From Bacteroidaceae bacterium (GTDB lineage Bacteria; Bacteroidota; Bacteroidia; Bacteroidales; Bacteroidaceae), in NCBI GenBank assembly GCA_017379075.1, contig JAFNXL010000011.1:1-64000 (forward strand): a stretch of DNA of 64,000 nucleotides, given 5' to 3'. Shown in pieces: positions 1-64,000 of this stretch (the first letter of the stretch is position 1; each line of letters opens with the position of its first letter). A model generated the notes under the pieces. That model was given only the letters and a program-made list of their open reading frames with translations, was not told where the DNA came from and did not search any database. The position numbers and the translations under genes are program-made.

Positions 1-123
1 AATCTATAACAATATATATTGACGGTTCAAATCTTTCTTGTACTACATTTCCTTTTTTCTTGTCTCGTAAGCAATAATTCAAAGAACATCGTCGCAAACG
101 CCGTTGTTTCTCGTTTGCGGGTG

Positions 124-154
124 CAAAGGTAGGCACTTTCCACGAAACGGCAAA
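124..154 (-). promoter_or_regulatory. Bacteroidetes-type promoter firing leftward out of the window
   Basis: On the minus strand TTTGCCG (148-154) lies 19 bp before TACCTTTG (124-131), a full match to the Bacteroidetes -33/-7 consensus. Downstream, toward position 1, there is no long reading frame, but a GTTCTTTGA stretch near 85-92 resembles a boxA-type antiterminator of rRNA leaders. The transcript may therefore be a ribosomal RNA operon starting outside the window. The promoter is seen directly; the rRNA assignment is inference. Confidence 0.6.
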
Positions 155-201
155 GACACTTACTGCCTTTTTTTATACAAAATTGAAAAAAATATTAATA
201 C

Positions 202-225
202 ACATTATTATATAATATATATACG
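202..225 (+). repeat. AT-rich recurring element, copy 1 (extended)
   Basis: ACATTATTATA-TAATATATATACG matches the element seen at 15380, 28065, 36073, 57690 and 61638, here with a few extra AT bases. It lies upstream of the leftward promoter at 124-154. Function unknown. Confidence 0.5.
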
Positions 226-382
226 CACGGAAAACGTCTTTTACAGGCTCTGGGCGATGGGAAAGGCACAAAAAAGGGGCGGAGGAAGGCGTGACATTAC
301 AGAACCTGCCAGACGGCACTAAACTTGATTTTTTAGCTAAAAGAAAAAGTTTTCCATCAATGGTATAATCTTTGTTCCAACC

Positions 383-462
383 GTTGGAACGTATGTTTCA
401 TCTGTTGGAATGTACGTTTCATCGGCTGGAACGTATGTTTCATCAGTTGGAACATAACTTTT
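383..462. repeat. 21-bp tandem array of near-palindromes (array A)
   Basis: Four units start with GGAAC/GGAAT at 386, 407, 428 and 449, exactly 21 bp apart. Units 1-3 fit TGRAACRTAYGTTYCA, a palindrome in which the differences between arms are transitions; unit 4 is degraded. The array lies in the 656-bp gap before the transporter gene, between its terminator and the leftward promoter. The rest of that gap holds only a TTTAAGAA/TTCTTAAA hairpin (542-568) and AT-rich DNA. Because 21 is a multiple of three the array is open in one frame (heptads like LERMFHQ), but I do not think it is coding. Confidence 0.85.
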
Positions 463-597
463 GCAAGGAAGAAAATACTTTTATTACACTATCCGACAAC
501 AATTTAAGCACTATGTGTCAGAAACTTTACCCATTAAGGAATTTAAGAAGCTGTTTAAATTTCTTAAAAAAGTTTTTATATAGCCATACCTTAACAA

Positions 598-637
598 AAG
601 AAGTCCGCTCAGTTTTTATTACTGAAACGGACTTCTC
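598..637 (-). terminator. Terminator of the AspT-type transporter gene
   Basis: Arms GAAGTCCG (600-607) and CGGACTTC (628-635), extended by CTCAG/CTGAA, form a hairpin. Read on the minus strand it is followed by TTTTGTT. It starts about 20 bp past the transporter stop codon. Confidence 0.8.
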
Positions 638-656
638 TTTAATATTTGTTCAAATG

Positions 657-2396
657 TTATGCCGCCACGCACAACAGCAGGATGATAAGTTGGGCGGTCA
701 ATATACGAAGGAACATACTTAAGGGATAAACCGTACTGTAGCCAACGGCTGGCGCATCGTTTCCCGCAGTCTGATTGGCAAAAGCCAAAGCTGGGGGGTC
801 GGTTGTAGAACCGGCCATCAGTCCCATAAGCGTAAAATAATTCATCTTGTAATGCAGGCGGCCCACCATTCCCATAATAAGCAAAGGAATGACGGTGATG
901 AGGAAGCCGCACCACACATAAGTAATTCCATCGCCTGCCACTACCGTATCCACAAAAGTGGCTCCAGCTTTGATTCCCACGCTTGCCAGGAAGAGCGCTA
1001 AACCTATCTCGCGCAACATCAAGTTAGCACTGGTGGTGGTATAGGCCACAAGCTTGGCTTTATATCCGAAACGACCTATCAGTATGGCCACGATAAGCGG
1101 GCCACCAGCCAAACCCAGTTTTACCGGGGTTGGTATTCCGGGAATTGCAATGGGCAGCGATCCGAAAATAATACCGATGACGATGCCTACAAATATAGTA
1201 GTCAGATTGGGATGATCCAATTTCTTTACCGAGTTGCCCATCAAATTTGCCACACGATCCACAGCATCTTCGGGTCCAACCACGACAATCTTGTCGCCCA
1301 CCTGCATACGCAGGTTGCTATCTGCATACAGATTGGTTCCCGAACGACGGATGCGGGTAACATTAACACCATAGACCGAGCTGAAATGCAACGAGCCAAA
1401 ACGTTTGCCGTTCATGCTGGGCTGTGTCACCAAAATATGTTTACTTACCATTGGGACATCCTGGTCTTCCCACTCCACATCACAAACTGGGCCGATGAAA
1501 GCGATAACCGGTTCAGCATCGTCCTCGGCGCAAACAATATACATCTTGTCCCCCTCGTGAATAATGGTATCACGGTTAGGAATGCTCACATGCCCGTCGT
1601 GCAAAATTCTTGACACCACAAAGTCACGGCCCAAGAATTGCTTCACCTGCAACAAAGTGCGTCCGGCCAATGCCTTGTTGGTTGCACAAAGTGTCATCTT
1701 ATGTGGTTTGACATGAGGATTTTCCGCCTGTTCGCGGGCAATCTGCTCCTCCTCCTTTTTCAGACTAATACGGCAGATATAGCGCAGCGCTATTGTGGCG
1801 CCGATGATACCCACCACGCCCAAAGGATAGGCACAGGCATAACCATTGGCTATGGCAGGAGCGTCAGAACCAAAAATCTGACTGCAAGCCTCGTTTGCCG
1901 CTCCCAAACCCGGAGTGTTGGTGATGGCGCCACAAAGCACGCCCACCATCATTGCAAGGTTCCGCGAATTCTCACCGGCCATTCCGCCTCCTTCGTAGAA
2001 TACAAGGAAAAACAATGATACACAGCAGATTACATTAAGCAGAATCACACCGCTTGCCAACAGGTTCATGCGTATGCCCCCTTCCTTAAAACTCTCAAAG
2101 AAACCTGGGCCTACCTGCAAACCGATACAATATACAAAGAGGATGAGTCCGAAGTCCTGCACAAAAGTCAATACGTTTGTGGGACAAGCATACATCACCG
2201 AACCTGGAGTGGAGCCAAAGAAATTATAAAGATGTCCCACCAAGATTCCGGCAAACAACACAAAAGTGACTCCAAGCGACACCCCGAACAACTTCAATCG
2301 TCCCAAGGCCAAACCCAATGAAATCACAAGGGCATACAGCACAATAATATGCGCAACCGAATCAATGTTTACAAAAAGGTTTTCAAACCATTCCAT
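657..2396 (-). CDS. AspT/YidE-family putative anion exchanger (AAE family)
   Basis: A 579-residue inner-membrane protein with the layout of the aspartate:alanine exchanger family. About five hydrophobic helices lie at residues 15-200, two RCK_C/TrkA_C-type cytosolic domains follow at about 210-375 (each ending in motifs like [15 protein letters not shown] and [12 protein letters not shown]), and a second membrane block lies at about 395-579. Family members exchange amino acids or small carboxylates; the substrate here cannot be told. The last residues, [10 protein letters not shown], are a complete C-terminus. The start codon is 32 bp downstream of the malY-like gene, so the two are probably co-transcribed, which hints at amino-acid exchange linked to sulfur amino-acid breakdown (inference). 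Confidence 0.88.
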
Positions 2397-2428
2397 AATG
2401 AATATAATTTATTAATTATCACAATCTT

Positions 2429-3598
2429 TTACAACACCGCCTTGAGGCGTTCAAGGGCTTCTGCCAAGACCTGGCGCGGGAGAGCCACATTCAGGCGCAT
2501 AAATCCCTGTCCGCCAGGGCCGAACATTTCACCGTCATTCAGTGCCAAACGAGCCTTGTTCACAAACAAGTCTACGAGTTCATCGTGCGAGAGCTTCAAG
2601 CCTCTACAATCCAACCACACCAAGAAAGATGCCTGCGGACGCAACGCCTTGATGCCGTTGAGATGAGCGGAGCAGAAATCGGCCACATAATCCACATTAC
2701 CTTGCACATACTCCAACATCTGACGACGCCATTCCTCGCCATTCCTGTAGGCTGCAATCGTTGCGATGGGAGGGAAAAGGCCGGGAGCGGCCAGTTCGCT
2801 TGCCTCAAGCCAGCCAAAGAACTTCTCGCGCAATTCTTCATCGGACACCACGGCATAGGAAGACACCACTCCGGGAATGTTAAACGTCTTGGACGGAGCG
2901 CCAAAAGTGATGCTTATCTCGGCTGCCTCGGGACAGACAGAGGCAAAGGGTATATGCTTGTGCCCGTAAAGTGTCATATCCGAATGAATCTCATCGCTGA
3001 TTACCAAAATGTTGTGGGCATGGCAGAAACGAGCCAGTTTCCGCAAAGTATCCTTGTCCCAAACCAATCCTGCGGGATTATGTGGATTGCTCAGGATGAA
3101 CAACTTGCACGATTCGTCACAAATGCGCTCCAACTGTTCGAAATCCATTGCATAAGTGCCGTCCTTCTGTTCAATCAAAGGATTGAATACCACTTCGTAA
3201 CCGTTGTTTTCCGGTATCAGGCGGAAGGGATGGTAAACAGGAGGCTGAATGATCACCTTGTCCCCCTTCTCCAGGAAACAGTTCACCACAAGACCGATGC
3301 CCTTCACAATGCCGGGAATATATGAAAGCCATTCGGGCTTTACCTCCCACTGATGATGCGATGCAATCCAGTCCACTATAGCTGGGCGGAAATCCTCTGG
3401 CTCAACAGTATATCCCAGAACGGGATGTTGGAGCCGTTCCCTGATTGCGTCTACGATGAAGTCCGGTGTGGCAAAATCCATATCGGCCACCCATAGTCCA
3501 ATCAGGTCATCTCTGCCATACGTCTGCTGCATGGCAGCGTGCTTCACATCGCCCGACCCTCTGCGGTCAACCAATGTGTCAAAATCATACTTTTTCAT
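2429..3598 (-). CDS. MalY/PatB-family PLP-dependent cystathionine beta-lyase or aminotransferase
   Basis: A 389-residue fold-type I PLP enzyme. It starts with the typical FDTLVDRRGSGDVKH block, then LWVADMDFATP. SNPHNPAG (about residue 172) is the cofactor/substrate motif, SDEIHSDM holds the PLP-pyridine Asp, and GAPSKTFNIPG (about residue 235) holds the PLP lysine. MalY/PatB enzymes cleave cystathionine or cysteine S-conjugates; some act as aminotransferases. No signal peptide, so cytoplasmic. First gene of a probable two-gene unit with the AspT-type exchanger. Family assignment is firm, exact substrate is not. Confidence 0.9.
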   Translation of the reverse strand: MKKYDFDTLVDRRGSGDVKHAAMQQTYGRDDLIGLWVADMDFATPDFIVDAIRERLQHPVLGYTVEPEDFRPAIVDWIASHHQWEVKPEWLSYIPGIVKGIGLVVNCFLEKGDKVIIQPPVYHPFRLIPENNGYEVVFNPLIEQKDGTYAMDFEQLERICDESCKLFILSNPHNPAGLVWDKDTLRKLARFCHAHNILVISDEIHSDMTLYGHKHIPFASVCPEAAEISITFGAPSKTFNIPGVVSSYAVVSDEELREKFFGWLEASELAAPGLFPPIATIAAYRNGEEWRRQMLEYVQGNVDYVADFCSAHLNGIKALRPQASFLVWLDCRGLKLSHDELVDLFVNKARLALNDGEMFGPGGQGFMRLNVALPRQVLAEALERLKAVL

Positions 3599-3653
3599 TG
3601 TTTCTGTAAAGATGCGTAATTAAATACTACATAACAACCTTTGAAAAACCATG

Positions 3654-3661
3654 CAAAGGTA
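3654..3661 (-). promoter_or_regulatory. -7 element for the malY-like/transporter unit
   Basis: TACCTTTG on the minus strand, 56 bp before the malY-like start codon. No good -33 TTTG lies at the expected 19-20 bp, so it is a partial match. Confidence 0.45.
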
Positions 3662-3743
3662 CCTAAAATATCTTATTTGGGCGCCTCTCCCAACAAAAAA
3701 TCAGACTTTAACGGAGATTCTTTTTCTATTTTCTTCCGTTTCT

Positions 3744-3774
3744 TTTGCCATCACGGGATTTTTGTTTAATTTTG
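3744..3774 (+). promoter_or_regulatory. Promoter of mutA-mutB
   Basis: TTTG (3744-3747), 19 bp spacer, TAATTTTG (3767-3774): full match to the Bacteroidetes consensus, about 40 bp before the mutA start codon. No cobalamin riboswitch is visible in the short leader. Confidence 0.7.
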
Positions 3775-3815
3775 CTCCACTTATTAGCATTATACATTAT
3801 TTAATTTATTAAAAA

Positions 3816-5672
3816 ATGGCAGATAATAAAGAAAAACTTTTTTCTGATTTTACCGCCCCCAGCGCCCAGGAATGGCGCGAGAAGATTGAGGTAGACCTCA
3901 AGGGTGCAGACTATCAGAAAAAGATGGTTTGGAGAACCAACGAAGGTTTCTCCATGGAACCGTTCTACCGCAAGGAAGACGTGGACAAACTGGCCACCGT
4001 TAACGCCTTGCCCGGTGAGTTCCCCTATGTTCGCGGCAACAAGGCTGCGAGTAACGAATGGCACGTCCGTCAGGACATCAAGTGCGAATGCCCCAAGGCA
4101 GCAAACGAGAAAGCGCTTGACATCCTCAACAAAGGCGTGGACAGCATCGGCTTCAACGTTCCCGCCAAGGAACTGAGCGCCGAGTACATCTCCACTCTTC
4201 TTGACGGCATCCAGGCCGAATGCGTAGAGCTCAACTTCCAGACTTGCCAGTGCCAGTCTGTGGAATTGGCCAAGATTCTGGTTGCCTATTTCCAGGAGAA
4301 GGGTTACGACCCCGCAAAGATTGAGGGTAGCATCTGTTTCGATCCCATCGGCAAGATGATCACCAAGGGCAAGGACACCACCGAGAAACTGGCTTGCGCC
4401 AAGGAACTCGTGGAAATCTTCGCCGCCTACCCCAACTTCCGTGCCGTAGCAGTGAATGCCTTCTACCTCACCAATGCAGGAGCCTACAGCTATCAGGATC
4501 TGGGCTACGCCCTGGCTTGGGGTAACGAGTACATGGCACAGCTCACCGAGGCCGGTGTGGCCCCCGAAGTTGCCGCACAGAACATCAAGTTCAACTTGGG
4601 TATCAACGGCGTTTACTTCATGGAGATTGCCAAGATCCGTGCAGCCCGCATGCTGTGGTCACAGATTGTAAGCCAGTATACCGCCTGCAAGGAAAGCGCC
4701 AAGATGCACATCTGCGCCATCACCACCACATACAACCAGACTTTGTTTGACAGCTATGTGAACATGCTGCGCACCCAGACCGAGGCCATGAGTGCCGCTC
4801 TGGGAGGTGTGGACAGCATTGTTGTGGTTCCCTTCGACGCTCCCTACGAGGCTCCCACCGAGTTCGCAGAGCGCATCGCACGCAACCAGCAGTTGCTGCT
4901 GAAGGACGAGTGCCACTTCGATCGCATGGTAGACGTTGCCGGAGGTTCTTACTTCATTGAGCAGCTCACCACCGATCTGGCCAAGCAAGCATGGAACCTT
5001 TTCCTCGCTGTTGAGGAAGAAGGCGGCTTCCTGGCTGCAGCCAAGGCCGGAAACATCCAGAACGCCATCAACACCACCAACGCCAACCGTCACGCAGACG
5101 CAGGCAAGCGCAAAGAATTCTTGCTGGGTACCAACCAGTTCCCCAACTTCACCGAGACCAGCGAAGGCAAGGAACCCGTTGCATGCTGCTGCAAGGCCTG
5201 CTGCACAGAAGGTGCCGAGACCGAGATTCCCGCACTCAAGACCGCACGCCTGTCAAGCGACTTCGAAGCATTGCGCCTGACCACCGAGAAGGCAGAGAAG
5301 ACACCCGTTGCCTTCATGCTCACCATCGGCAATCTGGCCATGCGCCAGGCTCGCGCCCAGTTCAGCTGCAACTTCCTGGCCGCTGCCGGATACAAGGTTG
5401 TGGACAACCTGGGCTTCGCCACCGTGGAAGAAGGTGTGGACAAGGCTCTTGAAGCCGGTGCAGACATCGTTGTCATCTGTTCAAGCGACGACGAATACGC
5501 AGAATATGCAGTTCCCGCATACAAGTATCTGGACGGCCGCGCCATGTTCGTTGTGGCAGGTGCTCCCGCTTGCGCGGAAGACCTCAAGGCTGCCGGCATC
5601 GAGAACTTCATCCATGTCCGCGTAGACCAGCTGAAGACATTGAAAGAGTATAACGCTAAATTAGGAATCTAA
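3816..5672 (+). CDS. mutA: Methylmalonyl-CoA mutase, small (beta) subunit
   Basis: A 618-residue cytoplasmic subunit of the heterodimeric B12 enzyme that interconverts succinyl-CoA and (R)-methylmalonyl-CoA in the succinate-propionate pathway. The TIM-barrel half spans about residues 30-450, with [17 protein letters not shown] near the start and [13 protein letters not shown] near 370. A flavodoxin-like cobalamin-type domain follows at about 490-618. It lacks the DxHxxG cobalt-binding motif, as expected of the non-catalytic subunit. The linker holds a cysteine cluster, ACCCKACC (Cys 457-459, 462, 463), which I do not know as a family feature. GC-rich, regular codon use suggests high expression. 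Only 4 bp separate it from mutB. Confidence 0.96.
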
Positions 5673-5676
5673 GATT

Positions 5677-7842
5677 ATGGCACGTAAACAATTCAACAAC
5701 ATAGACATCTTTGCCGGAATTGAAGCAAAGAACGGCCAGCAATGGCAAAAGGAGAATGGTATCACTGCCAACTGGAAGACTCCTGAGCAGATTGACATCC
5801 AACCCGTTTATACAAAGGAAGACCTTGAAGGCATGGAGCATCTGGACTTTGCTGCCGGTATCCCTCCCTTCCTGCGTGGCCCCTATAGCATGATGTATCC
5901 TTTCCGTCCGTGGACCATCCGCCAGTATGCCGGATTCTCTACCGCCGAGGAGAGTAACGCATTCTACCGCCGCAACCTGGCCAGCGGACAGAAGGGTCTG
6001 TCCGTAGCGTTCGACCTCCCCACCCACCGCGGTTATGACCCCGACAACCAGCGCGTTGTGGGCGATGTGGGCAAGGCCGGTGTAAGCATCTGCTCACTGG
6101 AGAACATGAAGACCCTCTTCGCAGGCATCCCCTTGAACAAGATGTCAGTGTCCATGACCATGAACGGTGGTGTATTGCCCGTTTTGGCGTTCTACATCAA
6201 CGCCGGTCTGGAACAGGGTGCCAAGCTGGAAGAAATGGCCGGTACCATCCAGAACGACATTCTGAAGGAATTCATGGTGCGCAACACCTATATCTATCCC
6301 CCTGCATTCTCAATGAAGATCATCGCTGACATCTTTGAGTACACCAGCCAGAAGATGCCCAAGTTCAACAGCATCTCCATCTCTGGTTACCACATGCAGG
6401 AAGCCGGCGCCACAGCCGACATCGAATTGGCCTACACCCTGGCCGACGGTATGGACTATCTGCGTGCAGGTATCAATGCCGGCATCGATGTGGACGCTTT
6501 CGCACCCCGTCTCAGCTTCTTCTGGGCCATCGGCATGAACCACTTCATGGAAATCGCCAAGATGCGCGCAGGCCGTCTGTTGTGGGCGAAGATTGTGAAG
6601 AGCTTCGGCGCAAAGAACCCCAAGTCAATGGCTTTGCGTACCCACTCTCAGACCTCTGGTTGGTCACTCACCGAGCAGGATCCCTTCAACAACGTGGGCC
6701 GTACCTGTATCGAGGCCATGGCTGCCGTGTTGGGCCACACCCAGTCACTGCACACCAACGCTCTGGACGAGGCTATCGCACTGCCCACCGACTTCAGCGC
6801 ACGTATCGCACGTAACACACAGATCTATATCCAGAACGAAACCCAGGTGTGCAAGCACATCGATCCCTGGGCAGGTTCATACTATGTGGAGAAGCTCACC
6901 CAGGAACTCTACTACAAGGCTTGGGAGCACATCCAGGAAATCGAGAAGCTGGGCGGTATGGCAAAGGCCATCGAGACCGGTCTGCCCAAGATGCGCATCG
7001 AAGAGGCTGCCGCACGCACACAGGCCCGCATCGACTCTGGCGTTCAGACCATCGTAGGTACCAACAAGTACCGTCTGGAGCACGAGGATCCCATTGACAT
7101 TCTGGAAATCGACAACACCGCCGTTCGCCTGCAGCAGGAAGAGGCACTGAAGGTGCTGAAGGCCAACCGCGACGAAGCTCAGGTAAAGGCCGATCTGGAA
7201 GCCATCACCGCTTGCGTGAAGGAGTTTGCCGAGGGCAAGAAGAGCGAGCAGAACCTGCTCGACCTGGCTGTTACAGCCGCCGGCCACCGTGCCACTTTGG
7301 GAGAAATCAGCGACGCTTGCGAGGCTATCGTAGGACGTTACAAAGCAGTAATCAGAACCATTTCAGGAGTGTACAGTTCAGAAAGCAAGAACGATGCAGA
7401 CCTTGAGAAGGCCTGCCAGCTCACCGAAGAATTTGCCAAGAAGGAAGGACGCCGTCCACGTATCATGGTGGCCAAGATGGGCCAGGACGGTCACGACCGC
7501 GGTGCAAAGGTGGTAGCTACCGGATATGCCGACTGCGGATTCGACGTGGACATGGGACCCTTGTTCCAGACTCCCGAAGAGGCCGCTCGCCAGGCTGTAG
7601 AGAACGACGTTAACGTAGTGGGTGCCAGCTCTCTGGCTGCCGGCCACAAGACCCTCATCCCCCAGCTCATCGAAGAGTTGAAGAAACTGGGTCGCGAGGA
7701 CATCATGGTCATTGCCGGCGGTGTAATTCCCGCTCAGGACTACGACTTCCTCTATCAGGCCGGTGTGGCTGCCGTGTTCGGCCCCGGTACCAGCGTAGCA
7801 AAGGCTGCCTGCGAAATCATGAACATCCTGTTGGAAGACTGA
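5677..7842 (+). CDS. mutB: Methylmalonyl-CoA mutase, large (alpha) catalytic subunit
   Basis: A 721-residue catalytic subunit. The substrate-binding barrel covers about residues 40-560 ([20 protein letters not shown] near the start, [20 protein letters not shown] near 275). The C-terminal cobalamin domain has [10 protein letters not shown] at about 604-613, whose His is the lower axial cobalt ligand, plus [10 protein letters not shown] and GGVIP loops. Length is normal for the family. It forms an operon with mutA and is followed by a strong terminator. In Bacteroidales this pair drives propionate formation from succinate and needs imported B12; no B12 transport genes are in the window. Confidence 0.97.
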
Positions 7843-7870
7843 TTTCACGGCCGCAGACCATAACAACAAA

Positions 7871-7904
7871 GGGCTGTCCTCTTTCCGGGGACAGCCTTTT
7901 TTTT
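7871..7904 (+). terminator. Terminator of mutA-mutB
   Basis: GGCTGTCC ... GGACAGCC hairpin followed by eight T. Its loop and stem (CTCTTTCCGGGG) closely resemble the terminator at 34728. Confidence 0.92.
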
Positions 7905-7971
7905 CGTGGCGATTCCCCAAATACAGTGCGGAACAGATTGTCCCAACACATAATTTTATTTTCCATTTTCA

Positions 7972-8001
7972 TTGCAGGACAAAATATTGTTTATATATTT
8001 G
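7972..8001 (+). promoter_or_regulatory. Promoter of the first GH20 gene
   Basis: TTG (7972-7974), 19 bp, TATATTTG (7994-8001), about 30 bp before the start codon. Confidence 0.7.
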
Positions 8002-8030
8002 CAGTCACAATACATAATTAAATAATATTC

Positions 8031-10241
8031 ATGCAAAAAAGTTCATTTAAGAAAATTGTCCTGTGCGCTGCGCTTATGCTTTCGGGCGCGGTCCACACAC
8101 AAGCCGCAGGCCCCGTGCGCATCATTCCGCAGCCGGTGCAGATGGAAGAGAGAGAGGGAACGTATGTGCTCCCGGAAAAGATTGTGATTGGCTATGAAAG
8201 CGCCCTGCAAGCCCAGGCCAAATACCTGCAGGAACTGCTGGTGCAGTCTACCGGACGCATGGCCACGCTGAAGGAAGGCAAGGCCAAGGGTGACATTGTT
8301 TTGCGCACAGACTCGACCAGTCTGAAGGCAGAAGGCTATACCCTTTCCGTCACCCCCAAGCGCATTGAGATTACGGGAGCCGACGTAAACGGAGCCTTCT
8401 ACGGCATCCAGTCCATGCTTCAGCTTTTCCCGGCCGAGATTTACAACCAGCGCTGGCAGCAGCAGGTTGCATGGGAAGCACCCTGCGTGGAAATCTCGGA
8501 CGCGCCGGAGCGCCCCTGGCGTGGTATGATGATTGACGTGGCACGCTATTTCTACGACAAGGAATTCATCAAGAAGTACATTGACATGATGGCAATGTAC
8601 AAGTTCAACAAGCTGCAGTTCCATCTGATTGACGATTCGGGCTGGCGACTGGAGATAAAGAAGTATCCGCGCCTGACGGAAGTGGGTGCATGGGCCGGAC
8701 CCGACGAAAAGCGCCTGGGCGGTTTCTACACCCAGGACGAAGTGCGCGAAATGGTGGAATACGGCAAGGTGCGCGGCGTGGAGCTGATTCCCGAAGTGGA
8801 GTTCCCCGCCCACATCCTCTCTGCTGTGGTGGCCTATCCCTGGCTCAGTTGTACGGGTTTGCAGCATGAGCTGCCCACACAGCACTTCATCAGCCGCGAC
8901 CTGCTCTGCGCCGGCAAGGAAACCACCCTTCAGTTCTTGCAGGACGTACTGGAAGAGACCGCAGAGCTTTTCCCCTCGGCCTACATCAACATCGGTGGCG
9001 ACGAAGCCGTATATACCCGCTGGGAAAGCTGTCCCCATTGCCAGGCTGTAATGAAGCGCGAGGGACTTTCCAAGGCTTCGGAACTGCAGGGCTACCTCAC
9101 CAACAAGGTGGCCGAGATGATGAAGAAAAAGAACCGCACCCTCATTGGATGGGACGAGATCATCCAGCGCGGAAAGCTTAACGACCAGGTGGTGGCACTG
9201 ACATGGCGTAACCTTAACGACACCATCAAGGCCACAAAAACCGGCCACAAGTCCATCCTCACGCCCGCCTCGCACATGTACCTCGACTTCCCCGAGGACC
9301 GCATTCCAGGAGAGGTGCAGGCGGCAACATGGCGTCCGCCCATTTCAGTGGAGAAATGCTACTCCATGCCCGTGAACGACTATTCCGAATCATCAACCGT
9401 CATTGGCGTGCAGGCATGCCTGTGGAGCGACCAGTTCATCCACGGCACAGCGCTGCAAGAGATTACCCCCCTGAACGAAAACCGCTCGGAAAACTATGTG
9501 GAATACCTCTCCTTCCCGCGCATGCTGGCCGTGAGCGAGGTGGCATGGTGCAAGCAGAGCAAGCGCAACTATGAGGACTTCCGCAACCGTTTGGGCACAC
9601 ACTTCGCACGTCTGGACAACAAAGGCTGCAACTACCGCCTGCCCACCCCCCGCATTGAAAAGGAGGAAAAGACCACCGACGGAAAGGTGACGTTCACCCT
9701 GGCCTGCGATGTGCCCGGAGCGGACATCAGATACACCACAAACGGCAGATACCCCACGGTACACTCGGCAAAATACACCGGTCCCGTCACTCTTGACAAC
9801 CGCGAAGACCTGCGCGCAATCACAGTGGTTTCAAACGTGCGCTACTCACTGCCCCTCTACTTCGCGCCCGACTATTCCGCCTACAAGGCCTTCGGAGAGC
9901 ACGTCTTCGGCTGGGAGCCTCTGCGTATCCAGTCCAAGCCCGCCAACTGGCGCTTCGAGGTTACAGGTAAGGTTTCCGGCAACGGCACTTATGAACTGAC
10001 CGTCATCCCCACTCGCGGAGACAAGGAAGTTGTGCTCGGCACGCTGAAGCTGTGGAAACGCAAGGAACTGATGGCGGAAGTCTCTGCCAACAAGACAATC
10101 AAGACCGGTGGCCAACCTGCCACTTACCGTTTCACGCTGAATGCCTTCGAGGCCGGAACGCCCTTCCACATCGAACTGGAAGCTTCCGCACCCAACGGCA
10201 ACAACACCACCGGCATGATTTTCCTGCGAAAGGTTGACTAA
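8031..10241 (+). CDS. Secreted beta-N-acetylhexosaminidase, GH20, with C-terminal chitobiase-type domain
   Basis: A 736-residue exported enzyme. The signal peptide is residues 1-25 (KKIVLCAALMLSGAVHTQAA). A GH20b N-terminal domain lies at about 28-150 and the GH20 barrel at about 155-520. The catalytic pair is in INIGGDEAVY (about 320-329); FHLIDDSGWRLEIKKYPRL and EVEFPAH are further family blocks. Residues about 545-610 (IRYTTNGRYPTVHSAKYTGP) match the chitobiase C-terminal domain. GH20 enzymes remove terminal GlcNAc/GalNAc from N-glycans, mucin glycans or chitin oligomers by substrate-assisted catalysis. Single-gene unit with its own promoter and terminator, not in a SusCD locus. Confidence 0.95.
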   Translation: MQKSSFKKIVLCAALMLSGAVHTQAAGPVRIIPQPVQMEEREGTYVLPEKIVIGYESALQAQAKYLQELLVQSTGRMATLKEGKAKGDIVLRTDSTSLKAEGYTLSVTPKRIEITGADVNGAFYGIQSMLQLFPAEIYNQRWQQQVAWEAPCVEISDAPERPWRGMMIDVARYFYDKEFIKKYIDMMAMYKFNKLQFHLIDDSGWRLEIKKYPRLTEVGAWAGPDEKRLGGFYTQDEVREMVEYGKVRGVELIPEVEFPAHILSAVVAYPWLSCTGLQHELPTQHFISRDLLCAGKETTLQFLQDVLEETAELFPSAYINIGGDEAVYTRWESCPHCQAVMKREGLSKASELQGYLTNKVAEMMKKKNRTLIGWDEIIQRGKLNDQVVALTWRNLNDTIKATKTGHKSILTPASHMYLDFPEDRIPGEVQAATWRPPISVEKCYSMPVNDYSESSTVIGVQACLWSDQFIHGTALQEITPLNENRSENYVEYLSFPRMLAVSEVAWCKQSKRNYEDFRNRLGTHFARLDNKGCNYRLPTPRIEKEEKTTDGKVTFTLACDVPGADIRYTTNGRYPTVHSAKYTGPVTLDNREDLRAITVVSNVRYSLPLYFAPDYSAYKAFGEHVFGWEPLRIQSKPANWRFEVTGKVSGNGTYELTVIPTRGDKEVVLGTLKLWKRKELMAEVSANKTIKTGGQPATYRFTLNAFEAGTPFHIELEASAPNGNNTTGMIFLRKVD

Positions 10242-10271
10242 GCCAGCAAACCAGGACATATAATAAACAAG

Positions 10272-10301
10272 GACGGACGACACGCAATGGTGCCGTCCGT
10301 C
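10272..10301 (+). terminator. Terminator-like hairpin after the GH20 gene (repeat of the one at 16075)
   Basis: GACGGACGACAC / GTGCCGTCCGTC, a 12-bp stem with loop GCAATG, 30 bp past the stop codon. The T tract is weak (CTTGTTGTCTT). The copy at 16075 has the same loop and a near-identical stem. Confidence 0.7.
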
Positions 10302-10420
10302 TTGTTGTCTTACCCGTTATTCCTATAATGGAAGGAATAGACTTTGGCAGTCGGATGAGTCAGTATGAACACATTTGACCAGCAAATCCCAACATCTCAC
10401 CGAATCACGCATGTAACGTG

Positions 10421-10890
10421 CTACTGTAGCTGTTTGTAGCGTGATGCACGAATGTAAAGCTCTACTGTAGCTGTTTGTAGCGTGATACACGAATGTAAAG
10501 CGCTACTGTAGCTGTTTGTAGCGTGATGCACGGATGTAAAGCGCTACTGTAGCTGTTTGTAGCGTGATGCACGGATGTAAAGCGCTACTGTAGCTGTTTG
10601 TAGCATGATACACGAGTGTAAAGCGCTACTGTAGCTGTTTGTAGCCTGATGCACGAATGTAAAGCGCTACTGTAGCTGTTTGTAGCATGATACACGAATG
10701 TAAAGCGCTACTGTAGCTGTTTGTAGCATGATACACGAATGTAAAGCGCTACTGTAGCTGTTTGTAGCGTGATACACGAATTAAAGCGCTACTGTAGCTG
10801 TTTGTAGCGTGATACACGAATGTAAAGCGCTACTGTAGCTGTTTGTAGCGTGATGCACGGATGTAAAGCGCTACTGTAGCTGTTTGAAGC
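10421..10890. repeat. 41-bp tandem array, 12 copies (array G)
   Basis: CTACTGTAGCTGTTTGTAGC starts at 10421, 10462, 10503, 10544, 10585, 10626, 10667, 10708, 10749, 10789, 10830 and 10871: period 41, one unit 40 through a 1-base loss. Each unit has two palindromes, GCTAC-T-GTAGC and CGTG-ATR-CACG, with centres alternately 20 and 21 bp apart. A third GTAGC half-site is also present. Differences between units are single substitutions, so this is not a CRISPR array. It fills the gap between two convergent genes, bounded by terminators at 10272 and 10901. Nothing else is recognisable in 10242-11058. Confidence 0.95.
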
Positions 10891-10900
10891 GTAAACAAAA

Positions 10901-10927
10901 ACGGGAGGAATGGTTTTTTCCTCCCGT
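10901..10927 (-). terminator. Terminator of the sigma/anti-sigma/TonB receptor unit
   Basis: ACGGGAGGAA / TTCCTCCCGT perfect 10-bp stem, followed on the minus strand by TTTTTGTTT. It lies about 130 bp past the receptor stop, directly next to the 41-bp array. Confidence 0.8.
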
Positions 10928-11058
10928 CGGATGGGTCTGCCTGGACACATTCTTAATTACATCTCTTCAATTTTATTTCCCAGATTGCTCATCCAAATGT
11001 GCCGTTGCACGGCAAGATGCATCACTGCATCCCTATTCTTTACCGGGCACCCGGAATG

Positions 11059-14000
11059 CTATTTCCCTTTCTTCTTCGGGTGCTTGGTGAACCTGTACAT
11101 GACGTGCAGCAGGGCATATCGGGGCATCACGTTGGTGTACGTTTCGGTGCGGCCCTGCGCGTTCACGGTGCGCGTTACATTGGAAAGCTGGCCCAGGATG
11201 TCGAATCCGTCAACCATCACCAGCAGCTTGCCCTTGCAGAAAGGACGCGCAAGACGGGCGTTCCACACCAGGTCGGCCGTGTTGAGCTGCGCTTCGGCAT
11301 AGCCCGTGCGGCCGTAGAGTGTGAGGTCGGTGGTGAGGTCGAACTTCCACGGCAGATGCACCGTTCCGTCCGCACCTATGCGGTACTGCCAGGCGGAGAT
11401 GTCCTGGAACGTGGAGCGGTCGCCCGTGTAACGGTTCCATGACACGTCCGATGTGAGGTTCAGCGCATGCTTGCCCAGGGTGAGGCTCAACTTCGGTGCC
11501 ACAGAGAGCGCGGCGTTGCGCACGATGCTTCTGGTCGCCTGTGCCGCTCCCGTCTCCGCCATCAGGTCCACGCTGTTGCGGTAGTTGAAGTTGGACGTGA
11601 TGCCTGTGCTGTGCTTCTTACCCTCGCCGAAACTGTAGTTGAGCCTGTGCTTGGCCGACAAGTCCCAGTTGCCGTTCACGTTCTCGGGACGATAAGTGCG
11701 TATGCCCGTTGCCCGGTCATAGGTCTGGCCCATGCCGATGGCGTTGCGGGTGAAGCCGTAGTCCAGATAGCACATGTTGCGCCAGGGGTGCTTGCTTGGA
11801 TTCCAAGTGCCTTCAAGACCCACACTTGTGCGTAGGGAGGCATGCAGGTCGGGGTTGCCAATGCGGATGTTCATGGGATCCGTGTCATCCAGGACGGCGG
11901 CCTGGTTCAGCAGTTCGGGCACTTCGTTCTTCAACGACATTGACAAGCCGATATAGCGACCGTCATTTTTCCGGAACCACGGGTGAACAAAAATATCGAA
12001 GGTGGGCGCCACTCGGCGGAGCGTGGTGTCTATGCTTCCCCGCTCGTATTCGTGCTCTTGTTGTGTCAGGCGGGCCGTCATTTTGGTCAGCACCTGGAAT
12101 TGGCCTCGGTCGGTCTTCTTGAACTCATAGCCCGAGTTGATGTAGACCTGATGCTCGTTGTCAATGTAATGGCTCAGGTGGCTGTTGTTGCGGTCAATCA
12201 CCTGCTGGTATTCGCTCACGCTCGGCAACCGGTCAATCGGACGGGCAAAGGTGGAATCGGCACCCGCCAGGCGGTCAAGGCGATAGATGCTTTCGTGCTC
12301 GCGCTGATTGCGATGGGTAAAGTCATATTTTATCGTGATAGACCTCCATCCCTTTCCTTGCACCCTATAATCCAAACTGGGAGCAAATACAACCTTGCGC
12401 CGTGGCGAGAGGTCGGTATACTGGTGGCGGAACAGGGGTTGTGCCGGAGCGGCATAGGCGACCGACTGGCGCGAGAACTGCTCCCGGGCATTCTCGGAAT
12501 AGTTTCCACTCAGATAAAAACCGAGCACATCGTTGCTACGCTTCATCTTCAGCCTTCCCCACACGGTTGCGTTGGCATCCAGATTGTGTCCCGTACCCAA
12601 TCCCTCGCGCAGCTGGCGGTTGATAAGCGTGTCGCGCAGGTCGGGGCGCTGCGTGGCGGAGGAGAAGAGGTCGTCCAGCAACTGGCGGCTGGCATCGGCC
12701 ACGGGAGCCGAGAACAGAGCGGAGGCACTTCCCGACTCGTGACGGAAGCGGTGGTAAGAGGCTTCAGGGTCGATGTGCAGCATCAGTCTGTCGTTCGTAA
12801 ACTCCACATTGTGACTCGTCTTCAGGTTCCAGTCCTCATTACGCGCCTGGCTGAAGAGATATTCGTATGTGTCGCCTTGCGGCAGGAAGGTCTGCGCCGT
12901 GGTGCGCTGGTCCAGCTTTTCCGTGGAGTGGCGCGCATCTATGCCGCCATCGTATGCCCACCGGTGGTCTCGTCTTTCCACATGAAAGTCCACCGCCGCC
13001 ATCTCACTTCGGCGAAGGGCATTCGTGGCACTGCGTCCCCACTGCCCTCTTTCGCCCGGTTTGCTGCTGTCGTCCAGGTTGTTGGCGTTTGCCACAACCG
13101 CCAGGCGCGAGAACTCGGAATGGCGCATGGCAAAGACGCGGCCCAGATAACGGTCGCCCGTGCCACCGCCTGCCTCCACATTCGCCATCCAGCCAATCAT
13201 ATATTCTTTCTTCAACAGCACATCAAGCACACAACGCTGTGTCTGTTCGTCCTTGCGGCCCAACCATTCGTTCTCGGCAGTCTGCTTGTTGTAAAGTTTC
13301 ACCTCCTTCACGGTATAGGCCGGCAGGTTGTCCAAGAGCAGACGGCGGTCATGAGCGAAGAGTTGCTTGCCGTTGAGCAGCAGGTCGTCCACAAACTCAC
13401 CGTTGTAATAGATTCGGCCGTCGCTCTTCAGTTCCATGCCCGGCAGCTGTTTGATGAGGGCATCCAGCATGGAGCCTTCCGCCAGCACAAAGGCATCGGC
13501 GTTGAAGATGAGAGTATCATTCTTGTAATAGAATTTTACCCTTGAGGCGGTAACCAGCACCTCCTGCATGGTTTTCGCCTTCGGTTCCGGCCTCAAATAA
13601 AATGGCGGCAGCTCGCGTTGATGCTCACGACGGCCTATGCGTTCCAAACGGTATGCCACGCAAGCGGTCTGGAACCCCTCATGGGCAATGCGGAAGATGT
13701 AATCGGCTGGTTTTGCCGGCACCGTAAAGGCGAATTCGCTGGTTGTCCATTCAAAAGTCTGTCCCCCTACATAACCTCTATACGGCCACTTGGCCTCCAC
13801 CTGTTGCAGCACGGTACTGTCCGCGCTGAGCAGTTCCACCGTGCCGCCAATAAGATCTTTGTGGGCACGGATGTCCTCCACCTTACTCTTCAGCCTCAAT
13901 GCCTTTACCTCCTTCCGCTTGTCATACTGCACGCTGATGTCCCGTCCGCGCACCTTTACCTTGACGGGCAGGTTGCGGCAGATGAGTTCCACGGCATCGG

Positions 14001-14208
14001 GCACGGAAAGGCTGTCCGCCTCGGCCGTAACACGCAAGTCGGCAAGGCCCTCCGAGAGGATGTCTATGCTATATTCCGTCTGTTCGCCACCGATGGTCTG
14101 CAAGGCTTCGAGCAACGGTGTGTTGCGAAAGGAGCGGGAAGACTGTGCCACCGCAATGAAAGACAGACACATCAGAAAGGACTGCAATGCAAAAAATCGT
14201 TTCATCAT
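11059..14208 (-). CDS. TonB-dependent receptor-like outer-membrane protein with N-terminal STN domain
   Basis: A 1049-residue outer-membrane protein with signal peptide at 1-21 (FFALQSFLMCLSFIAVAQ). An STN (secretin/TonB short N-terminal) domain at about 25-100 is typical of receptors that signal to an anti-sigma factor. A plug-like segment at about 215-310 begins VLVTASRVKFYYKNDTLIFN and contains LDALIKQLPGME. The rest is predicted beta-barrel of the OMP_b-brl type. Its ATG overlaps the anti-sigma stop by 4 bp (ATGA), so translation is probably coupled. No SusD partner follows, so the ligand is unknown. With the two upstream genes it forms a trans-envelope signalling unit. Confidence 0.85.
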   Translation of the reverse strand: MMKRFFALQSFLMCLSFIAVAQSSRSFRNTPLLEALQTIGGEQTEYSIDILSEGLADLRVTAEADSLSVPDAVELICRNLPVKVKVRGRDISVQYDKRKEVKALRLKSKVEDIRAHKDLIGGTVELLSADSTVLQQVEAKWPYRGYVGGQTFEWTTSEFAFTVPAKPADYIFRIAHEGFQTACVAYRLERIGRREHQRELPPFYLRPEPKAKTMQEVLVTASRVKFYYKNDTLIFNADAFVLAEGSMLDALIKQLPGMELKSDGRIYYNGEFVDDLLLNGKQLFAHDRRLLLDNLPAYTVKEVKLYNKQTAENEWLGRKDEQTQRCVLDVLLKKEYMIGWMANVEAGGGTGDRYLGRVFAMRHSEFSRLAVVANANNLDDSSKPGERGQWGRSATNALRRSEMAAVDFHVERRDHRWAYDGGIDARHSTEKLDQRTTAQTFLPQGDTYEYLFSQARNEDWNLKTSHNVEFTNDRLMLHIDPEASYHRFRHESGSASALFSAPVADASRQLLDDLFSSATQRPDLRDTLINRQLREGLGTGHNLDANATVWGRLKMKRSNDVLGFYLSGNYSENAREQFSRQSVAYAAPAQPLFRHQYTDLSPRRKVVFAPSLDYRVQGKGWRSITIKYDFTHRNQREHESIYRLDRLAGADSTFARPIDRLPSVSEYQQVIDRNNSHLSHYIDNEHQVYINSGYEFKKTDRGQFQVLTKMTARLTQQEHEYERGSIDTTLRRVAPTFDIFVHPWFRKNDGRYIGLSMSLKNEVPELLNQAAVLDDTDPMNIRIGNPDLHASLRTSVGLEGTWNPSKHPWRNMCYLDYGFTRNAIGMGQTYDRATGIRTYRPENVNGNWDLSAKHRLNYSFGEGKKHSTGITSNFNYRNSVDLMAETGAAQATRSIVRNAALSVAPKLSLTLGKHALNLTSDVSWNRYTGDRSTFQDISAWQYRIGADGTVHLPWKFDLTTDLTLYGRTGYAEAQLNTADLVWNARLARPFCKGKLLVMVDGFDILGQLSNVTRTVNAQGRTETYTNVMPRYALLHVMYRFTKHPKKKGK

Positions 14209-14786
14209 GGTTCTTCCTCCTCGTCGTTGGTTTGCGAAACGATGATGGTATCGCCTTCAAGGCTGACGCTTATGCCATCAAAGGCATTCAGACGGTCAAT
14301 GAAGTCCGCCAGCTGGGTGCCGGGACGCCAGGTCATAATCAACATCTTGCGTCGCAATTTCTTCTCGCGGAAAATGACAGTCTTGCCATAATGGGCGGAA
14401 ACCGCAGACAGAATGCTGTCAAGCTGCACGTTGTCAAAGCGGACAGCCGTATCTGTGGGCAGGGATTCGGCAGCATCGGGACTTGCGGTTTCCTCCACTT
14501 CAGCCGGTCGTGTATTACTATAGCGCACTATGCGGATGGTGGCAAAGGAAATGCCCACTATGAATGCCGCACCAGCAAACAAGGCGGCAAATCTGAGCCA
14601 TCGCCGCATACCCCTTCCGCGCTTCCGCACTGCCTTCTCCCTCTTCTCAAAGCGTTCCCAAGCACCGTCGGCATCTGGCACCCGGTCTATGTGGTCCATC
14701 ATGGCCTCCAACTGTTCGTCGGAGTAGTTTTCGGGATGTTCCTGCATGTCAAGGAACAACCGCTTGTTTTCTTCTAATCGCATCAT
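14205..14786 (-). CDS. FecR-like anti-sigma factor
   Basis: About 193 residues from the ATG at 14786. An upstream ATG at 14861 would overlap the sigma gene deeply and is less likely. The N-terminal third is cytosolic and charged, with one membrane helix at about 80-100 (LRFAALFAGAAFIVGISFATI). The periplasmic C-terminal part (FDNVQLDSILSAVSAHYGKTV to ISVSLEGDTIIVS) resembles the STN-like/DUF4974 domain of FecR proteins. It should hold the ECF sigma factor at the membrane and respond to the STN receptor encoded next. The start is 11 nt after the sigma stop and the end overlaps the receptor start. The canonical FecR middle domain is short or absent, so subfamily is uncertain. Confidence 0.72.
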   Translation of the reverse strand: MMRLEENKRLFLDMQEHPENYSDEQLEAMMDHIDRVPDADGAWERFEKREKAVRKRGRGMRRWLRFAALFAGAAFIVGISFATIRIVRYSNTRPAEVEETASPDAAESLPTDTAVRFDNVQLDSILSAVSAHYGKTVIFREKKLRRKMLIMTWRPGTQLADFIDRLNAFDGISVSLEGDTIIVSQTNDEEEEP

Positions 14787-14797
14787 AACTTCTGGGA

Positions 14798-15286
14798 TTA
14801 AATCGTCTTTTGTCCAAACTGTTTCTTGATTGCCGTAATGGCGTGCGAGAGATGTTTCCACACCGCCACCCTGCTGATGCCCTCGGCCTGGGCTATCTCC
14901 TCATAGGTGAATCCGTCTGTGAAGCGCAGGCCGAAGATTCGCTGTTCCTGCGGTGACAGATGGCTCACCACAAATTCCACGATGTCAGTCAGTCGCCCGT
15001 CGGCGGCATCGTCCTCGTCTGTGGCTTCAGGAATAGGAGCGTTGCGCTTCACGGCTTGGTGACGCAGACGCTTCAGACAGCGGTTACGGACGCTTGTCAG
15101 CAGATAGCGTTCCTCTGTGCCAGGCATCAGCGCAATGCCGCTGCTGAGCAGTTGCTCGAAGATGTCGCTGACCACATCCTCGCTCTCCTGCCCGTCGCAG
15201 AGCAGGGTTTGCGCCACCCTCTGCATCTTGGCATAGTGCTGTCTGAACAGTTGTTGGATTATATCTCGTTCCATCACGTTTCTCAA
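14798..15286 (-). CDS. ECF-type RNA polymerase sigma factor
   Basis: About 162 residues; the in-frame ATG at 15274 (MERDIIQQLF) is an equally good start. Region 2 is at about 10-75 (FRQHYAKMQRVAQTLLCDG, DVVSDIFEQLL) and region 4 at about 105-155, with the helix-turn-helix in DGFTYEEIAQAEGISRVAVWKHLSHA. Directly followed by the anti-sigma and STN-receptor genes, the layout of iron-siderophore or glycan-sensing sigma systems. Its target is likely its own operon or a distant SusCD locus (inference). Confidence 0.92.
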   Translation of the reverse strand: MRNVMERDIIQQLFRQHYAKMQRVAQTLLCDGQESEDVVSDIFEQLLSSGIALMPGTEERYLLTSVRNRCLKRLRHQAVKRNAPIPEATDEDDAADGRLTDIVEFVVSHLSPQEQRIFGLRFTDGFTYEEIAQAEGISRVAVWKHLSHAITAIKKQFGQKTI

Positions 15287-15379
15287 TTTGTCGTTTTATT
15301 ATAATACCCTTCAGACGGGCAAAACGCTAACCCGAAACGGAAGTTTTTTTGCTCTTGCCATGATTTTTCCCATATTCCT

Positions 15380-15401
15380 TACATTATTATATATATAACG
15401 G
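15380..15401 (+). repeat. AT-rich recurring element, copy 2
   Basis: TACATTATTATATATATAAC followed by GG, about 95 bp upstream of the sigma-factor start, in reverse orientation relative to that gene. Compare 57690, which is almost identical. Confidence 0.6.
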
Positions 15402-15596
15402 AAATCCACTCCGATTATTTTCGCTTTCCAGGGAAATGACAAATAGGCCCCCACTGCCATTGGGAATCTTCTATACGTATTTGCCTTAATTGAGGAGATT
15501 TTAAGCCCCTCAAACAAGTCTATCAGACAAAAACAGAAAACCCGCACTAGAATTGATTATCAACGTATTGCATTTACAATCCCATCTCATTGAAAT

Positions 15597-15690
15597 GTAA
15601 ACGGATTTACCCTTAAGTGTAAGTGGATTTACATAGTGAGGTAAGTGCGTTTACATAGAACGGTAAATCCACTTACATCGTGATGTAAAA
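15597..15690. repeat. 22-bp tandem array of GTAA-N6-TTAC palindromes (array B)
   Basis: Units GTAAACGGATTTAC (15597), GTAAGTGGATTTAC (15619), GTAAGTGCGTTTAC (15641) and GTAAATCCACTTAC (15663), exactly 22 bp apart; a fifth at 15685 keeps only the left arm. Unit 4 is the exact reverse complement of unit 2. The array is in the 844-bp gap between the MFS gene end and the sigma-factor gene start. Confidence 0.9.
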
Positions 15691-15857
15691 ATCGGCCGTC
15701 TGAAGAGCAACTTTTGTGGCAACATTAAGACGCAGTTTAAGCACCTAAAACAGTTTGTATTGGATAACCGATTATTTCAAATCGCACACTTTGACAAAGT
15801 AAATTTTCTTTACAAAGTACAAACCCTGTAATCGAAGCACAAAAAGGGACAGTTCTT

Positions 15858-15934
15858 GTTGGGCAGGAAAAAGTGCCCAGTTGGGAAAAAATATGTTTCC
15901 AGTTGGCAAAATTAATCTTCCTAGTTGGAAACCC
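15858..15934. repeat. 22-bp tandem array of GTTGG units (array C)
   Basis: GTTGG starts at 15858, 15880, 15902 and 15924, 22 bp apart. Unit 1 has GGGCA/TGCCC arms, unit 2 GGGAAA/TTTCC arms, unit 3 GG/CC only, and unit 4 is cut short. Nearby are other dyads, ACTTTGACAAAGT (15788-15800) and TGTAAAA/TTTTACA (16009-16031). The remainder of 15287-16130 shows no gene. Confidence 0.8.
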
Positions 15935-16074
15935 GAAATTGAGGGGTTATCGGGTTTTTTCTGCATTTTCGCCCGATATCAGGCTTTTCAGCACCCAGAA
16001 AGTGATTTTGTAAAAGTAAAATTGTTTTACATTCTCGAATTTGGGTTAGCACCACCCTATATACTCAAAACGAG

Positions 16075-16104
16075 GACGGACGGCACGCAATGGTGTCGTC
16101 CGTC
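16075..16104 (-). terminator. Terminator-like hairpin after the mannose operon (repeat of 10272)
   Basis: GACGGACGGCAC / GTGTCGTCCGTC, loop GCAATG, 27 bp past the MFS stop codon. Stem and loop match the hairpin at 10272-10301 except for paired changes. A T-rich tail is on the plus strand (TCTTTATTTT), so it may work in both directions. Confidence 0.65.
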
Positions 16105-16130
16105 TCTTTATTTTGGTTTGCGACCTTTTT

Positions 16131-17294
16131 TCAACATTTGTTCATCCGCCAGAAGAAGAGCAGATAGAAGGCACCAAGCGCCAACACGGCTATGGCACCG
16201 GTCTGTCCGAAGCTGTCGCTGGCCGCGCCCATGAGCAGGGGGAACACCGTTCCGCCGAACAAGCCCATAATCATCAGACCGGAAGCCTCGTTCTTCTTAT
16301 CCGGGACTGCCTGCAACGCCCGCGCCATGATGATGGAAAAGGGATTGCTGTTGGCCAGTCCAAGAAGTACGATGGAGGCATAGAGCACCCATTGTTCCGC
16401 TCCCAGGAAAAGCATCGACAGGGCAACAAGCATCAGCACTATGCTTGCCAACAGGAAGGTCCACTCCTTCATGCGCACCATCACGAAACCGCCGGCCAGG
16501 CAGCCTGCCGTGCGTGCAATGAAATAAAGGCTGGTGGCAAATCCCGCCGTCTCAAGCGTGATGCCCAGACGTTCCATGAGCACCTTGGGCGCTGTGATGT
16601 TTATGCCGACATCCATGCCTACATGGCAGACAATGGCCAGGAAGCAAAGGAGCACGGCAGGGTTGCCCAATAGGCGCAGCGCATTGGCAAACTGCGCTGC
16701 CACGCCCAGCGGCTTTTCCGCCTTTTCCTCCGTCTCCGCCCCTTCCCTTATTTCCGTTGCATAAAGCAGGAGTGTGGCGACAATGCCGACGGACATGTAT
16801 AGGGGGAAAAGGATTCGCCACCCCATTCCGAAGACGTTTGCCGTTGCGCCCCAAGCCGCCAGAATGGGGGCCATAAAGGAAGCAATGGCCTTGACAAACT
16901 GGCCGAACGTAAGCGTAGAGGCCAGATTGCCGCCACGCATCACGCTGTCCACCAAGGGGTTCAGGGAGGTCTGCATAAGCGCGTTGCCGATGCCCAAAAG
17001 CGAGAAGGCTATGAGCAACACCCAGAATGTGTTGACAAAAACGGGTATCACCATGGCGAAGACGGTAATGAGCAGGCTCAGCAGGACGGTTCGCTTGCGG
17101 CCAATGCGGTTCATGAGCAGGCTGGTGGGGATGGAGAAGACAAGGAACCAGAAGAACACCAGCGAGGGGAGCAGATTCGCCATGCTGTCCGTCAGTCCGA
17201 GGTCGCCCTTGATGTAATTGCTGGCAATGCCTACAAGGTCTACAAAACCCATGGCAAAGAAGCACAGCATGACGGGTATGATTTTCCTGTTCAT
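16131..17294 (-). CDS. MFS sugar transporter, probable mannose importer
   Basis: A 387-residue, 12-helix major facilitator. The loop 2-3 motif MNRIGRKRTVL (about residues 61-71) is the MFS signature. FFAMGFVDLVGIASNYIKGDLGL and QTSLNPLVDSV resemble FucP/GlcP-type sugar:proton symporters of Bacteroidetes. Last gene of an operon with GH92, isomerase-like and ROK kinase genes; the start is 13 bp after the ROK stop. Context suggests import of free mannose; the substrate is inferred only. Confidence 0.85.
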   Translation of the reverse strand: MNRKIIPVMLCFFAMGFVDLVGIASNYIKGDLGLTDSMANLLPSLVFFWFLVFSIPTSLLMNRIGRKRTVLLSLLITVFAMVIPVFVNTFWVLLIAFSLLGIGNALMQTSLNPLVDSVMRGGNLASTLTFGQFVKAIASFMAPILAAWGATANVFGMGWRILFPLYMSVGIVATLLLYATEIREGAETEEKAEKPLGVAAQFANALRLLGNPAVLLCFLAIVCHVGMDVGINITAPKVLMERLGITLETAGFATSLYFIARTAGCLAGGFVMVRMKEWTFLLASIVLMLVALSMLFLGAEQWVLYASIVLLGLANSNPFSIIMARALQAVPDKKNEASGLMIMGLFGGTVFPLLMGAASDSFGQTGAIAVLALGAFYLLFFWRMNKC

Positions 17295-17307
17295 AACGCG
17301 TTATGGG

Positions 17308-18408
17308 TTATAGTCTGTCCAACTGGCGCAGGGCGTAGGCGTAGGCACCGTACATGATGCTGGTGCTTGCGCCGTTCTTTGAAAGGCCCACACAAATGGA
17401 ACGGCGGTTGAGATAGGGTATTTCGCGGTCGGAACAGGGCACCTTCACGCTTCCCATGCCCAAGGCAACGAACTTTTCGCGGTCGGCCTCATCCTCCCAG
17501 TTGAACACGTCCATCTGCAGTATGGGGAAGGCATTTCCGCCAAAGGTGCCGGCCGTGCCCTTCAATGCGGCAACCACTCCGGGCAGGATGTATTTCCCCG
17601 CTCCGGCCAGGCCTCCGCCTATTACAGCCACTCCGTCCACAATATTCAGGGCGTTGGCCATTGCCTCGCCGGCCACTTCTCCCAGCTGGCGGAACGCCTC
17701 CTTGGCAGCCTGGGGATTTCCTTCGCGCTTGCCCTCGGCAATCTGATAGATGTCGTAGGGGGTGAGGCCCTCAACGTCCTGTCCGCTCTCTTCCTGATAC
17801 ACTCGGCGCACGGCACGGATGCTCACGCCCTCCTCGGCAATCATCTGGGGATAGCGCTCGTTGCGCATGCACCAGACATCGCCGCCGCAGCCGTTGTCGC
17901 CGCGCAGCAGCACGCCGTCGAGCACCACTCCGCCACCGAATCCGGTTCCCAGCGTAATGCCCAGCAGATTGCGATACTGGCGTGTAACTCCGTTCAGCTG
18001 CAGGGTTTGGTTCACCTCGGGCAGGAAACCAGCCAGGGCCTCGCCATAGGCAAAGAGGTTGCCGTCATTGTTTATATATACGGGAATGCCGAACTTCTCC
18101 TGCAGATAGGGGCCCATTGCCACTCCGCCACGGAAGGCGGGGAAGTTGCCCAGGTCGCCAATGATTCCGCGCTCATAGTCGGCGGGGCCGGGGAAGGCAA
18201 AACTGATGGCCACCGGTTCTTCGGAAAGCTGTTCCTTGACCAGGTTGAATCCGTGTTCCAATACGTCCAGACAGCCCTGGATGCTGTCCGAAACGGCATC
18301 AAGTCTGATGGGTTGTGCAATCTCGTTGTATCCCTGCATGGCAGAGAAAACAAAGTTTGTGCCTCCTGCGTCAAGGGTGAGCACAATACGGTTGTCAGTA
18401 ATATACAT
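17308..18408 (-). CDS. ROK-family sugar kinase, probable mannokinase/hexokinase
   Basis: A 366-residue cytoplasmic kinase. The phosphate-binding loop is LTLDAGGTNF (about 10-19), the catalytic Asp lies in VYINNDGNLFAYGEA (about 115), GITLGTGFGGGVVLDG is the second glycine-rich block and GVAVIGGGLAGA the adenosine-site block. The zinc-binding CxCGxxGC block of many ROK proteins is not evident; instead DNGCGGDVWCMRN occurs at about 173-185. It sits between the importer and the isomerase-like gene, so it likely makes mannose-6-phosphate. Confidence 0.88.
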   Translation of the reverse strand: MYITDNRIVLTLDAGGTNFVFSAMQGYNEIAQPIRLDAVSDSIQGCLDVLEHGFNLVKEQLSEEPVAISFAFPGPADYERGIIGDLGNFPAFRGGVAMGPYLQEKFGIPVYINNDGNLFAYGEALAGFLPEVNQTLQLNGVTRQYRNLLGITLGTGFGGGVVLDGVLLRGDNGCGGDVWCMRNERYPQMIAEEGVSIRAVRRVYQEESGQDVEGLTPYDIYQIAEGKREGNPQAAKEAFRQLGEVAGEAMANALNIVDGVAVIGGGLAGAGKYILPGVVAALKGTAGTFGGNAFPILQMDVFNWEDEADREKFVALGMGSVKVPCSDREIPYLNRRSICVGLSKNGASTSIMYGAYAYALRQLDRL

Positions 18409-18422
18409 GGTTGTAATGTTTT

Positions 18423-20153
18423 TTATCCTCTGACACTGGCTTTGAGGGCCATGCAGGGTTCGTTGTCCTTATTGTTTCCGCTGGGCGTAAGGGTGTATTC
18501 CCCAATGCCGGCGGGGATGATGAATGTTTCGGCATAATGCACCTCAAACGGCTCGAACGCGTTTGTGGGGCTTTCCACCAGAGCCGCCTCGCCCTGGCAA
18601 AGGTTGAGCACATTGACCCCGCCCTCGGTATGCAGCGTTACGCGGCGGCTGAAGGTGTGGCGGCGGGTCTCGATGAACTCGTTGCGGTGAAGTCCGGTAC
18701 GTTCCTCGCGCGCTCCGTCCTCCTCCTTCAGCACCTCAAAGCGGTTGCAGAGTTCGTTCTTCACAAATTCGGTTCGGCGTTCCCACTGGATTACCTGGCT
18801 CCCGCGCTCCACGTTGATGGGACGGGGCTTGCCGTCGAGTCCCAGACGTCCCCAGTCCCACAGCTTGAATGTGAAAATACTGGGGGTGGAACTGATCTCG
18901 AGCACCATGCTGTTATGGCCGGAGCAATGCACCGTTCCGTTGGGAATCAGGTAGTGGTCGTGCTTCTTGGCATGGAACTTGTTCACGTAGCGTTCGGCAT
19001 CGAACATGATTTCGCCGCGCTGCGCCCTGCGCAAATCCTCAATCATCTCTTCGGGGCAGACGTCTTCCTTCAGTCCGAGATAGACCACGGCATCGTCTCC
19101 TGCATCCAGCAGATAGTAGCTTTCGTCCTGTGTATAGGCCAGTCCGAAGTTGCGGTGCGCAAACTCGCTTGTGGGGTGTACCTGTACGCTCAGGTTGCCG
19201 CCTCCCATGGTGTCCAGAAAATCGAAACGAATGGGGAACGAACGCCCGAAACGGGACCATACATGATGGCCAAGCAGTTCGCGATACTGCCACAGCACCA
19301 CATCCTGGGAGGGCAGTTCAAAGCGTTCTCCGCCAACCAGGAAATAGAGGCTGTTCTCCTCTGGCACGCAATCAAAACACCATCCGTAATTCTCCACCGA
19401 AGGGTCCAGACCGCACACCTCCTTCATCCACTGGCCACCCCAAGGGGCGGGGTCGAAGAAAGGCACCACTCTGAACGGCCGGCTGACGGTGCGCTGCAAG
19501 CCTTGGCGGAACTGGGCATCGGTAATCATCTTGGGGCAGGCGCGGCTGTTGTGGTCAATCCAGAAACTGATGCGCCTCTGCTGGAACAAGTCGTCCTTGT
19601 AGGCATCGCAGATGTTCCAGTCATTGAAATATCCTCTTTTATACTGAAGGCTGGGTCCCTCGGCGCTGTTGTCTATGCCAAGCGCCTTCACCTCGTGCCG
19701 GCGGTAACGTTGCTGGATTTCCCAGCGTGCCATATCGGCGTAAGCCACCGGTGCGGAAGGGGCGACAAGAGCTGCGGCGGTTCCCACCACAACATACTTT
19801 CCTCCGTCGGCCAAGAGCGAACGGGCCTCCTCCACTTTCTTTTGGCAGAAATATTCCTCAAGACGAATGTTGGACATATAGCCAAACAGCACGTCATCCG
19901 TGATAAAACGGTCTGTGAGTTCCTTTACGGCCTCATCGCCAATCATCAGGCTGCGGGTCTGGATTACCTTGCGACCCGTAGCGGCAAACGCCTCCACAAA
20001 GTCTTCTTCGTAACTTCCCACATATAAGTCTATGGCCCAAACAGGGCTGTCGCCCCATTCGGTCTGCAACTTGCTCACTATAGGTCCCCATCCCATGATG
20101 GCCTCGCCATCAATTTGCGTGGACGGGTATTTGTCAAAGTTGGATGAACGCAT
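18423..20153 (-). CDS. Class I mannose-6-phosphate isomerase-like protein with long N-terminal extension
   Basis: A 576-residue protein. The C-terminal half (about 220-576) is a cupin-type phosphomannose isomerase: PAPWGGQWM, GNLSVQVHPTSEF (zinc-binding His, about 320) and IPNGTVHCSG (about 403). It would turn mannose-6-phosphate into fructose-6-phosphate. The first ~200 residues recall nucleoside-kinase-like domains found fused to such isomerases in Bacteroidales, but no Walker A loop is visible, so they are probably not catalytic. Gap to the ROK gene 14 bp, to GH92 41 bp. Function is strongly supported by context. Confidence 0.82.
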   Translation of the reverse strand: MRSSNFDKYPSTQIDGEAIMGWGPIVSKLQTEWGDSPVWAIDLYVGSYEEDFVEAFAATGRKVIQTRSLMIGDEAVKELTDRFITDDVLFGYMSNIRLEEYFCQKKVEEARSLLADGGKYVVVGTAAALVAPSAPVAYADMARWEIQQRYRRHEVKALGIDNSAEGPSLQYKRGYFNDWNICDAYKDDLFQQRRISFWIDHNSRACPKMITDAQFRQGLQRTVSRPFRVVPFFDPAPWGGQWMKEVCGLDPSVENYGWCFDCVPEENSLYFLVGGERFELPSQDVVLWQYRELLGHHVWSRFGRSFPIRFDFLDTMGGGNLSVQVHPTSEFAHRNFGLAYTQDESYYLLDAGDDAVVYLGLKEDVCPEEMIEDLRRAQRGEIMFDAERYVNKFHAKKHDHYLIPNGTVHCSGHNSMVLEISSTPSIFTFKLWDWGRLGLDGKPRPINVERGSQVIQWERRTEFVKNELCNRFEVLKEEDGAREERTGLHRNEFIETRRHTFSRRVTLHTEGGVNVLNLCQGEAALVESPTNAFEPFEVHYAETFIIPAGIGEYTLTPSGNNKDNEPCMALKASVRG

Positions 20154-20194
20154 TTTTTCTTTTATTCTATATAAATCTGACTAAACAACAGATA

Positions 20195-22231
20195 TCAATA
20201 CCAGAACACCAGTTCGCCACCCTTGGCCAGTTGCGCATGCTTGATCTGGAAATTGGGAAGCGACGCTCCGTTCCAGGTTACACGGCGCAGGGGCTGGCGC
20301 ATATCCTTACGTCCGGCAGTGCGGATAACGGTCTTGACCTTGGCTGCCTCATCCATCTGCAATTCAATGCGGTCGAAAACTGGAGAGAAGAGTTCGTAGA
20401 CAGGTTCGCCCACGATAAGCGGGTACAAGCCCATGGAAGTGAAGACAAGCCAGGCGCTCATGGTGCCGTCATCCTCGTCCATCTCGGGACAATAGCCTCT
20501 GGGAGCATTCTTAAAGGCGTGTCCCACAAAAGGAGTCTTATAGGCATCGTTTCCGCCATAGCGATGGGTGATGCTGTCCAGCATAAGTTCCTGTACCACA
20601 CCACCGGTGCGGAGAGGCTGACCCAAGCGGCCGAAAAGGAAGGGAACATGAATGTCGGGCTCATTACCCTGGTTATAAAGCTGTTCGTCAAAGAACGTAT
20701 TCAATTCCTTCTGCAGTTTGTCCTTTCCGCACAAAGCGATCATACGGTCAAGGAACATGGGAGCACCCCAGCGATACTGCCAGCGTGTGCCCTGGTAAAG
20801 TCCATTGCCGCGCATCTTGGTGTAGTTGGCGTCAATCTTCATGAATTCGCGGGGCCAGATAGAATCGAAAAGTTCCTCGCCACGCAGCTTCCACTTCTTG
20901 TAATCGGCCTGCTTGCCCAGTTCCTTTGACAGTTCGCTCAAAGCCCAGAAATCGGAAGCGGCCTCCAGACACTGGTCGGGCGACTTCAAGGAGAGGCGTT
21001 TGGCCTCGGCAACCATTCCCGGATACGCCTTCTGCAGCACGTCCTTGGTCAGCACCTTTTTGCGATAGGCGTCGAGCAAAGTGGCGATGGCATGTTCCGT
21101 GCGCACCGTAGGCACACATTCATTAGGAGTGGACCAGTCTTCCTTGCCCGTGATGTAGAGTTGTGCCAAGGATGCCATAATGGCCTGGCTGCGCTGGGGC
21201 TGGAACAGCGTGATGAGGGGGAACTTGGTGCGATAGGTATCCCACAACGACCATGAGCTGTAGTAGTCAAAATCTTCTGCCTTGTGCGCCTTTCCGTCTG
21301 TACCCAGGTAGGTGTCCATCTTCTCGTCCGTTACCTTGAAAGGGCTGTGGAACACACGATAGAGCGAAGTATAGAAAAGGGGCTGCACCTGGGGTGCGCC
21401 GCTCACCTTGACGCGTTCCAGAATGGCATACCACTGAGAAGCGGCATCGGCACGAAGCGCTGAAAAATCCTGCTTCCACACTTCGGTTTCGGGAAATGCG
21501 TCAAGGGCATTCTCCAATCCAGTGGATACGGCAATGCGCACCTCAACCTGACGCGAAGAGAATGTCAGGCGGATACGGCCGTCTTTCTGGGTTTCCATCA
21601 CAAATGGCTTGTCGGCATACAGACGGTAATAGAGATGATACACTCCTCGTCCACAGGTATTTCGGGATGCCACATATCCTTTTATCACACGGTCTGAAAG
21701 AGCTGAGAAGGAAGAGCCTTCCACCCGCTCAAAGGAAGAAGTGGGATTGAGCAGCAATACGGGTTCCACCGTTGAGGGGAAGGCATAACGCTCCACTGCC
21801 ATGCGATGGGTAGCCGTCAGGCTCACTTGCACACCGTTGCTCAAGAAGGTTTCGTAATATCCCGGTTCGGCATACTCGGTGGCCTTCAGAATGCGGATAT
21901 CCTTTCCCTTGGCATCGGGCATCAGCGAGACATTGCCACCGCAACCGCTGCCTCCCACTCCGGAAAGACGGTTGATGGAAATGCCCGAGATGAGGGGCAC
22001 TTCATAATCGTAACCAGGATGTTGGCGTGGATCACTATCAGGGCAGACCTGTACCATTCCGAATGGCACGGTGGCGCCGGGAGCCATCTGGCCATAATCA
22101 TTGGCAGTACCCATGAAGAGGTTTACTTTCTCTCGCAAGATGCGATGCTCGTCGGGAAGCGGAGTGGTTGCAGAAACCTGTGAAAAGGACATCAGGGCAA
22201 ACATACCGCCAAGTAAAATTCGTTTTTTCAT
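20195..22231 (-). CDS. Secreted GH92 alpha-mannosidase (first gene of mannose operon)
   Basis: A 678-residue protein with signal peptide at 1-22 (KRILLGGMFALMSFSQVSAT). GH92 blocks: NLFMGTANDYGQMAPGATVPFG, ISGISINRLSGVGGSGCGGN, YYSSWSLWDTYRTKFPL, and CPEMDEDDGTMSAWLVFTSMGLYP near the C-terminus. GH92 enzymes are calcium-dependent exo-alpha-mannosidases acting mainly on N-glycans or yeast mannan. First gene of the mannose operon, so liberated mannose would be imported, phosphorylated and isomerised by the products of the next genes. Confidence 0.94.
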   Translation of the reverse strand: MKKRILLGGMFALMSFSQVSATTPLPDEHRILREKVNLFMGTANDYGQMAPGATVPFGMVQVCPDSDPRQHPGYDYEVPLISGISINRLSGVGGSGCGGNVSLMPDAKGKDIRILKATEYAEPGYYETFLSNGVQVSLTATHRMAVERYAFPSTVEPVLLLNPTSSFERVEGSSFSALSDRVIKGYVASRNTCGRGVYHLYYRLYADKPFVMETQKDGRIRLTFSSRQVEVRIAVSTGLENALDAFPETEVWKQDFSALRADAASQWYAILERVKVSGAPQVQPLFYTSLYRVFHSPFKVTDEKMDTYLGTDGKAHKAEDFDYYSSWSLWDTYRTKFPLITLFQPQRSQAIMASLAQLYITGKEDWSTPNECVPTVRTEHAIATLLDAYRKKVLTKDVLQKAYPGMVAEAKRLSLKSPDQCLEAASDFWALSELSKELGKQADYKKWKLRGEELFDSIWPREFMKIDANYTKMRGNGLYQGTRWQYRWGAPMFLDRMIALCGKDKLQKELNTFFDEQLYNQGNEPDIHVPFLFGRLGQPLRTGGVVQELMLDSITHRYGGNDAYKTPFVGHAFKNAPRGYCPEMDEDDGTMSAWLVFTSMGLYPLIVGEPVYELFSPVFDRIELQMDEAAKVKTVIRTAGRKDMRQPLRRVTWNGASLPNFQIKHAQLAKGGELVFWY

Positions 22232-22290
22232 TTCTTCTTATTTCTTTTTGATTTTGTTCAAAATAACCGTGCAAGCGACATGCACATCCG

Positions 22291-22320
22291 CAAAGATACT
22301 AAAAAGCGGATTTAGGACAA
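22291..22320 (-). promoter_or_regulatory. Promoter of the mannose operon
   Basis: Minus strand TTG (22318-22320), 19 bp, TATCTTTG (22291-22298), 60 bp before the GH92 start codon. No repressor palindrome is obvious next to it. Confidence 0.72.
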
Positions 22321-22405
22321 AAGAAAACGCATGATTATTTACCGCATTGTATATGATTGGGTTAAAGTATATTCCCAAATTCAGGTCTGATTGGAGAAAA
22401 AGAAG

Positions 22406-22413
22406 TATATTTG
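22406..22413 (+). promoter_or_regulatory. -7 element for the CotH-like gene
   Basis: TATATTTG, with no clear -33 at 19-20 bp. It implies a leader of over 100 nt. The rest of the 22232-22595 gap holds nothing else recognisable. Confidence 0.4.
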
Positions 22414-22595
22414 CGGAAAAACAAAGGAAATAAAGCATAGAAAAAGGCTTGAAATTGAGCAACAAGTCCGTCAGAATCTGAAACATTGACAAATAATGGT
22501 ATAGTCAGGCGTTTAGTAAATCTATTCTGGTGTGTATAAATATGTGTATGAAGTTCATCATCATGGCTAACAGAAAAAATAATGACATAAGAATT

Positions 22596-24479
22596 ATGCG
22601 GACAGCTTTTGTGCTTTCCCTTTTACATGCAGCCACCGCATTGCCCGCTCTGCCCAAAGATTTCAGCACAAAGGAACACACCATGACAGGGGAGGACACC
22701 ACAGCCATTGCCGCACGCCGATATGCCGTTCCTGCCTGGGCACAGACGGGACTGGACAACGAGGCATGCGCCACCTTTGAGGGATTGGTGGAGACACTGG
22801 GACTGGAAAAGGGAATGACGGCCAACCTTTCCGAGTTGGGGGAAATAACCATGCCCGAACCCAAACTGGCCTACATAAACCTGACCGGCATCTCGGACAT
22901 TCCCTCAACCAACCGCAAGCAGAAACAGGCATGGATGGAAATGTATGACGGAGAGGGACGTTTCTTCCGCAAGCCCATTCTCCTTAGAGGACAAGGAGGA
23001 TATACGCTTCGCTTTCCCAAACGCAACTTTGCCGCAGACTTCTGCAATGCGGAATGGGAAGAGGAAGACACCCCCGACTTCCGCATTGGGGATTGGGTAA
23101 GGCAGGACGGGTTCCACTTCAAGGCCTTCTACACGGATTTTATGCGCGGTCTCTGCGAAGTCGGCTACAAATGGTATCGTCAGATGACAGCAGACCGAAA
23201 GCCCTTTTGGGAACGGGGCGGCTATTTCAACGAAAGCGAGGCGCTGTGCGTGCCGGACGGTTTTCCCTGCATCGTGTACATAGAAGACAAATTCTGGGGC
23301 GTATATGCCTGGCAATTGAAAAAGCACCGCCGCAACATGAACATGAAGAAGGAAACAGCGGAGCAAGTGCATCTGGACGGCAACATAAACGACCAGAATC
23401 TTTTCAACGGGAAAGTAAATTGGAAACAGTTTGAAGTGAGAAATCCCAAACAGCTGTACACCCAAAAGGGAGAAGTCTATGACGGCAACTATCCCAATGA
23501 GCTGATGGACAAACACGGCGCAGGTTTCAACAATGAAAAAGATTCCGAAGAAGTGCAGAAAGGCAAAGAACGCTCGGCCAAGGTAAAACAATACATACAG
23601 AACCTGAGCCAATACAAAAAGGAGCTGGCTGCCCTTGAGCAACAAGGAAAGGCTGTGTTGAAAACAGAGCTGGAGAAACGTTTCGACGTGGAAAGCCTAT
23701 TGGACTATCTGTTGTTCAATCGTATGCTGATGAACGGAGACGGCACACAAAAGAACTGGCAATGGTTTACCTACGATGGGGTGAAATGGATGGTTACGCC
23801 ATACGACCTGGACCAGACTTTCGGCATCACACTATACGGATTTTCGCGCCCAGCCACACATACACTAAGTTCCATTACCACGGGCCCCTTCCCCTTCATC
23901 AGCAAGTATTATGCGCAGGAAGAGGCCGACCGGTATGCCGAGTTGCGGCAAAAAAGAATCTTCTCGGAAGACATGGTGCTGCCCATCATACACGACTGGT
24001 ACGGACGGGTGGGAACATCATGGTATGAGATGGAGAAAAAACGCTGGCCGGAAAGTCCCTGCTACTGTGAGGCCATCTGCAACGACGGCTGGAAGGTGTG
24101 CGACGACTGGTCAAAGTACGACTCGGCACCCGAATTCAATGAGTTCCATAAATACCGGGAAGGCGACATCTGTATGCTGCACGGCAGACTTTGGGAGGCC
24201 ACCAAGGAGGTTGAATGTGTGTTTCCCTATGTACGCAATTCGGACATAGACACTTTGGAAAGACTGGTGGGATGGATAAGCGACCGTCTGGACATCCTGG
24301 ACGAATATTATGGATACAAGGGAAGCGGAACAGACATATCCTATCCAGGCAAAACAAACCCTTCCCTACAAGCGGGACAAATCTTCACCGTTGACGGCAA
24401 ACGTATCCCACACATAAGGAAGGGCATAAACATCGTGCGTATGGCAAACGGCACAACGCGAGTCGTCTACCAAAAATAA
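22596..24479 (+). CDS. CotH kinase-family secreted protein
   Basis: About 627 residues from the ATG at 22596, which has an A-rich upstream and begins a signal peptide (RTAFVLSLLHAATALPAL). In-frame ATGs at 22530 and 22563 are possible alternatives. CotH features: RFPKRNFAADF (about 150), LLDYLLFNRMLMNGDGTQKN and KWMVTPYDLDQTFG (about 390-430), matching the kinase-like metal/ATP-site segments of spore-coat protein H relatives. Such proteins are common exported proteins in Bacteroidetes, where their substrates are unknown. The C-terminal ~60 residues look like a short beta domain. It ends 8 bp from the convergent SusF/E-like gene. Confidence 0.75.
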   Translation: MRTAFVLSLLHAATALPALPKDFSTKEHTMTGEDTTAIAARRYAVPAWAQTGLDNEACATFEGLVETLGLEKGMTANLSELGEITMPEPKLAYINLTGISDIPSTNRKQKQAWMEMYDGEGRFFRKPILLRGQGGYTLRFPKRNFAADFCNAEWEEEDTPDFRIGDWVRQDGFHFKAFYTDFMRGLCEVGYKWYRQMTADRKPFWERGGYFNESEALCVPDGFPCIVYIEDKFWGVYAWQLKKHRRNMNMKKETAEQVHLDGNINDQNLFNGKVNWKQFEVRNPKQLYTQKGEVYDGNYPNELMDKHGAGFNNEKDSEEVQKGKERSAKVKQYIQNLSQYKKELAALEQQGKAVLKTELEKRFDVESLLDYLLFNRMLMNGDGTQKNWQWFTYDGVKWMVTPYDLDQTFGITLYGFSRPATHTLSSITTGPFPFISKYYAQEEADRYAELRQKRIFSEDMVLPIIHDWYGRVGTSWYEMEKKRWPESPCYCEAICNDGWKVCDDWSKYDSAPEFNEFHKYREGDICMLHGRLWEATKEVECVFPYVRNSDIDTLERLVGWISDRLDILDEYYGYKGSGTDISYPGKTNPSLQAGQIFTVDGKRIPHIRKGINIVRMANGTTRVVYQK

Positions 24480-24487
24480 CAGACAGA

Positions 24488-25456
24488 CTACTTCACCGCC
24501 ACCTTTCGGGTGAAATGGGTGAAACGGCCGTCGGCACGAACCATATAGATTCCCGAAGCCGGCACCTGCAAGCTGACATCAGTTCCCTGTGCTGTGGCGA
24601 CAACCTGTCCACTGAGCGACAGCAACTTCACCGTTACCGGCTCGCAGCTCTGCACGCTGACCGTACGTCCGAAAGCGCGGACACTTGTGGCGGAAGCATA
24701 CTCCTTTTCAATGCCGGAAGGCGGATTCACACCAAGGTATTCGCCGGAAATGGTTTCCAGAAACACATTACACTTTATGCGATAATAGCCATCTTGTTCT
24801 ATTGTCCACTTGTAATCGTTGGAATTGTTATAGATAACCTTCTCGGCGGTAAGGATGGAAGCATCCTGCTTGTAGGGATGAAGGTGCTTTGGTCCCCAAT
24901 CGTATTGGCCGAGAATCTTGAAACGGCGCGGTTCCTCATTGGAAGAATAGGCTTTCAGCTCGCCCACCCATGTCCATTCATAAGGGTCATCCGGACTTTG
25001 CACCATCTGCTTTCCTGCCGTAAGTTTCCAATTGCCTTGTCCGTCTTCTGTACAGCCACCCACAATCCAGGCCTCGTACCACCAAGTGAAGACCTCGCCG
25101 GTGACGACAAGCGAGGGAGTAATGGTGAAACGATAGTTGTCCGCCTCGAAAAGCACCGCCCATGCCGCATCTTCGGATGAGCGCCTTGACAATGCCCGGA
25201 TGCCATTGCAGACAATATTGCTGTTGACCTGCTGAGGAGCAAAATACTGTGTAAGACTGCCTATCTCGGGGGTATTGATAATGTAAAGTTCGCCGGGGAC
25301 AAGCGTTCCATGGAACTTGTGCGAGCCGTCGTCCCACTTTTCAAGCGGAATGACCTTGCCATCGGGCACTGCGCTGCCGGTAATATAATAAGATTGAGCA
25401 CGGGCACAAAGCGCACAAAACATTGTTGCGAGGAAGAGGATATGAAGTCTTTTCAT
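24488..25456 (-). CDS. Secreted SusF/SusE-like carbohydrate-binding protein with sorting-type tail
   Basis: About 322 residues from the ATG at 25456 (KRLHILFLATMFCALCARAQ signal peptide); a TTG 21 bp upstream would overlap the GH31 stop but is less likely. YYITGSAVPDGKVIPLE and the YKWTIEQDGYYRIKCNVF repeat resemble the beta-sandwich domains of SusE/SusF outer-membrane starch-binding proteins. The last ~75 residues (CEPVTVKLLSLSGQVVATAQ to GIYMVRADG, ending in KVAVK) look like a type IX secretion C-terminal sorting domain. It lies just after the GH31 gene and probably shares its transcript. No lipobox is seen. Confidence 0.6.
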   Translation of the reverse strand: MKRLHILFLATMFCALCARAQSYYITGSAVPDGKVIPLEKWDDGSHKFHGTLVPGELYIINTPEIGSLTQYFAPQQVNSNIVCNGIRALSRRSSEDAAWAVLFEADNYRFTITPSLVVTGEVFTWWYEAWIVGGCTEDGQGNWKLTAGKQMVQSPDDPYEWTWVGELKAYSSNEEPRRFKILGQYDWGPKHLHPYKQDASILTAEKVIYNNSNDYKWTIEQDGYYRIKCNVFLETISGEYLGVNPPSGIEKEYASATSVRAFGRTVSVQSCEPVTVKLLSLSGQVVATAQGTDVSLQVPASGIYMVRADGRFTHFTRKVAVK

Positions 25457-25473
25457 CTGTGTAAAAGGAATTA

Positions 25474-27798
25474 TCAATGGTTAAACGCTAATGAGGGGAC
25501 TGCATCGTGCAAGACAATCACAATGTCCTGCGAACAGGGCATGGAAGGGAGCAGCACGGTGAGTTCTCCCTTCTCTTCATCAAACTGCAATTGTGACGGA
25601 TCTGCCTGCACGCCATTCACCGTTACCGTCTCTGGCACAGACTCCTGACCAAGGAATACCACACGCCATGCACGCTCGGCCGGAATGCCCTCATAACCGC
25701 CCTGACGGGCTGCAATCTTAAGCTGGGTCTGTCCCTTTGCGCGGGTCTGGGTGAAATAGGTGTTCGCCACCTTGCTGTCGTCCTGGTACTCTTGGTTGGT
25801 TCCGTCGTCTTCATAAAAACGTCCTGTTCCATCGGCACCGGGCACCACAAGCAGCACAATCTCTGAGGGAGTAACCTGAACGGTACGCTGCACTGGATAA
25901 TTGACAATGACCGAACCTGGACGGTAATACAGGGGAAATTCGTCTGTGGTAAAACGGTCACGGAAGATGCGTCCGCCTTCTATCAGGCAGTTGTGCGTCA
26001 CATCCCACCATTGTCCCTTGGGCAACCAAATGGAGCGTTCGCTGTACCCTTTGGCATCGGCAGGCGTGTAAATGGGCGCCACAAGCATGTCGTTTCCAAA
26101 CATGTATTCATCCTCGAACTTATAGGCATTGTTCTCCTCCGGCCAGTCATAATAGAGCGGACGGTTCATGCCCACACCGGTTTCGTAGGTCTCGCGTGCA
26201 GCAGTATAAAGATAGGGGAAAATGCGGTAACGCTGACGCACCGTCTCGCGCAACTGTTCAAAGTTGCTGTATTTCCAGATGCGGCGTTCCAGTTTGGAGT
26301 CGTTTGTGGCATGCGTACGGAAGATGGGAGTATAAACACCGAACTGAAGCCAACGCTGCAAGAGTTCGGGATCATTGTCGCCACCCTGATGACCGCCAAG
26401 GTCGTGTCCCCAATAGTCATAGCACACATTGCTGGCGTTGCTGGTAAAGAAGATTTCATAACCGAGCATGCTCCATGATGCCCAGGTATCGCCAGAGAAG
26501 CAGATGGGATAACGATGGCTTCCCAATCCACCCCAGCGGTGATAGATTACCGGACGAAGATGGGGACGGTTGCGGCGCATGTCCTCAAAGAAGACATGGT
26601 TGCACCAGAAAGTCTCGCCCAGCCCGGGCACATCCTTTACGGTTAGATGCTGCTGCCAATCGAGCCACCAGAAATCCACTCCAGTCTCTTCATGCACGGA
26701 AATGATATTCTTGAACAAGGCTTTATAGAAGTCATAGTCCTCAATCTTCCAAGGGATGGTTTCGCTATAAGACGCGTCATAGCCCAAGTCCGCCTTCATG
26801 GCCTTATAGTAATCCTCGTGTCGGCCCACACCATCGGCAGGATGGAGATTAAGCGCCGTCTTTACACCATGGTCGTGCATGAATTTGAGAAGGTACTTGG
26901 GACTGGAGATGAGGTCGCGGTTCCAACTCCATCCCGTCCAACCGCTTTTGTGCCAGTCCATATCCATAATCAATACGTCCAAGGGCACATCGTTCGATTC
27001 GGCATCGCGTATGATACGTTGGAATTCCGACTGGGAATAGGCCCAATAACGGCTGTACCAGTAACCGAAAATATACTTAGGAGGCAGAGGCACACGGCCA
27101 CCCACCTTTGTATAGTCGGAAAGACAAGCCTTGTAATCATGGCCGTAACCCAGGAAATACCAGTCGGTGGCCGTCTTGTCTACAGGCTGGTCCCACCACA
27201 GGAAACCCTCTTCATTGGGTGCGAGGGCAAAAGTGGTGCTGCCGTCGCCCCGGGTTGTCTTGGGACTTTCATCAATGATGGCCCAACCGGCACGCGAAAG
27301 CAGTCCTTTTTCCAAGCTGTTCCTGCGGGTGTCGCCCCATGCCTGGTCCAAAGTGCGATGCGTGCCCAACAAGTTCAGGGCGTCGTCCTTGCCGGGATAC
27401 CACATGCAGGACTGGCCGTTCATCTCAAAAGTGATGCAAAGGTTGTTCGGTGTCTTGTCTGTCTCCCGGGGAACGGATCTTTTCTTGTAACGCAAAGTAA
27501 GATGCTCTGTCCGGATATACAGGTAAACTCCGTCTTCTTCTACCGTATATTCCGGCACAGGCAAACGGCGGTTCACTATGGCAAAGGTGGCGCGGTCCTC
27601 AAACTTGGAAGCGTTGCTGTACTGGATGCGTATCATCCTGCTTGTAAGTACCGTAAAACGGACTTTTCCGCTTACCACCATGGCTGCAGAATCTGCCAAG
27701 GGATTCCATTCATCCTGCTCCACCGCCTGTACGGTGATAGACAACAGGCAAAGAAGCAAGGTCAAAACTTTTGTTGTAAAACGGGGCATTCTCATCAT
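25474..27798 (-). CDS. Secreted GH31 alpha-glycosidase
   Basis: A 774-residue exported enzyme; signal peptide about 1-25 (KVLTLLLCLLSITVQAV). An N-terminal galactose-mutarotase-like domain (about 45-200) precedes the barrel. The catalytic nucleophile Asp lies in VDFWWLDWQQH (about 379) and the acid/base Asp in CFSGDTWASW (about 432). DVLIMDMDWHKSGWTGWSWN is a substrate-site block. GH31 includes alpha-glucosidases, alpha-xylosidases and sulfoquinovosidases; this cannot be resolved here. Followed by the SusF/E-like gene on the same strand. Confidence 0.93.
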   Translation of the reverse strand: MMRMPRFTTKVLTLLLCLLSITVQAVEQDEWNPLADSAAMVVSGKVRFTVLTSRMIRIQYSNASKFEDRATFAIVNRRLPVPEYTVEEDGVYLYIRTEHLTLRYKKRSVPRETDKTPNNLCITFEMNGQSCMWYPGKDDALNLLGTHRTLDQAWGDTRRNSLEKGLLSRAGWAIIDESPKTTRGDGSTTFALAPNEEGFLWWDQPVDKTATDWYFLGYGHDYKACLSDYTKVGGRVPLPPKYIFGYWYSRYWAYSQSEFQRIIRDAESNDVPLDVLIMDMDWHKSGWTGWSWNRDLISSPKYLLKFMHDHGVKTALNLHPADGVGRHEDYYKAMKADLGYDASYSETIPWKIEDYDFYKALFKNIISVHEETGVDFWWLDWQQHLTVKDVPGLGETFWCNHVFFEDMRRNRPHLRPVIYHRWGGLGSHRYPICFSGDTWASWSMLGYEIFFTSNASNVCYDYWGHDLGGHQGGDNDPELLQRWLQFGVYTPIFRTHATNDSKLERRIWKYSNFEQLRETVRQRYRIFPYLYTAARETYETGVGMNRPLYYDWPEENNAYKFEDEYMFGNDMLVAPIYTPADAKGYSERSIWLPKGQWWDVTHNCLIEGGRIFRDRFTTDEFPLYYRPGSVIVNYPVQRTVQVTPSEIVLLVVPGADGTGRFYEDDGTNQEYQDDSKVANTYFTQTRAKGQTQLKIAARQGGYEGIPAERAWRVVFLGQESVPETVTVNGVQADPSQLQFDEEKGELTVLLPSMPCSQDIVIVLHDAVPSLAFNH

Positions 27799-27839
27799 TA
27801 TATTAGGCTTTTTAGGCGTTTTCTATACTCTCTATGCCA

Positions 27840-27847
27840 CAAAGATA
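27840..27847 (-). promoter_or_regulatory. -7 element for the GH31 gene
   Basis: TATCTTTG on the minus strand, 42 bp before the start codon. The -33 is poor. The palindrome pair at 27969-28008 lies about 125 bp further upstream. Confidence 0.5.
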
Positions 27848-27968
27848 AGTCTTTTTTCTGACATCACCGCTTAGATTATGCATCTAATCGGCCTGCATTA
27901 TGAAATTCCGTCATAAACTGCATGCATTTTCCGCACAACAAATCGCATTGCCACAAGCCCCATTTCTT

Positions 27969-28008
27969 TTTTCCTCCCGAGGAAAATTTTACTCCCTCCC
28001 GAGGAAAA
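27969..28008. repeat. Pair of CCTCCCGAGG palindromes 22 bp apart (array D)
   Basis: TTTTCCTCCCGAGGAAAA centred at 27977.5, and CCTCCCGAGGAAAA centred at 27999.5. The same palindrome type and 22-bp spacing recur at 49079-49117. Lies between the GH20 terminator and the GH31 promoter. Confidence 0.8.
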
Positions 28009-28030
28009 TGAAATTGCCCGCAAAAACAAA

Positions 28031-28063
28031 GCCGGGAAACGAAAGGAGAATTCGTTTCCCGGC
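28031..28063 (-). terminator. Terminator of the second GH20 gene
   Basis: A perfect 13-bp stem, GCCGGGAAACGAA / TTCGTTTCCCGGC, followed on the minus strand by TTTGTTTTTG. It is 25 bp past the stop codon, with AT element copy 3 in between. Confidence 0.9.
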
Positions 28064-28064
28064 A

Positions 28065-28081
28065 TACATTATTATATATAC
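28065..28081 (+). repeat. AT-rich recurring element, copy 3
   Basis: TACATTATTATATATAC, between the GH20 stop codon and its terminator hairpin, hence inside the transcript. Confidence 0.55.
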
Positions 28082-28087
28082 AAAAGA

Positions 28088-29752
28088 TTATTCTATCTGA
28101 CGGCAATAGGTTACGCCCATGAGGTCATAGATCTTCTTCAGACGGGGCAGACGGTTCTTGAACTTCTCAAAATCCTTCTGCTCGGGAAGACACCACTGCA
28201 CCTCGCATGATGCGCCGAGACGGGGGAGGAGCTGATAGAATGCGTGCTGGGGATAGGCCACATGCTCGGTCCACAAGTTAACCTGAGGACCCAGAATCAG
28301 CTTCTGCTGGTCTTGGGTCAGGCTGTCCGGAATGAGGGGTTCAAATGAGTAAATCTTGCTGGCCGATACAATATAGCTGTCTGTGGTACGAGGCTGCTTG
28401 CCATAGTCCTTCAACTGGGGATGGTCAATGTAGCTGTACACATTGGGGCTCATGATGACACGATGACCCTGGCGAGCTGCGGCAATACCGCCCTTGATGC
28501 CACGCCAAGACATCACGATGGAAGAACCAGAAAGTCCGCCTTCCAGAATTTCGTCCCAGCCAATGATGGCGCGTCCGCGTTCTTTCATGAATGCCTCAAC
28601 CTCACGATTGATCCAGCTCTGCAACTGGTGCTCGGCAGAGAACTTATGCTTGTCATCGCCCTTGATACCCAATTCCTTGATCTTGGCCTGACACTTGGCA
28701 CACTTGTTCCAACGATCCTTGGGACACTCATCACCGCCAATGTGGATATACTTGGAGGGGAACACCTCGCACAACTCGCCCAAGACGGTCTTGAGGAAGG
28801 TGAGGGTTTCGGGATTACCGCCACACAACACCTCACGGCTTACGCCCCAGTAAGTACGCACGGGATAAGGACCACCGGTACAACCCAAGTGGGGGAATAC
28901 GTGAAGGGCGCTCTGCATGTGGCCGGGGAGGTCAATTTCGGGAACTACGTTGATGTAGCGTTCTGCGGCATAGCGAACCACTTCGCGGCAGTCGTCCTGG
29001 GTATAATATCCGCCATAAGGAACACCGTCATAGATTCCGGAATTTCCGGGACCCACCACAGTCTCGGCACGCACACTGCCCTGGGGAGCCAGGCTGGGAT
29101 AAGCCTTCACCTCGAAACGCCAGCCCTGGTCTTCGGTGAGGTGCCAGTGGAGTTGGTTGCTGCCGTGAAGCGCCATCACATCAATGAACTGCTTGATGAA
29201 CTCAACCGTAAAGAAATGGCGGCCGCAGTCCAACAATACGCCACGGTACTCAAAGCGGGGCTGGTCCTTGATTTCCACAAAGGGGAATTCTACCATCTCT
29301 GACTTCTTTACGGGCAACGCCTTGCGAATCGTCTGGGCGGCACGGAACAGGCCTACCGGCTTGCGGGCACGGATGGTCAGTCCTTTCTTGTCTACATTGA
29401 TGATATAGGCCTCCTGCTCCTGTTCGGTCAGTTCGGTTTCCACCTCACCCTTCTTCACAGGATAGTCCAGGCCAACACGGATTGCGGCCTTCTTGTCATC
29501 GGGGGTCAGCTTCAGTGTGATACCGGTCATTTCCTCCACCCACTGGCAAAGGAACTGCACATTGCGGTAAACCTCGGGGTTGGCGGCATCATAAGCCACG
29601 CCCATTCCCTGGCGCAGAGTGAACACCTGTGTTGAATCCTCCTTCACCTCCTTGGGCAGAGGTATCACATCATAGTCTGCGCGTTGTGCGTTGGCACTGA
29701 AATTGCCGGCAAGGAGCAAAAGCGCAAAAAACAATGAAACGATTTTCTTCAT
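28088..29752 (-). CDS. Secreted beta-N-acetylhexosaminidase, GH20
   Basis: A 554-residue exported enzyme; signal peptide at 1-22 (KKIVSLFFALLLLAGNFSANAQ). A GH20b domain at about 28-150 precedes the barrel. The catalytic pair is in YIHIGGDECPKDRW (about 337-350). LHWHLTEDQGWRFEVKAYPSL and VPEIDLPGHMQSAL are standard family blocks, and WTEHVAYPQHAFYQLLPRLGA marks the barrel end. It is shorter than the GH20 at 8031 because it lacks the C-terminal chitobiase-type domain. Acts on terminal GlcNAc/GalNAc; single-gene unit. Confidence 0.95.
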   Translation of the reverse strand: MKKIVSLFFALLLLAGNFSANAQRADYDVIPLPKEVKEDSTQVFTLRQGMGVAYDAANPEVYRNVQFLCQWVEEMTGITLKLTPDDKKAAIRVGLDYPVKKGEVETELTEQEQEAYIINVDKKGLTIRARKPVGLFRAAQTIRKALPVKKSEMVEFPFVEIKDQPRFEYRGVLLDCGRHFFTVEFIKQFIDVMALHGSNQLHWHLTEDQGWRFEVKAYPSLAPQGSVRAETVVGPGNSGIYDGVPYGGYYTQDDCREVVRYAAERYINVVPEIDLPGHMQSALHVFPHLGCTGGPYPVRTYWGVSREVLCGGNPETLTFLKTVLGELCEVFPSKYIHIGGDECPKDRWNKCAKCQAKIKELGIKGDDKHKFSAEHQLQSWINREVEAFMKERGRAIIGWDEILEGGLSGSSIVMSWRGIKGGIAAARQGHRVIMSPNVYSYIDHPQLKDYGKQPRTTDSYIVSASKIYSFEPLIPDSLTQDQQKLILGPQVNLWTEHVAYPQHAFYQLLPRLGASCEVQWCLPEQKDFEKFKNRLPRLKKIYDLMGVTYCRQIE

Positions 29753-29794
29753 AAATGCTTTGTATTTAAATTAATTGTTGATTATGATTTGCCA

Positions 29795-29802
29795 CAAAAG
29801 TA
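29795..29802 (-). promoter_or_regulatory. -7 element for the second GH20 gene
   Basis: TACTTTTG on the minus strand, 43 bp before the start codon; -33 not clear. Confidence 0.5.
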
Positions 29803-29896
29803 CGAAAAAAAACGCATAATGCTGACACATCATCATAAAATTTTAAACGGATAGCCGCAAAGAAAGTCGGTAATCCCCTATTCGTTTGCCCCATCG

Positions 29897-29928
29897 TTTG
29901 GATAAGAGAAAAAAAATAAGTATTTTTG
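29897..29928 (+). promoter_or_regulatory. Promoter of the glycosyltransferase/HIT/SpoIID fusion gene
   Basis: TTTG (29897-29900), 20 bp, TATTTTTG (29921-29928), 43 bp before the start codon. Confidence 0.68.
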
Positions 29929-29971
29929 TATCGACAACAGACATATTGTAATCAAATCCCACATTAGAGAT

Positions 29972-32900
29972 ATGAATACCGTTTTACCGAAAATAGACTG
30001 TTTCATCCCCTGGATCAGCGAAGAACAGGTTCGGGAAACCGTCGCCCAACTGAGTGCGGACGAACACGTAGCCGCCATACACTACCTGCAAGAAGAGGGA
30101 GGATTTGGCGGCACACGCACCATCAGGCAAATTGCGCAACTGGCCACCGCGCCATACATTTTATTATATACCAAGTACGACACGCTGAAGTTGGGCTACC
30201 ATGCCCTGCACCGCCTGCTGTCCGTTGCAGAAGACAGCAGAGGCGAGATGTGGTATGCCGACCACTACATTGTGACGCCCGACGGAGAACGGCGCGCCAT
30301 GCCGCTGATTGAGTATCAGGAAGGTTCCGTGCGAGACGATTTCCAGATGGGTTCCGTACTGCTCATTAAGACCGAGGCGCTGAAGGAATATGTAGGCCAA
30401 AGCCATCTGCACACCTATCAGCATGCCGCCCTATATGACCTGCGTCTGTTCATCAGCCGCCGTTCTCTGCCGGTTCATGTCAATGAGTTCCTATACACAG
30501 AAATGGAGCACGACACCCGTTTGAGCGGACAAAAACAGTTTGACTACGTAGACCCCAGAAACCGGTCGCGCCAAGTGGAAATGGAACGTGCCGTAACCCG
30601 CCATTTACGTGCCATCAACGCCTATCTGCACGGCAACGAAAACGATGAACCGGATTTGAGAGAGGGAGACTTCGAAGTTGAAGCTTCTGTTGTGATTCCT
30701 GTCCGCAACCGCGTCCGCACCATCGAGGACGCCATAAAAAGCGTATTGGCACAGGAGACCACCTTCCCCTTCAATCTGATTATTGTAGACAACGGCAGCA
30801 CGGACGGCACCACAGAGGCCATTGCCAAATATGCCGAGGACAAACGGGTGATCCATCTCATCCCCGAACGCGATGACCTGGGCATTGGCGGATGCTGGAA
30901 CATGGCCGTGCACCACCCGCAGGCCGGACGCTTTGTGGTGCAGCTGGACAGCGACGACCTGTACAGCAGTCCGCAAACCCTGCAACGCATCGTGGATGCC
31001 TTTTACGAGCAGAAGGCCGTAATGGTGATTGGCGCATACCGGATGTGCAACTTCCAGCTGGAGACCCTTCCTCCCGGCCTCATCGACCACCGCGAATGGA
31101 CACCGCAGAACGGTCGCAACAATGCCCTGCGCATAAACGGACTGGGCGCGCCAAGAGCCTTCTTCACCCCGCTTTTGCGCAAGATTCATATCCCCAACAC
31201 CAGCTACGGAGAAGACTATGCGCTGGGGCTGATGATCAGCCGCCGCTACCGTATCGGACGCATCTATGATGAGCTGTACCTCTGCCGCCGATGGGAAGGG
31301 AACAGCGACGCCGCACTGAGCCAGGACAAGATAAACAAGAACAACCGATACAAAGACCATCTGCGCACGCTGGAAATCCGTGCCCGACAAAAACTGAACG
31401 AGAAATGGCAGCACCACGTAGACACGGAAGAGATGCAGGCGTTCTTTGCCCGGGAAGTGGAAAACTGGCCGTTGGCCACTCAGAACTACAAGGCGCTTGA
31501 CAGCACACAAAGCAAGGACCTGTGCGTTTCCGAACAGACACTGAAAGCCCAGTGGAACCCGGCCCGCATTGTCAGCACGGGAGCAAAGATAGACTCGAAG
31601 AGCATTGCCGAACGCCCCTGCTTCCTGTGCGACCAGAACCGTCCCAAGGAGCAGCACACACTGATGGTGGAAAAACACTACCAGATTCTGGTAAACCCTT
31701 TCCCCATCCTACCGCAGCACTTCACCATCCCCACCAGACGCCATACCCCACAAAGCATATACAGCCACTTCAGCACCATGCGCCGCATGGCCTGGGACAT
31801 GAAGGGATATATCATCTTCTACAACGGTCCCCTGTGCGGCGCGTCCTGCCCGGACCACATGCACTTGCAGGCCGGAAGCCGCGGCATTGTGCCCATAGAA
31901 CGCGACTGGGACATGTACCAGCAGCGGCTGGAGAAGCTGTACCCGCTGACCGGAAAGGAAGCGGCGTCCATGGAAGAGGCCGGATACATAGGTTCGCAAT
32001 GCGGACTGTACATTCTGCGCGACTATCAGTGCCCGGTCTTTGTCATCCGCAGCATCCCCACCGAGTCGGACAGCCTCCTGTGCCAACGTCTCTACAACGC
32101 GCTCCCCATTGCGGAAGGCGAGGAAGAGCCGCGCATGAACCTGATTGCATGGCACCAGGAAGGTGGCGTGGGAAAGCCCGATGAGGTCATCACGTTGCTT
32201 TTCCCCCGTTCAAAGCACCGTCCCGACTGCTATTATGCGGAAGGCGAAGACAAGTTGCTCATCAGTCCGGGCGCATTGGACATGGGCGGACTCTTCATCA
32301 CACCACGCGAAGAAGACTTCAACAAGCTGACACCGGAAACAGCGGCGGCCATCCTGAAAGAAGTCACGCTGGAATATGACCAGTTGGAAGACGTGATACA
32401 CCAGATAAAGGACACCCCGAAGCCGGAGCCGCAAGAAGAGGATGAGAGCATCTCCAGCGACCTGCAGCAGACCGATGCCGAGGAGCCTTCTGTAAAGGTG
32501 GGGCTGATGTCTGCCACACAACTCACCTTCCATTTGCACCACGATTATAAGGCCAAGGGGAACCTGGCGAGCGGACAGCAGGCCGTACAGTATCACGAAG
32601 GCAGCATCCTGTGGAACGGCAGCCTGTACCACCACCTCACCTTCCGTCCGCAGCAAGAGGAGTCTTGTTTCTCCGTGGAACAAGTGACCATAGGAAAACA
32701 ATTCCATTGGGAGCGCACCGAGACCCAGACCTTCCGCGGCACGCTGCGCCTCATCGTGGACGAGGAGAAGATTCTGCTCATCAACGAGATTCCGATGGAA
32801 GACTATCTGCTAAGCGTCATCAGCAGCGAGATGAAGGCCACCTGCAGCCTGGAGTTCCTGAAAGCGTCTGCCGTCATCAGCCGCAGCTGGATTATGGCAC

Positions 32901-33712
32901 AGCTGGAACACCGCCGCCAACACGAGGGCGAGCACAACACGTTCTTCTCGTTCAGCAAGTCGGACAGCGAAATGATCCGCTGGTACGACCGCGAGGAGCA
33001 CACCCTCTTTGACGTATGCGCCGATGACCACTGCCAGCGCTATCAGGGCGTAACACGCTCATTCAGCCCGCAGGTGAAACAAGCCATTGACGCCACACGC
33101 GGACAGATTCTCGTATACGGAGGCGAGATTTGCGACGCACGATTTGGAAAGTGCTGCGGCGGAATGACCAACACCTACCGCCACTGCTGGGACAACAAGG
33201 ACCTGCCCTATCTGCAACATGTGGACGACCCCTATTGCAGCCAGGCCACACCCCAGGTGCTGGACCAGGTGCTGAACGACTATGACCGCGAGACCACCGA
33301 CTTCCTGGAGTGGACCGTGGAATACAGCCAGCAGGAGATGCAGGAACTGGTAAGCGAGAATCTGCGCACAGAACTGGGCCAGATCACCGACCTGCAAGAC
33401 GTGGAGCGGAGCCAGAGCGGACACCTGAGCAAGCTCAAGATTGTGGGCACCCAAAAGGAATTCACCATTGGAAAAGAACTTGAAATACGCCGCACGCTCA
33501 GCCATTCCCACCTGAAGAGCAGCGCCTTCCGCGTAGAACGTCTGGACATTGTGGACGGCATTCCGCAACGGTTCCGGCTCTGCGGTCGCGGATGGGGCCA
33601 CGGTGTGGGCATGTGCCAGATTGGCGCCGCCGTCATGGGCGAGCAGGGCCACAAGTTCCAGTCCATCCTACACCATTATTATAAGGAAGCAGAAATCAAG
33701 AAAATTTATTAA
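29972..33712 (+). CDS. Multidomain protein: glycosyltransferase + HIT-like (DUF4922-type) + SpoIID/LytB
   Basis: A 1246-residue protein with no signal peptide. Residues about 1-225 are GT-A-like ([17 protein letters not shown]). A family 2 glycosyltransferase at about 235-450 has [31 protein letters not shown] and a DxD-like LDSDD. Residues about 540-790 resemble DUF4922/HIT nucleotide-handling proteins: [28 protein letters not shown] and PDHMHLQ (about 627). From about 860 a SpoIID/LytB domain runs to the end: [18 protein letters not shown] and [16 protein letters not shown]. SpoIID proteins cut or bind peptidoglycan, which is odd for a protein without an export signal. The next gene starts 7 bp later. 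The architecture is clear; the joint function is unknown. Confidence 0.85.
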
Positions 33713-33718
33713 GCCAAC

Positions 33719-34675
33719 ATGAGAAAGACCTTTGTAAAAGGGATGCTGTGCGCATGCGCCCTGCTCCCCTCCACACTGACGGCACAAAACGCCGCCGAAG
33801 TAAAAACCACCAGTTATGATGGCCCGGCCATTGTAATGAAGCCGCACACCCTCGACGCGCTTTGCCTGGGCAAGCTGAAAGGGCAGGAGAAACAAAGCTA
33901 TCAGGGCATGGACGTATGGAACGACTATATCTTCAGCTTTCAGAACACCGGATACCTGTCGGTCTACACCACAGACGGGAAGACCCTGAAGCAGGTGGTA
34001 AAGCCTTTCCAGATTGCCAGCCATCACGAGAAGAACCACTGCAACGAGGTTACCTTTGGCCGCATACGGTATGAAAAAGACGACCCCTTCCCGCTCATTT
34101 ACGTGGCGCAATGCCAGCGGGGCAGCATTAACGGACGCAAGGATGTGCTGTACGTAGAACGCATCGCCCCAGACATGAAGTCGACAACCCTGGTGCAGAC
34201 CATCGTGTTCAAGGACCGCAACAAGCTCTTCGGCTATGCGCTGAACTGGGCGGTGGACGCTGAAAGAAACTATCTTTACGGCTACGGCAATACGGTTGAC
34301 AACACCAACCCCACCAACCGCCACCGCATTGTAAAGTTCCGCATTCCCGAACTATCCGAATCCACAGACGGGATAGTTACCCTCACGGAAGAAGACCTGC
34401 TGGAGAACTATCTCATCGAGGACACCTATCAGGCTCCCTTCAACCCCATCGGGCAAGGACTGATGATCAGAGACGGACTGCTGTATATGCCTACCGGATT
34501 CGGCAACGAGAAGTATCCCTCCGAGCTGTACGTATGGGATCTGAACACCCGCACCATGCGCAACGTGATAGACCTGAGCCAGGTTACGAAGGGCGAACTG
34601 GAAGACTGTTCGCAATGGCGGGACAAGATGCTTATCCAGACGCAAGGCGAAATGTACCTGCTGGATTTCAAGTAG
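33719..34675 (+). CDS. Secreted protein of unknown function, probable beta-propeller
   Basis: 318 residues with a signal peptide at 1-23 (KGMLCACALLPSTLTAQ). No family is recognised with certainty. Repeated beta-rich segments such as DYIFSFQNTGYLSVYTTDGKT, FPLIYVAQCQRG, LYGYGNTVDNTNPTN and LLYMPTGFGNEKYPSELYVWD suggest a six-bladed propeller. It begins 7 bp after the fusion gene and is followed by a strong terminator, so the two form an operon. Confidence 0.7.
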   Translation: MRKTFVKGMLCACALLPSTLTAQNAAEVKTTSYDGPAIVMKPHTLDALCLGKLKGQEKQSYQGMDVWNDYIFSFQNTGYLSVYTTDGKTLKQVVKPFQIASHHEKNHCNEVTFGRIRYEKDDPFPLIYVAQCQRGSINGRKDVLYVERIAPDMKSTTLVQTIVFKDRNKLFGYALNWAVDAERNYLYGYGNTVDNTNPTNRHRIVKFRIPELSESTDGIVTLTEEDLLENYLIEDTYQAPFNPIGQGLMIRDGLLYMPTGFGNEKYPSELYVWDLNTRTMRNVIDLSQVTKGELEDCSQWRDKMLIQTQGEMYLLDFK

Positions 34676-34727
34676 AAAGCACACTCTGTGCGGCCGGCGG
34701 ACAGTATGCCGCACACGGTATACCACA

Positions 34728-34762
34728 AGGGCTGCCCTCTCTCCGGGGCAGCCCTCTTTTTA
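34728..34762 (+). terminator. Terminator of the fusion-protein operon
   Basis: AGGGCTGCCC / GGGCAGCCCT stem with a TCTCTCC-type loop, then CTTTTTATC. Strikingly like the mutB terminator at 7871. Confidence 0.9.
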
Positions 34763-34810
34763 TCGCATTACGGAATTGTGAAGCAGAACAGATTCCGCTT
34801 TGCCAATCAC

Positions 34811-35548
34811 TCACTCCTTCTTCCGTCTTGTGCGCTGTACGGTGCGCTGCTTGTAAGCCGTCTCCGATTCGGCAATAACGGCGTTCATCAGCGAGACAAA
34901 GCGCGTGGCCTCGGGGCTGGGATGCGCCACGCTGGTCACAAAGGCGATGGTCAGGATGTCGTCGAACTGTTCGTCCATCTCGGCACGCACGACCTTTGCC
35001 GGCTCAGTCCTTTCGGCGGCACGCTGCGAGGTGCGCTGGCTGATGAGATCGCCCAGGCGACCGGCCACCACGCCCAGCTCTTCCACCACGTCGGCCAGAT
35101 GGAGCGTCTGCACATGGGCGTACATCCCTTCCGTGGTGAGGTCGGTCAGCAGCGCGCGTATCATCACCAGCTTCTGCCCCTGCGGCAGCCTTTGGCAGCC
35201 CACATAGGGTTTGGTCTCCAGGAAGAGCACTTCGGCAGCAACGCGCATCGCTTCCAGAGGCGACGAGCGGTTGGCGCGGATAGTGGCCATCAGATAGACG
35301 ACAAGCCCGTCCGCCTTGCGGTCCTCCTCGGCAATCTGCATCGTCTCAATCCGGGCGCGGCTTTCCGCTATGATGTCCGTCAACTTCTCCACATTGGCGG
35401 AGAAAGCGTCCAGCTGCGCCTGGCTCACGCCTATCTTCTCCGCCCCAGTCTCCAAAATAAGCAATTTTGTGTCATTCATCAGGCTGGCATACTCTGCCTT
35501 GTTGAATTTTCCCAGTCTTACGGGATCGATTTTCAGATAACTTCCCAT
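34811..35548 (-). CDS. DUF6261-like protein of unknown function
   Basis: About 245 residues from the ATG at 35548 (a GTG 9 bp upstream is also in frame). All-helical, no signal peptide or membrane segment. The pattern RLGKFNKAEYASLMNDTKLLIL, a central IRANRSSPLEAMRVAAEVL and LADVVEELGVVAGRLGDLISQR resembles the Bacteroidales DUF6261 family, whose function is unknown to me. The C-terminus is basic (QRTVQRTRRKKE), which could bind nucleic acid. A 42-bp palindromic repeat array begins about 110 bp upstream of its start. No clear promoter match was found. Confidence 0.6.
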   Translation of the reverse strand: MGSYLKIDPVRLGKFNKAEYASLMNDTKLLILETGAEKIGVSQAQLDAFSANVEKLTDIIAESRARIETMQIAEEDRKADGLVVYLMATIRANRSSPLEAMRVAAEVLFLETKPYVGCQRLPQGQKLVMIRALLTDLTTEGMYAHVQTLHLADVVEELGVVAGRLGDLISQRTSQRAAERTEPAKVVRAEMDEQFDDILTIAFVTSVAHPSPEATRFVSLMNAVIAESETAYKQRTVQRTRRKKE

Positions 35549-35660
35549 GTTGTGCACTTTTTAACGATTGAAACTCGGTCTGGCGCCCACTTTAAGGACT
35601 TCCTACGGCACGAAAATATAAAAATTTTCTGAAATACAACATTTAATCCGTGTAAAAATG

Positions 35661-35932
35661 GAATTTCAATCTGAAATTGTACTTTCGCATAGTGTGGAAA
35701 TGGAATTTCAATCTGAAATTGCGCTTTTACATAGTGTGGGAATAGAATTTCAATCTGAAATTATGCTTTCACATAGTGTAAATATAGAATTTCAATCTGA
35801 AATTGTGCTTTTACATAGTGTAAATATGGAATTTCAATCTGAAATTGTGCTTTTACATAGTGTAAATATGGAATTTCAATCTGAAATTACACTTTTACAT
35901 CGTGTGGAAATAGAATTTCAACATAATACGCA
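35661..35932. repeat. 42-bp tandem array of alternating palindromes, 7 copies (array F)
   Basis: GAATTTCAATCTGAAATTG starts at 35661, 35703, 35745, 35787, 35829 and 35871; a degraded seventh is at 35913: period 42. Each unit has AATTTCA-ATC-TGAAATT and TTTACA-TAG-TGTAAA, whose centres are 21 bp apart, so dyads occur every 21 bp throughout. The plus strand is open across the array (14-residue repeat MEFQSEIVLLHSVN), but other arrays of this type have periods that cannot be coding. The remainder of 35549-36277 holds only an AT element and a terminator. Confidence 0.93.
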
Positions 35933-36072
35933 GGATCTTTTAACAGGAAAGCCATCAGCAAGCCCCCAAAAAGCCCTTTCGGCCAAATGAAAATCCCCTC
36001 CCCCACACCGCCAGCAATCATTCTGATGCCCAAACTGCCACACCGCACTGTTTTAGTCATCCCGGCCATGCC

Positions 36073-36093
36073 TTATATATATATTATAATGTA
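36073..36093 (-). repeat. AT-rich recurring element, copy 4
   Basis: On the minus strand TACATTATAATATATATATA followed by A; one step different from the consensus. It lies between the fasciclin terminator and array F. Confidence 0.45.
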
Positions 36094-36194
36094 CTCGATG
36101 GGCAAAGGCGAATAATCAGTTTGACCACCTTCTGTTTGCCCGCGCCCAACAAGTTCAGCACGGGGTATTGTGGCGGCCTTGCCTAAGTATGCAA

Positions 36195-36228
36195 CAAGGG
36201 CTTGGCAGCGTGTTGCTCCAAGCCCTTG
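36195..36228 (-). terminator. Terminator of the fasciclin gene
   Basis: CAAGGGCTTGG / CCAAGCCCTTG, a perfect 11-bp stem about 50 bp past the stop codon. The T tract is weak on both strands. Confidence 0.65.
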
Positions 36229-36277
36229 CTTCGGTTTTATTGATGTTGGAATGTTGTGTATGTTCAGACGGAACCGA

Positions 36278-38398
36278 TTACCAGATGTCTTCGGGCTGTT
36301 CGGGGTTGTCGTAGACTTCCTTGGCACACCACTCCAGGTGGTCCATGTAAAGCTCCTTACGGTCAGAGTCGAGCACTGACTTCAAGCGCAGGTAGTAGGT
36401 CTTGTTTGCATCGATGTGCTGGCGCAGAAGGATGTGGCGCACGATGTGTGAGTTGCTGCTCTTACGTGCAGAACCGCCACTGTTGGCAATGGCCTCGGCA
36501 CCCTTCATTCTGTTGTTGTTACGCATGCGCTTGTCCACTTCGGCATTGTAGTCCATGTCTTCGGTGTCGTCTTCCCAACCAGTTGACTGGTGGCGGCATC
36601 CGATGGTCAGGTCCACGGGAATACCGGTGGGCTGCATGAAGTTCTTGTTGTCGCCAAAGTAGAACTGTACCACACCACGGTCGCCGTTGGCCAGTACGCG
36701 GTAGCGCAATTCGTATGTACCGCTGCGGGGAACGGGAGGAAGCTTGATGGTCACCTCGTAGCGGCCCACAGCCTTCACTTCGTCGGCCTGCAGGTTACAC
36801 CAGTCGTAGCCGTATGAGTTCAGGTAAACCATGTTGGTCTCGTCGTTCATGTCCATGTTCTCGAAGTAGTGGTAAACCGAGTTCTTGGGAATGTGAACGA
36901 ACTGATAGCGGTAATCGGTATCGTCGCGCTTACGGATGTCGTTGCTCATGGCTTCGGGGAAGAGGCTCATGCTCTCGAAGCGGATACGGTTCTTGGCCAG
37001 GTTGTTACGCACAGCGTCTGTGTATGCAAGAGGACGGTCGATGGCATAGATGATACCGTTCACGGCCTCGTACTCCAATACGCGGTCAGACTTGCTGTCG
37101 ATGTAGCTTCCGCGCTTGTCGTCGTCGCATGATGCTTCGTGATAGTCTTCCTTACGTCCGTTTCTGAGGTTGGGGAAGCGGTTCAGATAGATTCCGTTGC
37201 TCTCCTTGCTCTCGTAGATCTTGAGCAGACGGCGCTTGCCCATTGTGGCGTAGAATTCCATTACGGGGATGGTCAGGGTCTTTGAGTTGAGTGAGTATCC
37301 CTTCTCGTTCACGTGGTACACGAGCTTGTTGGCAGGAGTCTTGAAGGGCAGGATGTGATAGGTAATCCACTGGTTGAGCAGGTTGTCGGGAGACTTGAAG
37401 TTGTTGTCGGCCTCGAACTTGTCTTCCGCAGAATACTGCTGGTTGGCCAGCACCCAGTTCTGCACGTCTTCGGGATAGATTTCCAATGCGGGCTTTCCGA
37501 TGGCCTCTGTCCAGAAGCTGTCAGTCTCAGCAAAGATGGTGAAACCATACTTACGGTGCTTGGGGGCACGTGCCAACTGATAACCAGAAGCGCCGTGGAA
37601 CACCCAGCTGTTCTTTGTGGCATCGTAGTCGGGGATAAGTCCCTGACGGTAGAGCTTCTCATATTTTTCATCCTGAATCTTGCCGAGGGTGTCGAGCAGA
37701 CCGCAGGCGTCAAGCACTCTGGCAGCCACCAGGAATCCTTCTTTCTTGGTCTCAAGGATTTTACCCACGAGAGTTGCCATGCTGATGTCGCTGGGCGCGA
37801 GCACCTTCTCCACACAATGGATGGTTCCGTTGATGGCGGGGATGTCGCGGTTGCGCACGCTGACGGGGCAGTCATAGTTGAGATAGATGGAGTCGGGGTC
37901 ATTCACGTATCTTACGGTCAGACGACGGTCGTTCATGTTTGACAGAGGGAATTCGCCGTTGGTCTCTGTGGGGAAGTCCCATGTGCTGTACTGTGTTACG
38001 TCGCCACCGTCAATCACACTGTTCAGAACGACAACGGCACGGATAGAGTCAAGCTTGTGCTGGCTGGGGAATGATTCCCAGTTGGGGGCGCTGATGAGAC
38101 CTTCCTCGGTCAGCTTTTGCAGATACTTGTCAATGGCCTCGTTTGTGGGGGCGAAGCAGGTGTAGTTTCCGCGTGCGGCGAGCAGCTGTCCAACTGTGGA
38201 CTCGCTCATTTCGCTAACGGGCACCATGTTCATCAGCTTCACGAACTCACTGTACTGTGCGTTCTTGGCCAGATAACTTGCGATGGTCTCTTCCTTGAAT
38301 ACATAGCGTGCCGACGTGTCAACATGCTCTGTACAAGCGCTCAGTGCGGCTGCCGCAATGGCAATTGCACCAAAAATGTGCTGGATTTTTCTTTTCAT
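36278..38398 (-). CDS. Fasciclin-domain lipoprotein
   Basis: A 706-residue lipoprotein. The lipobox LSAC at about 19-22 follows KRKIQHIFGAIAIAAAA. The first FAS1 domain (about 35-215) has YSEFVKLMNMVPVSEMSE, YTCFAPTNEAIDKYL and INGTIHCVEKVLAPSD. A second FAS1-like region lies at about 215-475 (ending NGIIYAIDRPLAYTDAV). The last ~200 residues are a beta-rich domain with YLRLKSVLDSDRKELYMDHLE. Fasciclin domains mediate adhesion in many proteins; in Bacteroidales such lipoproteins often sit with SusCD loci, but this one stands alone with its own promoter and terminator. Confidence 0.88.
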   Translation of the reverse strand: MKRKIQHIFGAIAIAAAALSACTEHVDTSARYVFKEETIASYLAKNAQYSEFVKLMNMVPVSEMSESTVGQLLAARGNYTCFAPTNEAIDKYLQKLTEEGLISAPNWESFPSQHKLDSIRAVVVLNSVIDGGDVTQYSTWDFPTETNGEFPLSNMNDRRLTVRYVNDPDSIYLNYDCPVSVRNRDIPAINGTIHCVEKVLAPSDISMATLVGKILETKKEGFLVAARVLDACGLLDTLGKIQDEKYEKLYRQGLIPDYDATKNSWVFHGASGYQLARAPKHRKYGFTIFAETDSFWTEAIGKPALEIYPEDVQNWVLANQQYSAEDKFEADNNFKSPDNLLNQWITYHILPFKTPANKLVYHVNEKGYSLNSKTLTIPVMEFYATMGKRRLLKIYESKESNGIYLNRFPNLRNGRKEDYHEASCDDDKRGSYIDSKSDRVLEYEAVNGIIYAIDRPLAYTDAVRNNLAKNRIRFESMSLFPEAMSNDIRKRDDTDYRYQFVHIPKNSVYHYFENMDMNDETNMVYLNSYGYDWCNLQADEVKAVGRYEVTIKLPPVPRSGTYELRYRVLANGDRGVVQFYFGDNKNFMQPTGIPVDLTIGCRHQSTGWEDDTEDMDYNAEVDKRMRNNNRMKGAEAIANSGGSARKSSNSHIVRHILLRQHIDANKTYYLRLKSVLDSDRKELYMDHLEWCAKEVYDNPEQPEDIW

Positions 38399-38424
38399 CG
38401 GGAATATGTTGTTAAATTTTGTTG

Positions 38425-38455
38425 CAAAAGTATAAAATTTATATCTATCGGCAAA
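38425..38455 (-). promoter_or_regulatory. Promoter of the fasciclin gene
   Basis: Minus strand TTTG (38452-38455), 19 bp, TACTTTTG (38425-38432), 27 bp before the start codon. Confidence 0.72.
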
Positions 38456-38485
38456 GCAGATGGTTGTAAAAATCTGGCTGTTTAT

Positions 38486-39238
38486 TTATAATGTGTGTTT
38501 TTTAAGGTTATTTAGCCTGTATCCGCGCCGTTTCAGCTCACAAATCAGCATTTTAAGATGTTTGTGATAGAACTTGTCGGTACGCTCGTCCACCGTGCCG
38601 ATGTGGAAAAGGAGCAGGTGGCCGTTCAGTCCCTTTTCCTGTTCCAGGCGCAGGATGTTTTCGTATATGGTCTGCGAACTGCGGTAGTTTTTCATTTGGG
38701 GCGTGGTGTAGTCGGCATTGCTGGTGCTTCCGGGGGTGAAGTTGATGAGCGTAAGTCCCATGTGGCGCGCCCATGCCGAGATGGTGTCGTTGTAATGTTC
38801 ATAAGGCGGAACGAAATAAGGCGCGTTCCTAATGCTGATGCCATAAGGAGCCAACGCATTGTAGCTGCGCTGGATATCCTGCTCAAACTCCTCACGGGTA
38901 ACGCTCATCTTGGGACTGTCCCAGGGGAAATAGAGCAGATGGCCGTAGCTGTGGCTGCCCACATAATGCCCCTCTTTCACCAGGCGGCGCACCACATCGG
39001 GATAGAGTTCCAGAAACTTGCCAGTGAGGAAGAATGCGCCCTTGACACGTTCTTGTTTCAGCGTGCGAAGGATGTCATCGGCACCGTCGGCATGATGTGC
39101 GCCGGTAAAGATGAGGGTCACGCGCTTGCTTGTGGTGTCCGAGCGGACAATGCCGCCCCGGCTCCACACGGCATGTCGCTGCGCCGGAGCCGAAAGCGCC
39201 AGAAGCGAGAAGAGGAAAAGGAAGAAAAGGAGTCTCAT
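38486..39238 (-). CDS. NodB-like polysaccharide deacetylase, motif 1 altered
   Basis: A 250-residue exported protein; signal peptide at 1-19 (LLFFLFLFSLLALSAPAQ). NodB fold: VTLIFTGAHHADGADDILRT (about 40-60) stands where TFDDG normally is, motif 2 is intact in GSHSYGH (about 95-101), and ALAPYGISIRNAPYFVPPYEHYN covers motif 3. Carbohydrate esterase family 4 enzymes remove N- or O-acetyl groups using a metal held by Asp-His-His. Loss of the usual Asp pair may change metal use or abolish activity. It follows the ATP-grasp-like gene on the same strand, separated by the 9-bp CTAG array. Confidence 0.75.
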   Translation of the reverse strand: MRLLFFLFLFSLLALSAPAQRHAVWSRGGIVRSDTTSKRVTLIFTGAHHADGADDILRTLKQERVKGAFFLTGKFLELYPDVVRRLVKEGHYVGSHSYGHLLYFPWDSPKMSVTREEFEQDIQRSYNALAPYGISIRNAPYFVPPYEHYNDTISAWARHMGLTLINFTPGSTSNADYTTPQMKNYRSSQTIYENILRLEQEKGLNGHLLLFHIGTVDERTDKFYHKHLKMLICELKRRGYRLNNLKKHTL

Positions 39239-39269
39239 TTTTTGTTATTTTGCTTTTTCCCTTGACTTT

Positions 39270-39323
39270 TTAGAAGGGCTAGAATATCTAGAAGAACTAG
39301 AACAACTAGCCCTTCTAGGAAAT
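39270..39323. repeat. 9-bp CTAG array, 6 units
   Basis: TTAG/CTAG at 39270, 39279, 39288, 39297, 39306 and 39315, exactly 9 bp apart; most units read CTAGAANNN. It fills most of the 94-bp gap between two co-directional genes. The same pattern occurs at 42207-42269. Confidence 0.88.
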
Positions 39324-39332
39324 CCAGTCAAA

Positions 39333-40292
39333 TCACCCAAACCCTTCAATCTCTGCGGCATAACGGTCGTGTACATAATGCACCATGAACTTGCCGCTGC
39401 GGCCCTGCTGGGCGAGCAGAACGGAAACCATGCCCATAGTCATGCGCCAGTTGATTTCCACACAGGGGCAAATGCCCTCTCGGCTAAGCAGCATGTCCAC
39501 GCCCACGGGACCTTTGTAGGGAACAGTCTTCAGATAGTCTGTCCACCACTGGCAGATACTGTCCACCATGTCCAGCGAGACATACTGGCCCAGCCATTGG
39601 CGTTTCACTTCCTCGGGAGCGAGCCAGTTGCCCACATAAGCGCCCGATGGAGTGTTGTGAAAGAGGGAAAGGCCGCAGTATTCAACACCGCCACTGCCAT
39701 CACAACGGAATTCCATGGCGAAGTCCACCGTCTTGTAGAGCCAGCGCTCCGCCACCACACTGCCCTGCTGCCGGATGATGCGCCTCGCCCATGCCTCCAT
39801 GTGGGGATCTGTGTCTGGCATCAGTCCCTTTCCGCTGCTGCTCCAAGGAGCCTTGAGCAGCGTATGCGGCCAGCGCTCTCGGCAGGCATTCACCTCGTCG
39901 AACGTGCGGCACACCGCAGATTCGCCACACATCCATTCGCCAGCCACGCCGTCCTGACGCAGCCTAGCCAAAGCCTCCACGGCTGTGTGACGGCTGGAAA
40001 GCGCACGCAACCGCTGCATTTCATCGTCAGAGGGCAGAAAACGATCGTCCACTCCCGCACGCTTAAGTTGGTGAATAAGCGCCGGACTCCACCCCCAGGG
40101 TACAATCTCGTCGCCGGGCTGCAAGTTGATGGGTTCCTCACCGTCCCACACACGGTCGCCCTCGTCTGCCCACCATTCGGGCAGCCAATAGAGTTCCTGC
40201 CGCATCTGTCGTGCGCTTGCAGGGGCAGTGAAGCCGGGGCGTCCGTCGGCCAGTGCCAAATCATTCTCGGGATTGAATATATGCAGTTTCAT
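39333..40292 (-). CDS. ATP-grasp-like protein of unknown function
   Basis: A 319-residue cytoplasmic protein. KLHIFNPENDLALADG at the start is a conserved opening of a Bacteroidales family I know only as hypothetical. LLKAPWSSSGKGL (about 145-157) resembles an ATP-grasp nucleotide loop, and CVEINWRMTMGM (about 282-293) the metal-binding E-x-N motif of that fold. A ligase activity is plausible but the substrate is unknown. A good promoter ends only 4 nt before the ATG, so the mRNA may be leaderless. The deacetylase gene follows 94 bp downstream. Confidence 0.68.
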   Translation of the reverse strand: MKLHIFNPENDLALADGRPGFTAPASARQMRQELYWLPEWWADEGDRVWDGEEPINLQPGDEIVPWGWSPALIHQLKRAGVDDRFLPSDDEMQRLRALSSRHTAVEALARLRQDGVAGEWMCGESAVCRTFDEVNACRERWPHTLLKAPWSSSGKGLMPDTDPHMEAWARRIIRQQGSVVAERWLYKTVDFAMEFRCDGSGGVEYCGLSLFHNTPSGAYVGNWLAPEEVKRQWLGQYVSLDMVDSICQWWTDYLKTVPYKGPVGVDMLLSREGICPCVEINWRMTMGMVSVLLAQQGRSGKFMVHYVHDRYAAEIEGFG

Positions 40293-40296
40293 GGCA

Positions 40297-40328
40297 CAAA
40301 GATAATGATATTTGGCCGTCCCTACAAA
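40297..40328 (-). promoter_or_regulatory. Promoter abutting the ATP-grasp-like start codon (possible leaderless mRNA)
   Basis: Minus strand TTTG (40325-40328), 20 bp, TATCTTTG (40297-40304), then TGCC and the ATG at 40292. For comparison, other promoters here lie 25-60 bp before the start codon. Confidence 0.65.
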
Positions 40329-40391
40329 ATTTCCGTTCTCAAAACTACAAAACTTCAGACCAACTTTTGTGGTATTATTTCAAATAAAATA

Positions 40392-40422
40392 TTGCATAAT
40401 AGGCTATTTCCCTGTATATTTG
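40392..40422 (+). promoter_or_regulatory. Promoter of the GH18-ThuA gene
   Basis: TTG (40392-40394), 20 bp, TATATTTG (40415-40422), 58 bp before the start codon. It is back to back with the ATP-grasp-like promoter. Confidence 0.68.
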
Positions 40423-40480
40423 CAGACGGATAAATATAGAGCAATCGAATTTCGTGAAGCAAAAATAATATTATTACACA

Positions 40481-42199
40481 ATGAAGCTTTTCAAATATTG
40501 GACAACTGTGGCGCTGTGCATGCTCATGTCCGCAAGCGCAAGCGCCGCCCGACGCAACACAGAGAAGGACGGCAAAGTTGTGGTGGCATACGTCACCTCC
40601 TGGACCAAAGTCATCCCCGACCCGCATTCCATGACACACATCAATTATGCCTTCGCACTGGTGAACAAGACTTTCGACGGTATCCGCATCAACAACCCCG
40701 AACGCCTGCGCCAGATTACCGCACTCAAGAAAGAGGCGCCCCAACTGCGTGTCATGCTCTCTGTGGGCGGATGGGGAGCCGGTGGATTCAGCGAGATGGC
40801 AGCTTCGGCCGACCGCCGCAAGGCTTTCGCCCGCGACTGTCTGCGTGCTGTGGAAGAATACAACCTGGATGGCATAGACATCGATTGGGAATACCCCACC
40901 CAGAACAGCGCCGGTATTTCCTGCTCTCCACAGGACACAGACAACTTCACCCTGCTCATGCGCGACCTCCGCAAGACGTTGGGAAACAAGCGGCTGCTCA
41001 CCATCGCCACGGTGGCAAGCGGCGAGTATATTGACTTTTCCGCATGCCTCAAATACCTCGACTTTGTGAACGTGATGGCATACGACATGGGCAATCCGCC
41101 GCGCCATCATTCGCCTTTGTACGACAGTCCCATAACGGGATGGATGAGCACCTCCAAAGCCATAGAATCGCACTTGAAAAAAGGCGTACCGGGAGATAAG
41201 TTGGTAATGGGAATGCCCTTTTACGGCCGCGGCCCCAAACACTTCGACCGTTACAACGGCACACAGCCGCTACCGGCCGGCATTACTGAACGGTGGAGCC
41301 ACGAGGCGCAAGTTCCCTATCTGGCCAACCAAGGCGATACCCTGGTATTCGGCTATGACAATGTGCGTTCGCTCGCCATCAAGTGCCAATATATCATGGA
41401 TCACGGTCTGCGCGGCGGAATGTACTGGGAGTATGCCGACGACACACCACAAGGTGACAAACGGCGCACGCTGCAGCTCAGTCTTATGCAGAACCGACGC
41501 GGCACCGAAGCCCCCAGGCGCATTCTTGCCATCGCCGAGAAAGGCAACGCACACGAGGCCTTCAGCCAGGCGGCGCTGAACTGGCTCAATGCACACAAGG
41601 ATTCGCTCAACATCCAGGTGGACCGCCTCACCAGTCTGCGCGATGTGCCGGCTGGCATGCTGGAGCAGTATCACCTCATCCTGCAACTCGACTATCCGCC
41701 ATACGCATGGAGCGATGCGGCCAAGGCCGACTTCATCCACTATATCGAGAACGCCACCGGCAGCTACATCGGTTTCCATCACGCCACACTTCTGGGCGAC
41801 ATCTTCGGCGCAGGCCCCATGTGGGACTGGTTCAGCCGTTTCATGGGCGGCATCCGCTGGAAAGGTTACATTGAGACACCGTCCGATGGCACCATCTGTC
41901 TGGAAGACCACGTCCATCCCGTCACCACCGGACTGCCAGACACCATCCGCATCCCGCGCGACGAGTGGTACACCTATCACAGCAGTCCGCGTCCCAACGT
42001 ACACGTCCTGGCTCACGTGGACGAACACAGCTACAGCCCGGCATCTGCTGTGCGTATGGGCGACCATCCCGTCATTTGGACAAATCCTGCCGTTCCCGCC
42101 CGCAACGTCTATTTCCAGTTCGGCCACGACGCAGCCCTGTTCCAACAACCCGACTTTGTAAAGATGTTCGCCAACGCCATCCGCTGGGCATTGCCATAA
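40481..42199 (+). CDS. Secreted GH18 glycosidase fused to a ThuA-like domain
   Basis: A 572-residue exported protein; signal peptide at 1-22 (LCMLMSASASA). The GH18 barrel (about 28-330) carries the catalytic D-x-D-x-E in YNLDGIDIDWEYP (about 127-139) plus LRVMLSVGGWGAGGFSE and VNVMAYDMG. Residues about 375-572 are ThuA-like: YHLILQLDYPPYAW, GSYIGFHHATLLGD, YHSSPRPNVHVLAHVDE and NVYFQFGHDAALF. GH18 covers chitinases and endo-beta-N-acetylglucosaminidases that cut N-glycan cores; the latter fits the GH92/GH20 context. The next gene encodes a free-standing ThuA protein. Confidence 0.9.
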   Translation: MKLFKYWTTVALCMLMSASASAARRNTEKDGKVVVAYVTSWTKVIPDPHSMTHINYAFALVNKTFDGIRINNPERLRQITALKKEAPQLRVMLSVGGWGAGGFSEMAASADRRKAFARDCLRAVEEYNLDGIDIDWEYPTQNSAGISCSPQDTDNFTLLMRDLRKTLGNKRLLTIATVASGEYIDFSACLKYLDFVNVMAYDMGNPPRHHSPLYDSPITGWMSTSKAIESHLKKGVPGDKLVMGMPFYGRGPKHFDRYNGTQPLPAGITERWSHEAQVPYLANQGDTLVFGYDNVRSLAIKCQYIMDHGLRGGMYWEYADDTPQGDKRRTLQLSLMQNRRGTEAPRRILAIAEKGNAHEAFSQAALNWLNAHKDSLNIQVDRLTSLRDVPAGMLEQYHLILQLDYPPYAWSDAAKADFIHYIENATGSYIGFHHATLLGDIFGAGPMWDWFSRFMGGIRWKGYIETPSDGTICLEDHVHPVTTGLPDTIRIPRDEWYTYHSSPRPNVHVLAHVDEHSYSPASAVRMGDHPVIWTNPAVPARNVYFQFGHDAALFQQPDFVKMFANAIRWALP

Positions 42200-42206
42200 C
42201 ATTTAT

Positions 42207-42269
42207 CTAGAAGGCCTAGAAGCTCTAGATGTTCTAGAAATACTAGATATCTTAGAAAACCTAAAAAAC
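42207..42269. repeat. 9-bp CTAG array, 7 units
   Basis: CTAG, TTAG or CTAA at 42207, 42216, 42225, 42234, 42243, 42252 and 42261, exactly 9 bp apart, mostly CTAGANNNN. It fills the 80-bp gap between the GH18-ThuA and ThuA genes. Same plus-strand orientation as 39270-39323, although the flanking genes there run the other way. Confidence 0.9.
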
Positions 42270-42279
42270 AAAAATAACG

Positions 42280-43077
42280 ATGAAACACATCATTCTCCTT
42301 CTCCTCCTTGCCGGGCTGTGGTTTTCCCCTGCCCGGGCACAGCAGGGCTACCCTGCCAGTTATGCCGGCGCGCCACGTTTCCGTACGCTCATTGTCTGGA
42401 GTCCTCACGTGGAAGAAGCTCATGTACAGTTTTCCCGCGATGCCATCCGCTTTTTCCACAAGCTGAGCTATGGCGAAGGCTTTCTCATGGACACCACCAC
42501 CCACTTCAACCAGTTTGCTGACAGCCTGGAACGCTACAACATCATCGTCATGCTGAACACACAGCCCCACGGCGAAAAAGAACGTCAGGCATTTCAGCGC
42601 TACATGGAACAAGGAGGCGGATGGATGGGATTCCACGCTGCGGCATACAACGACAAACACACCAAATGGCCTTGGTTTAACCAATTCTTAGGATGCGGCG
42701 CGTTCTATTGTAACAACTGGCCACCACAGCCTGCACTGGTAGATTGTGACACCACGCACACCATCACACGCACGCTGCCACCGTCATTCGTTATCCCCGA
42801 ATCGGAATTCTACATGTGGAATCCCTCGCCACGAAAAAACAAGGATGTGCGCATACTACTCTCCATATCGCCCAAAATGTACCCCTTCGGCATAAAGGAC
42901 ATTGTACGTTGGGGCGACTTCCCCATTGTCTGGACCAACACCCGATACAGGATGATTTACCTGAACATGGGACACGGCGACACGGGCTTTACTGACGCCA
43001 CACAGAACTTACTCTTCGTGAATGCCTTTCGCTGGGTAGTGAGCCGCCACCCCAAAGGGAACCCCTTCGGTGACTAA
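42280..43077 (+). CDS. Secreted ThuA-domain protein
   Basis: 265 residues with a signal peptide at 1-20 (IILLLLLAGLWFSPARAQ). The ThuA-like fold is shown by RTLIVWSPHVEEAH, NIIVMLNTQPHGEKE, GGGWMGFHAAAYNDKH, WNPSPRKNKDVRILLSIS and PIVWTNTRYRMIYLNMGHG. ThuA-like domains have a class-I glutamine amidotransferase-like fold and often occur with sugar-degrading enzymes; the activity is unsettled. Likely co-transcribed with GH18-ThuA. Its stop codon overlaps that of the convergent gtrA-like gene. Confidence 0.85.
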   Translation: MKHIILLLLLAGLWFSPARAQQGYPASYAGAPRFRTLIVWSPHVEEAHVQFSRDAIRFFHKLSYGEGFLMDTTTHFNQFADSLERYNIIVMLNTQPHGEKERQAFQRYMEQGGGWMGFHAAAYNDKHTKWPWFNQFLGCGAFYCNNWPPQPALVDCDTTHTITRTLPPSFVIPESEFYMWNPSPRKNKDVRILLSISPKMYPFGIKDIVRWGDFPIVWTNTRYRMIYLNMGHGDTGFTDATQNLLFVNAFRWVVSRHPKGNPFGD

Positions 43078-43490
43078 CTTTTCTTACGGAAGATGACCCA
43101 TTCGTTCATGATGAAGTTGAACAAGCCAGACACGGCAAGGGCAAGCAAGTTGCAGACCACCACGTTCAGCCCCGCAAAATGACGAATGAGGACAAACGGA
43201 ATCATCTTAATGAGAAAAGCGGCAATGCAGGACACGTTATAAGGGAAGAAGCGCAGAAAGAAATTGCGCAATGAACGGTCCTTCACCCGATCCTTCCACA
43301 CAAAAAAATAGGCCAGCACATAATTGGTGAACACGGCACACTCGAAAGACACGGATGGCGCAATGAAAAGTTGCGCCATCTCGTTTTCTGTGAACAGCTT
43401 TTCCGCCAAAAGCCACATAACCGCACAATCTACGGCCGTTCCGGCAAGTGTGGAAAGCATAAACTTGAGATATCTGAGAATCTTATCCAT
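43074..43490 (-). CDS. GtrA-family membrane protein
   Basis: A 138-residue inner-membrane protein with four hydrophobic helices. GtrA-type blocks are KFMLSTLAGTAVDCAVMWLLAE, FTNYVLAYFFVWKD and LLALAVSGLFNFIMNEWVIFRKKS. GtrA proteins are thought to help move polyprenol-linked sugars across the membrane. Last gene of the rsfS-ftsH-cdsA operon, 44 bp after the CDP-alcohol transferase gene. No terminator is visible because it ends head-on against the ThuA gene. Confidence 0.88.
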   Translation of the reverse strand: MDKILRYLKFMLSTLAGTAVDCAVMWLLAEKLFTENEMAQLFIAPSVSFECAVFTNYVLAYFFVWKDRVKDRSLRNFFLRFFPYNVSCIAAFLIKMIPFVLIRHFAGLNVVVCNLLALAVSGLFNFIMNEWVIFRKKS

Positions 43491-43534
43491 TAAGAGACAG
43501 AGGGTTTACCAGTTTTACATAAAAACCAACCGTC

Positions 43535-44236
43535 TTATTTCTTCTTCAGCGGATCAATCTTCGCAAAGAATTTGCCATCCTTTACCAGGCTGTTGATGTA
43601 AATGGAGAAAAGGATCAGGGCGACAAGCACGCCACCTACATCCATGCTGAGCAATTCGGTTTTCAACGGTCCCACTTCCACCGGCTGGCAGAAATCATGC
43701 AAAGGCTCCACAAAATACCATATCGTATTGATCATAATCATGAACACGCGGAATTCCGTAGGTCCCATAAAGCCATAGGTCAGTTTGAATTCGTTCTTCA
43801 GATGGGCACAAATCATTACATAGACTTCCAGTGCCAGGTAAGCGGCAAGAATCAGCAGCGCCGACCAAAGGTGCATATAGGCAGAGAGTCCCATACCACC
43901 TATGATGAAAAACTGCGCCATACAGTCCATATTGTGGTCTATATAAAAACCATACAAGGGACGAGACTGGTTGCGGAAGCGCGCCAACGTACCGTCAAGC
44001 GAATCGCCAAACCAGTGCAACACCACACCGAAGGAGCAGAGCCACAACCACTCATGCGCATAGTTCGTAAGCAAGTATCCGGCAGCAATCAGCACCGCAG
44101 CAAAAAGACTGAACCATGTCAGCATGTCCGATGTAACCCATGAAGGCATACGCTCGGCAAGCCAAATAAGAACTTTTTTCTCGTAGGGATTCAACAGAGA
44201 CGTCTGTATTCTGTTTGAATTTTCGTTCTTGTTCAT
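43535..44236 (-). CDS. CDP-alcohol phosphatidyltransferase
   Basis: A 233-residue inner-membrane enzyme of phospholipid head-group transfer. The family motif DxxDGxxAR(x8)GxxxDxxxD is complete in GDSLDGTLARFRNQSRPLYG and the following FYIDHNMD (about 82-110). About six membrane helices. It sits right after cdsA, which makes its CDP-diacylglycerol substrate. The acceptor alcohol (serine, glycerol phosphate, inositol phosphate) cannot be decided from sequence here. Confidence 0.92.
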   Translation of the reverse strand: MNKNENSNRIQTSLLNPYEKKVLIWLAERMPSWVTSDMLTWFSLFAAVLIAAGYLLTNYAHEWLWLCSFGVVLHWFGDSLDGTLARFRNQSRPLYGFYIDHNMDCMAQFFIIGGMGLSAYMHLWSALLILAAYLALEVYVMICAHLKNEFKLTYGFMGPTEFRVFMIMINTIWYFVEPLHDFCQPVEVGPLKTELLSMDVGGVLVALILFSIYINSLVKDGKFFAKIDPLKKK

Positions 44237-44275
44237 TGTTGTTATCCTGAAAATTTTTATCTACGGACGCATGCA

Positions 44276-45121
44276 TCAAGTATTCACCAGAAGCATGTAG
44301 AGTGTTACGGCAGGGATGGCAAGCAAGCTGCTGTCGAAACGATCCAACATGCCACCGTGACCGGGAAGCACATTGCCGCTGTCCTTGATGCCAAGTTGGC
44401 GTTTGAGCAGACTTTCCACCAAGTCACCCCAAGTGCCGAAGACTACCACCACCAGTGCAAAGCCTATCCACTTAGGCAACGTGAGCATTCCTGGGAAGAA
44501 ATAAGAAATCGCCACCGAAGCCGCCACAGTAAGCAATCCGCCACCGATGCTGCCCACCCACGATTTCTTAGGCGAAATGCGCGGGAACAATTTAGCGGTG
44601 AAATATCTGCTGAGTGAACAGCCGAATAGATAGGCGCCGGTATCATTTATCCAGATAAAGAGGAACAACGCCATGGGATAGATGGATTCGTAGACAATAC
44701 GGCCGTTTTCGTCATAGCCCACACTCATCAGAGGCAAAAGGGCGAAAGGTAAAGCCACGTAAATCTGTGACGCAAAAACAAGCGCCCAGTTCTTCAATGG
44801 GTCTGCCGCCTTACGATACAATTCGCTTACAAGCATGTAAAGCATCAGCATGCCATAGAGGGCAAAAGCCTGCCCTGTACCATTTCCGCCCACCAGCCAA
44901 AGCCACACAGCAGAAGTGAGCAGAATGCCTGCAAATGAATTAAGATAAGGTATCAGCGACGCACCGTAATGACGGTTCATCAAGGTACTGAACTCCCACA
45001 ATGTAGCCATTGCCACAATTGAGAAAAACAGATATGCCGACACGGGACCATACAACGTACATCCCGCCAGCAATACCACATATACAGCCCCGGTTAGGGC
45101 TCTGACTATCAAATTCTTCAT
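44276..45121 (-). CDS. cdsA: Phosphatidate cytidylyltransferase
   Basis: A 281-residue inner-membrane enzyme that makes CDP-diacylglycerol from phosphatidic acid and CTP. The C-terminal signature is clear: RISPKKSWVGSIGGG (about 180-195) and GDLVESLLKRQLGIKDSGN followed by LPGHGGMLDRFDS (about 230-265). About eight membrane helices. The start overlaps the ftsH stop by 4 bp. Confidence 0.95.
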   Translation of the reverse strand: MKNLIVRALTGAVYVVLLAGCTLYGPVSAYLFFSIVAMATLWEFSTLMNRHYGASLIPYLNSFAGILLTSAVWLWLVGGNGTGQAFALYGMLMLYMLVSELYRKAADPLKNWALVFASQIYVALPFALLPLMSVGYDENGRIVYESIYPMALFLFIWINDTGAYLFGCSLSRYFTAKLFPRISPKKSWVGSIGGGLLTVAASVAISYFFPGMLTLPKWIGFALVVVVFGTWGDLVESLLKRQLGIKDSGNVLPGHGGMLDRFDSSLLAIPAVTLYMLLVNT

Positions 45122-47112
45122 ACTTCTTCAGATTCTATATTCTTGTCGTTATTCTCCGGTGCGTCTTCCGTCTCCTGTTTTTTTTCATCCGCAGCCAGCA
45201 GTTCTTCCGTGCGGCTGGTCCAGGGACGCGGGCCGAAGATTTCTTCCACATCCTCGGCAAAGACCACCTCACGCTCAACCAGACGTTCCGCCAGCAAAGC
45301 ATGCTGCTCGCGGTGTTCACTAAGGATTTGGCAGGCACGGTCGTACTGCTCGGCAATCATCTTCTTCACATCCTCGTCAATGAGCTGTGCCGTAGTTTCC
45401 GAATAGGGACGGTGGAACGAGTATTCATCCGTATTATAATAGCAAATGTTCTGCAAGCCCTCGCCCATTCCCATATAAGCAATCATGCCGTATGCCTGCT
45501 TGGTCACACGTTCCAAATCATTCATGGCACCGCTACTGATATGTCCGGTACAGAGCTGTTCAGCCGCTCTTCCCGCCAATGTGGCACACATTTCGTCCAA
45601 CATCTGTTCGCGTGTGGTTATCTGTCGTTCTTCGGGCAGATACCAGGCTGCGCCCAGTGCACGGCCACGGGGAACGATGGTAACTTTTACCAAGGGGTTG
45701 GCATATTCAAGAAGCCAGCTTATGGCTGCATGGCCGGCCTCGTGCAGGGCAATGGTCTTCTTCTCGGCTGCCGTCATCACCTTGGTTTTCTTTTCCAGAC
45801 CTCCGATGATACGGTCCACTGCCGCCAGAAAATCCTCGCGGCTGACATGCGTCTTGTTGTGGCGCGCAGCAATCAGTGCCGCCTCGTTACATACATTGGC
45901 TATGTCCGCACCACTGAAGCCAGGCGTCTGGCGGGCCAGGAAATCCACATCGAGCGAATCGTCGGCCTTGATGGGGCGCAAATGCACCTGGAAGATTTCC
46001 TTACGCTCATTCAGGTCGGGAAGGTCGACATATATCTGACGGTCAAAGCGTCCTGCACGCAGCAATGCCTTGTCCAATACATCAGCACGGTTGGTTGCGG
46101 CCAAGATGATGACACCGCTATTGGTGCCAAAACCGTCCATTTCCGTAAGCAACTGATTGAGCGTGCTTTCGCGCTCGTCATTGCCACCCATAGCCGCACC
46201 CTTAGAACGGGCACGTCCCACAGCATCAATCTCGTCAATGAAAATGATGCAAGGACTCTTTTCCTTGGCCTGACGGAAGAGATCGCGCACTCGGCTGGCA
46301 CCCACACCCACAAACATCTCCACAAAGTCGGAACCGGACATGGAGAAGAAGGGTACGTCCGCCTCGCCTGCTACAGCCTTGGCCAGCAGGGTCTTACCCG
46401 TTCCCGGAGGTCCCACCAGCAAGGCGCCTTTGGGAATCTTTCCTCCCAGTTCAGTAAACTTTTTGGGATTCTTCAGAAACTCCACAATTTCCTGCACCTC
46501 CTGCTTGGCACCGGCTTGTCCGGCCACATCGGCAAAGGTTACACGGCCTACATGGTCCTTTTCTACCAGTCGGGCACGACTTTTGCCCACATTGAAGATT
46601 CCCATCGGTCCGCCGCCCGAACCGCCGCCGCCCATGCGACGCATCACAAACATCCACATGAACAGAAGGAAAATTAGGGGGCCGAAGCTCCACAGGAAAT
46701 TGCCGAAAAGGCTGCTGTTCTTCTTATAGGTTACATCGCCGTTAAAGTTACCCAATTCCTGCTGGTCGGCAAGGAACTCGTCCAGTTTGTCATTGGAGGG
46801 GTACTCGGTTTCCACATAAGGCACCCTGCCCCTTTCTACGGGCATGTTCTTGAACACGTCACGAATGTGCTCCGCGTCCACATACATCTGCAGTTCGCCA
46901 TCGTCCTTGTTGGCAATGATACGCTGGGCATATCCGTTTTCCACATAGGTCTTGAATTCGCCATAAGCCACAGACTTGCTGCTTCCGCCCATCACGGCTG
47001 TCTTGTTGTCACTGGTCAATACCAGATAACCCAATATGCCCGCAATGATGACATATATCCAGGTCAGGTTTATCTTGGGCCCGTTATTGTTCTTCTTGTT
47101 TTTTTCTTCCAT
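45118..47112 (-). CDS. ftsH: ATP-dependent zinc metalloprotease FtsH
   Basis: A 664-residue membrane AAA+ protease that degrades misfolded and regulatory membrane proteins. Membrane helices lie near 16-32 and 130-150. Walker A is GPPGTGKT (about 235), Walker [12 protein letters not shown] (about 295), then [10 protein letters not shown] and the arginine finger region RAGRFDRQI. The zinc site HEAGHA is at about 453. The glycine-rich [21 protein letters not shown] linker is typical. The acidic tail is low complexity. Operon rsfS-ftsH-cdsA. Confidence 0.98.
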
Positions 47113-47154
47113 TTTTCTCTTTTTCTGATTTTACAATATCCTTTCGGAAGCACT

Positions 47155-47520
47155 TCAGTCCAAATCGGGGATAAAGGCCAGTTCCGCATCGGCCCACAGA
47201 TGTTCGATGTCATAGAAGTCGCGCTCCTCCTCCAAGAATATGTGCACCATCACGTCCGCATAGTCCATGGCCACCCAATGGGCATAATGCATGCCATCCA
47301 CAGCCAGGGGATGAATATGCAGTTCGCTGCGCACTTTGTCGTCCACACTCGATGCCAGGGCATTAAGCTGTGCGGGCGAACCTCCGGTACATATTATCAT
47401 GTGGTTGCAAATGGTGTCGGGGATTACGCTCAGGTCCACATCCACTATATTGCGGCCTTTCTTATCTTGAAGTGCATCAATGATGATCTGCACCATTCTT
47501 TTTGTACTATCTGATTGCAT
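47155..47520 (-). CDS. rsfS: Ribosome silencing factor RsfS (YbeB/DUF143)
   Basis: A 121-residue protein that binds ribosomal protein L14 and blocks subunit joining in slow growth. Family blocks: IIDALQDKKGRNIVDVDL, DTICNHMIICTGGSPAQLNAL and GMHYAHWVAMDYADVMVHIF with the usual C-terminal FYDIEHLWADAE. First gene of the operon with ftsH, divergent from the tRNA-Gln pair. Confidence 0.96.
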   Translation of the reverse strand: MQSDSTKRMVQIIIDALQDKKGRNIVDVDLSVIPDTICNHMIICTGGSPAQLNALASSVDDKVRSELHIHPLAVDGMHYAHWVAMDYADVMVHIFLEEERDFYDIEHLWADAELAFIPDLD

Positions 47521-47560
47521 TTTTTGCCGTCTATAAATATATATAAGGTGAAAAGTCGCA

Positions 47561-47592
47561 CAAAGGTACTGATTGTTACGATAAAAAACAAA
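47561..47592 (-). promoter_or_regulatory. Promoter of the rsfS-ftsH-cdsA operon
   Basis: Minus strand TTTG (47589-47592), 20 bp, TACCTTTG (47561-47568), 40 bp before the rsfS start. Divergent from the tRNA promoter 27 bp away. Confidence 0.75.
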
Positions 47593-47618
47593 TAATTAAC
47601 ATTTTTTTGCCATAATCG

Positions 47619-47649
47619 TTTGTCACTTCAAAAAAAGTATGTAAATTTG
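47619..47649 (+). promoter_or_regulatory. Promoter of the tRNA-Gln pair
   Basis: TTTG (47619-47622), 19 bp, TAAATTTG (47642-47649), 29 bp before the first tRNA. Confidence 0.72.
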
Positions 47650-47678
47650 CAGCGCAAAAGAGGAAAAACCTTTTTTAT

Positions 47679-47749
47679 TGGGCTATGGTGTAATGGTAAC
47701 ACTGCAGATTCTGGTCCTGCCTTTCCTGGTTCGAGTCCGGGTAGCCCAA
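47679..47749 (+). tRNA. tRNA-Gln (anticodon CTG), copy 1
   Basis: 71 nt. Acceptor TGGGCTA pairs fully with TAGCCCA, discriminator A, no encoded CCA. D arm GTGT/ACAC, anticodon loop TTCTGGT in the stem GCAGA/CCTGC (one A-C closing mismatch), T arm CCTGG-TTCGAGT-CCGGG. Confidence 0.95.
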
Positions 47750-47805
47750 CTCCTCTGAAGCAACGCAAGCAGGGCTGGAGCCTGGCTGCGAAAACAAAAA
47801 ACGAT

Positions 47806-47876
47806 TGGGCTATGGTGTAATGGTAACACTGCAGATTCTGGTCCTGCCTTTCCTGGTTCGAGTCCGGGTAGCCCAA
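47806..47876 (+). tRNA. tRNA-Gln (anticodon CTG), copy 2
   Basis: Identical in sequence to copy 1, separated by a 56-bp spacer that is not duplicated. Probably co-transcribed from the promoter at 47619 and ended by the terminator at 47881. Confidence 0.95.
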
Positions 47877-47880
47877 CAAA

Positions 47881-47920
47881 AAAAGAGAATCCCACATCAG
47901 GTTCTCTTTTTTTTATTTTT
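47881..47920 (+). terminator. Terminator of the tRNA-Gln pair
   Basis: AAAAGAGAA / TTCTCTTTT stem with a long T tract. It also lies 8 bp past the stop of the convergent lipoprotein gene and may serve both. Confidence 0.88.
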
Positions 47921-47927
47921 ATTGCTT

Positions 47928-48971
47928 TCAATACAAATTCAGGAGCGATTGCCGGTTGTCCTCTTCGTAATCGCATTGGCCGTAACCCGACTGCATGATT
48001 TCCTCCTCCGTCTTGCGCACAAAACGATGTTCCTCATAGTACGGAAATTTCGACTTTTCCTTGAACAGTAGAAGGGTGTCCTGCATCAGCCTGCCCTGGT
48101 AACGGACGGTGTCCTGGAAATACTCGAAGGAAAACTGCCTCCACAAGTAGTAGCCCTCCCGCTTTGCCTCCATGGCGGTATGCACATCCAAGGCCAACGG
48201 CCCGCTGAAATAGTCCACGTCTCTTGAGTCCAGCATGAAGCCAATCGTATCTCCCGCCATGCTGATGTCCTGCATCTGCCATACGGAAAAGCCCGGATAG
48301 AAACCTTCGCGGGCATCATAGAACTCATCGCTCGTGCCCCAGAAAAATCCGTCCACCACCACGCTATCCTTGAAACGCAGTTCAATGACATTATCCTCTT
48401 GGTGCGTATTGAATTCGCCATACTCCCACAAGTAATGAACAATGGAATCGGCGGCATATCCCCTCGCTATACCGGCAATGGATTGCGGCCCGTCCTGATG
48501 AGGATGGATAATGTCATCCACATACCAGTCCAGATTGCCCCGCAGACTTTCACGCACAGCCCGGACACGGACAGAACGGATATCGTCCTCGAAAGCGCGG
48601 AAACGCACCGCCACCATGGCCGTGTCCTCAATCTGGCTTTCCAGCGTGACCATCTCAAGCACCAAGCTGTCGAAATCCTGCAAATCCGTCCAGATATTGG
48701 AACTGTACACCAATTCGTTCTCTGGCAATTGGCTCCAGATTCCCCTGAGACGGGAAGAAAAAACCGATTGGACGTCATAGGCGAAATCGCCTTTGTTATA
48801 ATGTGTGAAGAGCCCCTCATACAACGCCTTTATGCGCGAAACCGCATCCGTTCCGCCAACCACCAGAGGCACCTCCACGGGCTCTTCCACGGTCTTTACC
48901 TCTGGCTTTTCCCGCTTACAGCCCATGCAAACAAGCAGGGCAAGCAGGCAGACTAAATTCACACTCTTCAT
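47928..48971 (-). CDS. Lipoprotein of unknown function with DUF3828-like segment
   Basis: About 347 residues. The ATG at 48971 is chosen because the promoter at 49008-49039 makes the upstream ATG at 49010 impossible and because KSVNLVCLLALLVCMGC gives a lipobox. YEGLFTHYNKGDFAYDVQSV and GNLDWYVDDIIHP resemble DUF3828-type periplasmic proteins. A second half (about 180-347) has the repeated beta-type segments NVIELRFKDSVVVDG and VRYQGRLMQDTLLLF. Not recognised further. Confidence 0.7.
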   Translation of the reverse strand: MKSVNLVCLLALLVCMGCKREKPEVKTVEEPVEVPLVVGGTDAVSRIKALYEGLFTHYNKGDFAYDVQSVFSSRLRGIWSQLPENELVYSSNIWTDLQDFDSLVLEMVTLESQIEDTAMVAVRFRAFEDDIRSVRVRAVRESLRGNLDWYVDDIIHPHQDGPQSIAGIARGYAADSIVHYLWEYGEFNTHQEDNVIELRFKDSVVVDGFFWGTSDEFYDAREGFYPGFSVWQMQDISMAGDTIGFMLDSRDVDYFSGPLALDVHTAMEAKREGYYLWRQFSFEYFQDTVRYQGRLMQDTLLLFKEKSKFPYYEEHRFVRKTEEEIMQSGYGQCDYEEDNRQSLLNLY

Positions 48972-49007
48972 CCGTCCTTTTTCTCGTTTCAAACGTCTTT
49001 CGGAAAG

Positions 49008-49039
49008 CAAAGTTAGCCAATAATTGCCTTTCCCACAAA
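49008..49039 (-). promoter_or_regulatory. Promoter of the lipoprotein gene
   Basis: Minus strand TTTG (49036-49039), 20 bp, TAACTTTG (49008-49015), 36 bp before the ATG at 48971. Used to fix the start codon. Confidence 0.72.
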
Positions 49040-49078
49040 TGTAAGGTCAGAAATCAGCTGGATTTAACAAGTTTTTCA

Positions 49079-49117
49079 TTTTCCTCGGGAGGGAAAAAGA
49101 ACGCCCTCCCGAGGGAA
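49079..49117. repeat. Pair of CCTCSSGAGG palindromes 22 bp apart (array E)
   Basis: CCTCGGGAGG centred at 49087.5 and CCTCCCGAGG at 49109.5, both flanked by TTT/AAA. Same palindrome and spacing as 27969-28008. It sits between the divergent promoters of the lipoprotein gene and truA, 43 bp and 24 bp from their -33 elements. Confidence 0.82.
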
Positions 49118-49140
49118 ATAAAAATACCCCTTCTTTCCTT

Positions 49141-49171
49141 TTGCGCTTTTAACCATATTTTCTTACCTTTG
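49141..49171 (+). promoter_or_regulatory. Promoter of truA
   Basis: TTG (49141-49143), 20 bp, TACCTTTG (49164-49171), 40 bp before the truA start. Confidence 0.72.
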
Positions 49172-49211
49172 CAGCGGAAATCAATATGGTTCGGAAAGAA
49201 CAGACAAGACG

Positions 49212-49937
49212 ATGAGATATTTCATATACTTTGCGTATGACGGCACACGCTACCACGGTTGGCAGATACAACCCAACGGTATCAGCGTGCAGGAGACATT
49301 GCAAAAAGGGCTGTCCACTCTTCTGCGCTGCGAAGTGGAGGTTGTGGGTGCCGGCCGCACAGATGCCGGAGTGCATGCCCGCACGATGGCGGCCCATTTT
49401 GACGCCGGAGAAATTGACTGTCCACAGCTGGCATACAAGCTGAACAAGATTCTGCCACCGGACATTGCCGTATCCAAGGTAGAGCGGGTGGCAGACGACC
49501 TTCATGCCCGCTTCAGTGCCACCAGCCGCACATACCATTACCATATCCACACCCACAAGTCGCCCTTTCTGAACGCCTATAGTTGGCAGGTCTACGGACA
49601 GCTTGATTTCCAACGCATGAACGAAGCCGCACAGACCTTGATGGAATACCGCGACTTCACCAGTTTCAGCAAAGTGAACACGGACACCAAGACCAACGAC
49701 TGCACCATCACGCAAGCTTTTTGGGAAGAGACTGCGCCCGGAGTATGGCGATTCACCATAACGGCCAACCGGTTCCTGCGCAACATGGTGCGTGCCATTG
49801 TGGGCACACTCATCGAAGTGGGCAGAGGCAAACTCTCGATAGAAGGCTTCCGCAAGGTCATTGAAGACAAAGACCGCTGCAGGGCCGGAGAGAGCGTACC
49901 AGGAAAAGCGTTATTCCTGGTGGATGTAACATATTAA
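49212..49937 (+). CDS. truA: tRNA pseudouridine(38-40) synthase
   Basis: A 241-residue enzyme that isomerises uridines 38-40 of the tRNA anticodon arm. The catalytic Asp is in [11 protein letters not shown] (about 50-60). Other blocks: [13 protein letters not shown] near the start, [33 protein letters not shown] and [17 protein letters not shown]. Normal length. Followed 16 bp later by the EamA gene, probably one operon through DUF3256. Confidence 0.97.
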
Positions 49938-49953
49938 CAAAGGATTACAGTTT

Positions 49954-50871
49954 ATGTGGTTAGCCTTCGCTTTTCTCAGTGCCGCCCTGTTGGGTTGCTA
50001 CGATGTATTCAAGAAACGCTCGCTCAGCGGCAATGCCGTCATTCCTGTCCTGTTTCTCAACACACTGTTCTGCAGCCTCATCTTCCTCCCGTTCGTCGGG
50101 CTTTCCGCTTCCGGCGAGATTCCTTCCGGCCACCTGTTCCATTCCGATTTCGGAGGGTGGGACGTACAGAAGTTCATCGTGCTGAAAAGTTGCATCGTAC
50201 TGAGCAGTTGGCTCTGCGGCTACTTCGGCATGAAGCATCTTCCGCTCACACTGGTGGGGCCCATCAACGCCACACGCCCCATCATGGTACTGTTGGGCGC
50301 CATGCTTGTCTTCGGCGAGCAACTCAACCTGTTCCAATGGATTGGCGTTACACTGGCCATCGTCAGCTTCTTCTTACTGAGCAGAAGCGGGAAAAAGGAA
50401 GGAATCGACTTCAAGCACAACCGTTGGGTGGCCATGATCGTGGCGGCAGCCATACTGGGTGCCATCAGCGGACTTTATGACAAATATCTGATGGCCCCGC
50501 CAGAAAACGGTGGTGTGGGACTGCAGCCCATGACCGTGCAGAGCTATTACAACTTCTACCAGTTGTTGATGATGAGCGTCATGGTACTGTGCCTTTGGTT
50601 TCCTACCCGCCACCGCACCACCCCATTCCGTTGGAAAGGCTCCATCGTCTGGATCAGCGTTTTCCTCAGCATGGCAGATTTTGCCTATTTCTACGCTCTC
50701 AGCATGGACGGAGCCATGGTAAGTATCGTAAGTATGGTACGCCGCGGCAGCGTGGTGGTCAGCTTCCTGCTGGGAGCCTATCTCTTCCGCGAAAAGAACC
50801 TCAAGAGTAAGGCCATCGACCTACTGCTTGTATTGTTAGGACTGATTTTCCTCTATTTGGGAAGTAAATAA
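49954..50871 (+). CDS. EamA/DMT-superfamily transporter
   Basis: A 305-residue inner-membrane protein with ten helices in two EamA repeats (about 1-140 and 150-303). TLVGPINATRPIMVLLGAMLVFGEQLNLFQWIGVTLAIVSFFLLSR is the end of repeat 1, and a second copy ends in GLIFLYLGSK. Members export metabolites or amino acids; no substrate can be named. Between truA and the DUF3256 gene, 12 bp from the latter. Confidence 0.9.
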   Translation: MWLAFAFLSAALLGCYDVFKKRSLSGNAVIPVLFLNTLFCSLIFLPFVGLSASGEIPSGHLFHSDFGGWDVQKFIVLKSCIVLSSWLCGYFGMKHLPLTLVGPINATRPIMVLLGAMLVFGEQLNLFQWIGVTLAIVSFFLLSRSGKKEGIDFKHNRWVAMIVAAAILGAISGLYDKYLMAPPENGGVGLQPMTVQSYYNFYQLLMMSVMVLCLWFPTRHRTTPFRWKGSIVWISVFLSMADFAYFYALSMDGAMVSIVSMVRRGSVVVSFLLGAYLFREKNLKSKAIDLLLVLLGLIFLYLGSK

Positions 50872-50883
50872 ACAAAAAAGAAA

Positions 50884-51495
50884 ATGAGAACATTTTTCCT
50901 CATCATGTTGGCAATGAGTGGGCTTTCCACCTTCTCGCAAACAAAGGCCAAGGAAGTCTTCGCCGTTGCGCCCGACAGTATTTTCCCCTTGCTGACCACC
51001 AACAATCGGTTGGACTGCATAGACCTCATCGAAAACAACATGAAAGCCACGGTGAAGAACAAGCTGGAACAAAAAGCGGAAATGAGCGTACTCACCGATT
51101 CTTACCTCCAAATTAAACCCAGCGAAAGAAGCGTGGTAGAAATCAAGATGCTGAACGATTCCGTGTTCTGCCTAATCAACACTTGCCTGGGTCCTGCCCC
51201 TGACAGCCGGATTTCATTCTTCACCCGAAATTGGGAACCTTACGCAATGACATTCCCCATGCCCCATGCCGCCGATTTCTGGACATCCGTCCCGGATAGC
51301 CTCGCAAGAGACGCAAGCTTTGCACAGCGTTCCCTGGAAGACCTCCTGCTGATTCAAATTTCCGCGGACAAGGAGAACACGGAACTGACGCTAACGATAC
51401 AAACCTCCGAACTCTCGGGTAAAGAAAAGGAGATAGCACAGAAATACGTCCAACCCCTCCGTTACCGCTGGAACGGTAAAGGTTTCACACGATAA
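50884..51495 (+). CDS. DUF3256-family secreted protein
   Basis: 203 residues with a signal peptide at 1-19 (FFLIMLAMSGLSTFSQ). The family blocks are VAPDSIFPLLTTNNRLDCIDLIENNMKA and a beta-rich second half ending LRYRWNGKGFTR. Function unknown; a Bacteroidales-specific family often found beside this transporter type. Last gene of the truA unit, with a terminator 18 bp later. Confidence 0.85.
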   Translation: MRTFFLIMLAMSGLSTFSQTKAKEVFAVAPDSIFPLLTTNNRLDCIDLIENNMKATVKNKLEQKAEMSVLTDSYLQIKPSERSVVEIKMLNDSVFCLINTCLGPAPDSRISFFTRNWEPYAMTFPMPHAADFWTSVPDSLARDASFAQRSLEDLLLIQISADKENTELTLTIQTSELSGKEKEIAQKYVQPLRYRWNGKGFTR

Positions 51496-51512
51496 AAGCC
51501 TTTAAAACGCAG

Positions 51513-51540
51513 AAAATGCGCGGTCTCTCCCGCGCATTTT
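51513..51540. terminator. Bidirectional terminator between DUF3256 and GH92 genes
   Basis: AAAATGCGCGG / CCGCGCATTTT perfect 11-bp stem, A-rich on one side and T-rich on the other, between convergent stop codons. Confidence 0.88.
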
Positions 51541-51567
51541 CTGTATAAACTCCTCTGCAAAGAAATC

Positions 51568-53742
51568 TTACTTGACAGGCGTTGCACCCATTGTGAATTC
51601 GAGCGTTCCGCCAGCCTTTATCTGATCGTATGTGATGCTTGTTTCGGCATGAGGCTTTCCATTGAGCTTAACGTCCTGGATATAAATATTTTCTATGGAG
51701 TTGTTGTGGGCAATCACAGTAAAATTCTTTCCGCCGCCCACATTCAATGTAGCCTTATGCACGATGGGCGAACCGAATTGGAATTCTCCTGCCGCTGGGT
51801 CTACCTGATACAAACCTATTGCAGAAAGGACATACCAAGCAGACATCTGACCGGCATCTTCGTTTCCACACACACCGCTATGGTCGTCAAAGTAAAGTTC
51901 AGTAAGAATCTGGCGCACCCTTTCCGCACACTTCTCCTGATGACCTACATAATTATAAAGGTAGGCAATGTGGTGGCTCGGCTCGTTACCGTGAGCGTAC
52001 TGGCCGATAAGGCCGGTTACATCAACACCGAAGTTACTTCTGTCACCCTCTTCCACAAAAAAGGTATCAAGTTTAGCGGTAAAGTGTTCGGGACCGCCCA
52101 GAGTGTCCACCAGAGTCTGCACATCGTGGGGCACAAGCCAAGTATACTGCCAGGCGTTACCCTCGCTGAAGTCCGCATAATGTCTGGCCAGATAGGGATC
52201 GAAAGGCTCGCGCCATGTACCGTCAGCCGCTCTGGCACGGACAAGGCGCACCGAGGGGTCATAATATTTCTCCCAAGACTTGCTGCGATTGCCAAAGTAT
52301 TCAGCAGCCTCGGCATCGCCCTGCATCTTGGCCACTTTGGCCAGCGAGGCATCGGCAATGGCATGTTCCATACATCTTGACACCACTTCGGGCTCGTCGC
52401 TCTTGTCATAAGGGATGAAGCCGTACTCCTTAATGTATCCCACACCACGGTCTTCGCGCATGGAAGACTTCTTCATCGCCTCCAGTGCGGCAGGCACATC
52501 CTTCACATAGCCCTTCAGACAAAGGTCGGCCAGACAGATCACCGCCGGATTGCCAGGCATACAGTTGGTTTCCCAACCCTGTAAGTGCCATACGGGGAGC
52601 GTACCCTGCTGCTCATAGATATTCATGAAGGTAGACACCAGCGATGTGGACATCTCTTCATTGATTAGGGTGAAGAGAGGATATGCCGCTCTGTAAGTAT
52701 CCCAAAGAGAAAGCATGGTATATTGCTTCTCCTCGGCTTGGTGATTCTTGCCGTCGGCACCACGATACTCGCCGTTCACATCACTGAAGAGCGAGGGTGC
52801 AATCATCGAGTGATACATGGCGGTGTAGAAGATACGCTGCTGTTTCTCGTCCATAGGTTCAATGTCAATGCGGCCAAGTTCTTCGTTCCACTTGTTCTTG
52901 GTCTCCGCATATACGCGGTCAAAATCCCAGCCAGAAAGTTCTGCGGCAAGGTTTTCTGCGGCATTCTCACAACTTACGGCAGAGATGCCCACCTTTACAA
53001 GAACCTTCTTCTCCTTAGACGTGTCGAATTTTAATGCTGTGGCATATTCATCATGCACGATATGCATTTCTTCCTGACCGATAATAGGTTGAGAAAATTC
53101 TGCCACAAAATACACGATATGGTTTGCCCAACCCTCTGAATGTCTGAAACCCTTCACATGTGTGGGGTCTACCACTTCAAGACTCCAGTCGGTGGTTCTG
53201 TCACCGCAGGCTCCGGTACAGGGATCAATCAGAATGGCCGACTGCTCATCGGTAAAAGTATATTCATGCAAGCCAGTCCTGTCGGTTGTTGTCAGACGCA
53301 CATTCACGCCATAGTCCGGCAACTCCACGGTATAGAGACCAGGTTTCACACTTTCAAGATTATGGTCAAGTCTTGCGAACAAATGCTTGCAATCTGCTTC
53401 CCTTGAATCCAGATAGCGGTTGTCAATCTTCTCCTTTCCGGGAGCAAAAGGCATAAAAAGGATGTCTCCAAGATCGCCACAGCCCGTACCGGTGAGGCGG
53501 GTATGGGAGAATCCGAAAACCAGCGAATCACTGTAATGATAACCAGAACACCAATCCCAGTCCTCTACAATCTGATGGGGGCCGAGCTGCACCATACCGA
53601 ATGGAGTGCTGGCACCAACAAAGACATGCCCATGACCGCCAGAACCAATGTAGGGGTCGACAAAGGCAGTGTAATCCTTCTTGTCGCCGCATGAAGCGAG
53701 AAGCATTACCACACACATTGCACTAAATAAGATTTTCTTCAT
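51568..53742 (-). CDS. GH92 alpha-mannosidase lipoprotein
   Basis: A 724-residue lipoprotein; lipobox LLASC near residue 18. GH92 blocks: VDPYIGSGGHGHVFVGASTP near the start, GFSHTRLTGTGCGDLGDILF, TMLSLWDTYRAAYPLFTLI, GNAWQYTWLVPHDVQTLVD and CGNEDAGQMSAWYVLSAIGL. This is the form closest to characterised surface or periplasmic exo-mannosidases. Unlike the GH92 at 20195 it has a lipid anchor and stands alone, so the two may act at different stages. No clear promoter; the rpmE2 terminator lies just upstream. Confidence 0.95.
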   Translation of the reverse strand: MKKILFSAMCVVMLLASCGDKKDYTAFVDPYIGSGGHGHVFVGASTPFGMVQLGPHQIVEDWDWCSGYHYSDSLVFGFSHTRLTGTGCGDLGDILFMPFAPGKEKIDNRYLDSREADCKHLFARLDHNLESVKPGLYTVELPDYGVNVRLTTTDRTGLHEYTFTDEQSAILIDPCTGACGDRTTDWSLEVVDPTHVKGFRHSEGWANHIVYFVAEFSQPIIGQEEMHIVHDEYATALKFDTSKEKKVLVKVGISAVSCENAAENLAAELSGWDFDRVYAETKNKWNEELGRIDIEPMDEKQQRIFYTAMYHSMIAPSLFSDVNGEYRGADGKNHQAEEKQYTMLSLWDTYRAAYPLFTLINEEMSTSLVSTFMNIYEQQGTLPVWHLQGWETNCMPGNPAVICLADLCLKGYVKDVPAALEAMKKSSMREDRGVGYIKEYGFIPYDKSDEPEVVSRCMEHAIADASLAKVAKMQGDAEAAEYFGNRSKSWEKYYDPSVRLVRARAADGTWREPFDPYLARHYADFSEGNAWQYTWLVPHDVQTLVDTLGGPEHFTAKLDTFFVEEGDRSNFGVDVTGLIGQYAHGNEPSHHIAYLYNYVGHQEKCAERVRQILTELYFDDHSGVCGNEDAGQMSAWYVLSAIGLYQVDPAAGEFQFGSPIVHKATLNVGGGKNFTVIAHNNSIENIYIQDVKLNGKPHAETSITYDQIKAGGTLEFTMGATPVK

Positions 53743-53779
53743 GACATTGTAAAATTAATAAACGATCCTTAAAAGAAAA

Positions 53780-53820
53780 ACAGGTGCTAATACCAGAAGG
53801 TATCCACACCTGTTGTTTTT
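53780..53820 (-). terminator. Terminator of rpmE2
   Basis: ACAGGTG / CACCTGT outer stem with inner ATACC / GGTAT; on the minus strand it is followed by TTTTTC. Confidence 0.82.
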
Positions 53821-53840
53821 CTCTTGATCCAGTACCTCGA

Positions 53841-54092
53841 TTACTTCTTGGCTCTGGCGTAGCGGCTCATGAACTTGTCCACACGACCTGCGGTGTCCAC
53901 CAACTTGCTCTTACCAGTATAGAAGGGGTGAGAGGTGTTAGAGATTTCCAACTTAACTACAGGATAAGTCTCGCCCTCGAACTCAACGGTATCGTTGGTC
54001 TTGCAAGTAGAGCGGCTCAGGAACATATCGCCGTTGCTCATGTCCTTGAACACAACAGTACGATAGTTTTCGGGATGAATGCCTTGTTTCAT
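53841..54092 (-). CDS. rpmE2: 50S ribosomal protein L31 type B
   Basis: 83 residues, the normal length of type B L31. KQGIHPENYRTVVFKDMSNG, the central TCKTNDTVEFEGETYPVVKL and SHPFYTGKSKLVDTAGRVDK are diagnostic. It lacks the zinc-binding cysteine set of the C+ form, so it is the C- paralogue type. Own promoter and terminator. Confidence 0.97.
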   Translation of the reverse strand: MKQGIHPENYRTVVFKDMSNGDMFLSRSTCKTNDTVEFEGETYPVVKLEISNTSHPFYTGKSKLVDTAGRVDKFMSRYARAKK

Positions 54093-54187
54093 ATCTTTAA
54101 TATTTTTATTATTTATCTTCTTGATATATAGCTGGTAACTATATGTGTAATGGTCTGTATAACGAGTTGAAATGCTTTTTCAGCATG

Positions 54188-54219
54188 CAAAGGTATAGGA
54201 TTTTGCCGAATCAGCCAAA
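54188..54219 (-). promoter_or_regulatory. Promoter of rpmE2
   Basis: Minus strand TTTG (54216-54219), 20 bp, TACCTTTG (54188-54195), leaving a leader of about 90 nt before the start codon. That is long for a ribosomal-protein gene of this size. Confidence 0.72.
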
Positions 54220-54388
54220 GTTTTTAAGGATAATTTTCTGATTTTCCCCTTGTTTTGTCTTTCACGCATGATTCGGGCAATGTATCTGCAACCACTGAAA
54301 TCGGGAAAACTGAGCGCCAAAGTGGCCGTTTCTTGCAATCGGCTCTAAAAAAATGAGCAAAAGATGCCCAAATTCGTGCAGATTTATG

Positions 54389-54396
54389 TACCTTTG
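54389..54396 (+). promoter_or_regulatory. -7 element for fba
   Basis: TACCTTTG, 53 bp before the fba start; no clear -33. Between this and the rpmE2 promoter no other feature is seen. Confidence 0.55.
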
Positions 54397-54449
54397 CACA
54401 CAGAAAGTCATTTCATTATTAATATAATAACAAATTCTACTTAACGATT

Positions 54450-55448
54450 ATGACAAGTTACAAGGAATTGGGTCTGGTGAACACCCGTGAAATGTTTGCC
54501 AAGGCAGTAGCAGGTGGCTATGCCATCCCCGCTTTCAACTTCAACAACATGGAGCAGATGCAGGCCATCATCTCTGCAGCAGTAGAGACCAACTCTCCCG
54601 TTATCCTCCAGGTATCTAAGGGTGCCCGTCAGTATGCCAACGCCACTCTGTTGCGCTACATGGCTCAGGGTGCTGTTGAATACGCGAAGGAACTGGGCTG
54701 CCAGAATCCTCAGATTGTTCTGCACCTCGACCACGGTGACACTTTCGAAACCTGCAAGAGCTGTATCGACTCTGGTTTCTCTTCAGTGATGATCGACGGT
54801 TCTCACCTCCCCTACGAGGAGAACGTAGCCCTCACCAAGAAGGTTGTTGAGTATGCTCATCAGTTCGACGTAACCGTTGAAGGCGAGCTGGGCGTTTTGG
54901 CTGGTGTTGAAGACGAAGTTTCTTCTGACCACCACACCTACACCGATCCCGAAGAAGTAATCGACTTCGCTACCCGCACCGGTTGCGACTCTTTGGCTAT
55001 CTCTATTGGTACCAGCCACGGTGCTTACAAGTTCACTCCCGAACAGTGCACCATCGATCCCGCTACCGGCCGTATGGTTCCTCCTCCCTTGGCATTCGAC
55101 GTATTGAAGGCTGTTGAGGAGAAGCTCCCCGGATTCCCCATCGTACTGCACGGTTCTTCTTCAGTTCCCCAGGACGAGGTTGAGACCATCAACAAGTTCG
55201 GCGGTGCCCTGAAGGCTGCCATCGGTATTCCCGAAGAGTGGTTGCGCGAGGCTGCAAAGAGCGCTGTTTGCAAGATCAACATCGACTCTGACTCTCGTCT
55301 GGCTATGACCGCAGCTATCCGTCAGACCTTCGCCGAGAAGCCCGCAGAGTTCGACCCCCGCAAGTACCTGGGTCCCGCTCGCGACAACATGAAGAAGCTG
55401 TATACCCACAAGATTATCAACGTGCTCGGTTCTAACGACAAGTTGTAA
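54450..55448 (+). CDS. fba: Class II fructose-1,6-bisphosphate aldolase
   Basis: A 332-residue zinc-dependent glycolytic enzyme. AIPAFNFNNMEQMQAI near the start, HLDHGDTFETC (about 90-100, zinc His and catalytic Asp), SVMIDGSHLPYEEN, VEGELGVLAGVEDEV, IGTSHGAYKF and LHGSSSVPQDEV are the conserved blocks. Codon use is strongly biased, as in mutAB, indicating high expression. Single-gene unit with a strong terminator. Confidence 0.97.
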   Translation: MTSYKELGLVNTREMFAKAVAGGYAIPAFNFNNMEQMQAIISAAVETNSPVILQVSKGARQYANATLLRYMAQGAVEYAKELGCQNPQIVLHLDHGDTFETCKSCIDSGFSSVMIDGSHLPYEENVALTKKVVEYAHQFDVTVEGELGVLAGVEDEVSSDHHTYTDPEEVIDFATRTGCDSLAISIGTSHGAYKFTPEQCTIDPATGRMVPPPLAFDVLKAVEEKLPGFPIVLHGSSSVPQDEVETINKFGGALKAAIGIPEEWLREAAKSAVCKINIDSDSRLAMTAAIRQTFAEKPAEFDPRKYLGPARDNMKKLYTHKIINVLGSNDKL

Positions 55449-55482
55449 TCAATCCCCATTTTGCCGATTGCGGCATGAGTCC

Positions 55483-55530
55483 AACCCTCGCAAGAATCCT
55501 CACACGGATTTTGCGAGGGTTTTCTTTTTT
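55483..55530 (+). terminator. Terminator of fba
   Basis: AACCCTCGCAA / TTGCGAGGGTT stem followed by TTCTTTTTT. The XRE fragment begins only 7 bp later. Confidence 0.92.
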
Positions 55531-55536
55531 GGGTAA

Positions 55537-55713
55537 AAAGCGCTTGCAGAACGAATGAATTGTACACAACAATACGTTTCAAAAATTCTGAAAGGCAGGG
55601 AAAACATGCCCCTTGACACCCTATCCAAACTTGAGGATGCGCTTGGCATCAACCTGATTAATGACGAGCAGACAACCTATCCAACCGTGGTTGCTGAGGA
55701 AGAACTCGTATAA
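55537..55713 (+). pseudogene. N-terminally truncated XRE-family helix-turn-helix regulator
   Basis: An open stretch without its N-terminus reads KALAERMNCTQQYVSKILKG, then RENMPLDTLSKLEDALGINL, and stops at 55713. This matches helices 2-5 of XRE/HigA-type antitoxin regulators (LAERMNxTQQYVSKILKGREN is a typical core). An ATG at 55555 could make a 52-residue protein, but helices 1-2 would be missing. An in-frame stop (55534-55536) and the fba terminator sit where the rest should be. Most likely the remnant of a toxin-antitoxin or phage-type regulator; no toxin gene is adjacent. Confidence 0.7.
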
Positions 55714-55740
55714 TCGCTCAATGCTGATGCTCAAAATGTC

Positions 55741-57687
55741 CTATGATGGAGAACTGCCATTTTGCGAATCAAAATTGACTACAATTTCACCGGATTCGTC
55801 TTCGAACCTCAATGTCTCTTCTATAAAATTCTCCAACGAATTGTCGCTCGGCAACCCTATTTTTTGGCGGAAACGGTAGCGAAGCATCAAGACGCTTCGT
55901 GGAGCAATGGCCAATAGTTCGGCAACATCCTTATTGTCTTGTTTCAAGATGATGAGCATTGAGAAAAGCTCTTCACGTCGGGAAATGGAAGGAACTCTTT
56001 TTCGCAGACGGGGAAGGAAATCCGGATACAGCAGTTCAAAACATTGGCGGAACTTAGGTTCCCCTTCTGTCAGAAGGATGGAAGGTGTCAGCATCTCCAA
56101 TTCCCTCCGGCTGTCTCTTGCATCCAGGTATTCGTTGATTTCGTGCGCCCTCAATTCCCCTTCAGCGTTGGACTTACTTAGTATTTGCATCAATGAGGCA
56201 AGCTTTTCATTTACCTGCTTCATCTGAACCCTATGCCGCTTCTTTTGGCGGAAAAGGAGTGCCGATACAATAAAAATTACGCTAACAGCCAATGCGATAC
56301 AACTCAGCAGCCAAAGGCGTTGGTTCGTCTGTGCCAGCTGGACAATCTTAATCTCTTGTCTCTTTTGTTCGGTTTGCAAGTCAACGATGGCATCCACCAG
56401 ATTAAAGTTCAGCCGCAGATCCTTGAACGTCTGCTGTTCCTGCAGCATCAGTCTTACATATCGTTCCACCTTCTTCTGGTTTCTGCTTTTCAGATAGTGA
56501 TTCAGAATTGGCTTATAGTCAATAGGAATACATGCCGGCGGTTCACTCTGCGCCAGCAACGTATACATGCTGTCTAGCATCATTTCTGCTGTGTTCTCCT
56601 TTTCATACTTCAGATAAGCTTGCGCCAATTGGTGATAAGCCTTTGCGCGGTTGATGGCTGTACCCTGAAGGACCACCTGCTTCAGTTCCTTAACACCTAA
56701 ATGCAAGGAATCTCCACCCTTTTCTGTTAAAAAGGCGCCACGCAAAAGACCGACATCTACCATACCGCTGTTATAGGGCAATGAATGACACAACTCTTGC
56801 GCCTTTTCTGTATAATAAAGGACAGAATCAGATTCTCCAAGCTGATGCAACGCACGTCCTTTATTAATATATGTTTGTGCCGAAACCATTGGATTCCTCT
56901 TTTTCATGCTCTTCTCCACAAGAATGGCTTCCGATGCATACCGGTTGGCGTATTCGGGGATGTCAAAGTCAAGGAAAAGGTCAATCAACGTGTGCAAGCA
57001 ATTCAGCACGCCCAAATCGTCCTTCCTCGCCTCTGCCTCTTCCTTCCCTTGCAAAAAAAGCTCAATGGCTTTGTTGATGTTTCCGTTCCGCTTGTACAGC
57101 GAGCCCAACATGGCTGCCACCCATTGCTTGCCCGAAGTGTTTCGGCACTGTTCGGCTTGCGCCATCGCCTCCTCGCACCAGTTTACCACCTCTTTCCGGT
57201 AATTGGGATTGCTGTAAAACACGGCCGCGGCATAAGCATAATCGCGGAAATAGCGTTCGGGCGTAGCCTGATAAAGGGGCAGGGCTAAGGCTTTCAGCAT
57301 TGTTTCTTCCGCCTCCCTCATACGTTCCGTACGCGACAAGGCATATCCCTTTACCGAATAAAAGTCCCTCAAACACTGGTTTTGCAGGATGGCAGAAGTC
57401 TTGAACACCTTTTCCAGTGCTGATATGCAAGCATCCGGTTCCCCCTTGCTCTGGTAGGTATTCATCAGTTGTACCAGAGCCTCAATGTACAAGGTTAGCT
57501 GTTGGGAATCTTCGCCCACGGGCTGTGCCAGGTAGGACATGAAAGCCTCTATAGCTTCTTCATGTCTACCGTCGCGCTGCAATGTTCTCGCCTTTCGGAA
57601 GAGGTCCTCGTTGGCCAGGCCGGTACAGCATATCAGCATTGAGACGAGAAGCAACAGGATGTTTTTGCGCCAAGGGGATAGATGCAT
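55741..57687 (-). CDS. TPR-repeat membrane protein with C-terminal LuxR-like DNA-binding region
   Basis: 648 residues: signal sequence at 1-25 (ILLLLVSMLICCTGLA), TPR-type helix pairs at about 28-440 (ALVQLMNTYQSKGEPDACI, MLGSLYKRNGNINKAIELFL, INKGRALHQLGESDSVLYY), a membrane helix at about 455-480 (LWLLSCIALAVSVIFIVSALLF), a coiled-coil linker and a cytosolic end. FRQCFELLYPDFLPRLRKRV and LFSMLIILKQDNKDVAELLA, then RSVLMLRYRFRQKIGL, form the HTH region common in Bacteroidetes TPR regulators. This gives a one-component trans-membrane sensor design. The AT-rich element at 57690 directly abuts the start codon. Confidence 0.82.
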   Translation of the reverse strand: MHLSPWRKNILLLLVSMLICCTGLANEDLFRKARTLQRDGRHEEAIEAFMSYLAQPVGEDSQQLTLYIEALVQLMNTYQSKGEPDACISALEKVFKTSAILQNQCLRDFYSVKGYALSRTERMREAEETMLKALALPLYQATPERYFRDYAYAAAVFYSNPNYRKEVVNWCEEAMAQAEQCRNTSGKQWVAAMLGSLYKRNGNINKAIELFLQGKEEAEARKDDLGVLNCLHTLIDLFLDFDIPEYANRYASEAILVEKSMKKRNPMVSAQTYINKGRALHQLGESDSVLYYTEKAQELCHSLPYNSGMVDVGLLRGAFLTEKGGDSLHLGVKELKQVVLQGTAINRAKAYHQLAQAYLKYEKENTAEMMLDSMYTLLAQSEPPACIPIDYKPILNHYLKSRNQKKVERYVRLMLQEQQTFKDLRLNFNLVDAIVDLQTEQKRQEIKIVQLAQTNQRLWLLSCIALAVSVIFIVSALLFRQKKRHRVQMKQVNEKLASLMQILSKSNAEGELRAHEINEYLDARDSRRELEMLTPSILLTEGEPKFRQCFELLYPDFLPRLRKRVPSISRREELFSMLIILKQDNKDVAELLAIAPRSVLMLRYRFRQKIGLPSDNSLENFIEETLRFEDESGEIVVNFDSQNGSSPS

Positions 57688-57689
57688 AT

Positions 57690-57710
57690 TACATTATTAT
57701 ATATATACGG
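57690..57710 (+). repeat. AT-rich recurring element, copy 5
   Basis: TACATTATTATATATATACG followed by G; nearly identical to copy 2. It lies 2 bp upstream of the TPR regulator start codon, on the opposite strand, so it would be the end of that gene's leader. Confidence 0.6.
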
Positions 57711-57737
57711 AAAAGTGATACAGGGCAATGGGTGTCA

Positions 57738-58859
57738 TTATATGGAAAGGAAAGTCGCAACCATGAGAATCTCAAAGAGAATCAGGGCGCAAATCAGAAG
57801 ATAGATGAGGTTTATCAGCAATGCCATAACAATTGACTTCATCCATGAATTCTTCTCGTATACGTTTCTTACGGCAACGGTCAGGTACAGGCAGGAACCC
57901 AGTCCCATCACCCACTGCAGGATGTCCAGGCTTGGCTGAAGGGTAAGGTATAACACATAGATTACCAGCAGCAGGAATTCGACAAGTGCCGTGTAATGCA
58001 GGGCAAAGATGAAGAAGTTGATGGTCGGTTCTTTCCGCTTCCGTTGCAATAACTGCACGGCAAAGGCCAAAAGGGGCGATGTCAGCAGGATGATCATGGG
58101 GAAGTACTGTGCCAATATCTGAGCCATTTTCTCCAATATCGTGCCCACCATGCCCAGGCTCAGCATATTGTCCACCTTCTCGTTCCTCTCCGAGAAGGCA
58201 TAGACCTCACCGCCCTCGTTTGTTATGATTTTGTCCTGAATCAAGACTCGGGGAATGGCAACCACAAAGGTGTCCAGCCTTTCTTCCTCCTCTCCATAAT
58301 TCGTCAGAGGGCGAATTATGCTGAGAATCTGCGGGTATTTCTCTGCCGTGAATAACGGTACGGCCAGTTTGACGGTATCCCTTGCCGAGCCCTCCATCTT
58401 TTTGGCGTAATCCTCATTCTCGGTAATGGCCTTCATTGACAGTCCTGGACGAACCAGTTCGTTGTTTGCCACGTTGTCAAAGGACTCGTCGGTCTTCTCA
58501 ATGTCAGAGAAGAGCAGGAAGATGGAAATGAACACAAAAAGGAAGAACATGTTCAGCTTCAACGGGTTTTCATAGGCCACAAATTTTCCGGCATTGAAAA
58601 CTTTGGTCAGATAGCCCGGACGACGAAGCAGTTGCCATATTGTGGAAAAGAAATTTTGATCCCAAATAAAAGCGTTGTTCATGTATTCAAGGATAAACTC
58701 CCACACTTTTGGTGTTGGATTTGAGGCATGCTGTCCACATTTATGACAGTACATTCCTTGTAACTTTGTGCCGCAATTCAAGCATTTTTCATACGGAGCA
58801 ACGCCTTTTTCTTGTATATTCTCTGTAGGTTGTTCTTCCATTTTTGTAGATATATCCAT
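57738..58859 (-). CDS. DUF3667-domain membrane protein with N-terminal zinc ribbon
   Basis: 373 residues. A zinc ribbon CLNCGTKLQGMYCHKCGQ (about 24-41, two CxxC pairs) comes first, followed by the DUF3667 block FILEYMNNAFIWDQNFFSTIWQLLRRPGYLTK. Five or so membrane helices lie at about 105-125 and 250-370. Function unknown. 50 bp from the TPR regulator gene on the same strand, so they may be co-transcribed. Confidence 0.85.
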   Translation of the reverse strand: MDISTKMEEQPTENIQEKGVAPYEKCLNCGTKLQGMYCHKCGQHASNPTPKVWEFILEYMNNAFIWDQNFFSTIWQLLRRPGYLTKVFNAGKFVAYENPLKLNMFFLFVFISIFLLFSDIEKTDESFDNVANNELVRPGLSMKAITENEDYAKKMEGSARDTVKLAVPLFTAEKYPQILSIIRPLTNYGEEEERLDTFVVAIPRVLIQDKIITNEGGEVYAFSERNEKVDNMLSLGMVGTILEKMAQILAQYFPMIILLTSPLLAFAVQLLQRKRKEPTINFFIFALHYTALVEFLLLVIYVLYLTLQPSLDILQWVMGLGSCLYLTVAVRNVYEKNSWMKSIVMALLINLIYLLICALILFEILMVATFLSI

Positions 58860-58870
58860 AATTTTTGCTG

Positions 58871-58878
58871 CAAAATTA
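58871..58878 (-). promoter_or_regulatory. -7 element for the DUF3667 gene
   Basis: TAATTTTG on the minus strand, 12 bp before the start codon, so the leader would be very short; -33 unclear. Confidence 0.4.
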
Positions 58879-59009
58879 TTAAAAATTATTTATCTCTCCA
58901 TACTTTTCTGTATACAAATCGGTCTACATTTACCATTTTTATATATAAAAGAGCCAAATGTAGGACAAAATGTAGCACTCCTTTATTTTAAGGTTTCGGG
59001 AAAAAGATA

Positions 59010-59017
59010 TACTTTTG
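59010..59017 (+). promoter_or_regulatory. -7 element for the 59051 gene
   Basis: TACTTTTG, 33 bp before the start codon; -33 is only TTTA-like. Confidence 0.5.
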
Positions 59018-59050
59018 CGAAAGTAAAAAAATAAAAAAAGAAAAACAAGC

Positions 59051-60166
59051 ATGAAAATAACAAGTAAATTCTTTCTTCCTTTTTTATGGGGGATGTTTAT
59101 GGTCACTCTCCCCATCGAGGCCCAAAGGCGAGTTGTTGACGCATTAGACCGCCTGCCTGTTTCCACAGCCTCAATCTTTGATGCTGCCGGAAATGTGATA
59201 GGGCTGACCGGAAAAGACGGAGGCTTCTCCCAGATTCCCGATGCCGCCTACCCCATTACCATTCGCAGCATGGGTTACGAACCGCTTGTCATTGGTCGCC
59301 CGGAAGACAAGTCTTGGGAGATGACACCCGTTTACCATGACATGGGCGAGGTGGTGGTTGTCCCAGTCAAGCGCAATATTCTGAAGCAGACTTTCTATGT
59401 GCGGGAATATTTCAGCATGAGTAACCAGAGCGACACCGTAACCTTCTTCATAGAACACATGGCCGACCGTTTTGTCCCCACTTCGAAAGATGCGAAATTT
59501 GGGGGGAGTTCAAAGTTGCGCATACTCAAAAGCCGCCAGTATGCGCATTTTCAGCTATTCGGCAAAGACAGCATCTCTACCGATCCGGAAACAATGTTCC
59601 CTTCCATGGCAACCATCTTTGAACCGATAGACAACGAGATTCCTACCCCTAAATCCTTCAAGGAATCCGGAAACACCACCAAACTTCATGAAGAGCCAGG
59701 AAAGTCGGGCATATCGCTCATTGTAAAGCAGAACGACCAGACTTTTTCCATGACCGTGGACGCTTTGGCAGATACTAAAGAACATAAAATATCTCCCTGG
59801 CCGTTCAAACTTTTAGGCTTTACTATGGATATCAATCAAGCTTATGTTACCCAAGTTTATCGTGTAAATGACAAGGGAGTCTATCAGCCGAAGGACTTGC
59901 TGGAAAGCAGTATAGTCATACAAGCAGACGGTAGGGGGAAATTTCTCCGCAAGGTGTTGAAATCCGACAAGCCCGTTCTCATCCGTTGCTTGGATGAATT
60001 GTACGTTGTAGACCGCGAATTTCTTTCCAAGGAGGAGGCCAAGGAAGCTTACAAGAACAAGCCTACAGATGTAAAGTTTGTAATTCCCTCTAATGTCCCT
60101 CCATTGAACGAAGCTACCCGGCGACTGGTGGAACGTGCGAAAGCCGAGAGTGGCAAGCAGAAATAA
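59051..60166 (+). CDS. Secreted protein with N-terminal carboxypeptidase-regulatory-like domain
   Basis: 371 residues; signal peptide at 1-25 (FFLPFLWGMFMVTLPIEAQ). RVVDALDRLPVSTASIFDAAG to ITIRSMGYEPLVI (about 26-85) is the beta-sandwich CarboxypepD_reg-like domain that often opens outer-membrane receptors. No plug or barrel follows; the remaining ~280 residues are mixed and unrecognised (MGEVVVVPVKRNILKQTFYV, HKISPWPFKLLGFTMDINQA). The C-terminus is basic. First of three small envelope genes on the same strand. Confidence 0.65.
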   Translation: MKITSKFFLPFLWGMFMVTLPIEAQRRVVDALDRLPVSTASIFDAAGNVIGLTGKDGGFSQIPDAAYPITIRSMGYEPLVIGRPEDKSWEMTPVYHDMGEVVVVPVKRNILKQTFYVREYFSMSNQSDTVTFFIEHMADRFVPTSKDAKFGGSSKLRILKSRQYAHFQLFGKDSISTDPETMFPSMATIFEPIDNEIPTPKSFKESGNTTKLHEEPGKSGISLIVKQNDQTFSMTVDALADTKEHKISPWPFKLLGFTMDINQAYVTQVYRVNDKGVYQPKDLLESSIVIQADGRGKFLRKVLKSDKPVLIRCLDELYVVDREFLSKEEAKEAYKNKPTDVKFVIPSNVPPLNEATRRLVERAKAESGKQK

Positions 60167-60222
60167 GCAAATAAAAATAAATGAACAAAAGTTCTAACCC
60201 AAATTTAAACTCATTAAAAGTT

Positions 60223-60513
60223 ATGAAACGTACATTTAAAGCATTCGCAGCAGTAATGGCATGTGCATTACTGGGCAGTTGTGTGACCATTTCACGTCCC
60301 GTAGCCGCTACCGGCAACCCCGTAGGTTCAAAGTGTGGTGTGGCAAAGAGCACCATCATCCTGGGTCTCTGGAGCTCAAAGGGTGACGAGAACGGCATCG
60401 ACAAGGCTGCCAAGTCTGCAGACATCACCAAGATTTCTCACGTAGACTCTTACACCAAGAGCTATGTGCTCGGCATTGTCCAGAAGCAGACTACCAAGGT
60501 TTACGGTGAATAA
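60223..60513 (+). CDS. TRL-like family lipoprotein
   Basis: About 96 residues from the ATG at 60223, chosen because it has A-rich upstream sequence and begins the signal FKAFAAVMACALLGSC (lipobox LGSC). NPVGSKCGVAKSTIILGLWS, then KGDENGIDKAAKSADITKIS and HVDSYTKSYVLGIVQ, is the TRL-like pattern. Function of the family is unknown. A terminator follows 18 bp after the stop. Confidence 0.78.
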   Translation: MKRTFKAFAAVMACALLGSCVTISRPVAATGNPVGSKCGVAKSTIILGLWSSKGDENGIDKAAKSADITKISHVDSYTKSYVLGIVQKQTTKVYGE

Positions 60514-60531
60514 TCGTCAAGTCTTATTACA

Positions 60532-60557
60532 AAGAGGGTATACCCCTCTTTTTTATT
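60532..60557 (+). terminator. Terminator of the TRL-like gene
   Basis: AAGAGGG / CCCTCTT hairpin around GTATACC, followed by TTTTT. Confidence 0.85.
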
Positions 60558-60591
60558 TAGGCCTCATAATAACTTATTATTAAATATGTTT

Positions 60592-61227
60592 ATGAAAAAG
60601 TTCTTATTGTTCTGTCTGGCTCTCTGCACCGCTTTTGTAGCTCACGCCCAGGAACTGCCTTATGGAAAGTATCTTAACTTCAGTAAAAGTGAGTTTAAGG
60701 AAAACAAATTCAAGTATGACGAAGAGACCAACACCTGGACGCTGCGCAAGACGAGCGGGCTGAACACCACCCTCAACATTCTGGCCATTATCGCCGATGC
60801 CGAGGAAGAGGTACGCCCCGACCGTAACGACTACAGGATTGTGGTACAATTTGGCAAAGAAGACAGAGCTTCCTATGTAAAGGTTGTGTGCTACAACGAC
60901 GAGACCTATCACAAACTGCTCACCTTCATGAAGGACAACGGCGAGAAAGTGGTGGAAACCTCGTCTGGCAAGATTGTCAAGCATCAGGCATACTATGGCG
61001 ACTACGCGTTGGAACTGAACATGGAACAGCACAACATCAGCCGCACCTCGGCACGTACTGCCGACCGCAAGACGGTGAAGAACGTGGACGAATCGTATAA
61101 CGCATATGAGTTTATCATCAAGACTGGTGTTGAACCCTGGTCAAGATATTTGGAAAAGCAAGCAGCGAAGAAAGCCAAGCGCGATGCGAAAGGAAAGAAA
61201 AAACAGAGCGTGGACGATCTGATGTAA
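60592..61227 (+). CDS. Secreted protein of unknown function
   Basis: About 211 residues from the ATG at 60592 (KKFLLFCLALCTAFVAHAQ signal peptide). The mature part begins ELPYGKYLNFSKSEFKENKF, has a beta-rich middle (DYRIVVQFGKEDRASYVKVV) and a lysine-rich C-terminus (KKAKRDAKGKKKQSVDDLM). No family recognised. Confidence 0.65.
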   Translation: MKKFLLFCLALCTAFVAHAQELPYGKYLNFSKSEFKENKFKYDEETNTWTLRKTSGLNTTLNILAIIADAEEEVRPDRNDYRIVVQFGKEDRASYVKVVCYNDETYHKLLTFMKDNGEKVVETSSGKIVKHQAYYGDYALELNMEQHNISRTSARTADRKTVKNVDESYNAYEFIIKTGVEPWSRYLEKQAAKKAKRDAKGKKKQSVDDLM

Positions 61228-61259
61228 AGGACACGGACGCAACGTCTTATTTTTGAGAC

Positions 61260-61296
61260 AGAAGGATTGAATTGGCTTCCCCTATTCAATCCTTCT
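61260..61296 (+). terminator. Hairpin after the 60592 gene
   Basis: AGAAGGATTGAAT / ATTCAATCCTTCT 13-bp stem, 32 bp past the stop codon; the T tract is short (ATATTAC). Confidence 0.6.
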
Positions 61297-61327
61297 ATAT
61301 TACAAAAGAGATAGTCCAGTGTAGATT

Positions 61328-61413
61328 GTCATCCTGAACTCGTTTCAGCATCTGTCCGCGGTAAGGCATTGATATAGGATCGCGGTGAGATCCTGAAACG
61401 AGTTCAGGATGAC
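61328..61413. repeat. REP-like long inverted repeat
   Basis: Left arm GTCATCCTGAACTCGTTTCA plus G (61328-61348) and right arm (61393-61413) are perfect reverse complements of 21 bp, with a second inner CCGCGG/CGCGG pairing. The GTCATCCTGAACT...TTTCAG core is a widespread REP-type palindrome in bacteria, often mobilised by REP-associated tyrosine transposases. None is in the window. The rest of 61228-61679 includes a weak 9-10 bp ATCTGCG repeat (61519-61555). Confidence 0.85.
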
Positions 61414-61637
61414 CTTCTAATAACATTTTTTTAATTGCAGAAATAACTTTGCTTGAAAACTTGTTATTGCTGCTCTCATTTTGGGTTCTCTATTCAAGAC
61501 TTTTGTCTCCAAAATAAAATCTGCGGGCATCTGTCGTATCTGCGTTGTCTGTGTGCATTATATAAAAAGGTTTTATCTTTTATCTCGTAAAACCATCATA
61601 TTTTAAGAGAATTTTGCTAATTTTACAGCCAAATACA

Positions 61638-61659
61638 TACATTATTATATATATGACAC
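61638..61659 (+). repeat. AT-rich recurring element, copy 6
   Basis: TACATTATTATATATATGAC followed by AC. It overlaps the in-frame ATG at 61653, which argues that the true start of the next gene is the ATG at 61680. Confidence 0.55.
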
Positions 61660-61679
61660 AGTACTTCAGAGAGAGGAAG

Positions 61680-63317
61680 ATGAGACATGGTCTCTATACC
61701 TTATTGGCATTCTTTGCCACCGTTTCCTTTACTGCCTGTAGCGATGAGGATTCATCCTCGCTGCCCAAAGGGCCGGACCGCCCAAACAAGCCTATTGTGG
61801 TGATATACGAGAACGACGCGCACTGCGCCATTGACGGGTATGCCCGGTTTGCCGGCATACGCAACAGCATGAGGAAAGAAACGCCACACGTTGCCACCGT
61901 ATCGGTGGGCGACTTTATACAAGGCGGTGTGGTGGGCACCGTATCTAGCGGAACCGCCATTGTAGACATCATGAACCATGTGGGATATGATGCGGTGACA
62001 CTGGGGAACCACGAGTTCGACTTCGGCATGGCACAGATGTTTTCCCTTACCAAGCGTCTGGAGGCTGATGTGGTATGCGCCAACTTTCGTTCCCTTATTG
62101 ATGACAACCTGCTGTTAGAGCCTTATACAATAAAAAAATACGGCAACGTGGACATTGCCTATCTGGGACTGACCGCACCTTCCACCCTCGTAACAGGAGG
62201 ACAGAAGACCTTCGCCGACGAGAACGGCAAACTGATATACAGTTTCTGCAACGACAATTTCTACGAGAATGCCCAGCGATACATCAACGAAGCCCGGAAC
62301 GAGGGCGCCGATTACGTGATCGTTCTTTCACATCTTGGCGATGTGGACTGGGGCGGCTTCCCCAGCTCCGTTTCCCTTATCCGAAACACCACCGGCATTG
62401 ATGCCGTACTTGACGGCCACGAACACACCGTCATTGCCGACTCCACCGTCTATGACAACACCGGCAAAGCCGTGCTGCTCAGTTCCACCGGTTCGGGATT
62501 CAGTAATGTGGGCGTGCTCACCCTCTCCACAAGCGGGCAGTTCAGTTCCCGTCTGGTGCCGGTTGACGAGGAATGCCCCGTGGACAAAGAAGTGCAGGCA
62601 TACGTGGAACAGGTAAAGGAGGAAACCATGGCACAGGGCGAGCGCATCATTGGCACAAGCGAAGTGACCATGGTCATACGGGATGAGAATGGTGTGCGCA
62701 TTGCCCGTAAGGGTGAAACGCCCATCGGCAACTTCTGCGCAGATGCCTTGAGGAATGTGTTGGGAGCAGAAATCGCATTCGTGAACGGCGGCACCATACG
62801 CAGCGACATACGCCAGGGCGAGGTTTCGTACAACACGCTGCTCAGCGTATTCCCCTACAACAACTCCGTATGCACCGCCACAATGACGGGCAAGCAGATT
62901 ATGGACGCACTTGAAGTGTCCGTACACCTATACCCCAACGAGAACGGAGGATTCCTGCAAGTAAGCGGTCTGAAGTTCAAGGTAGATCCCTCAGTGCCCA
63001 CATCGGTAGTCATAGACGAGAACGAATTGTTCTCGCACGTGGAAGGCAGCCGCCGTGTCCTGGACGTGCAGGTGCTCGACAATGCTTCCGGCCAATATGT
63101 GCCCATAGATCCAGAGCGCACATACACCATCGCCAGCTCGAGTTTCCTTATAGAAAACCATGGCGACTATGGTGTTTTGCGCTATGCAAAGGTGAAGGAG
63201 CGCAATCTGGGACAAGACGTGGACATGCTTGCCCTCTATCTCGGCCAGACGTTGGGCGGAAAGATTGGCGCCGAGTATGGCCAGACGGAAGGCCGCATCG
63301 TTTTTGTGCAACCATAG
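61680..63317 (+). CDS. UshA-like 5'-nucleotidase/metallophosphatase lipoprotein
   Basis: About 545 residues from the ATG at 61680 (upstream AGAGAGGAAG; an ATG at 61653 is possible). Lipobox SFTAC near residue 20 of RHGLYTLLAFFATVSFTAC. The metallophosphatase domain has YENDAH, VGDFIQGG, LGNHEFDFG, VLSHLGD and LDGHEHT, the full metal-site set. The C-terminal 5'-nucleotidase domain (about 330-540) has PIGNFCADALRN, FVNGGTIRSDIRQGEVSY and FPYNNSVCTATMTGKQI. It would release nucleosides from external nucleotides for phosphate and purine scavenging. Confidence 0.93.
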   Translation: MRHGLYTLLAFFATVSFTACSDEDSSSLPKGPDRPNKPIVVIYENDAHCAIDGYARFAGIRNSMRKETPHVATVSVGDFIQGGVVGTVSSGTAIVDIMNHVGYDAVTLGNHEFDFGMAQMFSLTKRLEADVVCANFRSLIDDNLLLEPYTIKKYGNVDIAYLGLTAPSTLVTGGQKTFADENGKLIYSFCNDNFYENAQRYINEARNEGADYVIVLSHLGDVDWGGFPSSVSLIRNTTGIDAVLDGHEHTVIADSTVYDNTGKAVLLSSTGSGFSNVGVLTLSTSGQFSSRLVPVDEECPVDKEVQAYVEQVKEETMAQGERIIGTSEVTMVIRDENGVRIARKGETPIGNFCADALRNVLGAEIAFVNGGTIRSDIRQGEVSYNTLLSVFPYNNSVCTATMTGKQIMDALEVSVHLYPNENGGFLQVSGLKFKVDPSVPTSVVIDENELFSHVEGSRRVLDVQVLDNASGQYVPIDPERTYTIASSSFLIENHGDYGVLRYAKVKERNLGQDVDMLALYLGQTLGGKIGAEYGQTEGRIVFVQP

Positions 63318-63337
63318 CTTTCTTTCGAGTCCAAGCA

Positions 63338-63376
63338 AAAAGGCATCCACCGCAACTGGTGGATGCCTTTTTTTCT
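63338..63376. terminator. Bidirectional terminator between the nucleotidase and GH97 genes
   Basis: AGGCATCCACC / GGTGGATGCCT perfect 11-bp stem with A-run before and T-run after, between convergent genes. Confidence 0.92.
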
Positions 63377-63395
63377 TTTTGGACTTCTGCCCGTA

Positions 63396-64000
63396 TTATT
63401 CGATTACAGCAGCGAAACCGCCGTTCATCATCATTGTCACCTTGATGGTGGAGTTCTTGTTCACCTTCTGCTCAACCTTGTTGTAGTGCATGGCCTGGTA
63501 GTTGGCGTTCACACCGTCCTTGAAGGCGGTCATCTTGAATTCGCCGTCGCCCAGGAAGTCGAGCTTCAGATCGAAGGTACGCTCCTTCTCAAAGCCTTCG
63601 CAGATACCGCCAATGAACCACTTCTTGCCCTTGCGCTTTGCCACAATGGTGTACTTGCCCACGTTGGTCACCAAGGCGCGGGTCTCGTCCCATGTAGTGG
63701 GAACAGAAGCGATGAAGCGTGTACAGTCGTCGTTCTTGTAGTATTCGGTGGGGTTGTCGGCCAGCATCTGGAGTCCGCTCTCCAATACCACATACAATGC
63801 CATCTGGAAGGCACGGGTTCCGTGGGCTGAAGAGTTGGGACGGCTGCCCTGATAGTTGGTAGACTGACGGTTGTTCATACCACCGGGAGTGAAGTCGGCA
63901 GCACCCACAGCATTGCGGATGTAGGGCAGATATGTGGTGTTGTCGGGAACACAACCGCCCATCTGCTCCAGACCGAGCACACCTTCGTAAGAGATCATGT
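63396..64000 (-). CDS. GH97 glycoside hydrolase, C-terminal part (cut by window edge)
   Basis: The last ~200 residues of a gene that continues past the right edge. YIRNAVGAADFTPGGMNN is the GH97 substrate-loop block, and the end is the beta-sandwich (GKYTIVAKRKGKKWFIGGIC, FDLKLDFLGDGEFKMTAFKD). GH97 covers SusB-type alpha-glucosidases and alpha-galactosidases; the catalytic residues are outside the window so the two cannot be separated. Confidence 0.88.
   Translation of the reverse strand, partial: MISYEGVLGLEQMGGCVPDNTTYLPYIRNAVGAADFTPGGMNNRQSTNYQGSRPNSSAHGTRAFQMALYVVLESGLQMLADNPTEYYKNDDCTRFIASVPTTWDETRALVTNVGKYTIVAKRKGKKWFIGGICEGFEKERTFDLKLDFLGDGEFKMTAFKDGVNANYQAMHYNKVEQKVNKNSTIKVTMMMNGGFAAVIE

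Follow-up and report, generated by a model that had tools for sequence, protein, structure and literature searches.

Intergenic palindrome arrays sharing a 20–22-bp phase in Bacteroidales: putative platforms for stacked DNA-binding dimers

Seven arrays of short, evenly phased palindromes lie in a 64,000-nt stretch of a Bacteroidaceae genome (the window), at the positions originally predicted, and comparison with other genomes bears out the proposal that they form a class sharing geometry rather than sequence: The same 22 bp recurs in many species with unrelated sequences. The reading we favor, at slightly better than even confidence, is that the arrays are putative DNA platforms for stacked dimeric binding units, perhaps wrapping DNA.

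Results

The seven arrays are unstranded features. Array 1 (374..462) has 21-bp units with dyad centers at 382, 403, 424, and 445. Array 2 (10406..10892) comprises about 12 units of 41 bp, in each of which, as read by eye, GCTAC-T-GTAGC and CGTG-ATA-CACG alternate 20/21 bp apart. Array 3 (15595..15690) has 22-bp units with dyads at 15614.5, 15636.5, 15658.5, and 15680.5, and array 4 (15858..15934) is a 22-bp direct repeat around TTCCAGTTGG with ambiguous dyad spacing. Array 5 (27967..28010) holds two CCTCCCGAGG palindromes, and array 7 (49079..49117), located between divergent genes and upstream of truA, pairs CCTCGGGAGG with CCTCCCGAGG; in each, the two copies lie exactly 22 bp apart. Array 6 (35650..35921) contains 6.5 units of 42 bp in which AATTTCA-ATC-TGAAATT alternates with TTTACA-TAG-TGTAAA, 21 bp apart; it falls within a mechanical open reading frame (42 bp = 14 codons), taken as spurious.

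Tandem Repeats Finder reported period 21 for array 1 (383–453), 41 for array 2 (10406–10892), 22 for array 3 (15619–15678), and 42 for array 6 (35650–35921), and 20–22/41–42 bp is the leading period among the window's noncoding repeats. When dyads were fitted at equal spacing, array 1 was best at 21 (score 27 vs. 19 for the best other spacing) and array 3 at 22 (24 vs. 20); 22 led narrowly in array 7 (12 vs. 11) and tied with 20 in array 5, and the fit was ambiguous in array 4 (16.5 scores 19, 22 scores 18), where lag 22 is seen as a direct repeat. A fixed-threshold scan detected dyads in arrays 1, 3, 5, and 6; in arrays 2, 4, and 7, with their short or imperfect palindromes, no dyad reached the threshold. 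In 100 dinucleotide shuffles at each of three settings, a scan that left out array 1 (located before the first gene) gave a mean of 0–0.01 matches at the array lags. The spacing of two helical turns originally read into the arrays holds at 22 bp in most of them, but some are spaced at 20.5–21 bp. A coding explanation was rejected given the periods of 22 and 41 and the location of the arrays in gaps. An Rfam scan of the window returned two tRNAs and nothing else.

Judged from sequence, the arrays belong to dispersed families, each genome carrying its own motifs. Within this genome, an element near-identical to array 1 lies at L123:10144 and a relative of array 4 at L117:16505, and contigs C51, C44, and C27 carry relatives of array 2; the array-5/7 motif occurs at 39 places, mostly with two palindromes per site rather than four, and is missing from 35/40 congeners. 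Arrays 5 and 7 share CCTCSSGAGG, so the seven arrays are not seven independent sequences, and the notion that each has its own sequence gives way to one of dispersed, species-specific families, with geometry still the common property of the class. All arrays in the window lie between genes, as predicted, but genome-wide 10/38 distinct members of the array-5/7 family fall within genes, as assigned by a hexamer model plus Pfam matches for 10/10 of those genes. Four foreign motifs proved dispersed in their own genomes (4/4), with 44 forward matches in G017, 166 in G002, 108 in G057, and 83 in G058, against 0 in each of the four for a reversed-pattern control. The many places occupied by a genome's motif families have no pathway in common.

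The spacing itself is enriched over shuffled intergenic DNA. In 619 pooled gaps from congeners and other Bacteroidales, fixed-lag counts made with N excluded gave 24 three-copy cores at lag 22, vs. 0–3 at each remaining lag between 16 and 40, and 20 shuffles gave 0. A new 236-kb sample of whole stretches contained six matches at lag 22, vs. two at lag 16 and one at lag 41; all six fall within 140 kb of Bacteroides sp. 214, some of whose arrays (CAGTCA, CCATAGG units) resemble plain direct repeats. The predicted conservation in relatives was likewise found, the spacing occurring in related genomes and being absent or rare in order-level and non-Bacteroidales samples: An order-level sample (14 stretches, 209 kb) held 0 lag-22 cores and 1 lag-23 core, and 14 loci of other Bacteroidota held 0 at lag 22. 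Free-spacing searches placed 16/16 exact pairs at 22 bp in this genome and, in G002, all 100 matches listed, of 122, at 22 bp, many of them being two strands of one interval. The stretches sampled from this genome are not wholly unbiased, contigs C27, C44, and C51 having been chosen for their array-2 family matches. Among 34 arrays at lag 21–23, copy number is four in 18, and dyad symmetry is individually significant in only 11. Chance was rejected on the basis of shuffles, reversed-pattern controls, other lags, and comparisons with coding DNA and E. coli.

Four palindromes are the commonest array size, found in 17/27 clusters of G002 and 13/17 arrays of G017, where two others are cut by contig ends and one chance cluster (L151:16110) was removed from the count. 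G002 units have special ends: AGGGG occupies 33/34 outer half-sites vs. 61/102 inner ones, CTT/ATG adjoins the outer half-sites, and the 24 flanking bases shown hold no shared end beyond it. A longer left flank is common to 11/17 copies in G017. G002 linkers vary, its palindromes are conserved, and its listed spacings are constant; in the families tested, the spacing is locked, with conserved palindromes and variable linkers. Among 76 palindromes of this genome's array-5/7 family, 33 deviations were one-sided and 0 paired, under a 2-mismatch limit that permits yet disfavors paired changes; among 68 palindromes of G002, 38 were one-sided and 2 two-sided. This excess of one-sided over paired changes fits DNA read by a protein.

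Flanking genes are diverse, with 46 proteins representing 86 Pfam families, each in ≤2 proteins, and no adjacent gene family recurred among those examined. Array positions were not found to be conserved between species in a comparison of loci: Five pairs share one related neighbor, two of them clearly (94% and 80% identical), and 0 share both. Array 2 lies in a convergent gap, as do 6/22 arrays in G002 and 5/14 in G017 (both neighbors called); the strand of the left neighbor of array 6 is uncertain. Depletion of arrays from divergent gaps was indistinguishable from local background. Judged from alignment, two genic sites of the array-5/7 family arose in place rather than by insertion: The SurE site is ungapped against 12/20 congeners, the other 8 being gapped on the query's side, and the DHH-protein site is ungapped against PDB 4py9. 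RecG, whose alignment to PDB 1gm5 is broken by two residues at the site, was left out of this count, and for the TPP-enzyme (MenD-like) site, with three homologues at 40–46% identity in 20 congeners, the alignment near the site is uncertain. A metallo-β-lactamase alignment was also made among the genic sites and not counted.

Discussion

Under the explanation we prefer, identical dimeric DNA-binding units would sit side by side on one helix face, two turns apart, and a full platform, most often of four palindromes, would hold four dimers over ~88 bp. One protein per genome, or a few related ones, would bind cooperatively and perhaps wrap the DNA in the manner proposed for octameric Lrp-type regulators; both the wrapping and an architectural role are suggested by analogy. 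The platforms, mostly behind genes, may have a part in chromosome architecture or local topology and not be tied to a single regulon. Their spread could have combined copying (near-identical elements in G017) with in-place site building (the genic sites), the motif changing along with the protein from one species to the next. Of the readings in the original prediction, the phased dimer-site one is favored by the exact spacing, the variability of the linkers, and the behavior of the half-sites; the suggestion that the targets belong to proteins differing in specificity agrees with how the species differ, but no binder was found. Against the platform reading weigh the individual significance of dyads in only 11/34 arrays, the direct-repeat look of some Bacteroides sp. 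214 arrays, the usual two palindromes in this genome's array-5/7 family, the location of arrays toward the 3′ end, the left flank common to many G017 copies, the unconserved positions, and the lack of lag-22 cores in the order-level sample and in the loci of other Bacteroidota. A bolder version, which we hold to be rather doubtful, posits a new chromosome-organizing system in Bacteroidales: a fast-evolving, species-specific DNA-wrapping protein would assemble as four dimers on palindromes phased at 22 bp, and would do so at tens of chromosomal sites. Such a system would be the bacterial equivalent of nucleosome-positioning elements, protein and site coevolving so rapidly that geometry alone is conserved.

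A lesser but appreciable possibility is that the arrays are MITE-like or other nonautonomous elements, their internal minisatellite period incidental and their spacing kept by unit copying. The high species-specific copy number of the motifs, the flanks shared by near-identical G017 copies, the two near-identical array-1 elements, and the defined ends of G002 units all fit this account, as do BrickBuilt and MITEPgRS, whose 23- and 41-nt repeats lie, in the available part of the source, inside IS5-like ends (PMC4596501). In 20/22 co-directional cases from G002 and G017, the array sits nearer the 3′ end, a placement also compatible with a mobile repeat that is passively tolerated. Mobility sits less well with the recurrence of 22 bp across species with unrelated sequences, with linkers that vary while listed spacings do not, with the two checkable genic sites, which are not insertions, and with G002 flanks that share, in the bases shown, only CTT/ATG beside the outer half-sites.

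Operators of ordinary transcription factors, forming regulons, are improbable: The palindromes sit in gaps, array 7 is flanked by divergent genes, and one motif at L061 occurs in the gaps preceding two neighboring genes, but arrays also lie in convergent gaps or inside genes, and adjacent gene families do not recur. Strings of RNA hairpins acting as terminators or mRNA 3′ stabilizers are more improbable still. They would suit the 3′ bias, which across three families amounts to 31/36 co-directional cases (a duplicated region entering the tally twice), the weak polarity with transcription in G002 (11/14, P = 0.057), and array 6, beside which no separate terminator-like hairpin was found; yet one-sided changes outnumber paired ones 33:0 in this genome's family and 38:2 in G002, asymmetric CGCCTAGGGG forms are common in G002, separate terminator-like hairpins adjoin arrays 2 and 5, and RNA offers no reason for an exact 22-bp spacing. 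REPIN/REP elements mobilized by a RAYT (Y1) transposase seem to us scarcely tenable. The arrays are palindromic, mostly extragenic, species-specific, and present in many copies, but the REPIN layout is not known to show 22-bp direct phasing. A PF01797 (Y1_Tnp) profile search found no match in 8/12 genomes, including G002 (166 forward motif matches; genome 76% complete); this genome, G013, and G022 had two each, and G017 one below cut-off.

If the arrays are dimer platforms, many Bacteroidales genomes would hold dozens of address sites whose spelling varies by species and whose spacing is fixed to the base. The putative binder would be findable by simple pull-down, and the sites could say how these chromosomes are organized and provide a natural series for protein–DNA coevolution. 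This wider class may also take in the 22-, 23-, and 41-nt minisatellites that are scattered in Porphyromonas gingivalis.

Among known systems, dispersed chromosome-organizing sites such as matS, SlmA sites, and Noc sites are palindromes that number in the tens on a chromosome and occur both within genes and between them; these are single palindromes, whereas the arrays are phased and carry a species-specific word. As for CRISPR, units of 22 bp seem too short, and different arrays have linkers in common. REP, BIME, and REPIN elements are, in the available text, short, dispersed, species-specific extragenic palindromes (PMC3733652, PMC2817692), from which the arrays differ in their fixed 22-bp phasing and in the lack of a Y1 transposase match in G002. 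PINSR of Prevotella intermedia, in the part of its description available, has 177 and 184 intergenic copies in two strains, is restricted to one Prevotella group, and is a 188-bp unit without terminal inverted repeats (PMC4755523); its unit length differs from that of the arrays.

The available portions of work on Lrp/FFRP proteins describe palindromes of 13–17 bases, one dimer each, two or three helical turns apart, and for BarR four to five regularly spaced sites with DNA wrapped around an octamer (PMC10201364, PMC2995911). A layout of about four 13–17-base palindromes two turns apart is seen in arrays 1 and 3, G002, and G017; arrays 5 and 7, with two palindromes each, depart from it, and dyads reach significance in 11/34 arrays. 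Lrp/FFRP proteins act at single regulated promoters, whereas here there are dozens of dispersed platforms for a putative protein; the BarR text, as far as available, states two turns, but its 15-bp sites plus 15–17-bp spacers would total ~31 bp.

That no named element of this kind was known in Bacteroidales holds in part, given published P. gingivalis repeats. In the available part of one paper, BrickBuilt (23-nt) and MITEPgRS/MITE464 (41-nt) are species-restricted intergenic tandem repeats with about 10–20 copies per genome, built as MITEs with a leader, a tail, IS5-like ends, and 1 to 23 repeats, and strain W83 is said to hold unplaced 22/23/41-nt repeats; that part mentions neither phased palindromes, nor a unit fixed at four copies, nor a geometry common to several species (PMC4596501). 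Like BrickBuilt and MITEPgRS, the arrays are gap repeats of ~22–23 or 41 nt in many copies, with part of this genome's family in genes, and we regard the P. gingivalis 22/23/41-nt repeats as partial precedents.

Phased Arrays in the Window

All seven intergenic arrays that the original prediction had placed in the window are present there: arrays 1–7, at 374..462, 10406..10892, 15595..15690, 15858..15934, 27967..28010, 35650..35921, and 49079..49117. Their periods are 21 bp (array 1), 41 bp (array 2), 22 bp (arrays 3 and 4), and 42 bp (array 6); arrays 5 and 7 each comprise two copies 22 bp apart. Equal-spacing dyad fits returned 21 bp for array 1, 22 bp for array 3, and, by a narrow margin, 22 bp for array 7, with array 5 tied between 22 and 20 bp and array 4 ambiguous as a dyad array (direct repeat of 22 bp). 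Because their palindromes are short or imperfect, a thresholded scan detected no dyads in arrays 2, 4, and 7. Dinucleotide shuffles of the window's intergenic gaps almost never matched at array lags (distances between repeat copies), as the predicted enrichment over shuffled DNA implied, and a lag scan at three settings found only two repeats outside the class in these gaps, both 9-bp, near 42208 and 54087.

The 41-bp family of array 2 occurs on four contigs of the window's genome, with no match in 40 relatives at E ≤ 0.001. A second 41-bp family in this genome (L125:3837 and L127:12325) has nested palindromes, TTCCC...GGGAA inside AAAAATG...CATTTTT. Array 6 falls within a mechanical 110-aa ORF (window 35658–35990) made of 14-residue repeats, since its 42-bp period is divisible by three; the ORF is probably spurious and might conceivably encode a peptide. 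Genes for an ECF-type sigma factor, a FecR_C-like protein, and a large outer-membrane beta-barrel protein stand in a row at 11059–15286, adjoining arrays 3 and 4. Two + strand tRNA genes of equal size and equal Rfam score lie near each other (47679–47749 and 47806–47876).

A Shared 22-bp Spacing Across Bacteroidales

Repeat cores, defined as a 13-base word occurring three times at a constant lag, were counted in 80 loci surrounding the gene for methylmalonyl-CoA mutase (78 from Bacteroidota by record title, and two outgroups) and in stretches of the window's genome, of 20 congeners, and of further families in the order, with 200 kb of E. coli K-12 scanned as well. Gaps held 11 lag-22 cores in congeners (54 kb) and 13 in Bacteroidales loci (123 kb); pooled, these 24 compare with 0–3 at each other lag from 16 to 40. 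A lag-22 core was present in 23 of 619 such gaps and in none in each of 20 shuffles, so that the predicted 20–22-bp spacing extends to relatives. In the window's genome, where three of the sampled contigs were selected for holding the array-2 family, gaps (54 kb) yielded three cores at lag 22, two at 21, and eight at 41. Coding DNA had no lag-22 core, and E. coli gaps (32 kb) yielded none.

The class is widespread, yet patchy, as no lag-22 core was found in 14 order-level stretches (one at lag 23) or in 14 loci of other Bacteroidota. A separate later sample (236 kb, scanned whole) gave six, all from 140 kb of Bacteroides sp. 214. The six 22-bp arrays in this 140 kb (L314, L315, L317, and L318) include some that lack clear palindromes and resemble plain direct repeats; two, at L317:12880 and L318:19365, are near-identical.

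A typical array has four near-palindromes set precisely 22 bp apart, and the linkers between them vary. Among 34 arrays at lag 21–23, copy number was four in 18, three in 9, and five in 7 (detection required at least three copies). Palindromes are frequent and are not proved for each array, given that consensus dyad symmetry reached P ≤ 0.05 in 11 of 34 arrays at lag 21–23, vs. 1 of 22 at other lags (Fisher P = 0.018).

Species-Specific Families

Palindrome words differ by species (CCCCTAGGGG, AAGACGCGCGTCTT, AACCAGTGACTGGTT, TCCTTGCAAGGA, GTATACAACTTGTATAC, and GACCCGGGTC). The expectation that each array has its own sequence holds only in part within the window's genome: arrays 5 and 7 share a motif, two CCTCSSGAGG palindromes 22 bp apart, which occurs at 39 places with at most two mismatches (hereafter, the own family). 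Among 40 congeners, 35 had none, G013 had 11 (a variant), G015 had 3, and three others had 1 each; a reversed-pattern control gave 0 in the window's genome and 4 over all 41. Two loci of this genome, L172 and L181 (contigs C37 and C89), represent one region in opposite orientations, a real duplication or an assembly artifact.

The four foreign motifs searched are likewise dispersed, species-specific families. The motif of congener G017 had 44 forward matches in G017 and 0 in 11 other genomes; that of congener G002 had 166 in G002, a few in G017, one in G015, and none in 9 others. Two motifs came from beyond the genus, out of genomes that record titles assign to Tannerellaceae and Prevotella; within their source genomes they had 108 and 83 forward matches, respectively, and each had none in 8 other genomes.

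Genomic Placement

Gene calls came from a purpose-built hexamer model rather than a curated annotation; for the left neighbor of array 6, two gene scans disagree on the strand. The predicted position between genes holds in the window, and arrays are also intergenic in G002 (26/26; 25 loci examined) and G017 (17/17), but 10 of the 38 distinct own-family sites are inside Pfam-recognized genes (chance expectation ~0.1 matches per genome, from reversed-pattern controls). These genes include RecG, SurE, DHH phosphodiesterase, a TPP enzyme taken as MenD, DsbD, S13 peptidase, and an ABC ATPase. In co-directional gaps, arrays were closer to the 3′ end of the upstream gene in 12/14 cases in G002, 8/8 in G017, and 11/14 in the own family (one region a duplicate). 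Array-adjoining genes have no evident common function: 46 G002 neighbor proteins carry 86 Pfam families, none in more than two proteins, and 30 scanned in G017 carry 38, none in more than one.

Locked Spacing, Half-Sites, and Origin

With the gap free between 2 and 32 bases, all 16 exact own-family pairs were at 22 bp, as were all of the 100 G002 matches listed of 122 (many being both strands of one interval). Spacing is thus locked in both families, and inter-palindrome linkers in G002 vary widely; slippage alone would not preserve length while sequence varies. G002 units are also bounded: in 17 four-palindrome arrays, AGGGG occupies 33/34 outermost half-sites vs. 61/102 inner ones (Fisher P = 1e-5). 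Changes are mostly one-sided, with 33 one-sided and 0 paired departures in 76 own-family palindromes, where the limit of two mismatches per pair allows but disfavors paired change, and 38 one-sided and 2 two-sided GGGG/GGCG choices among 68 G002 palindromes. This pattern points to a protein reading half-sites in DNA rather than to RNA hairpins. Separate terminator-like hairpins adjoin arrays 2 and 5; a search next to array 6 returned none.

The main rival reading is still that the arrays originated as mobile repeats, whether or not a protein binds them. Eleven of 17 G017 arrays have a left flank in common and a twelfth shares the right flank, so copying plays a part. At six G017 loci (L252, L254, L258, L260, L263, and L264) a longer repeat encloses the array, and several copies adjoin related proteins (23–72% identical); the single protein scanned matched TPR and DUF6377 no more than weakly, under the cut-offs. 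Two of the 10 genic own-family sites arose in place, judging from protein alignments. The SurE site aligns without gaps to 12 of 20 congeners, and against the remaining 8, which are more distant, gaps at or around the site fall in the query, meaning that no insertion took place; the DHH site aligns gap-free to the solved structure 4py9. Residues at the SurE site differ from the GLP of most relatives, which may mean that the DNA word took precedence over the protein sequence.

Comparison with Known Repeats and DNA-Wrapping Proteins

Comparable repeats are on record: BrickBuilt (23 nt) and MITEPgRS (41 nt) elements in P. gingivalis, with 22-, 23-, and 41-nt repeats noted in strain W83 (PMC4596501), and PINSR, a 188-bp group-specific repeat with 177 and 184 copies in two P. 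intermedia strains (PMC4755523). In the titles and abstract openings of the open literature, most subscription journals lying outside, we found no description of a 22-bp geometry shared across Bacteroidales. We propose that each array would be bound by several adjacent dimers on one helix face, two turns apart. Such platforms may be architectural rather than regulatory, since they are numerous, show no preference for any gene function, and occur within genes and in convergent gaps. The candidate binder would be a protein that works in the manner of Lrp, BarR, or RemA. RemA is described as a ring-shaped octamer that probably wraps repetitive DNA (PMC8481266), BarR as using four to five sites at regular intervals, the DNA being wrapped around the octamer (PMC10201364), and Lrp-type proteins as recognizing palindromes of 13–17 bases with centers two or three turns apart (PMC2995911). 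On this proposal, the arrays would resemble such Lrp-type targets in presenting several dimer sites on one face, two turns apart.
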